Assembly (NCBI GenBank): GCA_027922465.2
Contig: BQMF02000065.1
Span: 62,001-126,000 of the forward strand
Length of the DNA stretch: 64,000 nucleotides
From: Turritopsis dohrnii
Lineage: Eukaryota; Cnidaria; Hydrozoa; Anthoathecata; Oceaniidae
Direction of reading: 5' to 3'
In this document: piece after piece, positions 1 through 64,000 of the stretch
How the letters are laid out: each line of letters starts with the position of its first letter
Numbering within the stretch: position 1 is the stretch's first letter
Made by a program: the position numbers and the translations under genes
The notes under the pieces: generated by a model
Seen by the model: the letters and a program-made list of their open reading frames with translations, nothing else
Told to the model about the DNA's origin: nothing
Database searches by the model: none

Positions 1-2230
<2,230 letters not shown>

Positions 2231-4150
2231 TAGAACCTCTGTTATGGTTGATGGTGTGTTTTTGAAGGCTGGTATGATTTGTATATGCGTCTGTGATGAG
2301 TGATTGTTTTCTTGTTTTATTAGTTACCTTAAAGAATATTTATCTTTTTAATATTTATTCACTTCATCGTTTATCTTCTATAATATGATAGTTAGGCTTG
2401 TTTTACATTATGAAATCATTTGAATTGAAACTTCATTCAATTTTGATAATTGATCGTTACATGATTACGTCATTATTTCTACATGACAAGAGTTCCATCA
2501 ATGACTAATCGTTATTCTTAATCGTTATATAAGTGAAATTGGTTGAAGCTTTTTTAAGAAAGTGAGCATTGTGTATGCTTAATATATTTGCTTGTTGTTA
2601 AGAATTGTTAAGTTTGTTATAGGCTTCCGTAGAATTATTCAGTTTATTATCGGTTACCGTAAAATTGTTCAATTTATTGTCGGTTACCGTTCTCTTTAAC
2701 TCTCTTCGTGGTCAAAATAAAAATTTGAGAATAATGCCTTCGTTCGGCTTTACCGGACCTCCAATTGTTTTGTTGGACCAAATGTATGCATGATGGCACG
2801 ATCCTAAACCACTACACTGGCAATAACAAGAACGACACATGAACATGTACGATTACCCACTAGATGTGAGGTAGTGTTTTACACAGCCTCTCCATTATGA
2901 CAGTTTATTTATCACTCAGAAACACAGTTTATTTATTTCTCGTATATTTGAAATATATTTATCAGTATTTGCGTTTTTTAAAACATGACGCCATCTCCGA
3001 ACTTCTGTTCTTTGATTTCTTTCACCTGATAACCATCACAACCATTGTAAACATTTGAAATAGTTTGAAATCTTTGCTGTTCTCCAATTGGACGTCGTGT
3101 TCAATCTAAATTGGATTGTTCTTTGTTTAGGAGGAAAAGTTGTGATTATAAAAATGATTCTTCTTCACTGTATCGATGTCTAACTAACATAGCGCTAATT
3201 AAAAACTTGCTGGTTTTCGAGAACGAACCATTTGTCACTCACCAAACATCGAAAGAAATTTATGGTTTGTAGGAGAACCAACCTCGTACCCAGAAACCCT
3301 AGGTTGAGGTTGGAAGAAGAACTACAATCCTGGACATAAATTGTGGTAGTATTGATGTTTTTCATGAAGAATTCAAACACCCCCTCCCCCAGCATCAATG
3401 TTTTGAGTTGTGTCCAACACCCTCTCCCCCAGCATCAATGTTTTGATTTGCGTCCAGCAAGGGGCCCCAACAAACATTGATACCATTGATGGTGGGCGAA
3501 GGGGGGGCCTTATGATGTGAATTTCATGCTTATTGCCACAATATTTTGTCCAGGATTGTAGAAATCCAGTAACCTTGACTACGATCTATCGCTAGTTAGG
3601 AGCGATTGACATTTATCGTAACGTTCACATCCCAGGTCTGATTCACAAATCTTCGCGGGAATTGAATTTCGTGTTTACCTTATCATATCATAGAGAGTTT
3701 CGCGGGAATTTAATTACGCGGATAACTAGAATAATTCTTAATTTTGGATTGATTTTCCGAAAGAAAATACCAGAAGCTTCCTCGCTGGTTTGCATAGGGC
3801 ACAGAAACGACCAAACTACATTGTTAAAAACCTATTCCTTCAAATTTTTCTTTTTCCGGCTCTTCCACATCAAGTATATATTTTGCTAATTTGAAATGAA
3901 TGCATGAAAAGGAAAAAAAAACTTGTAATGCTCTCGAAATTAAATTCCCGCAAAAATTTGGCTGTCCGTGAAATTAGGTTTACGAAATTACAAAATCAAA
4001 CCTCTATACTATACTTCTATACTTGAAACGAAATCGTTGATTTTGGGTATATGGTTCGTCTCCTTTAAAGGGGAAATAAACTTAAACAAGATGCCCTTAC
4101 AGGCAGAAAGATTTCTGCAAAATCAGTTGGAAACTGAAAATATAAAAAAA
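2231..4150. other. 3' flank of the ABCC gene and intergenic DNA
   Basis: No gene seen. The first ~500 bp are probably 3' UTR, with AATAAA near 2714. The rest is low-complexity DNA with fragments of dispersed repeats, including GCGGGAATT motifs near 3655-3720 and 3945. A short run near 3270-3310 resembles the arm of the hairpin element at 57562-57644. Confidence 0.6.
3381..3460. repeat. Two-copy 40-bp tandem repeat
   Basis: AGCATCAATGTTTTGA occurs at 3391 and 3431 inside two C-rich units. An inverted partial copy of the CATCAATG motif follows at about 3470-3490. Confidence 0.7.
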
Positions 4151-5091
4151 CTAGCCGCCAAGGCGGCGTCGCTCGCCGCCCATATCCACCTGCTCTGTGT
4201 ATCACTGTATCAATAAACGGCAAATTACTTTATAAACGGCTCATACAACTTGGAAAAGATTCGAAGTCACAACCTCTGGTGTGCAGTCAGTGTTACATCA
4301 GTGTTACATTAACTATTTTTCAGGTTTTTCATTATGTGTGACTTATTTATTTTTTAAAACCAATCGTTAATCAGTACAACAATGCACTCAAAACGTAGGA
4401 AGAACAACTTCCACTTTTTATTAGCTTTTGTAAAAAAGCTTTTTTAAAAAAGTTACGCGCTCAAACATGGGTGCTATCAAACAGGTCGAAAATGGTTTCT
4501 CTTCTTAAAATGTTCACACGGGAGGAGAGAAAAAATGCACGTGCTAAATGAATAAAGAGAATAAAAAAACGTTCGATCAGATTAAAATAGATTAAAAGAA
4601 ATCGATTAAAAGAAATTAAGACAACTATTACGACAAAAGCAAAAAAAACAAACAACATTTTGTTTTTATATGATACTCTTTTTTTACCTATCGGTTTTTA
4701 AACATTTTGATTGCTCAAAAAAAAAGTTCACCCAGTTAGGCAAGAGTTAGTGGCAAACCGAACATATGCTGCCACGTTCTGCCACTGCTGCTTTTTGTAC
4801 AAAATGTTTAATCAGTTAGTTTCTTTGTATTAAGTTGATGTACTGTTTTCAAAGCCAAGTCAACGTGGAATATAAAACTAACAATAATGATAAAAACAAA
4901 ACCTTATTCCTATTAGTTCATCAGCCAAAAAAAGTCACGTTCGATTGGGTTTGCAATGTATTTGCTTCGAACTCACGTCGCACACAAAAAAAGAAATAAT
5001 TTCGCTCACAACTCAATCTACCATTTTGCGTGACTTACAAACAAACAGACAGACAGACAGACAGACAGAGAATCGGCTATTAATATATAGA
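4151..5091 (-). mobile_element. Non-autonomous Helitron
   Basis: On the minus strand the element starts with TCTATATATTAATAGCC (5' end at 5091). It ends with a GC hairpin (GGCGGCG/CGCCGCC, about 4158-4176) followed by CTAG at 4151-4154. The flanks are A on the 5' side and T on the 3' side, as expected for Helitron insertion between A and T. A (GACA)n run lies just inside the 5' end (5045-5069). There is no Rep/helicase ORF, so it must be mobilised in trans. The 5' half closely matches the copy at 24928. Part of the interior (about 4455-4660) matches 23450-23610. Confidence 0.85.
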
Positions 5092-6444
5092 TGAAATACT
5101 ATAATAGCATTCTTGAAACTTGAATGATTTTGAATCATTGAATGGTTGAATAATTTCTACAATATATTACATTCCTAATTACGTGCTTCTCAGGACATTT
5201 TGAAGGCATAATTGACACAATGCGAAACTTTATTATAATGTATGTAACTGCCAATAAACTGAACAACATGTTTGTTGATACAAAATAATAAAAAAGATAC
5301 ATGGATCCTTTCAGATATCTTAATGAGTATGATCATAACTCATAAACTCAAAACATATTTCCAAGTACATATAAATTTTGGCCATGCAAAATACATTTAT
5401 ATCGACTAAAATCAACATACATAATATAGTTAACTCATATCAGAAATTTCTATTTCAGTTTGATTAACAATATGGCATGCACTTACATTCTTCATCAAAG
5501 TTGAAATTCATGGTCAGTTTAAAAAAAACCTGTAGGAAGTTTAAGAAAGGTTGAATGATTTTTACAACATAACATTACATTTCTGATTACATTCATATGC
5601 ACCCAAAGGCATTGCAAAACTGTAATTGACACTATGCGAAACTTCATTGCATATACGTATACACCACCGATAAACTTAATAACATCTGAATGACATAAAA
5701 CATCCCTTCTTTTGGGAGTACAAAATCAGCTTATGTTTATATTGATATTTTCAGATGTCACACAACGTACGCAAATCATAAACTTTAAACATTTGATATG
5801 TACTATCAATCTTCTTAATTACAAACGTAATTCCCAGTATTGCAAACACAAAAATCAAACAAAGATTTTGATCATTTAAAAATATATATATACCTATGCT
5901 CTAAACTTACCTAAGTCACCACACACATATTTAACTGAGAGGAAAATTTTGGTTTGTTACATGATTTGATGTGTATTGAGTTTACAGGCAATTGGAAGAT
6001 GTTTGAATTTGCTATTGTAATTAGGAAAGCCATTTTTAATAAAGGACATTGACAATATATATAACTTAAAAACAAATCAAACATTAAAACATTAAAAAAT
6101 TATCATCAAACATTAAAACATTACATTAAAGCATCAGTAGACCCACATTTTTTATGTTGGAGCTGATGAGGACTCTAAGCTGAGCTTCAGTATCCACAGC
6201 TTAAAAAAAATAACAGCCCATACATGAAACAAACGAAGATGTTTTGTGTTTTCACTAAAAACAAACAACAAATGTATACCTTTTCACTCTTCTGTTTACA
6301 AAATTTTGAAATCTTCTTTAGAAAAGAATGATCACAGTTAAAAAAAATCGAAGTTTCTTCTATAGATTTTGTTTTCATCTTAAAATATGTATATGCTCTT
6401 AAAAATCCATTTAATATTGACCAAAGAAACTTGTAAATCTAAAT
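5092..6444. other. AT-rich intergenic DNA
   Basis: No gene or RNA is recognised. Two stretches (about 5100-5500 and 5545-5800) resemble each other, with shared phrases such as ATTGACAC..ATGCGAAACTT and an imperfect period near 420 bp. This suggests an old duplication or two repeat copies. Confidence 0.5.
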
Positions 6445-6458
6445 AGACCACGCGAAAT

Positions 6459-6493
<35 letters not shown>
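6459..6493 (+). repeat. Poly-G tract, 35 nt
   Basis: Uninterrupted G35 at the tip of the left fold-back arm. The corresponding run in the right arm is only about 8 C, so the tract has expanded in one arm or is an assembly error. Confidence 0.95.
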
Positions 6494-6495
<2 letters not shown>

Positions 6496-7436
6496 TGGGT
6501 CACCCGAGAGGTGGGAAATTTTCACAGTGGTTTTTGGATCCCTAATATACTATATTTTTAGGAATGTGATGGTAAACAGGCTGTATAGGTGGCAATAATT
6601 CACAATTTGCCATCAAAAAGGGGGTATTTTCATGCTTGATTTCAATTTGTATGGGATTTTGCAGGAAGTTGTAAATATTTACAATTTTTGAATTGGCACT
6701 GTGCAATCATTTTTATTTTGTATTTCATGAAACTTTGCAAATTTGTTACATATAGATAGGAAATCATATTAAACAAAAATTTTTTTTGAATATTTGACCA
6801 GGGGGTATTCTACAGGTAAAAACCAGGGGTAAAACCCCTAAAAATGCAGTTTTTCACCGATTTTTGAAGCTCTTTTGTCAATCTGTCTATGTTGAAGTCT
6901 GAAAATGACCGAGATGGACTCGGTATTACTACTATCCATTACTTAAAAGTACTTTTGGCAGTTTAGTCACCCCCTAGATATGAAAACCGGGGGTAAAACC
7001 CTTAAAAATGGTGATTTTACTCACTTTTTTTCGTAGTTTTACTACTCTGGCCATCTGAAAGCCTTTTCTTTCTATCAAAACGTTTGGAAATTGTAATACA
7101 TAGTTGGGAAAATAGTTTACAAAAAAGAAATATGCAAAATCATAAACCAGGGGGTGCTGCTATAGAAGAAAACCGGGGGTAAAACCCCCAAAATACAGTA
7201 ATTTGGTGATTTTTTCCCATAATTAACTATTTGATTCGTATGGAAGCCTTTAAAATGACTGAAATTGGCCAACTTTCATTTAGCACAATTTAATTCACAT
7301 ATTCTCTACCACGTTTTGGACCCCTTGGGTGTGTGAGAAGGGGTTCGAAACCTTCCATTTCTAATAGGGAATTCGAAGTCTCTGTATGACACTATACTTT
7401 TCTTTTTTAGTATGAACTAAGTAAATATTATACAAT

Positions 7437-8129
7437 ATGAAAAAGCAGTGTATCATACACTATAAAGGACTGTCAAGTTATTCTACCTTGAAGAAATTGA
7501 GTGACACAAACAAGGAAAGAATATTACTTGCCAAAAAAGAACGCGAAAACCTAGGTGGTAAACATTACCATGAAGAACAATGCAGTGGCGTGCCAGAGAG
7601 TTTTGGTGACAATGATCTTATGCACTTGGAGCCATGCTACAAAAAGTTCACACTAATACTTGCTGGTCAATCTTCCAGTCAAAGACCGTCTTTAGGAGAG
7701 AGGTATTCTTTTTAGATCATTTTGAACCCAAACTTCGTGGTCTTAGTGTTGCATGTGAATATGTTGAGAAAAACAAATTCTTATAGATTTGCAAACAGAT
7801 ATTCATCCTAAAAATAACTGTGTCACATTAAACCGAAGAGGTTATCTGATTTAATAATTCAACTATTTTATCTATTCAGGAGGAGTTCATCCCGACAGTC
7901 ACTTGGAGAGACTGCAGCATGGACCTATCCTGACAATAAATGCAACATCTGTGGCAGTGGTAGAGTGCAATATGGCGGGAAAAAAGTTCAGCCTGTTAAA
8001 ATTACATCTTTCCAAGCTCAAGAAACGATCAAAGCTGCAGCAAGAGTGAAAGACATGGATATGTACAATGAAATCCAAGATCTAGACCTGATAGCGAAAG
8101 AGTTTCAACATATTCACATGCAACACTAA
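7437..8129 (+). CDS. Two-exon zinc-binding hypothetical protein of the fold-back element
   Basis: Exons 7437-7702 and 7880-8129, with donor AG|GTATTC and acceptor CTATTCAG, give a 171-aa reading frame that starts MKKQCIIHYKG and ends IHMQH. Exon 1 has a C..H..H..C arrangement (KHYHEEQCSGVP and HLEPCYKKFTLI). Exon 2 has a CNICGSGRVQ zinc-binding pair and the phrase EIQDLDLIAKEF. I recall this Cys/His module as the N-terminus of large uncharacterised proteins repeated many times in cnidarian and mollusc genomes; that is memory, not a search. The usual long C-terminal part is absent here, so this is probably a truncated, element-borne copy. Function unknown. Confidence 0.6.
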
Positions 8130-8156
8130 GACCACGAAATTTGGGTTCAAAATGAT

Positions 8157-8435
8157 CTAAAAAGAATACCTCTCTCCTAAAGACGGTCTTTGACTGGAAG
8201 ATTGACCAGCAAGTATTAGTGTGAACTTTTTGTAGCGTGGCTCCAAGTGCATAAGATCATTGTCACCAAAACTCTCTGGCACGCCACTGCATTGTTCTTC
8301 ATGGTAATGTTTACCACCTAGGTTTTCGCGTTCTTTTTTGGCAAGTAATATTCTTTCCTTGTTTGTGTCACTCAATTTCTTCAAGGTAGAATAACTTGAC
8401 AGTCCTTTATAGTGTATGATACACTGCTTTTTCAT
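8157..8435 (-). pseudogene. Inverted duplicate of exon 1 of the zinc-binding gene
   Basis: Mirror copy of 7437-7715 in the right arm of the fold-back element. The translation is the same apart from one residue (HLEPRYKKF instead of HLEPCYKKF), which removes a predicted metal-binding Cys. No exon 2 follows on this strand, so it is a by-product of the inverted duplication. Confidence 0.85.
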
Positions 8436-9646
8436 ATTGTATAATATTTACTTAGTTCATACTAAAAAAGAAAAGTATAGTGTCATACAGAGACTTCGAA
8501 TTCCCTATTAGAAATGGAAGGTTTCGAACCCCTTCTCACACACCCAAGGGGTCCAAAACGTGGTAGAGAATATGTGAATTAAATTGTGCTAAATGAAAGT
8601 TGGCCAATTTCAGTCATTTTAAAGGCTTCCATACGAATCAAATAGTTAAGTATGGGAAAAAATCACCAAATTACTGTATTTTGGGGGTTTTACCCCCGGT
8701 TTTCTTCTATAGCAGCACCCCCTGGTTTATGATTTTGCATATTTCTTTTTTGTAAACTATTTTCCCAACTATGTATTACAATTTCCAAACGTTTTGATAG
8801 AAAGAAAAGGCTTTCAGATGGCCAGAGTAGTAAAACTACGAAAAAAAGTGAGTAAAATCACCATTTTTAAGGGTTTTACCCCCGGTTTTCATATCTAGGG
8901 GGTGACTAAACTGCCAAAAGTACTTTTAAGTAATGGATAGTAGTAATACCGAGTCCATCTCGGTCATTTTCAGACTTCAACATAGACAGATTGACAAAAG
9001 AGCTTCAAAAATCGGTGAAAAACTGCATTTTTAGGGGTTTTACCCCTGGTTTTTACCTGTAGAATACCCCCTGGTCAAATATTCAAAAAAAATTTTTGTT
9101 TAATATGATTTCCTATCTATATGTAACAAATTTGCAAAGTTTCATGAAATACAAAATAAAAATGATTGCACAGTGCCAATTCAAAAATTGTAAATATTTA
9201 CAACTTCCTGCAAAATCCCATACAAATTGAAATCAAGCATGAAAATACCCCCTTTTTGATGGCAAATTGTGAATTATTGCCACCTATACAGCCTGTTTAC
9301 CATCACATTCCTAAAAATATAGTATATTAGGGATCCAAAAACCACTGTGAAAATTTCCCACCTCTCGGGTGACCCAAACCCCCCCCATTTCGCCTGGTCT
9401 AAAAAGGGTTTCTTCGCTGGGTGACATGCGTTGCACGACGTTTTGGTTTCATGTAAACGCACGCATAAATTTTCAAAAAACCGCTAGGTTTGGACAGTAA
9501 GAAAAAAACGAAGAACCAAAGCCGGTTTTAATAGCTTTCTTGCTTTCGCAGAAATCTAAAAATCAAAACGATCTCCATGGCAACGTGACATCACAACGTT
9601 TAAAAAGATGTTACTACCAACATACAAATATGTGAATAACTAATGA

Positions 9647-9798
9647 TACCCTATTCCCCCGCATATCATCGCTGTTTTGAGTATAAAAAAATATAGGCCC
9701 ATGGGCTGTTATACGGGAGCGTTTTTCAAATTAAACGCTCAAAAATCAGCAAAAATTCAGATATACGCCCATGAGTTTATATGCGGGGGAATAGGGTA
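9647..9798. mobile_element. Small MITE (152 bp) with 18-bp terminal inverted repeats
   Basis: The ends CCCTATTCCCCCGCATAT and ATATGCGGGGGAATAGGG are perfect inverted copies, each flanked by TA, which suggests Tc1/mariner-type insertion. A second internal inverted pair (TATAGGCCCATG / ATACGCCCATGAG) is visible. No coding capacity. Confidence 0.8.
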
Positions 9799-11919
9799 TA
9801 TTGTTAGAACCTTGTACGTCAAGTGACAAACAACTACAGTTGCAAAATTAGCAAAAAAAATTATTCCCATGTTACTACAGTCGGTTCCAGGTCTTTATTA
9901 TTTTTTGGTGACAAGGTTCAGCATCCAACACTGTTACTATGGTAAATTTTGTTTTTTATTATGTCCAGTGAAAAACTCCTCTATTTTCTAAAATTTTGTT
10001 TCTCTTGCCTGAGCAGATCTCCATTTAAAGATTTGTTAGCAAAACAGAATAGAGACCTGGTCACAAGCAAGGGTTACTATGGCAGCATTTATTTTTAGTG
10101 ATTTGATAACTACTTGTCAGTACACATACAAAATTCTATTACTGTATCACTAAAATTTCATGAGTTATTTACATAGTTGTATGTCAGCAATTTCTTCTTT
10201 GAAAATTCAAAAACCGACTTTTATCCTTTTTGAAATTCTTTCAAATGATACAAAAAACTGAATTTTGATATTTTTAAGTTTACGTCTCCTTTAAAATAGT
10301 ACGCTAGGGGAGGAGCGGTTTCCAAGGTTTTTACTAACATATTTATCCTGCTCTGCAACAATAACTGCACTGAATCTATAGAATATTGTAAGCATTAAAT
10401 TCCCACAAAAAGTAATAAACTTAACCATACGCGAAATTAAATACACCTTTCCCGAATTTCCGTTTAAATGCCGAGTTATTGCTTAGTTATCAAGTTTAGC
10501 CTCGTTTCTATGTTTTTTATTGTTTTTCTAATTTCATAATGTTTTCAGTAAGTAATAGTTACTCGTTCTTTCAGTTCCCTAGTGGAGAATAATTAGAATT
10601 ATTATACCACGGAAGTTAATACTGCAATCTGATTGGCTTAACACTAGCATAATATTTTTGAATATCAGGTGCATTACAATGGCTTCTCTCTGTATTTTCG
10701 AATAAATCGCAAAATTCTGCGAGACGTCATTTTGTAAACAAAAAAGGTTTTTCATGTTAAAAAGGTTTTTCATGTTAAAACACATAGTGAAAAACACTAG
10801 TGCTACTAGTGGTATAATAAAAAAGTTATTTGGACTCGTTCTCATCCACTATGGGAAAGGTCTATTCTCGCGAAAAAGATTATTTTGATCAACCGCGAAA
10901 ATTAAATTTCCGCGAAAATTTCTTCCCGCGAAAATTTCTTCCCTCAAAGTAATTTGTTCAGTGCGTTCCATGCTTAGGCTAACTTCCATATCTTTTTGCT
11001 TGCTACAATTCAACAGCCTAAATCGTTGAAATTCTTTATTTGTTTTAGCTTTTCTTTTGTAGTGGCACTATTTCACACTGTACTCACACTACTCACACTG
11101 TACTCACATTTTTGCAAAAACTTTCCGTGCATGCAAACAATATTGTGATTTTCAGTTGAGATATCAACTTGCCAATACTCTTTTTTTCCGACGAGAGGGT
11201 TCTGCATTTTAAAGTAGCATTTATTACCATAGCATGAAATCTCATAGGGGAATGCGCTCCTTGTAAACCCACTCTACAAACGATGAGGCATGAATATTGT
11301 AGAAAACTTTAAAGTGATGCTCAATAAAAGAGAATTGCTCATAAGAGAACTTTCAGATGGAAAAAATCAGCGTGGCTAGCTTGGCTTGCAGAGATTTGAC
11401 GTTTGTAATAAAATCTCATAAAAATTAACTTGTGTTCAAGTATGAGAAATCGTCAGCCTGGTTTGCCGAGCCTCGCTCCTTTTTGTAATCGATATCGACA
11501 TTCAGAATCAACGATAATCAGCTGACACTTTTTGTTCGGTTGCCGGTATGTTTTTTTAGCTGTTTTTTTACGTAAGAACTTATGAACTTATGAACTCTTA
11601 TGCGCTTGCATAGGGGATTCTTTCAGACCACGTCCTGGTCAGATTTCATCCGAATGATTTTGTAAATAAAAATGGCTTCCATAATGATGTAGAGATTGTA
11701 GACATGGAAACTAATATTGTTTGCTTTTCTCTTAAATCATCTGGATTGTAGAAAAGATTTAAGTATGACATTAGCATATACCAAAATGTTTGACCGTAAC
11801 TTCTTTTTTAAAATTATCACACGCGTAGGACTTAAACAGTGTGGCGCATCACGAATAGTGCTATGAAAGATCTTGAGTTCGTTATCCTTCGAAATAATGC
11901 CTCCATAGTTAACACATGA

Positions 11920-11986
11920 CCAATAAAAAACGCGTTATTGTCAATGAAAAACGCGTTATTATCAATACAAAACGCGTTATTATCAA
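11920..11986 (+). repeat. Three-copy 21-bp tandem repeat
   Basis: CGCGTTATT recurs at 11931, 11952 and 11973 inside near-identical 21-bp units. Confidence 0.85.
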
Positions 11987-12483
11987 GAATTCGAGTTATA
12001 CTGAATGGTGCTATGTTGGAAGTGTAAATTGAACCTTTAAAATTTTACAGCAAATATATGGTAAACATATAAATTCCAATGCATTCGTTTCAAAAGAAAC
12101 TTTAAAGGGTGAAAACAACTGTTATTATTCATTTCATGAAAGTACTCTCGCCCTTACGTCACATTTCCTAAATACACATTACTCAAAAACTGGCCAAATT
12201 TCCAACGATGTAAGATGTTTTTTCCAAAAGAAAAGTAAATCAAAGCAAGCAATATAATATAATATTATGTCTACTACTTTCGGATTTCATTTGATATTTC
12301 CAATACTATGCTCTCTTTTGTTTTTATGTATAGATTGCCTTCAAGCAAAAAGATTTTTTCATTTGTGCTGAAATCTACACTGAATAGAAAGCGAAAATGT
12401 TTTTAGAAGGGTACAACAAGGGTACAAGGAAAAATGTAAGGAACATAGCATATGCACTCTTGCATCAAACAACATATATCAAA

Positions 12484-15400
12484 TCAATCTGTCTTTTTTC
12501 GGAGCAAATACCAAATAAATGTTATAAATCCTTTAAAAAGCATAAACGCTAAAATCAAAAGAAACAAAATGATTGGAATGGACAACACGATATCCTCTAA
12601 CCATGCAAAAATCATTCCGATCAATTTAATCCCTGGTAAACCAGACAAGTCCATCATATAATCAAATGACCAAAACAAATTAGTTCCATTAAAGAACAGG
12701 AGCAGCGATAAAACAATCAACTCCAGTGAATTGATCCATTTTGTTTGATATGGTAAAACATGTGCACTGTGCAACCAGAAAACAATCAATATTGGAAACA
12801 CGACAAATAACTTTTGTATTGGATTTATGAAAAATGTCGACACTGCCGACACTATTAGACGTCGAATGATGATAACCAATTCCCACTGGGGATTGCTGGG
12901 TGATCCAGCGTGGTAACCAGAGCGATAAGGCCCTTGCAAATTATCAAGAACAACTTCACTTTCGTGACAAACAAAGTTTTCATTAGCATCAGGCCTCTTT
13001 GAATATTTCATCTTTACATACCAAAATAAACAAAGCGGCGAAAATACCAAACAGGTGCAGAACTGTCGTACATTGATTTCACCTTCTCTTAGCATGACTG
13101 TGGAAAGATGTAGAACAAGAGCAAATGGTACGATCCATACACTCACAAACACGATAGTGACATACTGCAAAGGTGTGTAGCACGTGACAGCTCCATCAGT
13201 GTAAAGGACTGACTTTTCCCCTATCTGAACACAATTAAGAAGTCGAAAGGAGGCACTTGATATTGCAGTATAATTAAGCAAAATCAACTGTATAAAACAC
13301 ACTTTTATTCGTAATCGATATGATGTTAGTTTATTTCTAAGGATACCATAGTGGTTCGATCCTGTTTGACTTTCTTTCTTAGTTATCCAAAGCATGATCA
13401 TTTTGATGGCTATAAAACATATGAAAAGAATGCAAAACATTATGATGACTAATGCCAATGTCACAACTTCTTTTGTCGAAGTAGTCAAGTGTTTCAGTGG
13501 ACAAAGTTTGTAGACGTTTGCAGTAAATATATGAAAGTTAAAAGCTTTGAAAATCATTTCGTGAAGCTTTTGCAAAAAGCCATCTTTTACTTTGTCGGTA
13601 GAACTGACCTGCAATAGAAATTCGACTTGGTAGAAGAAAAACAAAACAACTCTCACTCCACCAATGGTAGATTTGCGACCATTGTTTTGATTTGAACGAG
13701 CAGTAGCAGTGTCACATGTCGTTTCTTCATCATGAAATTCATGATAGTCAGTTTGTATGTCATCATCAGAATCCCTATGACGAGAGCGAGACAGTTTGAT
13801 ATTCGGGAATGAAAGAGAGTTTGAGAACAGTGTTTTGATAAAAGCTGATAGTTCTTGAAAATATGCAACCATGGCAGTGTATAGGATGGCATAGAAGACA
13901 GCAACTATCCAAAACAATGATATTACACAACCATTTTCTTTCATACAGTTCTGTCCAAAATAATTTAAAACATAACCCTTCTGGCATGTACCACATAGTG
14001 TTCCCTCACGAAAAAAGTTGCATGTGTTATAGTATTTGCATTTGACTGTGTTTGAATTGCAGCAATATGATGGTGGACAAGGTAAAAACGCTAACGTATC
14101 ATTCAATGTTCTTCTATAACCCCAAAAGTTATCTCGACTGACAATATTGTGCTCACAAATCCCACCTGCTGGGCATGGAAAGCATTTGATATCTACACGG
14201 TTATAGATCAAGTGAAAAGGTTCGCTGGATTTTATTTTTAGCAAACCCCTTCGGAGACTGTACGTCCCTTTCTCGCACAATTCACAATCTACCGATTTTA
14301 TGTAAGATAATGCATAAATTTTTCTGTAAATAAAAGTAGCTTTAAAACCAATGGGACATTTAATTGTTACGTTGATCCCAACCAGATTTTTTTTAGAATT
14401 TTGAAGATCTAAAACGTTGACTGAAGAATTATTCCGAATATCTTCTAGAGATAGGAAACTATCAAAAATTTCAAAAGCTCCATTTATTGTCAAGAAACTG
14501 CCAAGCGACGTCGATTTTCCGCTTATAAAGATTCTTGATAATCTTAATTTATCATCGTAAATGTTGTTCCTCATGAAATATATTGCGCCACCGAAATAGA
14601 TTGCACGGTTGTTAATGAATTTAGAAAGTATAATTTGTAATGGGCCATATGAATATATAGCACCCCCCATGCTTGCAGTATTGTTTAACAGAGTTTGATA
14701 CATACACAAATTTATTTCCATGTAAGGACAATGAACCACCGTTAGTAAATCCTGTGTAATCAGAGAATGTTGATTTTTCGATGTATATTGTGTTTGACTC
14801 GGTAATACTGATTGATGTTTCTGAAAAATTGGAATTCAAAATTTTTAGTTTTTGAACTCGCGAAAAGTGCATTCTTTCCTGCGGAATTTTCAGAAACATT
14901 GAATTGTTTATGGTCACATCAAGGCAGTCACTTAAAAATAAATGTTGGCTAAAAAATGAATTCTCGATTGTCAGTGTAACTACGTCATTGCACGAACTCT
15001 CCCTGAATGAACCGGCTGAGATTGTAATGCCACCACCAAAAACTGTCTGTTTAAATTCCAGTTCTCCTACCGTATGTAAGTCAAGCATGATATCAGACAT
15101 TTCAAATAAGCATTTGTTTACGTAAAGATATACGAGATCATTACGCTTTGTCGGTCCAAAAACATTATTTGTGAAGTTGTGAAATGAGCAGTCATCTACA
15201 TTAACGTGTGAACTATCAAATCTAAACTTGTTGTTGTTGATGCTTACAAACTTTATATGAGAAATGTTGAAACTTTCAGCTGGATATGTCACTTCAACTG
15301 AGCCTTGAACATAAACCACAGGAGGATTTCGACTTACGCTTACAGCTGAGACAACCACTGATTTATTTATGGTTGAATCATCGATAAAGTAAGGCTCATT

Positions 15401-16447
15401 ATAGTGGACGTTATCAAACATAATGGTATCGCCAGATTGAGCCATTTTTATTGCATGCTCAAAGCTTGCACATGGTGAAATCAACCGACCACAATTGACA
15501 GTGTCATTACCATTACGTGTTGATATAACAACAACAAGACAATCTAAAAAAATGACAACAAATCACTTTAGTTATTTATTTCTCTCTCTCTTCCGTTTTA
15601 GGGAATTTGATCAAAAACGTAATTTTTATTTTTCGGGATACAAGGAATTTTCTTGTACAAATATTCAGTTGTTGAATGTTTCCATCATCCGCTTTGATAT
15701 TATATTTTGTATCTAGGATCAACAAACCTTGTGTAACATATTGCTAAACTTGGATTGTGAAGTCTTATTTTATCTAAAATGTTTCGGGTTATTTTAAAGC
15801 CTTACTTTTCAGGATCAAAATGATAAAAATTTTCACATTCTTACAAAAACCAGAAACAAGAAAAACAAGAAATTTAAGTAAAGCTTTTCGACACTATTGT
15901 CATCATCAGGCTATGTTGTAAAATACCTTACATTCTTGTAAGGTACCTTAAGGGGATTTTTGTTTTGCGTGGATTAATTTTTGTGACGTTTGCGAATTTT
16001 GGCCAAATTCGCAAAAATAAATCCACCCAAAACGTCAAGACATGAACAATTCGCAAAAAAAATCCATGCAAAATTTTATGATTTTATTTGCTCATTTTTG
16101 TTGTCAACTCAAAATAAATTAACGAAAAAAAAAACAAAACAAAAAAAACACCTATTGGTTTTGAAATGTGGCAGGTATGGAAATGGTGATTTGCTATTTC
16201 TAAGCTATATCATAAAATACACGCATTGCACTTTGTTCACATTCGCAAAAATAAATCCAAACATTTTCCTTGAGAAGCTCTAACTCGCAAAAATTAATCC
16301 ACGCAAAACGCTCTCAAACTGTGGCTCGCAAAAATTAGTCCACGCAAAAACAAATCTCCTTAAGGTAGTTCTGAAACATTAGCTTATCTTACCATTTCGC
16401 ATCGGCATTGACAAAAGCAACATCAAAACAAAACATGTTCTTCCCAT
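12484..16447 (-). CDS. Pmp-repeat, cysteine-rich, multi-pass membrane protein; one frameshift
   Basis: Two exons: 16447-16393 (signal peptide MGRTCFVLMLLLSMPM) and 15543-12484. They join in phase across an 848-bp intron and encode about 1035 aa. The ectodomain is a beta-helix-like run of Pmp-type repeats (GGSL, NNTASMGGAIY, FGGAIYF). A cysteine-rich stretch follows (CELCEKGTYS, CFPCPAGGICE, CGTCQKGYVL). Then come about 8 hydrophobic membrane segments starting near 13930, with a loop containing LLNCVQIGEKS and VTCYTPLQY. Such proteins form large families in cnidarians and sponges; their function is unknown to me and surface recognition would be a guess. The reading frame breaks near 14690: the upstream frame ends in the A-run of TCTGTTAAACAA, and the downstream frame continues one base over. 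So this is either a recent pseudogene or a sequencing indel. Confidence 0.8.
15950..16364. mobile_element. MITE in intron 1 of the Pmp-like gene
   Basis: Imperfect terminal inverted repeats: CCTTAAGGGGATTTTTGTTT on the left and its counterpart ending CAAATCTCCTTAAGG on the right, each flanked by TA. The interior is built of AAATTCGCAAAAATAAATCC-like units in both orientations, a motif scattered elsewhere in the window. No ORF. Confidence 0.75.
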
Positions 16448-16953
16448 CTTGAAATGCATATGGAAGAAGTTCAGTCGTACTTAGTTTTCTTGTACGTAAA
16501 ATAGTTATGGAGTTTAAGTGATGTTATTTATATAGAGATAATTCATGTGATCATCACTTACCTTCATCTTCATCAACATATGAAACCGAAATCAATGTGA
16601 ATCTATTTTTAATTCCTACTGAGAATGGAAATCGGATATTTGAAGGGAAAATCTGCAACTGATGAACGGATTAGCACTTACGTAATAAAATTGACACGTT
16701 AATATGGTAACAAAAACCAGAAGGAGGAAGTTGCAATCTGAAGATTGTGTTTTTCATTGAACTTCTCAACTCTGACAGCTTGATGTTCTTTGTTAAGATC
16801 AATCTAAATAATGATAAATATTTGAAATGATTTATTGACATTTTCCATCACGATGTTAACTTCAATTGAAGTCAAGCAAAAGAAGGCGATTTGCTGAAAA
16901 CACTGATGTTTGTCAACAAACTGAATCATCAAATTGGGATCTATACAATAATA

Positions 16954-17936
16954 CAGTTGACTCTCGATAACTCGAACACTCGAAAACTCGAACAACTCGG
17001 TAGGTCGAACTTTTTTTAAGGTCCCTTGAGTTTACAAGCCCTTTTGAGGCAAAAAAATCTCGAAAACTCGAACACTCGAAAACTCGAACATCTCGATAGG
17101 TCGAACTTTTTTTTCGGTCCCTACGCTGAATTCCTCTCGATAACTCGAACTTTTCTCAAATATTTTTAAAAAAATTCGAAAAGACGTTGTAATTCGAACG
17201 TTTGAATTTCGAATGTTTTCGAAAAACACAGAAGAAACGCATGAAAAACATATCACAAAGATAATTTAAAATGGCGCCTGTAAAACCACGAAAGCTAGAC
17301 AATAAATCCATAGGGATTAAATGTAAAGCCCTAAAAGACTTGGAAAAAGGTGTGAAAAACAAGGACGTTGCAGCAAAGTACGGTGTTAAAAAAAACACCC
17401 TTTCAACATGGCTCAAAAATAAAAAGAAATTAACAGCTTCACTGGAAAAGAAAGGCATGTCTTCATCACGAAAAAGCTCACGTTGCGGAGACTACGATCA
17501 GTTAGATAAAGCTGTTTTTAAATGGTTTGTGGGTTTGATGAGTCAACAAGTTCCAATTGATGGCACCATTCTTAAAGAAAAAGCCCTTGGAATTTGCAAA
17601 GAAATTAAAGATTGAAGGGTTTAACAAGTCAAGTCAAACAAAGTTGTATGACTGATTTTTTTCGTAAGAAATGATAAGTAAGAAAATTGCTCCAAATTCC
17701 TCTGTGTCATTTTCATTTTCTTCTTGATTTAACCTAACACCTTGTCTACCCAGTACACCCTGCGATTTTTGCACTTTCGGTAATACATGGAGACAGCGAA
17801 AAATACCCGGAGGGAGTCAAAAACGCCGGAACTGGAGATACCGACTATATTACCTAACATCTCGAAAACTCGAACTCTCGATAGGTCGAACTTTTTTCAA
17901 GGTCCCGTGAGAGTTCGAGTTATCGAGAGTCGACTG
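16954..17936 (+). mobile_element. Deleted Tigger/pogo element (983 bp)
   Basis: The termini CAGTTGACTCTCGATAACTC (left) and its inverted copy with one mismatch (right) are flanked by the TA duplication typical of the Tc1/mariner superfamily. The ends are extended by several CTCGAAAACTCGAAC / ATAGGTCGAACTTTTTT units, so each terminus is a short array of the same motif. The interior holds only the 5' part of the transposase gene. Confidence 0.88.
17271..17615 (+). pseudogene. Tigger/pogo transposase, N-terminal DNA-binding part only
   Basis: A 114-aa frame beginning MAPVKPRKLDNKS. It contains a CENP-B/psq-type helix-turn-helix (about residues 12-55, with VAAKYGVKKNTLSTWLKNK) and the start of the second HTH (about 75-110, AVFKWFVGLMSQQVPI). 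In intact relatives a DDE catalytic domain of about 250 aa follows. Here the frame stops and the element ends 320 bp later, so the catalytic core has been deleted. It could still bind the element ends; it cannot transpose by itself. Confidence 0.85.
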
Positions 17937-19887
17937 TACATAGTTCTTCTCCCTAGAACATAAAAATTTATATGATGCTCCCTATCCAAACCTCTCTGAG
18001 AGCTTTTAACCCGAAAATTCCTACTCCATGCAAGACCTTCCGGTTAACAACCCTGTTACAGAATATAGATTTATAAGTTTATCCGCGATTTAACTTTTAA
18101 AGAGCGATCGCCGACTTTCTCGATTGCTTTTCAATATAAAGCTACTAAACTTTAACAGCATTATCATAGCATTATCACACACACAAGGGCGTTTCTGTCC
18201 ACTAGTTCTGGTTCATAATTTATTGCACGTTTCTGGACCGTCTGTTGTGTTATTTCCAACATTTCGTTTTAATTAAGACATTTATTCGTATGGTTTCTTT
18301 GTATTTACTGCGATGTTTTCTTTCTGTCTATTCGGACATAACATCATTTCTTTTATTGTTAACGATCCTGTGGTTCGTACCAAAGAATTTATGGATGTGG
18401 TGACTGCTATCAAAGAATAAATGGACGGGGGGCATTCGCAATGGTATATTTTGGTGTAACTGCGGTCATTGTTATTCAGGTCTATTTTGTCCTTTTTATT
18501 TAGTGATCATTGTTGACTATACCAGTCAGCTATTTGAGTGATTGGGGTGCCATTTGTGTTGCGCACAACTATATATCTGCGTCTTCCCGCCCTAACGTCA
18601 CTCCACTTTGATCAGAATATTAAGATGACAGCCAGTTTGATTGAATTGAACCGATCATCATGCTCAAATGTTAAAAGTCATCGCTGCTGATATCAACCAC
18701 GGACGTATAAAAAGAGAAGGACTTACAACTTTTACAACTTTTACAACTTTTATAAATCCATTCAAACAAACCTCGCCTCGGTTTATTGAAATTTTCACAA
18801 AAGCAGTTTTGAAACTCCCTCAAGTGCTGTTAAAAATACATGTTTCCATTGGCTTCCATGATCGTAATAACCAACCAGAAATGAATTTAAAGATTTTATG
18901 ATTATTTTGAAGTCAGGTTTTAAACTCTGATTCCTCGTGACTTCTTACAGTATCAAACATGAAATTTTCAGAATTGAATGAAAAAGCATTCTTCTTTCTG
19001 TATATCCTCAGGCATCACCCAGGCGTCTTTCAAAGTAACGAATCTTTGGGTATAACTATATAAACAAAATACTTCCTAACTGCGAGAAATTTATCTTACT
19101 TCCAATCCAACATTTTTAAAAGAGGCTCAGTAGAAGTTTTGTGATACTAAAGATTAATGCAGATGTATCTGCAAATCGTATTTTCTCTCAATTCTTTGGT
19201 TTTCCGCATCACATTAAACATAAAGCGTCGTATAAACCCGTCCATGTGAACCAAAGTCCAGTAAAATGCGAGGCGAAAATTACATTAAAGAAATGCCGAC
19301 AGAGTGGATTTTAATAACTGAAATTAAAGGCTTTGGTATTAGTTGTGAGTCCTTTTCTTTTTATACGTCCATGTATCAACATTCCCTAGCAACATTCCCT
19401 AGCAACGTACTCGGAAATAGCTTCATTCACTATGATCCTCAGTAACGCTTGCGGTGTTCAATCAAGAAATCAGTAGGGTAATAATTGACAAATTTGACAA
19501 AATGATGCCCAAATCCTTCAAAAAAGAAGTTTTTTTAGTCTACAAGAGTTACTTTAAAGGCAAAAAAATGTCGCGAGCACAAAAAGTCGCAAGTACAAAA
19601 TGATGAAATGAAAGAACAAACGCTATTGAATTTTGTGTGGAACGTTAAGTTTATCACTTTTCGATTCTTTCTTAACGTTATAACAAAATCTGTGCAATCC
19701 GTGCAAAATTTTGTGAAATTTGAAGAACTTTCTAAATTTGGTCCAAATTTGGCCCAAATTGTCCAATTTTAGTCAAATCCCACAAAATGACTGTCAAATT
19801 CAAAAGCAGCACCTATTGGTGATCATGAATTAATTGGTTGTGTTCGGAAGCTAAATTGTCACAAGCATAAATGGAAAGTTAATAAAA
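17937..19887. other. Intergenic DNA with an inverted-repeat pair
   Basis: No gene seen. An imperfect ~28-bp inverted pair (GGACGTATAAAAAGAGAAGG near 18701 and its complement near 19350) may mark a ~670-bp non-autonomous element. CTTTTACAACTTTTACAAC at about 18726-18750 is a short triplicated run. 19680-19812 carries a repeat that is inverted relative to 22640-23095. Confidence 0.5.
19680..19812 (-). repeat. Repeat unit, inverted relative to 22640-23095
   Basis: Contains GGTCCAAATTTGGCCCAAAT and AAATGACTGTCAAATTC. These are the reverse complement of the array unit downstream of the retrotransposon, so the element is bracketed by inverted copies. Confidence 0.75.
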
Positions 19888-21925
19888 TGCCGCAATTACA
19901 AACACTATAACGCAGATAACATTAACAAAGATCTCCTTAAGAAAGATTGGAATTCTGTTTACAATACAGCTTGCCCATTAGTGGCTTGGTCAACAATGAA
20001 ATCTTTTCTAAATGAAACAATCAATCAGTATGCTCCTTTTATCGAGAAAAAGGTGAAAGGAAGATCGTGTCCATGGTTAAACGAATCCATAAAACGCATA
20101 ATGAATGAAAGAGATTAACTCCATCGAATCAAACAAGGAATGTGATTGGAATGCATACAAAAGAAAACGGAACTTTGTGACAAATGAACTTCAACGAGTA
20201 AAGAGATCGTTTTATAAAAACGAACTGAAAGTAAATTCGGATAATTCGTCTAAATTTTGGGAAATAATCAAAAAAAATTTTCCAACAAAACCCAAATCTA
20301 CAAAATGATCAGGTACTTAGTGGAAAGTATGAAATCGCCAATGGTTTTTGCAAATATTTTTCTACTATCGCATGTTTGCTCAAGCGAAATGTATATCGTT
20401 TTACGGACTTTGCTTGGAGGCCAAAACCGAAAAGAATCGAATTTTGTAAGCAGCAGTTCGAATTTAAAATGGTAAGCGATAAAGAAGTGCTGAACTAACT
20501 AAAGGGACTTAAACGAAAATGTGCAGTAGGTTTAGATAACATTCCAGCATCCTACCTAAAGGACATTAAGTTTGTAATAGCAAAACCACTGGCCCCCCAT
20601 TATAAACTGCTCGCTAAAATCTGGTAAAGTACCGAGTGAGTTCAAAATAGCAAAAGTTGTTCCGATTTTAAATCTGGCTCTAGAGACAAATTCGACAACT
20701 ACAGACCCATCAGTGTTCTGCCCGCCGTATCAATAATTTTAGAGAAATGTGTTCACTGACAAATTATGGATCACATTGTTTGATATCTCCACTTCAATTC
20801 GGTTTCAGCAGATGTCGTTCTACCGAGCTGGCAACTGTGTATTTTGTGGATGAAATTAGAAAAGCGATGGGTAAAGGAATGCTAACTGGTGCCATTTACT
20901 TAGACCTTAGCAAAGCATTTGATGCAGTTAGCCATGCATCGATAATTGAGAAACTGCCCGGATTCGAAATCACAGGAATTCCCCAAAACTGGATTACCAG
21001 CTACTTGTTCGGTCGATTTCAACAGGTTTGGTATGATGGGACAAGTTCCTCTCAAGAACCAGTATTCTGTGGAGTTTCTCTTCTGTTTCTTCTACACTTT
21101 AATGATTCGGCTAAAGTTTTGTCTCAATGCAGGATAACCAAATATGCAGATGATACTGTCCTTTACTACTCTGCGAAGTCTATTGGTGACATTGAAAAGG
21201 TCTTGACACATGAATTCAAGAGATTTGCAAACTGGTTGAAAGAGAATGAGCTTATCCTGAATTGTAAGAAAGGCAAAACAGAAGTTTTTGGTACTAACAA
21301 CCGCCTGCATAAACTAAATGACCAACCAATCAGTATCCAACATCAATATACTGACATAAACTGTAACGATACCTACAAATACCTGGGAATACTATTAACG
21401 AGTAACCTGAATCTAACTGAACGCGTCAGGAAATCGATATCAAAAGCTTCATCGCGTGTTAATCTGCTACGAAAAATTAGATTTATGCTAGATCCAAAAA
21501 CCAGTTATACCATCTACAAAACGATGATTCTCCCTTTCTTAACGTACTGTTCCTTTGTAACGATTGGTGTAATCCCAGAATACTTGAAGGACAAGATCGC
21601 CAGTTTGGAACAACGTGCACAGGAAATTGTAGGGCATGAGTTTGTGATATCCAAGTCAAACATAGTTATTCGTAAGAAAGCCGTAAATTATGTTCATCGG
21701 TGCCTAACTAATGATGTATGCTCAAATTTCAAAAACTATTTTCAACTATGCACTGGACGAAATACACGAAACAATGGAAACCTTATACGACTACCACGAG
21801 TAAAATTAGAAGCAGAACGGAACTCGTTTTACTTTCAAGGGGCTTTGGTATACAACAGTCTCCCTTCTGATATAAGAGCTGAAAAGGATTATGAAAAACT
21901 TGAAAATCTTATAAAAAATTTATAA
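19888..21925 (+). pseudogene. 5'-truncated non-LTR retrotransposon 1 (CR1/Jockey-like ORF2)
   Basis: Reading begins in the region between endonuclease and reverse transcriptase (PWLNESIKRIMNERD near 20080). It continues through several frames with stops to the long open stretch 20747-21925. Reverse-transcriptase landmarks are FGFSRCRSTELA, AIYLDLSKAFDAVSHASI, the catalytic YADD at about 21143-21154, and LGILLTSNLNLTERV. It ends with FYFQGALVYNSLP and a stop at 21925. Stops and frameshifts upstream of 20747 and the loss of the endonuclease show it is dead. The clade assignment is by motif only. Confidence 0.85.
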
Positions 21926-22180
21926 ATTTTCTGTGTGTATAATAATCACCTATTAGTAACTTTCTTTTTCTTTTTTTGACATTCGTTTTCGCCTTTTCTT
22001 TAATGTGGTTACATCATTTTCTTTTCTCATTTCAGAGCTTTCATGCTTTTGGCTAACTCGTCTATACGTCTATACGTCTATGCGCGGATCAATTTTGCAC
22101 CAGCCAATCAGAATCGGTAAAAATCAAAACAAACAACGAGGAGAAGTACAGCAGCATGGGGAGAGACATCTATTTTCAAG

Positions 22181-22291
22181 ATGGCGACGTTTGAAGAACG
22201 ATATATTTTATCAAAAAGAAAGACTGGTGATTTTAACTATTATGGAGAAGTCAAATATGGGAATACGAAGGATTCATTCGAAAACACATAA
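22181..22291 (+). CDS. Short hypothetical ORF or first exon (36 aa)
   Basis: AAGATGGCGACG gives a good start context, and the frame encodes 36 aa beginning MATFEERYILSKRK and ending in TAA. The upstream CAGCCAATCAGAATCGG resembles a promoter CCAAT region. No homology is recognised. It may be the first exon of a gene or element whose remainder is lost. Confidence 0.25.
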   Translation: MATFEERYILSKRKTGDFNYYGEVKYGNTKDSFENT

Positions 22292-22639
22292 AAAAATATT
22301 GAGCACCAAACATTTGAAGATCCTTGACTAGGATATTGAAAAGTCCCTTTTCTGAACGTTCCTTAAAAATGCGACGCATCCACATAGCTTTAGTTGGGTT
22401 TTTTAACAGTTTTCTGCGTCGAAGAAGAATAAAAATTGCAAGTTTATGCCTTACAAGCACGTATCTTTTTAAAGCAGGTTTCATGTTTCTTCGTTTTTAG
22501 AACCGATACTGAGCTTGTATATTCCATACAAAAAAGAATGGAAATCAAAATTGAAAACCGTGAGCATTTCTCCGCGCGGATTTTTCCGCCCTCGAGCAAA
22601 AATACTCCCAATGGAAAATGGCCTTAAGAAGAACTGTCA

Positions 22640-23095
22640 ATTATGTTGACAGGTTTGACTAAAATTGGGTAATTTAGACCATATTTGAGCAAAATTTGCA
22701 AAGTCCTTCCGTTTTCATGAAATTTTGAACAAAACACATTTGAAAGGTGCTGATGTCATATTTGACAGTCATTTTGTCAGACTTGACAATTTGGGCCAAA
22801 TTTCAAAAAATCTTGGAATTTCAGAAAATTTTGCCCAGATGACATTTGAAAGGTGCTGATTTTGAATTTGACAGTCATTTTGTGGAATTTGACTAAAATT
22901 GGACAATTTGGACCAAATTTGGACCAAATTTAGAAATTTCTTCAAATTTCATGAAATTTTACATGGATTACATTTGAAAGGTGCTGATTTCAAATTTGAC
23001 AGTCATTTCGTCAGACTTGACTAAAATTGGACAGTTTGGGCAAAATTTCAAAAAATCTTCGAATTTCACAAAATTTTGCACAGATGACATTTGAG
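22640..23095 (+). repeat. Imperfect tandem array, 106-128-bp units
   Basis: About 3.5 units, each starting near GGTGCTGAT (22746, 22852, 22980) and containing TTTGACAGTCATTTTGT, TTGACTAAAATTGGACA and TTTGGACCAAATTT. Unit length varies (106 then 128 bp) through internal loss of the CCAAATTTGG segment. Confidence 0.8.
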
Positions 23096-23218
23096 TTATT
23101 ATTATTATTAATATTATTATTTCGAATATTTATTACAGGATGGTTCCTCAGTTATAAATACATATATACAATAAATACAAATACTGTTATTCTGGAAGTC
23201 CTGTGCAAAAATGACGCA

Positions 23219-24927
23219 ATTTACATCAACTAAATACAAAGAAACTAAATGATTAAACATTTTGGACAAAAAGCAGCAGTGGCAGAACGTGGCAGCATGT
23301 TCGGTTTGCTTGTGTATCCAAACGCTTGTCTGACTGTCTGAGACGGGTGAACATTTTTTCGAGCAATCAAAATGTTTGAAAACCGATAGGTAAAAAAAGA
23401 GTATCATGAAGCAAAATATTTTTTTGCTTTTGTCTTAATAGTTGTCTTTATTTCCTTTAATCGATTTCTTTTAATCGATTTTAATCTGATCAACATGTTT
23501 TTTATTCACTTCATTCATTTAGCACCTGCATTTTTTTCTCCTCTCGTGTGATCTTTTTAAGAGAAACCATTTTTTCACCTACTTCTGACAGCACCCATGT
23601 TAGAGCGCGTCAAACAAAATCTAATTGCCCCCGCAGCGAGCGTAAGCGAGCGAGGAGGCATAGTAGTTTCACGAGATAGGCGAATGTCAGTTTCCGATTT
23701 TGTTCTTCATCCTCATCATCTTCCAACTTTCGTGTTGATGTTACACGATGGTATACAATTATTAGCTGACTTTGCTTTTTTCACAGCATGGTACCGTAGG
23801 TGGAAGACAAAATGTTTTTTTCCTAATTTATTATTATACTATACTATGTTATTTAGGAAGTTCGCATCTTAAAATTGCTTAGACATTTTTCAATTTACTT
23901 TTGTGTTGTTTTAGTGAAGTGAACAACTAGGATTTTGAAACACAGCTTGAAATCTGAAATTTTGCCAACAATACATTTTATTTTTGTATAATATTTTAGC
24001 TCTAAATGTTTCATTCAATAAATTTTATTCAATGCATTGATTTTTGGCGGATCTTGCCTCAAAAAGATTTTAATTGGATTTCTGTGTATGCAAGAAACCT
24101 ACAAACTGTCGTTCTTCGTGTTTTTCCTTCTTTCTGTCCTTCAAACCTGGTGTGATCATGATCAATAAAACCTTTTTATATTTTTTTCTTGCTTTTTTTA
24201 TGTAAACTTTGGCTATTTTTTGTTACGAATCATAGTTTGAAACGCAGATTTCTAATGGATTTTTCGCTTTAATTTTTTTTTTAAAAACGTTTTTTTTCTT
24301 TTGGTTCTTACAGAATTTCTTTAACAAATCTTTGATTATAAAATACGTATCCATGGTTTCAGTTCACACATTTCTTTTGTTTGTAGTAAATACTTTCTGA
24401 TATTACTTGTTAAGCCTTATTTACACTTTTTGAAAGGTATATTAGCATCAGTGTGACATAGGCCTAAACAAAAAGTAACAAAATTTTGTTTGTTTTTGTT
24501 TCCGTTGTAGGTTTGCAATGTATAGCTTGCGCTGTGTGTACAAATTGGAATGCTTGAGCGCGGGGGCATTGTTACCTAAAGCTACATGCTAGTAATAAGT
24601 TTTGAGTGTATTGTTAAACTGATATTTGATTGGTTTAAAATCGTAAATAAAAACCACGTGAAGTTCACGTTCGGAATGCATTGTGTAAAGCAAGAAAGTC
24701 TGCTGACATTTTAAATGCGACTGTGACAATGAACGGCTGAGTTAAGAACATGCAAGATTTGAAACACCAGGAACGTATTTCTCTTCACGTGCAAACGAGC
24801 TTTATTATGCCATAAAGCCAGCAGCAAAGGAAGTCTTATCGCTGGTTTTAAGTGCAATAATTTGAACCAGGTGGTGACACAACTCAGGCTGAACATGGGC
24901 GGCGAGCGACGCCGCCTTGGCTTCTAG
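23219..24927 (+). mobile_element. Helitron copy A (5' end not preserved)
   Basis: From 23219 the sequence follows the Helitron interior seen at 25139 (CAGCAGTGGCAGAACGTGGC). It ends with the 3' hairpin GGCGGCGAGCGACGCCGCC and CTAG at 24924-24927. The interior includes a block also found inverted at 61150-61300 (AGCGAGCGTAAGCGAGCGAG) and a block found inverted at 29340-29615. No helicase ORF. The true 5' TC end is not identified. Confidence 0.65.
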
Positions 24928-25408
24928 TCTATATATTAATAGCCGATTCTCCGTCTGTCTGTCTGTAAGTCACGAAAAATGGTAGATTGAGTTGTGAGCG
25001 AAATTATTTCTCTTTTTGTGTGTGACGTTCGAAACAAATACATTGCAACCCCAATCGAACGTGACTTTTTTTGGCTGGTAAACCAATAGGAATAACGTTT
25101 TGTTTTTATTATTATTGTTGACTTGGCTTTGAAAACAATACATCAACTAAATACAAAGAAACTAACTGATTAAACATTTTGGACAAAAAGCAGCAGTGGC
25201 AGAACGTGGCAGCATGCTCGGTTTGCCAGTGTATCCTAACGCTAAATTTGGGTTTATTGGAACCATTAAACTGATATTTGATATTTGATTTCGAATCTGC
25301 CTCTTGCTGAACACAAGTTGTACGAGCCGTTTTTAAGGAAATATTGTTTATTGGTTTATTGGGGCCTCCGGGGTGACCCAGAGCAGGTGCACATGGGCGG
25401 CGAGTTTT
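24928..25408 (+). mobile_element. Helitron copy B, head-to-tail with copy A
   Basis: Starts TCTATATATTAATAGCCG directly after the CTAG of copy A and contains a (GTCT)n run. It matches the minus-strand element at 4151-5091 through its first ~300 bp. It ends in a truncated hairpin (CATGGGCGGCGAG then T-run at about 25400). The following 25410-25680 is another repeat with a TGACGTCA site and no gene. Confidence 0.75.
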
Positions 25409-26079
25409 TTTTATAATCACCGGGAATCATCATTGCATTGCATCCGCAATCGAACGCGACGTTTTTGGGAGAATATCTCGAGAACCAATAGGGATAACTG
25501 ACGTTTTTTGGGGTCCGCAACACGGGTGACGCAAAATTTGGGCCTAAATTTTATTTGGTACTGCGGCTATGACGTCACAAAATCTTTGATCGCCGATATT
25601 TCTGCAACGGTTGATCGTAGCGAAACGATCCCACACACTTTTTTGATCAGTTTTTCGAGCTCTACAACATGGGCAAACTTATAATTGTCAATTCTTCATT
25701 TTATATTTTATATTTTATGTTATTCATTTATATCATGGTTTTTAATCATGACGCTCAGGGTTCGTAAAGAAAATCGCAATTGTTTACAATTCACATTCTT
25801 TGAGACTTTTACGACTTTCGCGTTTGGCTTTTATTTACATTGGGGTGTGGAATCCATGATCAGTTACAGCGATTTTAATCTTTTTGTTGCTTACCTGTAC
25901 GCACAATTTATTTTTACTACTGCATATATCGTATCGTGAAAGATTTATTATGAATATTTTGATGTGTTTCAGATCTTCTGATTAAAAAGTTTTTCTGTTC
26001 ATAACTCCAGTGTTGAAATAAATATGCTTTAGCCGGAATAGCCTAGAGATTTTTAATTAAAAAGGGGGAAGAGTGTTTT

Positions 26080-28176
26080 TTTTCTGTATTGACGTAAGCG
26101 ATCACGACATTATTGGTATCAATAAAAACACAAAAGTTTCAACACACACAAAAGTTTCAACCTCGTAAAACATTCGTCAGAGATTATTCGAAATATCAAC
26201 CGAATCAATACAAAAATCACATAAATTCAGTAAATTGGAAAGAAAAACTTTCACCAAACACCGACTTTAACTGTGCATGGAACATATTCAAAAACACTCT
26301 CATTGAAATAACTGATAAAGACGCACCACTCAAAGAGAAAATGACAAAAGGAAAACCTGCTCCTTGGCTTACAACAGAAATAAAAAACCTAATGCATGAA
26401 AGAGACTACCACCTAAAAAGAGCTTGACGGACAAACAATGACGTAGATTGGACTAATTACCGTCGCCTCCGTAACGGAGTCACCCAAAGTATTCGACAAG
26501 CGAAGTCGCATTATTGTGACAACATCCTAGCAGAGAATAAAAATAAACCAAAAGACTTCTGGTCCTATATCAAGAAGATGTTTCCCGCGAAAACTAAATC
26601 AAAGTATTTCCCTACATTGATGAGAGTTAATGAAGAAAAGGTCAGTAACAAATCTGAAATCGCGAACTTGTTCTGTACATTCTTCTCCACGATAGGTTCA
26701 AACCTCCAACAACGTGTCTTGTCTTTTCAAAACCGCATTTGGAAGTCATTTGAGAACAAAAACCTGTCACCAGGGTCTCAATTCAAGTTCAAAACCGTTA
26801 CTCTTTTCACAGTTGAGAAACTACTGAAGAACCTGAAAACAAAAGGTAGGGAGGCAAGCGGTCCTGACCAAATTCCAACCTCCATGTTACGGGATGCAGC
26901 AAAAGAACTTTCCATACCTATGACCTACTTAATAAACATAAGCCTGAAACTTGGAGTTTTCCCAACTGTTGAAAAGCTGGCCAAGGTTACACCGGTAAAT
27001 AAATCAGGAGAACGATCTTCACTTGACAATTATCGACCGATCTCCGTCCTGAACAATATATCAAACATCATAGAAAAGATAGTATGTCAACAATTAACAA
27101 ACTACCTTGAATCAAACACCCTATTGTACAAACACCAGTATGGCTTTCGAAGGAGTAAATGCACACAGGATGCAGTAATATACGTACACGAACACATACG
27201 AAAAAACATGGATCAAAAGAACTGTACAGGTGCCATGTTTATTGACCTACGTAAAGCTTTTGATACTGTTAGTCATGCTTGTCTACTTAGCAAACTTCCT
27301 TTTTACGGTATCACTGGAACTGAGCTGCAGTGGATTGCAGACTACCTTTTCAACAGAAAGCAATATGTCAACCTCGAACAGATCTCATCGGAACCAAGTT
27401 CAATAAACTTAGGTGTGCCACAGGGATCAATCTTAGGCCCACTGCTTTTCCTCATCCTAATCAATGATGCATACCAATGTCTCGAAAAATGCACCATGCT
27501 TATGTATGCTGACAATACTGTGCTCGTATACTCAAGTTCAAGCACCGAAAACGTAACGGAAACACTATCAAGAGGAGGAGAATTACTTTTTAAATGATTT
27601 CAGGAAAATAACTTGATTTTAAATTTAAAACCAGGGAAGACAGAAACGGTGATATATGGAACTGCACAGAAACTAAAGAACCAAACCTAACCTGAAGTCA
27701 TCGTCAATGGAGAAATTATCAACAAAGTGAACAAATACGAATACCTTGGGATCACCTTTGATCAACATATGAGTTTCTCAGAACAATTTAACAAGATTTC
27801 CAAACGCGTATCACAACGATTACACATGTTAAGGAGAATTAGGGAGAATATAACACCTGCAACTGCGAACATAATCTACCAATCAATGATCGCACCTATA
27901 ATTCTTTACTGTTCCCCAGTCTACCTCGGTCTTCCTACGTTTAACCAAAAGCTTACGAAGCTAGAGAACAAAGCATACAAAATAATCAGAGCACCCCTTG
28001 ATAATCGTATCACCGACAAAGCTAAACACAGATCAGCAGTACATGAACTAAAGAAAAATGACCTAATCAACTTTAACTTCTTCCAGCATTCCATCTCAAC
28101 ACGTAGTAATGGAAACAGACTCGTTATCCCGAAATCGAAAAATGAAGCAGGTCGACGTTCCTTCAATATACAAGGA
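26080..28176 (+). pseudogene. Non-LTR retrotransposon 2 (CR1/Jockey-like), truncated at both ends
   Basis: Begins at the end of the APE-type endonuclease (VSDHDIIG near 26090-26115) and runs through 26113-26427, 26578-27597 and 27727-28176, which are separated by stops or frameshifts. Reverse-transcriptase landmarks: DNYRPISVLNNISNIIEK, YGFRRSKCTQDAV, FIDLRKAFDTVSHACL, GVPQGSILGPLLF. The catalytic box at 27505-27516 reads YADN instead of YADD, so a catalytic Asp is lost. The frame stops matching at FNIQG, where retrotransposon 1 continues ALVYNSLP, and runs into a poly-C tract. Confidence 0.85.
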
Positions 28177-28203
28177 CCCCCCCCCCCCCCCCCCCCCCCC
28201 CCC
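28177..28203 (+). repeat. Poly-C tract, 27 nt
   Basis: Sits exactly where retrotransposon 2 loses its 3' end. Confidence 0.95.
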
Positions 28204-30215
28204 TCCTCCAAAATAAAACAACCTCCACCCTACTTGTCCTTTTGTATGTTAGTTTCTTACGCATTTTTAATAAGACGTGAAAATATTTTGCAATGATCTT
28301 CGTGTAATTTTTCTCTGATCAAACTCCATCTGTGCTTATTATTTTAGGACCACATCAAGATCACATTCAGTGTTAACATTTTCATAAGAAACTTTTACTT
28401 AATTAGAAAAATCAAGGTTCTGCAAAATTGTGTGGGTTGACGTCAACTAGTATCACATCTCCCCCCCTCCCCCGTCAACCAGCGTCAACTTTAGCATAAC
28501 CCCCCTCCCCCCTAACAGTTGACGTCATTTGTGAACAGTCCCTTATAAAAAACCCTTGATGTCTATTGATCTCTTAATTCGATTTAGTTTCTTTTTTCTT
28601 TAATTCCTACTGTCTAATTCTATTTCAAATTTTCCTTTTACCTGACAGAATTTAGCAGTGGTTTAATAGATTTTACTTTATATATTTTACTTTTATATAT
28701 TTTAGGTTTTATAACAGGTCCTTTATTGATAACAGATTTTATCTGAAAAAGTGAACCTGTTATGCCAAATAATAATAAAATATTTTCATCATGGGGAACC
28801 ATTGCATTGCATCTTCAATTTATTTTATAGAGTGAAAAATGTAAAAAGTGAAAAAAGTAGATGCACAGCGCGTATTTTTATTTTTGATGAATTAAAACCC
28901 GTGTTCTACACGCTGTTCTACACAGGATACTACATTCTAAACATTCTACATTCCAAACAATTGAGGAACTTTATCATACTAAAATTCATTATACTAAGCC
29001 TTTCTCTCTGTTCAGCTCACATCGATTAAAACCTGTAAATACTTTTTACACGGGTTACTATTTCTTCCCTATTTTCACTAGTTGTTCCCGATTATCCACT
29101 TTTGTTCCCTAACTCAAATTTTAAGGAGACGAAAATCGGGAACAATGTTCCCGAAATATCCACGTTTGGCTAATTTATCATATTTTGTGCGTTGTTGGCA
29201 CAAACTATAAAGCACTTTTCATGATGGTCCACAGACAGACGAGCAGTTTGATCATTTGGATCATCATGTCAGCAGTGGCGGATTTAGGGTATGTCGCAAT
29301 AGTCGCAAAGACTAACCTCTTTTTTTGCTAAAAAGGCTTTTTTTATGGTTCAGTAATTCTAAACTAGCATGTAGCTTTAGGTAAAAATGCCCCCGCGCTC
29401 AAGCATTCCAATTTGTACACACAGCAAGCTATACATTGCAAGCCTATACAACGGAAACAAAAACAAACAAAACTTTGTTACTTTTTGTTATCTCTTAGGC
29501 CTATGTCACACTGATGCTAATATACCTTTCAAAAAGTGTAAATGAGGCTTAACAAGTAATATCAGAAAGTATTTGCGACAAACAAAAGAAATGTGTGAAC
29601 TGAAACATGGATATGTACAGTGTGTCCCAGAGAATTTCGGTCTGGGATTTTAACAGCTCATAACTTTTCACACATATATCAGATTTCAGAATGTCAGTAT
29701 GCTGCGATTACGCAAGCACTCCTCAGACGATTGATTAACCGAACTTATCGAATTTAGATCTTTATTTAAAATATTTCTGCTTTGCTTTGATAATAATTAG
29801 TTAAGCCCAAACTTTTGTGTAAATAACAACACAATCAAAATTATATGTGAGAAATAGATGAGACTAGTGTTTAAAATAGCAAAAGCTTTTCGATAAAAAT
29901 CATCTTCAGTACATAAAAACATATAAACACTTGTCTGGCGGAATATTATTCTACACAATCAAAATTATTAATAAGGAAAAAAAGTATAATAAAACAAGAC
30001 GACAAATCTTTCAAATTAAGCAAAAACTTTTCGATATATTATCATTTTCAGTGCTTAAAGTAAAATGCTAAATTAATTTTAAAGATTTGTCGTCCTATTT
30101 TATCATTATATACATTACATTTTATATACATTACATTTCATATACATTTTATTATAATACATAATAAAAACAAAAAAAATATGTATTTGTCTAATTCTTT
30201 TTGCTGCAAGTTGAC
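28204..30215. other. Intergenic DNA with repeat fragments
   Basis: No gene. 29340-29615 is an inverted copy of the Helitron A interior at about 24345-24600. Two phrases, AGCAAAAGCTTTTCGATAAA (about 29878) and AGCAAAAACTTTTCGATATA (about 30023), are copies of a repeat also seen near 15880 and 51150. Confidence 0.55.
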
Positions 30216-30794
30216 TTTAAGATTGACTTTCTCATAGCAGGCATAGCTTTAAGATTGACTTTCTCATAGCAGGCATAGCTTTAAGATCGACTTTCTCATA
30301 GCAGGCATAGCTTTAAGATCGACTTTCTCATAGCAGGCATAGCTTTAAGATCGACTTTCTCATAGCAGGCATAGCTTTAAGATTGACTTTCTCATAGCAG
30401 GCATAGCTTTAAGATCGACTTTCTCATAGCAGGCATAGCTTTAAGATTGACTTTCTCATAGCAGGCATAGCTTTAAGATCGACTTTCTCATAGCAGGCAT
30501 AGCTTTAAGATCGACTTTCTCATAGCAGGCATAGCTTTAAGATTGACTTTCTCATAGCAGGCATAGCTTTAAGATCGACTTTCTCATAGCAGGCATAGCT
30601 TTAAGATTGACTTTCTCATAGCAGGCATAGCTTTAAGATCGACTTTCTCATAGCAGGCATAGCTTTAAGATTGACTTTCTCATAGCAGGCATAGCTTTAA
30701 GATTGACTTTCTCATAGCAGGCATAGCTTTAAGATTGACTTTCTCATAGCAGGCATAGCTTTAAGATTGACTTTCTCATAGCAGGCATAGCTTT
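30216..30794 (+). repeat. Minisatellite, 18 copies of a 32-bp unit
   Basis: Units spaced exactly 32 bp from 30219 to 30763 are essentially identical except for one base: AAGATTGAC or AAGATCGAC. Reading that base gives T T C C C T C T C C T C T C T T T T. The array begins and ends abruptly in AT-rich DNA. There are no spacers. Confidence 0.97.
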
Positions 30795-30869
30795 GTTGTC
30801 AATTTTTAATTTTAGTGTCTTGTTTTCAGCTTATTTGATTTTGACAACATTCTGTTCAAGTTTCTTTAA

Positions 30870-31595
30870 AGGGAAATTAAGCCTTAAAATTTCTTTTCTG
30901 ATTTTGAGCATGAAATACTTCATTTATCCTAGAGGAACACCTTTTTATGTATAAAAGGTATTCCAAATGAAAAAAACTGCTAAAAAAACAACTTAGTTAA
31001 ATCGCCATTACAGCTTTCGTTATAAATATCATGACGTCACAGAGCGAATTTCATTTGCAGAAATATCAGACGTAGGCAGCACATGATCGCATGTTTTTTA
31101 CGTCTATGTTCTAAAGATGCGAGAAAAGGTAGAAAAACAACATAAACACGAAAATATTTATCATTCATCAACGTAAATGTAAAATAAGTTTATCAGCAAC
31201 GATTCAAGAAAAATAAAAACAGTCATTACCGAAGATTTCATTTTTTATACATCCAAAATATATACATTTGTTTAAAAACTCGCTTACGCACGTATACCTG
31301 CTATAAATCTAAAACGTAATACTTTTTAATAAAGGTTTTATATCACGAAGAACTTAATAACTTTCATCAACAAAAACAAAATATTGTAGTTTATGTAATC
31401 TTTACAAAAACAGCGATCGCGCTGTGACGTCAAAATTTCCATCTCAGAGCACTGCAATGGCGTCCGTTGTTAGATACTAAATAACGAAAAACTGAGTATA
31501 ATTATCATTTAAGATAATTTTTAATGATCACAGAAGATCAATGAGACCTTTCTGCAGCTAATATAAAAAGTTTTTGATAAAGGCTTAATTTCCCT
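30870..31595. mobile_element. 726-bp MITE with TTAA target sites
   Basis: Terminal inverted repeats AGGGAAATTAAGCC / GGCTTAATTTCCCT are each flanked by TTAA (30866-30869 and 31596-31599), as left by piggyBac or Kolobok transposases. No transposase ORF. The interior carries two perfect TGACGTCA palindromes (31032-31039 and 31425-31432). Confidence 0.85.
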
Positions 31596-31827
31596 TTAAA
31601 ATAACGTCATGTAGACTTTCATTTGCATATTTTACCATCAGTGATGTAATTAGAATTGTCTGTACAATGTTTTCCACTCTGTGTACAAATATATAAAATG
31701 TTTGTTACTGTTCGAGAAGTTGCTTTTTGATAGCATATGGAATGTACCCAGAAACATAATATAGAGTTTTTTCTTCTACTGGTGTCAACTTTAAACGACA
31801 GTCGTTTAAACCTGGCTCCGTGCAACA

Positions 31828-31980
31828 ATGAAACAAAAACGCTTCAATTCGATAGCGATACTAAACACTCATAAAGATTTGGTTGATGGATTATCTCTGA
31901 TTGATATTGCAAATGAATTTGTAAAAGCGAAACCAACGAGGTACAACAGTTTTGGATTATTCATAGAATCAGACATGTAA
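31828..31980 (+). pseudogene. hAT transposase C-terminal remnant
   Basis: A 50-aa frame (KQKRFNSIAILNTHKDLV then IANEFVKAKPTR) resembles the C-terminal dimerisation end of hAT transposases. In those, a run such as ERLNSLAIL is followed by a short acidic tail. Upstream the frame is broken by stops and no catalytic core is seen, so this is a relic. Confidence 0.6.
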
Positions 31981-33087
31981 AATTCTACCACTGAAACCTC
32001 TTTGTTTAGTATCTTATCAGTAAGAAACATTTGCTATGAACATATCACATTTGACGGCACACTGCACAAAAACTGATTTTGTTTTTCATATTATGCCTGA
32101 TTATTTCGCATCTAGAAATAATTCTGTTACATAATTATCTCCAGATGTGAAATGGACAGGCACAATTTGATAAATACGATTCCAATTGTGTTGCAGGAAG
32201 AACTTTTTTAGTTTAAGCGTACAGAGCATTTATAGCTTTTTGGGGTCCTTCACCAGGAAAGTTTTAAAGAGTTTAAAACGTTTCCAAAACTACTTTGAGT
32301 AAAACCATATAAGGTTTCCGTTTCAAGCTGAATTTGTTTGACATCGGAAATTATCCGAACACCTTTATCAATGCAGATCTCCAATTAAGTGCACCCGGAA
32401 AACGTCTGTTTCCTTAATCTTTTCTTTTGAAAAATATTTGTTAAACTGCCTCGATTTTACAGGCGCATTAAACCATGTAGGCTCCTGGGTATGCTTAAGA
32501 TATTCTTATTTTTAATAAAAGTTAGTCCGATTATCTTTGTAAACATGTTGAGCATAAATTAAAAAGCATATTTATGTTGTCATGATGTTGTCAATTGTCA
32601 CTTTGTTCCATACTTATGTGGAAAGTGATTTACTCTTTTCAACTAACTAGATTTATCGGGAGAAAACTCTTTTATTATTTTTAGAATATTGGTGCTTGTT
32701 TTGGCACTCTGAGTAAATAATATTCGCAAAATTGCTTTTGGACCCCACCAGGGGGCTTACAGCGCCCCCTGGATCCCAGCTGCTAAAACAACGAGCTGTC
32801 GCTCGTTGATCAGCAGCATTGCTGCTGATTTTGGCCCCTCCACTTCAAAATATACGGCGCGGCCCCTGCGACTTGCTTCCACAAAACAATTTTGCTTTAA
32901 CATTAACTTGAAAAAAACTCAAGCACAGTGTTTTCATGCAGGAAATGAATTATATCTTTCCAGGAGTTCATAATATCTAACTTTATGAAATTTCGAAAAC
33001 ATCAACTCTCTTTATGTACTGAAATCAATAACACCAAGTTGATGTTGACTGTGTGTATCTGTGTAATTGTGAGCAAAGTTCAATATG
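31981..33087. other. Intergenic DNA left of the large element
   Basis: No gene. 32755-32880 holds a GC-richer repeat-like stretch with inverted motifs (CCAGGGGGCTTACAGCGCCC; ACGAGCTGTCGCTCGT). The 6-bp target duplication AATATG of the large element is at 33082-33087. Confidence 0.55.
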
Positions 33088-33265
33088 TACGGAAGCCCAT
33101 TAGTGCCATTTGCCGTTTGAGTTTTCAATTCTAGAGAACGTAGTTTTTCTCACTTTTCACTTTACTTACTTACGGTAAGTCTAGAGAACGCAGTTATTCC
33201 CACTTTTCACTTTACTTACGGTAAGTCTAGAGAATGCAGTTATTCCCACTTTTCACTTTACTTAC
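33088..33265 (+). repeat. Left terminal inverted repeat with three tandem units
   Basis: After the unique tip, CTAGAGAAC recurs at 33131, 33181 and 33227 in units containing CACTTTTCACTTTACTTACG. It matches the right end apart from a 2-bp indel in the tip and one fewer unit. Such subterminal repeats are usually transposase binding sites. Confidence 0.92.
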
Positions 33266-33779
33266 GCAGTTTTTCGAAACTCCTGGTGCATTCCTTGTTA
33301 CCATGCAGTTGTGCTTTCACAAAGAAACTCTTTTATCTCTGCGGGTGAGTTCAAAAACAAATTCACAAAATAAATATGGCGGCAGCAGCACGAGGAGGAA
33401 CTGGAGACACAGACGAGGTTCGTTAATCTTATGATGCATCTCTTATTTTTTTTCTTGCTGTGGTAATTGGTTCGTGTTCATTTTCTGTCTAAAGTTTCTT
33501 TTTTGCGCTATGGCTTGCTTGACAAAAAGTAACTGTATATATACAATTCGAACTTTATTTTCCTTCTTTTAGATTGTTGAATTTTTGAAGAAGAGAGGCT
33601 ATCCTCCTTCAACAATCAAAAATGTAAAAGATTCTAAGGTAAAAAAAATTTCTGGCACTTATTTTTCCATGAATATGTTTAATGCCTAATTTTAAAAACT
33701 TCGAAGTATATACTTGTCTCTTTCATTTCTATATTTTTGTTGTGTTTCAGATGCAGTTTTTAGTATACCGTAAAACGGG

Positions 33780-36122
33780 GTGACTTGAAACAAAATTCGG
33801 CGTTTTTTGAAATGATTTGCTCATAACTTTTAATCTAAGAAAGTAATTACTATGAAATTTTGAAAAAAGGTCCATTCATCTTTTGTCTTTCAGATAACGA
33901 AGTGTTCAAACTAATTGATGCACACCACCTCAAGTTATTGCTTCACAAAGTACACCTACTGAAATTTATCGTGCGGGGGTGACTTGAAACAGTGCTGTTT
34001 GCACAAAAATGTTGTTGTATAGAGCGCCAAAACAGAAAACGTGTGATCTACGATTACTTGCGTATAAAACATAAATTAAAATAATTTGTTATTGCCAGTT
34101 TCATTTTTATTAAGCGATGGAGAGTGTTAGTAAATTTTGAAAACTCAAAATTTCAGAATGGTAAAACATTGTAAAAAATAAGTTATCTGAAGCCATTAAA
34201 ATCATTAAGCGTGTGATAACGTAATTGTTTCAGAAACAATATCGAAAGCAGGCAAGATGAATTTGAATTTATAGCTAGTTTACACGACGAGGTCGGGGAA
34301 GTTCATGGCTCGCTTATAAAAATTCTACAATTTCATTGGTCAAAGGATACTCTTGTACATTTGGTCCGAAATATTTAATAATGGTACTACAGCTATGTGA
34401 CGATCGTGTCGCAAACTTTTCTTTGAATCACAGAGATTTAAGTCTAACAATGTGCTTTAGTCTTGATCTTTTATCACTTCCTTTGGCGAGCTGGTGAGCG
34501 GGATTTTTTGCATCTTTTATTGTTACAAATAATGGTTGTAGTTGGTAAATTAGTAAATGATGTAACTAGTATCAATATAAAATAATAACACTGCTTTCTA
34601 CCATGCATGATGCAACTAGGTATACCCATGTGGTCAAACCACAGACGAAAAAGACGTTCCCCACATTCCCCAAATCGTTAATATTCATGGTTCCAATCAG
34701 CCTTTCTAAGGCGCTATTTCCTTTTCGCACCCCCTGCCATATTTTTTTACTAGTTAGCTCTTCATCACGGAGATAAAAATAACCCTAATCCTAACCCTGA
34801 CCACCCTAACCCTGACCCTAACCCTGACCCTGGACGGAGAGTGGGGGGTGCCAAAAGGAAATAGCACCCCTTTCTAATTCTGCATGCATTATAAACAATG
34901 TCATGGGCAACACTTTACTTAGTCCAAAAAAAACTAAATAAACAAAACCAGTGTATGGATAAAACAAGACCAAGGCATCGTTTAAACAAAGAAATTAAAT
35001 ATTGAGGCTATGCAACTCATCATATTATCATCCTAATAATTAGCCTTATGGCTTATATACTATTTGCTGATGATAACCAAGCAAAATGCCACATAGTAAG
35101 TTAAGTTGTGAGGAATGTGTTTGTTATTAAAAACATGTTCATTTTTTGAACATGTGACAATTTGTATATGATCATATTTGCTCTTCCTTTTTTCGGTAGG
35201 GACGGTGACAAAAGAAACAGAAAAAAACATTAACTGGAACTAGTTGAATGGTAAGTACTCTTATTCTGACATTTTCCAAGTTCAAACAAATTTCCATGTA
35301 GACTCATCAAAGTAATTAGTGATTGTCAGATAGCAATCGCTGTGAGTTCTGGAGTTGTGTTAAATAATGTTATCTTGTTGCTCTTTAAAAAGATAATTTC
35401 TAACTAAAGGCTTATATATTTGAAACTAAAAATGTGGTAATAAGGTTTTGAATATAGTGCTTACCTAGTTTAGTACACACATTTTACCTTACAGGACTGT
35501 ACAACTGCCAGACTGGATACAGTGTAGCAAGGAAATTATACAGATATGTTGATTTACTTTTTTAATTTTGTTTTTACTTTGTTATGAATGACTTTCTAAA
35601 TTTATTTTATTAGTTCCTAAGTTTCATTTGGCGTATATACCAAACATTTCACCAATGGACAAATTTCTTCAGGAAAATAGAGAAATCTTTAACCTTTAAC
35701 TTCCTTAATCATGGTTAGAAATTTGTTTTATATATAACTAATAGTTTTGTGATTATCTTTTGTGGGTATTTGGAGAAAACCCGTGATCAGAAAAATATAT
35801 ATCGAAGTTACAAACAATGCGTCACAGATAATCATATAGGTTGTCTGTCTCTATTTTTTTAAGAGGAAACACTTTGACTGCTTATAAAGACAAATTGACT
35901 TGTAATTTGTGACAGATGTGTATGTAAATGTGTAGTTAATGATATTACTTTATGTAAATATCATTCATTGTATTCATGATATAACACTAAGGAAGATAAT
36001 TCTGAAACCATAATAAATCCTTTAAATTTTTAATTTATAACATTTTGATTAATGTCTGTTATGATCTTGTTATGATTTGCTTTAGTTTATTGGTTTGGAA
36101 CCTGAGATAGTTGGTTAGGACA
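33780..36122. other. Left non-coding part of the KDZ element
   Basis: No coding exon recognised before the KDZ start codon; it probably holds promoter and 5' UTR sequence. It contains a small MITE at 34710-34868. Confidence 0.5.
34710..34868. mobile_element. 159-bp MITE with internal telomere-like repeats
   Basis: Terminal inverted repeats GGCGCTATTTCCTTTTCGCA / TGCCAAAAGGAAATAGCACC (imperfect). The centre (34783-34832) is a degenerate run of ACCCTAA and ACCCTGA units, resembling the animal telomere repeat but interrupted. Confidence 0.75.
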
Positions 36123-39100
36123 ATGGATCAGCAAAACACATCATCAACAAGTATGGCATGCATCAATGGTACTACCTACTCCTCCACGAATGTCTATTCC
36201 TTCAGTCAAAATATTTTCATTTTTAATAACATACTATCTTAAAGATAATGTAGCAGACTGTCTACTATGCATCCCTTTCTGAAGTTCAATGCAATTAGAT
36301 TGGTATCTTACACTTATTTTAAACAATTTAGAGCATACAGAAGATGATCATTTGCAGCAAAGCAGTATGCTACATTTGTCTACAAATAATGGTTAGTATG
36401 TTCATTTATATTCAACTGACAATATATAACATTGTTGGCATAAATGTTTATGAATGTGCATTATTATGTATTTTTCTTTTTTATAGAAAGTGTTGAAAGA
36501 TTTTCTGCTTTGCTTATAAATTCACTGGAAGCTGCAAACTACGAAAAACACATCCAGCAGTCAATTACTTCGACCATATTCCTTGAAGATCCATCTAAAA
36601 AGCATACGTTGGGAACTCCACATATGTTAGTTGTTGAAAAGCAGATATTGTTACTAGCTTCATATCCAAATTGTACTGATGGAATTCTCTACTGTATACC
36701 ACTGGTGTTTAATTTGAATGGACAATTTATCTTATATTTGAGGTATGTGAAGAACATTTAAAAATACAAATATCTTCTTGCTTTCAAATCATATGTTTAT
36801 TGTATTATTTTCTCTTCAGGTGTTTTGAATCTGGTGTTTTGAAACAGTTTCTCCAAAGCAATTGGAAATGTTTATTTGCAGATTTAATTAAAAAGTTTAA
36901 TATTCAAGAATGTTATATTATGCATATTTTCAATGACTGGGACATTGCAGCAACATTACAACATCGTGAAAATTTGAAACCTGGTTAGTAAAAAGGATTA
37001 TATTCTCTATCTTCTGGTTCTAATGCTATGATCTTTTCTTATGTCTTCACTATAAATCATCTTATTCAGTGGCTTTACTTTTTTTAGATACTACACCTGC
37101 CAAAAATTCAGTTATGTTTAAAAATATAACTCAGCACAATAAAACATCAGTGTCAAAATATTTACCACTTGCCCATGCTACAATCCAGAAACAATTTGAT
37201 GAATATGCACCTGGTTATGTGGTGTTTTGCAAACGAATGTCCCGTTATTCAAAGGACAGTTGTAGTGCTGATAACTAGTGAGCTTTATAAACTTATTAGC
37301 TTTGGTATGAAACCTGCTAGCCTCTTTCCATCTAATTAATTCATTTTGTTTTAGTTATTTCAAGTTGCACAATCTTGGGGATTCTCTTTTGTGGGACAGA
37401 AAAATAAAAGATTACATGCTAGATCCACATCTTAATCAACTTTCTATTAATGGTGCAGTCGAAAAATTCAAAGATGTTGAATTTCTTTCTGTAGAGCAAC
37501 AGTTTTTCGTGTTATCTTCATGCCCCAATTATCATCATTGGGCTTCAAGTAAAGCACACGGAGTCAAAAAGGAAGAGCATTTCCTACCTAAAGGAAAATC
37601 ACCACGCCACCAGATTATGACTACTGTTCTTAGTAGGATTTTAGAACTTGACAATGAAAGTAGTGAAATAGATAAGATAAGAGCTCACTTAAAAACTATT
37701 CTTTCTTTTGTGGATGCTAACAAGTATCATATTGTTCCAGTCAATTTGCCTCACTTTTCGTTGGAACGAACATCAGTAAATCCTCGAAAACGTGTCAAAC
37801 TTAACTCAAATGATTTGCTAGACTTCCTTGGAATAACAGATGAAGAGTATGACACAATGAAAATCCAAACAACAGTTGGTACCCAATCTATCTACAATTC
37901 CTTTAAAAGCAACCTCATTGGAGATGGAACTCTACTATGGCGAGTGAAGTTACCTAACGATGAAATTGTGGTTATGAATGATTACAACTCGGAAACCGGA
38001 AATTTTAAGGTGGCAATATAATATGCTTTTAAAAACTGTTACATTGGTTGTAACTTTATCAGTCCTCTAAATATGTTTTATATTTCTAATTTCTTTTTTG
38101 CAGTTTAATGAATACGTGATAGTAACAAAGACAATGATGGAAGGTAGAATGACATACACTTGTACATGTGAAACATATAGAACGTTGATGTCAACAGTGT
38201 TGGTTAATTTCGGTGAAAATGATTGGGAAGGGATTACTTGTTGTCATTGTAGGATTTTTGCAGAAATTCATGACATGGTAAGATGGTAGTATATAGAGGA
38301 TCTAGAAATTGTAATGTCATTACAACGGTGTTTATACTAACGGTAATTTAATTTTTCATAGAATGTTGAAAGCATCTCAGATAGCTTGTTAGTCAAAAAA
38401 ATAAAAACTGGTATCGATACTGCAAAAGAACCGGTTGTTAACTTGCCATCAACCTACGCAGATATTGAGAAGTTTTCTGTGTGTGTTGGTTTCGATGTTG
38501 AGTTTGCGCACATGTTTAAATCGAAATCAAACAACCAAGTATATGTTAAGTGTTGCTCTGGAATTTGCCAGAGTCAGTTCAATAAGAAGATAAACATCAT
38601 TCAACTTAATACATGTACTACGCTGTGTCCACATCTTAAATTCCTTAAATGCCATCTGGACTTTCGCAAAAATGAATATGCTATGCTGCAAACGTGTAAT
38701 GCCGATGAGGTAAATGAATCAGATGTTGATGATGCTAATATCGGTGATGATGATGATGATAACAACGAAGAATGTGTCAATGAATTTCTAGAAGAAGATG
38801 GCGATGAAAGGAATGTTTCCGATGAATTTAACGAAGTAAGTTTTCATGTTGCCCAGCTGATGTTTTCATTTATAAAAGTTTTTGAATAGAAGGGACGGTA
38901 AAGAGAAAAAGAAACAGAAGTACACATATATAAACCTTGCTATATTGACTATTTGTTTCTTTCTTCAGCGGAGAGTTCCATTTAATCAATCTGATGGCTT
39001 TTGGAGATTTTATTCGCCATACCAGCGCAAAGTTGGTAATGATCCTTTCGATGACCAGTTAATTAAAAATTGCCTAGATCGACAGACGTATATATACAAA

Positions 39101-40920
39101 ATTAAAAATTCCGATTTCCATGTGTCAATGTTTCCGAGCTGTAAAACAGAAGTTTGTGAATGCAAGGTAAATGTAGTCCAAGCTTTAATATGTATCATTT
39201 ATGTATTTAGTCTTCGTGTTTTATCATTGACAACCTTTTATAATTTAGCTCCCTTGGCCAAAAGACGGAACTGGGCAATTCCTATACCAATTTGATTGCG
39301 TTTCAACATTGTACACGAAGCTTGCGTGTATTTCCGTGAATGTCTTTTCCATTATTTGCCGGAATAAAACATGCACGATCAGTTGGAATGGTGCTTGCGA
39401 AAATATTTACCGCATTTCCGGATTAGTTTGTATCGGTGAAGAGGTCTGCTGGGAATTTATCGATATGGTAACAGAAATGAAGTGCAACTTCAAGGCATTT
39501 TGTTCTCTAATGAACAAAACGTACATCCGCCACCAATCCCCTAGATTGTTTATGTCAGCAAAAACATTTCGGAAGTTATTTTTTTCGTGGGCTTCTAGTC
39601 AAAGTCGTGAATTTCGTACCCCGTGCCATTGGTGTGGATTTACTCCTAAAGTTCTGGCTTGCGATGCAACGAAGGTTGGCATTCACCAGAAACATTGTAG
39701 CATAAAACCAGTTGAGCCTTCCATACGTACCGATTTACAAAATACCCTTCATCGCCGTTTCGATAGATGTTTTCTCGCATATCCTCAAAAGTCTGACGAT
39801 ATACCAATATCCAAGCAAAAAGAAACCGAAAAGATTATCCGAGAGTCACGCATTCATCTCAAAGAACTTACGAAGTTCCCAGTCACACTCGATTTGACAG
39901 AAATTCAATTGGCTCAGAAGAATCGAAATCTACTAGCTGTTTTCCCAGCTGATGGCAAGAAGTTATTGGAACGATTTATTAACAAAGAACTTTCTCCAAA
40001 GCAACATATTGCCGCAGCGAAGTTTTTCCATCTTCTTAGTTTTGATGCTCCTTTAAGGGCATTAATTTCTTTATCAACGGTTTCATTGCTATCGACGCTG
40101 TCAGTAACGTCAGTTCCAATATCTGCAGTGCGTTGTCATTCTCCTCATTTATCCGATTTTCTTCAAGAATTCTATGTTAATGGTTCACTGGATCATGATG
40201 CTTTTGCTATAGTTTCTTATCTTCGTGATAAAGTAAAAGACATTCACAAGAGCGATATCGAGCCAGAAAATTGTTTGCCGATTCCTGGCTCATATAACCC
40301 TCCTCAGTTTGGCCGGGCGTATTATTTTTCGGCAAGTGGAGAACAGATCAGACGACCACGATCATTCAGTGTAGATGTCAACCCACATAATAATCATGAT
40401 GATCAGCCTTCGACCTCCTCCTGCAAAAAGATCTACCCAGTTGTAACCAAAAAGGGAACCAATTTTTGTTTTTATGGTTTTGTCCAATGCATGGACACTG
40501 TTATGGTTGCCACATTGTAAACGGAAGTGAAGGAAGAAAAGATCCGGCCTATTCCCTTTACACCCATCTTGAAAAGCCGCCAGAAGTAATTTTTTACGAC
40601 TTTGCTTGTGGTTTGGAGGAATACTGCTTAAATCGTGAAGCAGGATACTTTAAAGATACGAGATTTTATCATGACATCTTCCACGGATTTAGTCACAGCT
40701 GTTCTTCGCTTTACAGTAGCAAAGCAATGCAAGATCTTCGTGTCGTTAACACTAGTATATGTGAGCAATTTAATTCATACCTTCAATGTATCAAGGCCTC
40801 AGCTAAGCAGATGTCGCAAGAGCATTTCATGTTTTTCATCCAGTACATGATAAATATATGGAATGAGAAAAAGAAAAAGTTGTTCGATCAAAAACTTCAG
40901 ATTGCTTTATCGGGTGCTGA
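36123..40920 (+). CDS. KDZ-family transposase (HMGXB3-like), 10 exons, one frameshift
   Basis: Exons: 36123-36168, 36332-36391, 36487-36742, 36820-36983, 37088-37277, 37355-38009, 38104-38277, 38362-38835, 38969-39166, 39249-40920; total about 1296 aa. In order: a conserved N-terminal domain; a SWIM-like zinc finger (YTCTCETY ... GITCCHC, exon 7); an acidic tract (DDDDDNNEE near 38750); a cysteine cluster (CRNKTCTISWNGAC). The KDZ core has D in VLACDATKVGI, D in IFYDFAC, H and C in DIFHGFSHSC, and E in SICEQFNSY. The frame slips by one base in the T-run near 40465-40474, between GTNFCF and WFCPMHGHCYG, so this copy is probably dead or mis-sequenced. A donor (GA|GTAAGT) at 40921 implies at least one further 3' exon, not found. 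It is the transposase of the surrounding 18.5-kb element. Confidence 0.85.
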
Positions 40921-41147
40921 GTAAGTGCGTTTTCTTTTTTTACTTAGAGTAATAAAATTTCTTTTTGTTAATAATTTGCATCACAGTAGCAGCAAATATC
41001 CTTCTTTTTAATACGAAAGAGAAATAATTGCAAAACATTAAATGTTTCTTCTATATCTATTTCCCTTTTCGTTATCAAATGATAGCCCATATCCTGATGA
41101 CCTTGCAAATAAGATGGCAAAATAAGTAATTACCTTGAGATATTTGC

Positions 41148-44100
41148 TTTCACGGAACAAGTGCTCATTACGGATAGTTGAGATCGCATAATAAGAAATC
41201 CACGTTTCATCGAGAAATCTGTCTGGTTGGTGAACAAGGTGATGCATGCGTTACCTTTCACGGAATAAGTGCTCGTTTCGGGAAGTTCAGTTCGCATAAT
41301 AAGAACTCGACAATTCATCGACAAATCTGTCTGGTTGGTGAACAAGCTGATGCATGCGTTACCTTTCACGGAACAAGTGCTCGTTTCGGGAAGTTCAGTT
41401 CGCATAATAAGAAATCGACAGTTCATCAACAAATCTGTCTGGTTGGTGAACAAGGTGATGCATGCGTTACCTTTCACGGAATAACTACTCGTTTCGGGAA
41501 GTTCAGTTCGCATAATAAGAACTCGACAATTCATCGACAAATCTATCTTGTAGGTGAACAAGGTGATGCATGCGGTTACCTTTTACGGAACAAGTGCTCG
41601 TATCGGGAAGTTCAGTTCGCATAATAAGAACTCGACAGTTCATCAACAAATCTGTCTGGTTAGTGAACAAGGTGGTGCATGCGGTTACCTTTCACGGAAC
41701 AAGTGCTCGTTTCGGGAAGTTCAGTTCGCATAATAAAAAATCGACAGTTCATCAACAAATCTGTCTGGTTAGTGAAGAAGGTGATCCATGCGTTACATTT
41801 CACGGAACAAGTGCTCGTTTCGGGAACTTCATTTTGCATAATAAGAACTCGACAGTTCATCAACAAATCTGTCTGGTAAGTGAACAAGGTGGTGCATGCG
41901 GTTACCTTTCACGGAACAAGTGCTCGTTTTGGGAAGTTCAGTTCGCATAATAAGAAATCGACAATTCATCGACAAATCTGTCTTGTAGGTGAACAAGGTG
42001 GTGCATGCGGTTACCTTTCACGGAACAAGTGCTCGTTTTGGGAAGTTCAGTTCGCATAATAAGAACTCGACAATTCATCGACAAATCTGTCTTGTAGGTG
42101 AACAAGGTGGTGCATGCGTTACCTTTCACGGAATAAGTGCTCTTTTCGGGAAGTTCAGTTCACATAATAAAAAATCGACAGTTCATCAACAAATCTGTCT
42201 GGTTAGTGAAGAAGGTGATCCATGCGTTACATTTCACGGAACAAGTGCTCGTTTCGGGAAGTTCATTTTGCATAATAAGAACTCGACAGTTCATCAACAA
42301 ATCTGTCTGGTAAGTGAACAAGGTGGTGCATGCGGTTACCTTTCACGGAACAAGTGCTCGTTTTGGGAAGTTCAGTTCGCATAATAAGAAATCGACAATT
42401 CATCGACAAATCTGTCTTGTAGGTGAACAAGGTGGTGCATGCGGTTACCTTTCACGGAACAAGTGCTCGTTTTGGGAAGTTCAGTTCGCATAATAAGAAC
42501 TCGACAATTCATCGACAAATCTGTCTTGTAGGTGAACAAGGTGGTGCATGCGTTACCTTTCACGGAATAAGTGCTCTTTTTGGGAAGTTCAGTTCGCATA
42601 ATAAGAAATCGACAGTTCATCAACAAATCTGTCTGGTTAGTGAAGAAGGTGATCCATGCGTTACATTTCACGGAACAAGTGCTCGTTTCGGGAAGTTCAG
42701 TTCGCATAATAAGAACTCGACGTTTCATCAACAAATCTGTCTGGTTGGTGAACAAGGTGATGCATGCGTTACCTTTCACGGAACAAGTGCTCGTTTCGGG
42801 AAGTTCAGTTCGCATAATAAGAACTCGACAATTCATCGACGAATCTGTCTTGTAGGTGAACAAGGTGGTGCATGCGGTTACCTTTCACGGAAAAAGTGCT
42901 CGTATCGGGAAGTTCAGTTCGCATAATAAGAAATCGACAGTTCATCAACAAATCTGTCTGGTTGGTGAACAAGGTGATGCATGCGTTACCTTTCACGGTA
43001 CAAGTGCTCGTTTCGGGAAGTTCAGTTTGCATAATAAGAACTCGACAATTCATCGACGAATCTGTCTTGTAGGTGAACAAGGTGATGCATGCGGTTACCT
43101 TTCACGGAACAAGTGCTCGTATCGGGAAGTTCAGTTTGCATAATAAGAACTCGACAGTTCATCGACAAATCTGTCTGGTTAGTGAAGAAGGTGATGCATG
43201 CGTTACCTTTCACGGAATAACTGCTCGTTTCGGGAAGTTCAGTTCGCATAATAAGAACTCGACAATTCATCGACAAATCTATCTTGTAGGTGAACAAGGT
43301 GATGCATGCGGTTACCTTTTACGGAACAAGTGCTCGTATCGGGAAGTTCAGTTCGCATAATAAGAACTCGACAGTTCATCAACAAATCTGTCTGGTTAGT
43401 GAACAAGGTGGTGCATGCGGTTACCTTTCACGGAACAAGTGCTCGTTTCGGGAAGTTCAGTTCGCATAATAAAAAATCGACAGTTCATCAACAAATCTGT
43501 CTGGTTAGTGAAGAAGGTGATCCATGCGTTACATTTCACGGAACAAGTGCTCGTTTCGGGAAGTTCATTTTGCATAATAAGAACTCGACAGTTCATCAAC
43601 AAATCTGTCTGGTAAGTGAACAAGGTGGTGCATGCGGTTACCTTTCACGGAACAAGTGCTCGTTTTGGGAAGTTCAGTTCGCATAATAAGAAATCGACAA
43701 TTCATCGACAAATCTGTCTTGTAGGTGAACAAGGTGGTGCATGCGGTTACCTTTCACGGAACAAGTGCTCGTTTTGGGAAGTTCAGTTCGCATAATAAGA
43801 ACTCGACAATTCATCGACAAATCTGTCTTGTAGGTGAACAAGGTGGTGCATGCGTTACCTTTCACGGAATAAGTGCTCTTTTCGGGAAGTTCAGTTCGCA
43901 TAATAAAAAATCGACAGTTCATCAACAAATCTGTCTGGTTAGTGAAGAAAGTGATCCATGCGTTACATTTCACGGAACAAGTGCTCGTTTCGGGAAGTTC
44001 ATTTTGCATAATAAGAACTCGACAGTTCATCAACAAATCTGTCTGGTAAGTGAACAAGGTGGTGCATGCGGTTACCTTTCACGGAACAAGTGCTCGTTTT

Positions 44101-45287
44101 GGGAAGTTCAGTTCGCATAATAAGAAATCGACAATTCATCGACAAATCTGTCTTGTAGGTGAACAAGGTGGTGCATGCGGTTACCTTTCACGGAACAAGT
44201 GCTCGTTTTGGGAAGTTCAGTTCGCATAATAAGAACTCGACAATTCATCGACAAATCTGTCTTGTAGGTGAACAAGGTGGTGCATGCGTTACCTTTCACG
44301 GAATAAGTGCTCTTTTCGGGAAGTTCAGTTCGCATAATAAGAAATCGACAGTTCATCAACAAATCTGTCTGGTTAGTGAAGAAGGTGATCCATGCGTTAC
44401 ATTTCACGGAACAAGTGCTCGTTTCGGGAAGTTCAGTTCGCATAATAAGAACTCGACGTTTCATCAACAAATCTGTCTGGTTGGTGAACAAGGTGATGCA
44501 TGCGTTACCTTTCACGGAACAAGTGCTCGTTTCGGGAAGTTCAGTTCGCATAATAAGAACTCGACAATTCATCGACGAATCTGTCTTGTAGGTGAACAAG
44601 GTGATGCATGCGGTTACCTTTCACGGAAAAAGTGCTCGTATCGGGAAGTTCAGTTCGCATAATAAGAAATCGACAGTTCATCAACAAATCTGTCTGGTTG
44701 GTGAACAAGGTGATGCATGCGTTACCTTTCACGGAACAAGTGCTCGTTTCGGGAAGTTCAGTTCGCATAATAAGAACTCGACAATTCATCGACGAATCCG
44801 TCTTGTAGGTGAACAAGGTGATGCATGCGGTTACCTTTCACGGAACAAGTGCTCGTATCGGGAAGTTCAGTTTGCATAATAAGAACTCGACAGTTCATCG
44901 ACAAATCTGTCTGGTTAGTGAACAAGGTGATGCATGCGTTACCTTTCACGGAACAAGTGCTCGTTTCGGGAAGTTCAGTTCGCATAATAAGAACTCGACA
45001 ATTCATCGACAAATCTGTCTTGTAGGTGAACAAGGTGATGCAAGCGGTTACCTTTCACGGAACAAGTGCTCGTTTCGGGAAGTTCAGTTCGCATAATAAG
45101 AACTCGACAGTTCATCAACAAATCTGTCTGGTTAGTAAACAAGGTGATCCATGCGTTACATTTCACGGAACAAGTGCTCGTTTCGGGAAGTTCAGTTCGC
45201 ATAATAAGAACTCGACAATTCATCGAGAAATCTGTCTGGTTGGTGAACAAGGTGATGCATGCGAAACAAGTGCTTATTTCGGGAATG
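41148..45287 (+). repeat. 4.1-kb satellite: 108/109-bp monomers in higher-order units
   Basis: About 38 tandem copies of a unit containing TTCATCGACAAATCTGTCT, GGTGAACAAGGTG and TTCGGGAAGTTCAGTTCGCA. Monomers are 108 bp (GCATGCGTTACC) or 109 bp (GCATGCGGTTACC). Higher-order copies are clear: blocks 434 bp apart (41989/42423; 43725/44159) equal four monomers. Blocks 1736 bp apart (41570/43306, 42856/44592, 43073/44809) equal sixteen. The array starts 230 bp after the last recognised KDZ exon. Open frames of up to 167 codons occur on both strands because 108 is a multiple of three; I do not call them genes. Confidence 0.95.
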
Positions 45288-48200
45288 TTGATGGAGATCT
45301 GTAATGCGTGGCCATTGAACAAGTTAGGCAGTAGTGAGACGACCTGAATAGTATTTTTGTTGATGTTGGGCGAAGTGCGAAGATGATTTGTAATGCTTTA
45401 CTGGAAATAGATGAAGCTACAGTAAAGTTATTTAAAATTGCGCACTTGAGAATGAATAAATCGGACGGTGCTTCTGGCGCGGTTGATGTTTTTGCAGAAA
45501 GGGTTACTGTCTTCTCATGAAGAGGCGAAGTCATTCAGCTACGTGGGACATTCCTTACCTTAGTACAAGTTGAAATTCAAATTTGAACTTGCAGGACACC
45601 TGTCAGGTGATACCACCATTGTAACGAGTGTATATTAATCCAAAAACAAAAAGTCATTATACTAAGGGGAAAGGTAGTTATGTTAATATAAAGGGGGCAC
45701 ACTAAATCAACGTAAATCTGTGGTCACCTTACGGTAAGATAAGACAGTGAAATGTGCGGCTATAGGGAATGAGATTTAGTTGTTAATTGCTAAGGTTAAT
45801 AAATAAGTCAGACCACCGTTCATGTTGGTTACAAGCCAATAACTAACGGATCTGTTGTGTCTTTTAATTTACGTATGAATATAGCTCGGAATGATCGAAA
45901 TATAGAGAAAATGATGAAAAGTTAAAGAACGATTTAATATGTTTCTTTCTAAATAAAATATACAAAATTCTCCGCGGGGAAAGAGATATAATGGTCCACA
46001 TGTTTTTGTGTCAACATCTTGCAATAACAACATTATTTGAAAACGTCATCTTCCCAAACTGATCAATTTATCCCATATAGAACGCATTCCACTATAACTG
46101 CCATATGATCTTGGGAGGGTTACTGATCCTATTATATATGTTTCTGATGAACTGATGTCAGGTCATGCTATAACTTCCAGATGTCTGACAGGTGACTGTG
46201 CATCAATGACTTGTCTTCTGTAATAAAATCAAAATATTATCAAGTGTTATATATTCTGTTCTCAGAAGTATAAATTATTGTTTGCTGTGAATCATATCTT
46301 TATATCATTTATAGTTTAAGTCATGACCAGTTTTCGATTTATTGACATTTATTTAACTAATATTTATTTTCCATATTCATAGAACAAAAGACAAAATGTT
46401 GGTGAAATTTACAATCTTATCCAAAACTTTTCTGTCTTTGAAAATGAATCCAAAATCCAAACTTTAGTCTTTCAACAGAAAAACTTCAAGAAACTGCTTA
46501 CAAGAGTGGAACCAAACTTCAGTGGTATCATTATATAGGCTAGTAACAGACGCCAACTACCAATATTTCCAAATGTCTCTGGTCTCTATTTTCAGTATGG
46601 AACATGTTGACGACAAATTAGGAAATACACATGCTGAACATACCATAACGCTCTTTTAGTGAACTATCTAGTATCTAAACATCCGAAGCATCTTTGAATC
46701 ATTTGAAAATCATAAGAAAATATACAATACCTTTAAATAATAAACAAAAACCACCACCACCACAAACAACAAAAAAAAATGAAAAGGCAGAAACAAAATG
46801 CCCTGATAGTACAGTTCTACGTTCTGCATGCAAAGTGAAGAAATAGAAGGATTTCATGATAGAACTCAAGCTGCTTATTCATTTGCCCTCTCTATTAAAC
46901 TTTAACGTGAAGGCAATTAGTACTTAACCAGAACACTATGCATTCCAACCACAAATAACTTAAGACACATTAATAAACATTGATTTCTTTATTAAAACTA
47001 CAAAGAAATCGAAAATAATATAATTATAAACAACAACACAGAAAGATTTTGAATGTCACTAGTTGGAAGAAAGATAGTGCATTTACTCCTGCTTGTAATT
47101 GAATAATTTTTATTAAATTCAGATAGGCAAGTTACCAGCTGCAAACAGGAACATAGGAACATTAAGATCAGAGTTTTAAAGTGAGAGAATTATCACATAG
47201 TCCCAAAATTTGCCTAGAATAACACAAAATGAAAAAAAAAAAAAAAAAAAATAAGGAAGGAAAAAATCCATGATTAACATTTAGTATCCTTCAAGGATTT
47301 GGGCTGGGATATAGTAACAAACCATCAAGCAAGGCCCTTTAACCCTGTGTTATTTAAAAAAAACAAAAAAACAATTGTTCCGGCTAAAAGAAAATATAAG
47401 GTTGTTCATTTGAGATACTTCCAAGACTATCTAAAGAGGACACCACTGCAATATTGCTTAAGTTGAGTAGATAAAGTTCTCTCTGCAAAATGATAGGTTG
47501 AAATACAAATGCTTATCATTACAAGACTCACAAAACATAGTTCCTAAGACAATCAAATGAAGGATTTTATGCTTTACAAGTTTAAAGATAACATTACCAT
47601 AATTAGGAAAAGTTTGGAGATATGAATATTATGGATGACATAATGATAAAGTGAGTAGAAATTACACCAAAGAAACTTCACCTTTCTCGAGTGATACATT
47701 CAAAATTGTTGATTAATATCATAAACTATATGCAAACTAAACTACCTGAAAAAAACTTGACTGAAATGATTAAAAAATCACATAAGAATATAATATCATC
47801 CTCTTACAAAACCTCTTATAAATCTTCTCAATGTTTAAAAGCTTGCTTTGATAAGGCCTTCAAAAAGTGGTTTGTGAGATAGATTTGAAACCTTTTTAGA
47901 AAAAGGTGTATTACAGGCTTTTTTTTATAAGCATAGGCAAATTTGGGGCAGAGTCAAGTATGCTTAAATTTTACCTTCAAACCAGGGTGATATATGCTGA
48001 ATAAAGGACAAGGGCAGATGCAAAGACTGGCCAAAGACACAACCAAGGCAAATGGCTAACAAAACATGAAATGAAAGAAAGCATGACCTACCAGATAGCC
48101 AGTATAAACTTGAATGTGTGCAAAAGTTGATGAGTATATAAGTTTTAACTCCACAACATGATGAATTGGAATGAAAAAAAAACTTAGTATCAAAGTAAAT

Positions 48201-50029
48201 CAATAAGTAATTAATTAAATATCCAAGGTGATAATAAAGTTTATCAAAAAAGTACAAGTAAAAATTAATTAAACAATTAACAAAACAATGAGGTAACAGA
48301 AAAAATAGATCAAATAAAAATACAATGTGTAAAAACAGAACCTTAAAGAACAAAACCAAAGTAGCAACACTTAAGTTTGGAAATTTTTTTGATTATAAGT
48401 TTTTGAATATTATGCTTGCACCACAGACCTTCCTCAAGTGAAATATACCTAATTGATTATTAATGCTTATTCACAAACTTAAGGAATACAAAAATCATTT
48501 TAGTGAACCACAGAAGAAATTTTGGACAGTAATTAGCTGTCACAAAGAATCACTTGTGCTAATTATGGTCTACATAGAAGTATCTGACTAACTGCACTCT
48601 TTCATTGTGTTTCAGTAATGGATGAAAATGGGTGTAACAAAAGGCTTAGCAATGGAATGCTATGTCAACAATAACAATACTCTCAAGTGCCTCATTGTAG
48701 GAGGGTCATAATAAGCAGGGGAGGTTGTGCTGCAAGGGAAATATAATAAAAAGGGGAGGGTGCACATTAAAAGGGAAAAAAGGAAACATTATACTTTCTG
48801 TTAAAAAATGTTGATGTTCTTCTTGTTCATATTATTTATTTGTTTGTTCTCGTTAAGATGTTAAGATTTTGTTGCATCTGAAATGATTGTCTCTATTATT
48901 ATTTTAATAACTTCCTCATCACTAGCCAAAAATCTACTGAAAAAGTTAAGTTGCACCTTGAAAATGTCTAACATGTCTAATTTTAGTTACTGACCTAGTG
49001 AATTCATAAAACGGGAGGGTTCTAATAATGGGGTAGGGGTGGTGGATTTAGAAAAATTTGGTACTCTGGAGAGGAGGTCGTAATAAAGTTAAATGGATGG
49101 TGAACTTTTCCCAAAAATGCAAGAGACCTCCCCCTACAATTAGGCACTGGAGAGTAAAAGACTAACACCAGGAAAGCGCATGGATAATCAAGAAATACAA
49201 ATTATAAGACAAATTACTAGAGTCCTTTTGTTATCCAAGCTGCCCTTCATACAACAAACATTAATTTTCACAATGTTCATTCTTGTCATTGAAATTTCTC
49301 ATAAGTTATGAAATTCTCAGGATTAATAGTTAATGGCAACAAATCATCAGTTATAATCTCACAAACTCTATCGCAATAACTGTTCCATTATATAGTACTT
49401 CTGACGCTACCACAACTCCACAATAATAATGTATTTGCTCAATTTTCACAATTTATGATTTTTCCTCTTTCTTTGGCAAACACATATTTCAGTAGTCTGT
49501 TTTTTCCAATTTTCCAATTTTGCGTATAGATATCTAGTTAATATTAAATTAGTTTTGCAATCTACTATTACAGCAAACATATTAATCACTAAAAGGCAAT
49601 ATATGGACTCTACTGAAGATATGAAAAAATTTGTTTTTATATTTATAATTGTTAAGTTGGACTGAAAATTGACTAAATTTACTTTGCTGCCATGTTTCTA
49701 TGAGCTTCTTCCACTGAAATTTTTAATCGTACTGCGCAAGCGTTGTGGTTGGTTGTGAAATTTTTATTTCTATTTTTATTAATTAATTTGCATAAGGTAC
49801 ATAATACTTAATCTTTTTATTTAAATAAATTTTTAGGGATATAAGTTGAGAACTAACAAGATAAAAACATTTGGAAAGTCATCATTGCATTGGGAATCAA
49901 AGAATGATTTATCCATATATACCATTACTCAATAATATTAAATCACAGCGCAATTATCTAAATGGGAAGAGACTATAAATAATAGCTGTCGAGCCAATTC
50001 TTTAGCAAACAGTCAGGGAAATCAGCTTA
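45288..50029. other. AT-rich, apparently non-coding interior of the KDZ element
   Basis: No convincing gene on either strand. There is a possible exon-like open stretch at about 45347-45521 (plus), with a non-biased composition but no start or matching splice site. Other contents are a CCA-rich run at about 46750 and A-runs (47231-47250). Confidence 0.5.
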
Positions 50030-50311
50030 GGGGACATTCACATAGCACGTACGCACAAAAAGTTGAAAATCAGACCCCCCTCCCCCCTTGTACGCAAACA
50101 TACGCATTTACTCCACCAATTACAATGTATCCCATAATTATTCTAATCAGCTAAAATCGATTTATTTCAAGGAAAAAAAGCAACAAAAAATATTTTTTTG
50201 TGTGTACGTACTTTTCCCCAGCACCCCTACCCTCCCCCTAGTACGCAAGCGTACGCTTTTGCAGAGACCCCCCTTCCCCCCTTTGTGCGTACATACTATG
50301 TGAATGTCCCC
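50030..50311. mobile_element. 282-bp PIF/Harbinger-type MITE
   Basis: Terminal inverted repeats GGGGACATTCACATAG / CTATGTGAATGTCCCC are flanked by TTA on both sides (50027-50029 and 50312-50314), the 3-bp duplication typical of PIF/Harbinger. Inner GTACGCA / TGCGTAC motifs repeat in both orientations. Confidence 0.85.
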
Positions 50312-50519
50312 TTATCACGGGACCCCTCAAACATGTGATCCCTTTTCTGAACCAAGCTGTGTGTCTGTGTTGAATTAGTTTGCAGGATAGCAAAAGTCAT
50401 CTGATCTGAACTGACATTGTCTTGCTATATTATATTAGTATTTTAAGTACAGCATGACCAAACACTACAATGAAGTACGAATGCAAGAAGAAAACAACAA
50501 ACAGAAAGCAAGATAGATA

Positions 50520-50649
50520 CCGTCAACCAACAAAACTTTGAACAGCATCAAAACTTTGAATGTGGTTCGATGTGGTATGTTTATTTTGTTGATACGGTTG
50601 TTTAGCTGTTCAAAGTTCTGACGCTGTTCAAAGTTTTGTTGGTTGACGG
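50520..50649. mobile_element. 130-bp MITE with TA target site
   Basis: A 27-bp perfect inverted repeat begins CCGTCAACCAACAAAACTTT on the left and is mirrored on the right (to 50649). TA flanks both ends. The first four bases (CCGT) and the TA flanks are the same as for the surrounding KDZ element; this may be chance. Confidence 0.8.
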
Positions 50650-53120
50650 TATGTATTAAAGGAAAATCAGATCAGCTAATGTGACATGACATGTGGGCCG
50701 GATAGTTTCAAAATATGCCTTTTACAATTGCAGCATAAACCCTGGATCCTGCAAATTTAGCTGTTTTCCTTGACTGGGGCAAATAAAGAGGTATATATTG
50801 CATTTCTGCTTGTCAACTAATCATAAGAGATCATAAGAAAAAAGGTATCTAGACTGCTCTACTTAACATAACATTATGATATTTCTTGGAGGCTAACATT
50901 TAGTATTAGTCTTTGACTATTTATGTTAGTCTCCTTGCTGCCATGTGATATGTTAACAAATCCTCTCTGGGTTGTTAAAATATTTTAGCTACCACTTACT
51001 TTAAAAACTGAGAGCTTCTTTAGAGGGGGGAGACAACCTCCAACATAAACCCACAGAGACATTTTGCTAAGCTGAGTGTGTAGGATGTGGAATGATTGGG
51101 AAAATCATAATACAAGACGACAAATTTAAGAAAAATTAGAAAATTATATCAAATAAGAAAAGCAAAAAAGCTTTCATCCTCACTCTGTAGCATGTTTTGG
51201 TTCATGAGCTACACAACTTTAAGTGCACCGCATGCATCGTGGCCAATCCGAAACGTTTATGTACTAGAGCGAGCTATGAACCTCCCCGTACTGCGACTGT
51301 ACTGTAAATTGAATTATGTATAATAAAATTCCTGTTTCAGAGTATCCAACTTTCTTTTTCGTGCTTCTCTTAGTTTAGGATATATTTACTGTACCATTTC
51401 AATAGAAATGTCACTTAGAAATTGATCCATCGTCTTTGTTTTTTCACACAAGCGCTTCTTCATTTCATCCGGATTACGCGAATTTATTGCGCCATTGCAT
51501 ATGACATGTATATGGAGTATGAAACGGGGTCCATATATCAAAAAGGCAAGAAGAAGCCCTGGTAACGAGGTTAAGTATGAAATTGTAGAAGTAACAACAT
51601 GCATCCCGTCTATCGCCAATTTCACAATAAGTATGGTGTGCCCATAGCCTTGTTGAACGGAGGATATAATTGCAGCACCGATTTGTTCAGAATTCTGATT
51701 AGTATTCAGTTATGGTACTTAGTAAAACGAGTCTATTGAGGTTCAATTCTTAGATTATTGACCCTTTCTATTATGGAACTTATAATAATTACCAAATGAC
51801 TTATACCACCTTTGAAACTCCATCGGCTGAACTTTATCACACATCAATGATTCGATTACATCATAATTGATAAGAATATTTATGCAATAATCGAAGAGAC
51901 GAAGTGTATCGAGTGAAAAAAAACGAATCATTTTAATGGGATATATCTCTATCAATTTTAAACATTTTTCAATAAAATTTTGGAATTACGCCATTTGACC
52001 TTTCTATTTTACAAATATAAAAAAATATATATTTGGCGATATGCTGTATCGCCGTGACGAGCTATTTTACAGCATCACTGATTTTCGGCGCTTTTTTCAT
52101 CTTCAGCTCCCGAAGAACTTCCTTGATTGAAAAACTTTTTCCATCGAATGTTGCGCTAGATAGTCTCCGAACGGAATCTGAAAAAAATTCGGAGTTTCAT
52201 TCATTATTTCATGAGAAATAACGTTTTTTCGACGCTGTTTCAAGTCACCCCGGGTGTTTCAAGTCACCCCGCTTTACGGTACCAAACCAAGATACCTTAT
52301 CCTTATGCTAAAGTTTTTGATAATCTTCCAGAAAAAAACTAAAAAATAAATAAGTACAAATTTTTTTTCCAGAGAAGCCAAGAAATTTTTAGCTACATGA
52401 TTTTCTTTCTCATTTTGGCATATTTTGCTGGTCATTTTGATTTCGTTTAGTTTCCCAAACATTCTATCATTGTCTTTCATATCACAACATTTTGTCTCAT
52501 TACCCACTCATAGTGAACTTTGAATTTTAATATGTTCAAGTTCAAAATATTTTATCATGTATATAAATAACTAATGCAGGGTTCACACCAAACCGATTTC
52601 TCATGTTGGCTTTCTTAGGTTTGATATGAGCCTCATATAATCAAATCTTTTATTTTTCTTTGTCAACTTGTGCTAGTTTTTAAGCTTGAATTTATAGGCA
52701 GAAGAACTATTTGTATTGTTATGGATGCAGACTCGATGTTGAATAAAATAAATAAAATGAATGTGTGTCATGTGTGTAGTATTTATGCTTATGGTGAGCT
52801 GTTGTGAATTGAACTGTTCTTCTGAACATCTTTCATTTGATGCTGAAAGTTGATCTCCTTGTGTCTTTGTGCATAAAGTAGTAAAGTACAATTATTTAAC
52901 AAGACGCGGAATTTCCCATCTTAATTAGTTTTTCTGAAGTGACATTTTCTATGTGTGTTGATTTTATTTCTTATATATTTTGCTTTTATGTTTTTCTTGT
53001 TTTTCAAACTCAAGGCTAGGAACATTGTTTTCTCTTTTGCTTTTGTTTTGTTTTGTTTTGTTTTGTTTTATCTTGTTTCACAATTTGAAGAATGAAATGT
53101 ATATATCACTTTTATTGCAG
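50650..53120. other. Right end of the KDZ element and rest of HECT intron 2
   Basis: Apart from the weak ORF at 51386-51694, no gene is supported. 52280-53120 is the remaining intron of the HECT gene. It ends in a T-rich tract with a TTTTG repeat (about 53040-53068) and the acceptor TTTATTGCAG. Confidence 0.5.
51386..51694 (-). CDS. Possible small ORF/exon in the KDZ element (102 aa)
   Basis: An open minus-strand frame directly after a TACTAATCAG acceptor-like site. It encodes a product with a hydrophobic stretch (ISYLTSLPGLLLAFLIYG) and a charged tail (PDEMKKRLCEKTKTMDQF). No family is recognised. It could be an exon of an accessory gene or a chance ORF in AT-rich DNA. Confidence 0.25.
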   Translation of the reverse strand, partial: NSEQIGAAIISSVQQGYGHTILIVKLAIDGMHVVTSTISYLTSLPGLLLAFLIYGPRFILHIHVICNGAINSRNPDEMKKRLCEKTKTMDQFLSDISIEMVQ

Positions 53121-55864
53121 GTTACATCAGAGTCAGTACATTTATTGAAGATATCTGACTTCAAAACCTTTGGTGTAGCTTTAGCTGATGCAAGATTGTT
53201 AGTGGCCACATTCAAGAGAGAATCGAGTGAAGTTCATTAAAAGGAGCTTGTCAATTCCATCAGAACAAACAGTAAGGCTAAGGCTAACTTCAGTTCAGTT
53301 GCTAGTAAGAGGACTACAGTGACTGTAGAATTTTCATGGTATCACTGGTGTTCCAAAGAAAAAAGATATAAAATGGTAAGGCGTGCAAAGGGTGGAGGTT
53401 TAAGGCAAAAGAGTTTCAAAAAAGAGACTTCTTTAAAATACATTTATGATGAGGTGAAACAAATATATTTCCCAAATGGTCGGAATAAGGAAGGTATTAT
53501 TTCAGTTATGGACTCTTCTATTTGTGGTGGTGATTTAGAAGCTATCGAAATAGATTGTGAAGATGAAAGTCCTACGTTAGTGGAGTACATGAATTTAAAT
53601 GCCCTTAAGTATGTCAAGTTCGTTTTAAAAACAAAGAAAAGATCTTGGAGCGACTCGTGGGATCAAAAGTCATCAGGTGATTCATCTAGTGAGGAATTTA
53701 CCATTAATCCTTCACTCCCACCACTTTCAATATTTTCATCTACAGTGTGCTTGCCAACCACACCCCCACAATCACGGTTATCTGCACTTAGTGCCACATC
53801 ATCAACTTTGTCCCAAGTATCTGAAACTCCACACTTTGAGATGTTGGAAAAACCTAATGTGCTTGATGAAGATGCCCTTGCAAGATCTGAACTTATGAGT
53901 TATCAAGATAGAATGTATGCAGAAAGTCTCAAGCTAGATCAAGCAAAAGAAGCTGCAAAGCAAGGACATGGAGCAATAAAAAACACAGTGAAGAGTCGAG
54001 GAAGAAAAGAAAAGAGACCTATGGCCAGGCTGCTAAATTCAGAACCTGACTTGGATGAAAACAGTGTGGTGATAGTTGTTAGTCATACAGAGTTAGGCCG
54101 TGTACAACGTTTGTTTTCTGCACAAGAAACATTTGAGCAGGTATACTTTTGGGTCAGCACTTTGCATGATAATCCAGAACATTTCACATTAAGTCTTGGA
54201 AGACGGAATTGTGTAATAACACCAGACCAACCAGTGAATGTTGCCGACAGACGGCTTGTGATGATGAATAGCAATAGATTCAAAAGCATTTGATTTTCCA
54301 AGGTTGATGTTGCTCACTGACAATGATGTCATTAATGAAAGCAATGGCTACAACAGTTCTACTAATCAAAAACCTGGGATCATTGATTCTGTAAAAATCT
54401 ATTGTCCCATCTGTCACAAAGAGTAACCAGCTGCAACAATTGAAGATCATGCTGATAATTGTGCCAATAGTACTTACATTGAAGTGATTGAGTCAGATAA
54501 TGATGCAAATAGTCAAAGTTCTGAAGGCATGCAAGATGCAGAATGTAGTGCCACAAGTATTAACAAAGTTGATGATGATGTTGATATTTTGAAGAAATTA
54601 AAAATGTTGGTTGATAGTTGTGATCTTGATCACTCCAAAGGAATTTCTCTTAAAGTTAGACGTAACCATTGTTTTGAGGACTTTCTACAGAAGTTTAAGC
54701 AACCATGGGTTCGAAGTAAAATTGGATTGCTGATCTCTGTGTCATTCTATGGAGAAAATGGTGTGGATATGGGAGGACTTCGAAGAGAATTTTTTACCGG
54801 TCAGTATTTGTGGAGTTGAGGAGCTTGTGAAGGTTGTAGAGTTTATAAAAGAACTTTTCTTTTATACATTTGTAAATAGATCATTATTTTCATTGCATGC
54901 ACAAAACTCTTCAATTATCATTTTAGGATCATACAAATTCATGCACCAACCTCTTATTCTTGCTTTCCATTGTTTAGAAGCTATTGAAGATTTCAAGATG
55001 CAGTTACTACAAAAAGATATTGATGGCTATGTGCCTCAAATTAATCGGTTTGCTGATTTGGGGAATGGCAGTTACAAATTGGCTGGAGAATTGATAGCAT
55101 CATCTATGACCATGAATGGCCCTGCTCCGAATTTTTTTGCACCTTGGGTATTTCATTATATGGCATATGGATTGGAAAATCTATTGGAAGTTATTACACT
55201 TAGTGAGACGTCGAAGTTATATGGCATATACAATAAGGTATGTTCAGTTTTCATCAAGATCGAGGGAGTGGGAAAGGTCCTTAAATATTAAGCATAATGC
55301 TTTATGTATAAATTATTTAGGTGCTATCCGTGGATGATGTAGTTGAGCTTCGTCAACTGTTGACCAGCGATGAAGGCATGGATATGCTTTCAGAGATAGG
55401 CTATACTGGCGTTCCAATGTGGGCTGAGTTGGATGCCAAAAAATCTATTTGCAGGTATGGTATATGTTTTCTTTTGAATGAATGTTTAAAAAACGTATGT
55501 GCTGGATGTGTTGATTACAGTTGTCTTTCTCAAACTGCCTTATTAAATTACCTGACTGGTCAAGTTTTCATTTTCAGGTCAATTATCCTGAAAGAAAAGG
55601 TTCAGCCGTCCTTGCCAGTCTTGGATCAAATTCGTGAAGGCTTGGCATGCTACAATTTGTTGTCGAAGATACAGGCGAACCCTGAGATTTTTAAATACGC
55701 ATTCTGTGACAATGATTTGCTGAAATGGACTTATGACAAATTTGAAGAATTCGTAAAGCCAAGTTTTAGTGAAGAAGGATCTACTAAGAAAATTAAGGAA
55801 GTAGATACTTTTAAATCTTTTATGGACGTTATGGAGTCATGCTTTTATGAAGGTATACCTTTTC

Positions 55865-55893
55865 ATTGTTTTTTTTTTTTTTTTTTTTTTTTT
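55865..55893 (+). repeat. Poly-T tract in HECT intron 6
   Basis: A run of more than 20 T directly after the donor of the exon ending at 55852. Confidence 0.9.
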
Positions 55894-56300
55894 GAGTACA
55901 GTAATTGAATTTTTGTTAATTCTCCGTTTTAAAACCTGCACACCCTGGTGTTGTTGGTTTCGAGAAATTGATATTTTCTATTATTTGTTATAAAATTTAA
56001 GGTCTGCATTTTAATTCATGTGTAGTATTATATTGTGTTTTAGATTCAGAGATCGATCTGGATACCATGATGAAGTTTTTTTCTGGTGTCAAATCTATCC
56101 CTCCTCTTGGTATGCCAACTTCCTTGACGGTGAACTTCAAACATTGGTGCGACGATATGCCGAAGAAATGTTTATGTAAACCAACTATTTCTACCTGTGC
56201 TCTGGCTTTGACTCTTCCTGTCCATTACAGAGATTTTAATTCAATGAAAAAAGCGATGTTTGATGCAGTTCGTATGAATCAAGGATTTGACAATATTTGA

Positions 56301-56918
56301 ATTCCATGTAGAAAAAGTTATACGCTGAAACATTGAATTCTTTTGTTCTTATAAATATGAAATAAATTTTTGTTCGCAGACTCAGATTTTGGTTCACGAG
56401 TTTTTGAGAAAATCGCGAAATTTAATTCCAGCGAAATGTAATTACCTTCAGATAGCCAAAATCAGAGTCCATGCATGTTTTGTTTCTACATAATCTTAAA
56501 TCATTCTTTTAATTTTGTTGACTGATTTTCAATACCAACAACTTGGTCTGAGGAACGCCCTTTTTCATTCTTTTTTTTATCGCCTTTGAATAAAAATGTC
56601 TGGAGAATTCCTTTTTCATCCCATGCAAGCCCATATCTCCGTGCGAGTGAAGCTTTTTCCTCGAAAATAGAAACAGAAAGATGTGAATGTTTCTCAATAT
56701 ATGCCATATGTAGCATGAAAATGTTTGTACATACATATATTAACATGTGGATATTTAAGGTGATTTGTATTTTGTTTAAAGAAATAAGGCTTTGTGTCAT
56801 TACGTTATCTTGATGTTGTTGGAATGGTAAGGATAAGCATACAAGATACAATACAAGGATTCTGACACACAATTTTATTTACTACTACTACATTAAATTT
56901 TACGAATACTGGCACAAA
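56301..56918. other. Spacer between converging HECT and transposase genes
   Basis: The two genes are tail to tail. An AATAAA near 56361 would serve the HECT gene. Open frames here are chance. Confidence 0.5.
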
Positions 56919-59900
56919 TTACACATTCCCGATAAGTAATAGTAACTGTTCATATAAATTTCTGCCTTCTGTCACTGTTTTTGGAAAGCTAAGCTGGTGC
57001 TGTACCATTAGAGCTAGACCCAGTTTTTCAAAGTCATCAGAGCAACAAAACACTTTCTTTTCCGTCTTGTACGAATCTGCCACCGAAAGTGCGTTTGCAG
57101 TGACTTTTATTATACGATTTGTTGTGCCTGAAAAGAATGTTTACGCAGTATTTTGTAACATAGACAATTATTTGTTGATTTCTTAACATGTGAAATTACC
57201 AAAACTTTCTGGGATGGCGTAGATTAGATCTGGACGACCACTTGGGCATTCTTGGTTTGGATAACGACGTATACGATGCGTGTTATGGAGTTCAATCATT
57301 TCATTCAGTTCTCTTTGAATAAGTTCACCGAAGCAGAATTTCAAACATTCCCTAAAATGAAGCAATGACGGCAAGTTTTGGGAAATAACTGTCTAATTAG
57401 TATTATGTCTAATTAATTTTCAAAATTTTAGTTACCTCTGAATTGGATCAGAACTATCCCATGAACCATCGCTTTCCATATCCTGAAGATTGAAGTAAAA
57501 AAAAAATGAAGGTCGATGTTGTTTTGTTTCACTTAGAATAAGAAGAGAAAGAGGAGAACCACAACCTCGAACCCAGGGTCTCTTGCCTTTTCGTTTGCCG
57601 CTATCCGTATATCGAAAAGGCAAGAGACCCTGGGTTCGAGGTTGAGGAGAACCAGAGACACCTTAAAGTAGTTTATCCACCACAGCGACATGCTACGCTT
57701 CAACATGGACCAGAATGCTTCAATTCTCTAGAACAATAATGTTAGTTTTAAGGAAAAAGTGCAATTTTGGTTTCAAATTCAAGTTAACTGCACGATGATA
57801 ATTACCTGGTTTGCTGTTGATTGACCAGTACGAAAGCTATTGTAGCCGGCCAAACTGTCTCTGTTGAACCAACGTAAAAAGGTTTGGATTGCTGCGACAT
57901 TTAAATTTTCATTACCTCGATCTGTTCTTATAACTCTTGCTGTTCCTGAAATAACAAAAACTACCGTGGCTGATTCGGACACTTTACTTTCATATTATCT
58001 ACAAACGCATGTGAAAACACGCGGCCGCGCCTTATAACACGCGGCCGCCAGTTATAACACGCGGCCGCCAGTTATAATACGCGGCCGCGCTTTTTGCCGC
58101 CTATTTTCCCGCTTGTTTTATTTTCTGGTCTGCAATATATCTTTGTCAAACAAGCGGAGAAAAGACGCGGCCGCGTATTTTACTGCTTATTTTATTTCTT
58201 AAAGCAATGATAAAAGGCGCGGCAAAAGACGCGGCCGCGTGTTTTCACATCATTTTTTTCTTGTTCTGGTCTGGATTTGGAGTTTTGTAGTTTTTAGAAG
58301 AATAAAACTTAATTGTATATTTTTGCTTTGAATTTTGATGATTGGAGCCATGGAGGAAATCTTTACATCAAGAATCCAACTGTCTCTACCTGAGCTAGTG
58401 ACATACTATCACAACGTCCAGCCAAAGCTCAAATACAATGATATATGTATGATTATCAATGAAAAACATAAAATTGGAGTAACGGTGAGACAGATAAAAT
58501 GGATTTGTCAAAAGTCAAACTTGCGTCGTAAAAGCAACATTAGTTGCCGATTACTAGAAGACATCATAAGAAATGAACTTACTATATCATCGGCCGAAAC
58601 AAAAACTCCAGAAAATAAACAACAAACAATATCCAGACCAGAACAAGAAAAAAATGATGTGAAAACACGCGGCCGCGTCTTTTGCCGCGCCTTTTATCAT
58701 TGCTTTAAGAAATAAAATAAGCAGTAAAATACGCGGCCGCGTCTTTTCTCCGCTTGTTTGACAAAGATATATTGCAGACCAGAAAATAAAACAAGCGGGA
58801 AAATAGGCGGTAAAAAGCGCGGCCGCGTATTATAACTGGCGGCCGCGTGTTATAACTGGCGGCCGCGTGTTATAAGGCGCGGCCGCGTGTTTTCACATGC
58901 GTTTGTAGATAATATGAAAGTAAAGTGTCCGAATCAGCCACGGTAAAAAACGGAGAAATTATCATTGTTATTATTAAGTATTATTATCTTATATAGGCCA
59001 AAGAAAATATCAGGCATACAAATGATTTACCTCCTGCCTTCTCGACATAATCAACATAATAGCCAGCCACGACTTTTGGACAGTTATTTGAGGGACCACA
59101 TTCTAACCAAAGAATTTTTCTTGAATACCTATGAAACGAGAACAGGCTTTCTTTTCTTTTCACAGCAATCAAATAAGAACTTGATAAAGTTAAAATTTCA
59201 CGTTACCCGTCAATGCACCCATGAATAGCAAATCCAAACGGTTTTAGCTTGTCGTATCCATCTAGATGCCAAATATCGTTGGGACCCTATAAGGTCAAGT
59301 CATGAAAAGGTGAAACTCATCTGACGTATTGAAATCAAGCTTCTAAACTGCCATAAACCTTGCAAACATATTTTCTTCGTTTCAATCTGCGTGTTTTTCT
59401 GGATTCCACACCATCTGGGTCAAGCACCCTCTGTAGTTCCGATACAGCATTTCTAAAACGAATATTTTATTTTAGATTTTTTAGTTTTTGTGTTTTAGTT
59501 TATCATACCAAAGATGACTTTTATCAATGCATACATTGTTTACCTGCCTACTTGAACACCGTATAAAGTTTTCAATTTGTGGTGCATGCTTCGATAGCCA
59601 AGAAGACTTCCACTGCCGTGTATTTCGTTCTAAAAAATGCAGAACAATAAAAATTCAAACAGTGCCAATCAGATATATTTTTTACAGATATGCCTGATCA
59701 TGAGATTCCTTGGAACAAAGAGCTAAAGTGCAGAATAAGATAAAAGCCATCCAACTTACTTCTATATAGTGGCATATTTCGACAAATGATTTATTTGTTT
59801 TTCTTCGGTATAACTGTAACCTTGCTAAGATTCTTTTTAGGTGACGCAAACTAATAAATAACTTGACGTTTATCTGTTTGTGCAACATTAACACATTAAC

Positions 59901-60099
59901 AAAGTCAACGCTGAATTACTGTACCTCAATTTTATGCCATGGACTCCAAGCAAAACAGCAATTATCTCCTTATATGCATACCCTTTACCAAAGTATTCCC
60001 AAATCAAGACATCACCTGATAAACAATTGCAATATAAAGAAAAAATCCAAACATAGCGACTGATTTAGGGAAATAAAAATTACACTTACGATCGTCCAT
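56919..60099 (-). CDS. IS3EU-type (rve) DDE transposase, 387 aa, 12 exons, intact
   Basis: Exons (minus): 60099-60090, 60015-59925, 59850-59760, 59629-59544, 59452-59359, 59286-59207, 59128-59031, 57945-57806, 57727-57662, 57482-57436, 57351-57200, 57127-56919. All junctions are GT-AG; total 1164 nt with no stop. The start is ATG at 60099, because only this ATG gives the right phase into exon 2. An N-terminal helix-turn-helix (about residues 6-50: YFGKGYAYKEI, LSLRHLKRIL) is followed by LLGYRSMHHKL. The integrase-fold core has D133 in WHLDGYDKLKP, D192 in IRTDRGNEN and E233 in RIEAFWSMLKRS. NTHRIRRYP and PSGRPDLIYAIP lie in the C-terminal part. It cuts and joins the ends of the surrounding element. 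Two introns carry later insertions (57962-58945 and 57562-57644). Confidence 0.9.
57562..57644. mobile_element. 83-bp perfect hairpin element with 10-bp direct repeats
   Basis: Two 32-bp arms (57562-57593 and 57613-57644) are exact inverse copies, starting CAACCTCGAACCCAGGGTC, around a 19-nt loop. AGGAGAACCA lies directly outside both ends (57552-57561 and 57645-57654), a likely target-site duplication. It sits in the intron between transposase exons 9 and 10. The arm contains GGGTTCGAGGTT, similar to a tRNA B box, but no tRNA fold is seen. Confidence 0.85.
57962..58945 (+). mobile_element. 984-bp non-autonomous IS3EU relative with NotI-site arrays
   Basis: Ends TACCGTGGCTGATTCGGACA and its perfect inverse, flanked by AAAAAC on both sides (57956-57961 and 58946-58951). 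Long inverted repeats (about 270 bp) carry repeated GCGGCCGC palindromes spaced by TTATAACA-type linkers. The interior ORF (58335-58715) encodes only a helix-turn-helix like that of the host transposase. It is inserted in the intron between exons 7 and 8 of the larger element's transposase. Confidence 0.9.
58335..58715 (+). pseudogene. Isolated IS3EU-type helix-turn-helix ORF (126 aa)
   Basis: Residues about 17-65 (LPELVTYYHNVQPKLKYNDI and ITVRQIKWICQ-like GVTVRQIKWICQKSNLRRKS) align by eye with residues 6-50 of the 387-aa transposase: length, Y-x-E/D-I turn and the terminal LRRK/YRRK agree. No catalytic domain follows. The last ~25 codons are the terminal repeat itself. It may bind DNA; it cannot catalyse transposition. 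Confidence 0.6.
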
Positions 60100-60189
60100 C
60101 CTTGTTTGTTGACGAATGCAGCTACCATTTTACATTTTCAAACATAATACAAAATGTGGTATGGATAGCACACTGAGCCTTAACTAAAG

Positions 60190-60455
60190 TGAAAAGTGGG
60201 AATAAGTGCGTTCTCTAGACTTACCGTAAGTAAAGTGAAAAGTGGGAATAACTGCATTCTCTAGACTTACCGTAAGTAAAGTGAAAAGTGGGAATAACTG
60301 CGTTCTCTAGACTTACCGTAAGTAAGTAAAGTGAAAAGTGGGAAAAACTACGTTCTCTAGAGTTACGAAGAGTAAGTGAAGTGAAAAGTGAGAAAAACTA
60401 CGTTCTCTAGAATTGAAAACTCAAACGGCAAATATGGCACTAATGGGCTTCCGTA
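60190..60455 (-). repeat. Right terminal inverted repeat with five tandem units
   Basis: Five CTAGA/GTGAAAAGTG units of ~46-55 bp precede the unique tip TGGCACTAATGGGCTTCCGT. It is the inverse of 33088-33265 with extra units. It lies about 90 bp upstream of the transposase start, so it probably also contains its promoter. Confidence 0.92.
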
Positions 60456-60461
60456 AATATG

Positions 60462-62093
60462 CATGTGAAATTCTTCTTTATCAACTGTCTTTTAACACTT
60501 TTCTAAGTGCTTCTTGTAAAAAAACAAACAATTCTTATTTTCTTCCAGCATTTTTTACAAGAGTAACTGAATGCAGATGATAGATTAACATCGATATTCA
60601 CATGGACTGACTCAACAACTTTTAATACATCCATCCATCATCATCCCCAACAGTGGGGATTTGTAAGGTTAAGTCCTCATCCAAATCATCTACATCCATG
60701 TCAAAATCAGTCAGAACAATATCTTCTTCATCTGACATAAGTATCGACTAAAACCTCAATATCTTCGTCAAAACCGAGATCTTCAAAATTCCTCATTATC
60801 AAAACACGTGCTGTTGGTCGCCATATTAGATATTAATGAAAGGTATTCTAGCTTGTACGTTCAGGACGAAAAACTACAAAAAATTTCATTCGTCCAGCTC
60901 AAACAATAAAATGCAATCTGATTGGTTTAATAAGGAAAAAATTCTATTGTTTTAAAATGCGTGAGCAAAATTGAATAGATACCAAGGTTGGTAACAATAG
61001 ATTTATACTCGTTCACTATCCATCTACTCACACATCCCTGTAATAAATCAGGAAAGAGATACGAAAAAACATTCTGTCTCCCACTTACAGTACCATGCTT
61101 TGAAACGAGAAAAAAGCAAAGTCAGCTAACAATTGTATTCCACTGTGTAACGTCAACACGAAAGTTGGAGGATGAAGATGATGAGGATGAGGATGAAGAA
61201 CAAAATCGGAAACTGACATTCGCCTATCTCGTGAAACTACTATGCTTCCTCGCTCGCTTACGCTCGCTGCGGGGGCAATTATCGAACAACCTGAACGATT
61301 TCCCTCCTGGGCCAGTTACGAAATTGGTCAACAAGATGAAAATTTTTTTTTATACCAAAATTCGTTTATCTTTGCCTCGTTCTGTTTTTAGAAGGCTTCG
61401 GTCGACAGAAAATCCATACTTTACTTTCTATTTTTGACTTGGTAAATTTTTATGGTCTTTTGAAGTTACCTCATTTTTATCAAATCTGTCGGACGTACAA
61501 ATCATGCAAAATGTTTATCTGGGATTACTAACTCTGCCAAAGTTATCTCAGTTCTAGCATTCACGAAAGATAAACCTTAGCACTCTCTAGCACCCGTAGA
61601 AAATAAATAATTCCTTAGTTTAACCCTCTTCTTTTCACCAACTTGACATATTTACTGAGTATTGGCGAACGTGTACGTCCAACAGATTTTCAGGTACCAA
61701 AGTTAACATCAGCCTCCATAGATCAAGCCATTCATATTCAAACTTTGGGAAGTATCGAAGCTATGGGTTCTTTATTTAGATTCAATCATTTCATTTTGAA
61801 TTGACAAACCATTCTGTGTTTTTTTTATTTGCATTTATTTTATGTACGTCCGACAGATTTTTAAATTTAATGATGAAAGAGCTATTTCACGCTCCAATGT
61901 GAAACACAGTCATGCTTCGAGCATAGATTTTTGAAAACTCTTCTTGTTAGTAAAATGAAGCCCTTGCATTGTAACTTAATAACGTGATTCGAATGTTAAA
62001 AATTCGAATGTTTTGATTTATAAGAGCCATAAAAAAAAGCATCAGCTAATAAGTGTTCGATTGTTCGAAGCATCAGCTATTCAGTTTAAAGCA
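60462..62093. other. Intergenic DNA right of the large element
   Basis: No intact gene. About 61140-61300 (minus) is a fragment of the Helitron A interior: a GAAGATGATGAGG run and AGCGAGCGTAAGCGAGCGAG in complement. 61480-61860 contains three copies of the GTACGTCCGACAG motif. Confidence 0.55.
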
Positions 62094-62664
62094 ATGGTGA
62101 AAACAAACAGCGATTACTGCAAGAAGTACCGGAGCAAACAAGGAGAAGATTACAAATCAAAGGATGCTTTAAGGAAAAGGTTGGAAAGGGAAAATCGGAA
62201 GCTGCTTGAGCCCACAAAACATCAGGAGTTCAAGAAGAAAGAAGCAGCCCGTGTGCGAGAATACAGACTAAAGAAAAAGTTAAGAGAACAGCTCGCTTTG
62301 GAAAGTCAACAAGCAGAAACAAACAACAACAAAGATCAACCATCATCTTCTTCTTCATCATCTGCGTTTTCATCGAAGCAAACACTTGGGAGAAGCGTCA
62401 AGAAAGCTGAGAAGTCACTTCCATTTAGTCCAAGGAAAAAACTTGAAGTCGTCACCAGCCTTGCCAAGAAATTTAACTTAAGGATATAGCTGTAACAAAC
62501 AACAAGCCTGGAAGGAAAAAGAACCTGTTAAGCGACGAGGAAAAGATGTGGTTAGAGAGTGTTTTTGAAAGAGCGGACATTACGTACACAACGCCGGGGA
62601 GACGTGATTCGGTTTATGTTGGAATGGATGCAATTTTCCTTGAGTCAAAGTTCATGCTTATTTA
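62094..62664 (+). pseudogene. Basic coiled-coil ORF of an unnamed repeat family, frameshifted
   Basis: From ATG 62094 the frame encodes about 131 aa. Its basic N-terminus (DYCKKYRSKQGEDYKSKDAL, RKRLERENRKLL, VREYRLKKKLRE) is followed by a Ser-rich linker and SLPFSPRKKLEVVTSLAKKF, then stops at 62489. The adjacent frame continues with the same style of sequence (KPGRKKNLLSDEEKMWLESV, then ADITYTTPGRRDSVYVG) to about 62664, so one base has been gained or lost near 62478. I recall this arrangement from multicopy cnidarian proteins linked to transposons; no named family can be given. Copies of GTACGTCCGACAG flank it on both sides. Confidence 0.55.
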
Positions 62665-63503
62665 AAGGACAAAGAGCTTCGCCTATTAATTTTATTTTGC
62701 CTAACGCCCAGAAACACTAATATCTGTTGGACGTACAACATTATCATATTTCAGTTAAAAACTTCATTTGTAAAAGCTTTTTTGCAGCTTATCGGGATAA
62801 TTGTAAAAGAGGAACTTCTTGTCTCCATTTGCTCCCAAAATGAAGCATGTTGCTTAAATAAAAAAATTTCATGGTCGATAGGTACGTCCGACAGGTACGT
62901 CCGACAGATTAGTGAACTTAGCCTTAAGAGCTATAATAATAGTAATATTGAAATATTTGTAATATTCAGATGTAAATTCGATTCATGTATTGTTTGGTTT
63001 TAGAAAGATGTTGAATTTTTGAGTTAAGACATAACAAATTCGATGGACTGTGCTAACTTTCTTTTGCGAAAAAAAGTCCGCGAGTGCCGCGCGAATGTAG
63101 AATTCATAATTTTTGCCAATGTAGCTCCCATTAGACGTTAGCAAAGAAAGCGCTTCGCAGAAGTAAGTCTTCGATTTCATGAAGTTAGTCTTCGAATTTT
63201 ATAACGGGGGTATAGAAGCATGTGCAATGCGAGTATTTTCCTTGCTAAATGATGCTTTTACTACCCCCTTGTTCGCTAAGTTAGTCGGGATAGTCGCTGG
63301 AGTAAAAGACAGAATCATTCTTAGTTTTTCGGAGGAAAGTATGCAGAGTATTCCTGATTAAAAGCTTAATTACTGAGTTAGGTGGTAACTTAATTTCCAA
63401 TTATCCACAAAAACAGGCAGCGACTACCTTTTTTTATACCTCGTTCTTTCAGAACTTAAAGCATGTGCTGTCAGCGATGAAAGTTCTTTTTTATCTTGCA
63501 AAC

Positions 63504-64000
63504 ATGGCGAATATACCCTCGTTTGAAGACGTAAAAGTTTTATTAGCGAACGATGCTAATGCAGATTTGGAAATAATTTACTGTGAATTGTTAGAGAAGA
63601 TTCAGAAGGTTCCTGTGCTCAGTCAAGATGATTTATATCGCTTACTGAACAGAAGAGCGTGAGAAGAAATTTTCCAGTGGAATGTGACTTTCCATTGGAA
63701 GGAAAACAACATGGCATTTTTGCTAGAGAGAGATTTTTTAATGGAATTTTGAATAAGAGAAGTTTTTCATAAAACGTTTTATGTAATTAAACTGTGACTC
63801 ATAACCTGAAAAATGTTTGTTGTCATGGTTTGCGTTTTGATTTGTGATCGGTGGTTTATTGTTTAAATCAATAAAGAATCAATATCTTTTTTTTTACACA
63901 GATCTGAATCAAATGGTAACTGCTTATTGAGCACGTGTTCCATTGCAGTTTGTGGTGACAACAGATTAGTTCGTGAGCTGCGTATGTTGACATCCATTGA
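63504..64000 (+). CDS. OTU-like gene, 5' part (runs off the window)
   Basis: Exon 1 63504-63658 (start AACATGGCG, MANIPSFEDVKVLLAND) and exon 2 from 63902, joined in phase through GC|GTGAGA and TTTACACAG. Exon 2 begins SESNGNCLLSTCSIAVCGDN and continues LVRELRMLTSIE. This matches the start of an OTU/vertnin-like fold, where (D)GNCLF holds the catalytic Cys of active OTU proteases and is followed by ...LR..T..EL. The position before G is N, not the usual D, so deubiquitinase activity is uncertain. The upstream ATG at 63465 is in frame, but its context is poorer. The rest lies outside the window. Confidence 0.6.

Follow-up and report, generated by a model that had tools for sequence, protein, structure and literature searches.

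IS3EU elements have been listed in Repbase since 2013 and were grouped with GingerRoot; as characterized in the available part of the source, they have an integrase-like DDE transposase without an HHCC motif, TA..TA termini and 6-bp target duplications (PMC10045372). Fungal IS3EU elements have the termini TAYGG..CCRTA and bear TET/JBP and alpha-kinase genes (PMC12730594). The TET/JBP genes were proposed to let fungal transposons escape methylation. OTU, Ulp1 or ubiquitin-hydrolase domains were described in Ginger1 and other transposases, and these ubiquitin/SUMO proteases were proposed to participate in transposition (Bao et al., 2010; PMC2836005, available sections). No paper linking IS3EU with HECT was found among open-licence PMC papers; 35 of these mention IS3EU, and HECT appears in none of the 35.

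The window analyzed here is a stretch of 64,000 nucleotides from contig BQMF02000065.1 of Turritopsis dohrnii. We are highly confident that positions 33088-60455 are one IS3EU DNA transposon with two convergent core genes, encoding a transposase and a HECT ubiquitin ligase, that a KDZ (Kyakuja-Dileera-Zisupton) element and a palindromic element were inserted later, and that the gene pair is recurrent (Table 1). The preliminary description knew of no IS3-like eukaryotic element with a ubiquitin-ligase passenger; this needs correcting in that IS3-like eukaryotic elements are already known as IS3EU. The element in the window resembles IS3EU in its integrase-like DDE transposase lacking HHCC, its TA..TA ends and its 6-bp duplication (PMC10045372, available part), and its termini TACGG..CCGTA fit the fungal TAYGG..CCRTA (PMC12730594, available part). 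However, it differs from IS3EU by bearing a HECT ubiquitin-ligase gene, and this combination looks new. As in the fungal elements, the accessory enzyme gene is oriented opposite to the transposase, while the fungal elements have a kinase and a dioxygenase in place of a ubiquitin ligase and belong to a different host group (PMC12730594). Like Ginger1, it is an integrase-like DNA transposon tied to the ubiquitin/SUMO pathway. The Ginger1-type domains act by removing ubiquitin or SUMO, and those of Ginger1 itself belong to the transposase protein (PMC2836005), whereas the window element encodes a ligase-type, ubiquitin-attaching enzyme by a separate gene.

Table 1. Features of the IS3EU element and its insertions (positions in the window)
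Feature	Position	Strand	Remarks
Element	33088..60455		contig BQMF02000065.1 stretch, Turritopsis dohrnii; inverted ends, AATATG duplications
Left target-site duplication AATATG	33082..33087	.	not duplicated at three related empty sites
Left terminal inverted repeat	33088..33266	+	3 tandem ~46-50-bp units
HECT exon 1	33376..33417	+	MAAAARGGTGDTDE, donor GT; conserved in C122 copy
HECT exon 2	33573..33638	+	conserved in C122 copy
KDZ-transposase element, 18,516 bp	33766..52281	.	within HECT intron; ends TACCGTAAAACGGGG.../...CCCCGCTTTACGGTA
KDZ element coding pieces	39249..40921	+	CxC4-like 39249-40517, KDZ 40403-40921
108/109-bp tandem array	41033..45300	.	within KDZ element; end approximate
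HECT N-terminal conserved region and linker	53121..54290	+	one in-frame stop, frame lost near end
HECT CPIC..H..C stretch, then HECT domain start	54316..54799	+	one in-frame stop; domain start VDMGGLRREFF
HECT domain exon	54926..55237	+	
HECT domain exon	55321..55854	+	
HECT C-lobe exon	56042..56300	+	catalytic cysteine codon 56196-56198 (TISTCALALTLP)
IS3EU transposase gene	56919..60099	-	12 exons, 388 aa, no in-frame stop; D133, D192, E233
Palindrome target duplication AAAAAC, left copy	57956..57961	.	
Palindromic element	57962..58945	.	TACCG..CGGTA ends; arms 57962-58295 and 58612-58945; within transposase intron
Open frame in palindromic element	58332..58712	+	similar to N-terminal part of IS3EU transposases, E 2.7e-6
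Palindrome target duplication AAAAAC, right copy	58946..58951	.	
Right terminal inverted repeat	60178..60455	-	5 tandem units
Right target-site duplication AATATG	60456..60461	.	

The left end at 33088 reads TACGGAAGCCC... and the right end, ...GGGCTTCCGTA, closes at 60455. The inverse ends made of the same tandem units and bordered by AATATG, as originally described, were exact to the base, with an identity of 136/137 in the best unit pairing and of 174/190 when aligned from near the extreme ends. With up to three mismatches allowed, the 22-base terminus occurred twice in the window and never in 100 shuffles. The empty sites with a single AATATG that had been predicted were found: all three copies fetched for the repeat that hosts the element show an undisturbed target site. 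Their identities across the join were 98.4, 95.6 and 90.6%, the third having 3 extra bases just after it. These sites, together with a second copy that has its own duplication and both genes, agree with the early view of one precisely bounded mobile unit, and show that the element entered an interspersed repeat as one unit, generating the 6-bp duplication. Removal of the two later insertions and one duplication copy gave 7862 bp, which matches the compact transposon of about 7.9 kb first proposed.

The transposase shared 64% identity with its best relative, and D133, D192 and E233 were invariant columns in an alignment of 9 sequences. Pfam comparison identified PF24764 (rva_4) with an E value of 6.1e-34, while rve and HTH_21 fell below the cut-off, and a simple pattern search of model residues 1-130 detected no HHCC motif before the core. 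The gene has 12 exons in the window element, whereas its best-scoring relatives in the genome align in most cases as a single open frame. A protein search retrieved 1231 relatives. In viral contigs, sequence and alignment queries yielded no confirmed transposase match and the terminal 20-mer no match. The prokaryote genome contigs contained one relative (L001), on a contig recorded under the name of a bacterial symbiont of sponges, and no HECT match was detected on that contig.

The first two HECT exons were located inside the left end, and the last ones inside the right end together with the transposase, in agreement with the preliminary description. A read-through, spliced model matched the Pfam HECT domain (E 2.5e-7, 31.1 bits vs a cut-off of 23.9), and the HECT partner in the divergent C829 family scored 43.9 bits. 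The C-terminal cysteine of the model aligned with the cysteine of Rsp5 (TCFNRVDLP), that stretch alone scoring only 2.3 bits; the catalytic-cysteine motif was present in all eight fetched loci examined and in the window. The CPIC..H..C stretch weakly resembled a ubiquitin-binding zinc finger, below the cut-off. No relatives of the HECT protein were detected in protein databases at E 0.001 (7991 and 3678 scored candidates).

The HECT frame in the window is broken by two stops and one frame break. The preliminary description needs correcting on this point, while the transposase frame is open. The C122 copy lacks a HECT stretch of about 140 bp and has stops or indels as well, and the C717 copy has one stop and one indel in the part compared. 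The first stop would disappear if a 71-base intron were assumed, but this was rejected: the C122 copy is open at this position without such an intron, and the stop was therefore treated as damage. Between families, dN was 0.43-0.58 and dS was near or past saturation; the HECT sequence was therefore under constraint. Among the three close copies (window, C122 and C717), pN/pS was 0.64-0.91, and these copies show little sign of constraint since their spread.

The transposase of the inner element matched Pfam KDZ (E 4.4e-8, 33.5 bits, cut-off 26.6) like that of KDZ transposons, and its CxC4 match was weak. KDZ left-end matches in the genome started at the base corresponding to 33766 in 37 of 40 scored cases (window included) and one base later in three. 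KDZ transposons generate an 8-bp target duplication. The inner element contains a 108-bp tandem array and has no clear target duplication: the 6 bases around its ends gave no duplicated stretch of at least 5 bases, and the empty sites themselves have diverged there. The KDZ insertion is missing from the C122 and C691 copies, and the uninterrupted palindrome site is present in C122. Empty sites therefore exist for both inner insertions, showing that the KDZ element and the palindromic IS3EU-like element arrived after the outer transposon, as the nested arrangement first suggested.

A genome search for the terminal repeat, which had been recommended at the outset, returned 72 matches in T. dohrnii, many of which reflect a single array matched at different offsets. 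The 19 fetched two-ended copies, a number excluding a twentieth pairing that joined ends of different copies, displayed identical 6-bp duplications in 14 cases, a one-base difference in three and no duplication in two. The second full copy (C122:495234-514308) is flanked by ATTTCT and encodes both genes without the KDZ element or the palindrome; other inserts bring its length to 19,075 bp. It begins with TATGG, and the last bases of its right end deviate (CTTCCTAA). No undisturbed copy of about 8 kb of this exact family was seen among the copies examined. A two-ended copy of 7,988 bp (C42) was rejected as the two-gene form, since it is non-autonomous and harbours a retroelement. Many non-autonomous copies of about 0.7-1.4 kb bear the same ends as the 27-kb element. 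The divergent C829 family (53975-60453, 6.5 kb, duplication TCTTTG) contains both genes between its own ends.

At least 40 of the 103 HECT matches listed were within 10 kb of transposase matches, 39 of them convergent, and at least 37 of the 105 listed matches of the HECT N-terminal region were within 10 kb of those in another transposase list, all convergent. The corresponding chance expectations, 0.48 and 0.64, assume uniform placement and count duplicate and haplotype copies separately; by eye, the 37 N-region pairs formed about 20 groups. The HECT comparison used 103 of 118 HECT rows and 96 of 99 transposase rows. Nearly all of the 15 dropped HECT rows were second pieces of listed loci, both rows of one C90 locus were also lost, and the three dropped transposase rows were second pieces. 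The N-region comparison used 105 N-region and 125 transposase rows, with none dropped. When the lists were crossed, 0/103 HECT matches neighboured the 125-transposase list and 1/105 N-region matches the 96-transposase list, among the matches listed; it seems that neither query extends beyond a subset of its own. Five of the six fetched HECT loci had a transposase downstream, and none was detected in the 7.4 kb read at the C186 HECT locus. The preliminary description was right that the element contains an IS3-like transposase and a HECT gene, but HECT is not a one-off passenger: it is a recurrent convergent partner gene of the IS3EU transposase in this genome.

That the inverted repeats and matching hexamers arose by chance or by an assembly mis-join has next to no likelihood; the termini were absent from all shuffles, duplications were identical in 14 of 19 two-ended copies, and this reading is refuted by the existence of empty sites with one AATATG. 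HECT genes are common among host genes. A single capture of a host HECT gene, or the landing of the element in one, would leave HECT as incidental cargo, and the damage to HECT in three close copies is consistent with this. At 142 of the 221 transposase loci listed, moreover, no HECT or N-region match lay within 10 kb, and therefore many IS3EU elements may lack HECT or carry an undetectable one. However, HECT lies within terminal repeats and a target duplication in the window, in C122 and in the divergent C829 family, the arrangement is convergent at 76 of the 77 neighbouring HECT or N-region matches listed, and HECT was constrained across families. Incidental cargo is thus largely refuted by the recurrence, and we consider it very improbable.

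Recurrence of the two-gene pairing at dozens of places in the genome suggests that the HECT enzyme may help IS3EU elements move or persist, its protein being a putative selected partner rather than cargo. By analogy with the IS3EU family, the transposase would bind the repeated terminal units and act by cut-and-paste, cleaving the target with a 6-bp stagger, and would mobilise the short non-autonomous copies as well. The HECT protein might ubiquitinate silencing or blocking host proteins, or the transposase or transpososome. Action on the host, whereby factors of silencing or of an antiviral type, from the small-RNA or chromatin machinery, would be tagged to be degraded or relocated, is a reasonable prospect of slightly less than even standing; the conserved catalytic-cysteine motif is consistent with it, as is the parallel with the TET/JBP and alpha-kinase genes of fungal IS3EU (PMC12730594, available part). 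Action on transposition itself, in which the enzyme would ubiquitinate the transposase or the complex left after cleavage and so limit its dose or clear it for repair, is plausible but less likely than not. The proposal of Bao et al. (2010) for ubiquitin/SUMO proteases (PMC2836005, available part) and the retention of the gene pair in one unit speak for it, while the co-divergence of transposase and HECT is weak: r was 0.745 (reached by 12 of 5040 permutations), driven by near-identical copies, and 0.47 on four families, in a comparison that includes L044, a locus with two transposases, and is not informative beyond close copies.

We tentatively propose, with somewhat less than even confidence, that animal IS3EU elements may be two-component transposons in which the transposase would have HECT as its standing, selected partner, controlling transposition or host defence via ubiquitin. 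If this two-component reading is true, some of the expansion of HECT genes seen in such genomes would also be due to the spread of IS3EU. The recurrence of HECT in a mobile element also warns that counts of HECT genes in animal genomes may include genes of transposons. A ubiquitin ligase is the opposite kind of enzyme to the proteases on transposases in Bao et al. (2010), and its presence as a recurrent second gene makes their idea of ubiquitin in transposition directly testable.

We show that the IS3EU transposon in the window inserted as one unit with a 6-bp target-site duplication, that its HECT (ubiquitin-ligase type) and transposase genes are paired, and that other elements were later nested in it. 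Its terminal inverted repeats are arrays of about 46-50-bp units, three at the left and five at the right. In two alignment registers the ends share 136/137 and 174/190 bases, and the 22-base terminus occurs at only two places in the window, both of them element ends (0 in 100 shuffles). In the genome (435.9 Mb, 891 contigs; the window is C65:62001-126000) the left flank of the element belongs to an interspersed repeat with at least 42 listed matches (40 were scored out of 123 candidates). Three fetched repeat copies were aligned to both window flanks joined over one AATATG. All were continuous across the join (98.4, 95.6 and 90.6% identity) with one AATATG each, the third having 3 additional bases directly after it. 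These copies are related empty sites with a single AATATG, which the preliminary description had proposed to look for.

Coordinates and ends of the features analyzed
Feature	Position	Ends or content	Flanking bases
IS3EU element of the window	33088-60455	TACGGAAG...CTTCCGTA	AATATG on either flank
KDZ element, later insertion	33766-52281		
Palindrome, later insertion	57962-58945	TACCG..CGGTA	AAAAAC at either flank
Second full copy	C122:495234-514308 (19,075 bp)		ATTTCT on both flanks
Two-gene pair, contig C829	53975-60453	TACGGTGGATCAGAGGTGAC and near-inverse (18/20)	TCTTTG on both sides
Non-autonomous two-ended copy, contig C42	L036 1745-9732 (7,988 bp)	retroelement-like open frames inside	GTGTAA duplication
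Inverted repeat	6486-7767 and 8105-9386	1282-nt arms (100%), 337 nt apart	
Tandem array	30087-30950	32-bp unit, about 19 registers	

The perfect inverted repeat lies far from the element and is possibly a foldback element or a recent inversion.

The KDZ element is absent from the corresponding site of contigs C122 and C691. Its left end starts at base 33766 in 37 of the 40 genome matches scored (out of 413 candidates; the window is one of the 37) and one base later in three. All 40 share 97-100% identity, so the family is young and numerous. No clear target duplication was found at its window ends or against the C122 and C691 sites. The palindrome lies in a transposase intron; in C122 this site is intact and carries a single AAAAAC. 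The palindrome's spacer contains an open frame whose match to IS3EU transposases (E 2.7e-6) is confined to their N-terminal part. Together with the TACCG..CGGTA termini, this match makes the palindrome appear to be a non-autonomous relative of IS3EU that inserted into an IS3EU element; the frame possibly encodes a DNA-binding-only competitor or repressor. Without both insertions the element measures 7862 bp, which agrees with the compact transposon of about 7.9 kb proposed earlier.

The transposase gene has 12 exons with GT donors and AG acceptors and encodes 388 stop-free residues, and its core matches Pfam rva_4 (E 6.1e-34). Its best-scoring relatives show 64 and 59% identity, and named ones include cnidarian proteins (Clytia, Montipora), which points, though not conclusively, to a cnidarian host. 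D133, D192 and E233 lie in invariant columns of nine aligned sequences. IS3EU-like transposases are very abundant in this genome (1901 and 1687 first-look candidates with two queries). An animal-type IS3EU transposase with introns (L001) was also seen on a contig filed under a bacterial sponge symbiont, likely contamination of the bin by host DNA.

The HECT gene matches Pfam HECT (E 2.5e-7), and the ligase Rsp5 matches the N-terminal half of the domain. At the domain end cysteine aligns to cysteine of Rsp5, this stretch alone giving 2.3 bits only; the cysteine motif was present in 8/8 fetched loci examined. Upstream of the domain, a CPIC...H...C stretch resembles zinc fingers that bind ubiquitin, its best match (E 0.021) falling below the cut-off.

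Searching with the 213-bp left end, as the preliminary description had proposed for the terminal repeat, gave 72 matches. Among 19 fetched two-ended copies, the 6-bp flanks were identical in 14, had one mismatch in three and showed no duplication in two. Eighteen copies (732-1,382 bp) match the window in the terminal repeats alone, indicating non-autonomous relatives. The frames in the C42 copy are, by our own reading, putatively BEL/Pao-like. The C122 full copy carries both genes in the order and orientation of the window, its pieces being 85-99.7% identical, terminal arrays excepted. Its transposase frame is open, with 13 or 15 differences depending on the comparison. The window HECT frame is broken by two stops and one frame break, all open in C122, where a portion of the HECT domain is missing and other damage occurs. 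A third close copy, on C717, has both genes, with two early stops and one indel in the transposase and one stop and one indel in the HECT portion compared. C691 retains the left terminus together with the first exons; the remainder is 73% identical or without match in the fetched sequence. Among the window, C122 and C717, HECT differences were nearly neutral (pN/pS 0.64-0.91), as expected for decaying insertions. Between families, HECT dN was 0.43-0.58 with dS from 1.69 to saturated, indicating long-lasting constraint.

Pairing was analyzed with two HECT-gene and two transposase queries, in counts that include duplicate and haplotype copies. Of 105 N-terminal-region matches listed, 37 lay within 10 kb of a listed window-type transposase (125 listed of 1901 candidates; 0.64 expected), all on opposite strands with the transposase downstream. 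Likewise, 40 of 103 HECT middle-region matches (103/118 rows) lay within 10 kb of a listed C221-type transposase (96/99 rows; 0.48 expected); 39 were convergent, 38 of these less than 1.4 kb apart. Crossing the lists gave 0/103 and 1/105 pairs among the matches listed, suggesting that these cover different subfamilies. Altogether 79 of 221 listed transposase loci had a HECT or N-terminal-region match within 10 kb. A convergent downstream IS3EU transposase was found in five of six fetched HECT loci (C614, C122:15.6-23.1 kb, C717, C221 and C89); none occurred in the 7.4 kb read at C186. In the C829 family, whose transposase shows 50% identity, an open frame containing the N-terminal region is followed downstream by a second frame that matches Pfam HECT (E 3.1e-11). 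One C221 locus (L044) holds a HECT gene and two different IS3EU transposases on opposite strands within 7 kb, which we read as nested or adjacent elements.

Repbase has listed IS3EU since 2013; these elements have TA..TA termini, and their target duplications are usually 6 bp long (PMC10045372). In fungal IS3EU elements, TET/JBP genes are enclosed by a transposase gene and an alpha-kinase gene that are oriented oppositely (PMC12730594). No paper mentioning both IS3EU and HECT was found among the open-licence papers searched; Repbase entries may include such elements. The element thus belongs to a known type, and no description of its partner gene was found in these papers.

Judging from the family, DDE cut-and-paste would act on ends with repeated binding units. 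We infer that the HECT protein is of use to the element. Ginger1 transposases have OTU or Ulp1 domains, and a ubiquitin-pathway role in transposition was proposed (PMC2836005). The HECT protein might act on the transposase or its complex, a real possibility though a rather doubtful one, or on host silencing or defence factors, which has not quite an even chance. These seem the two likeliest targets, the remaining share falling to some other target or to none.
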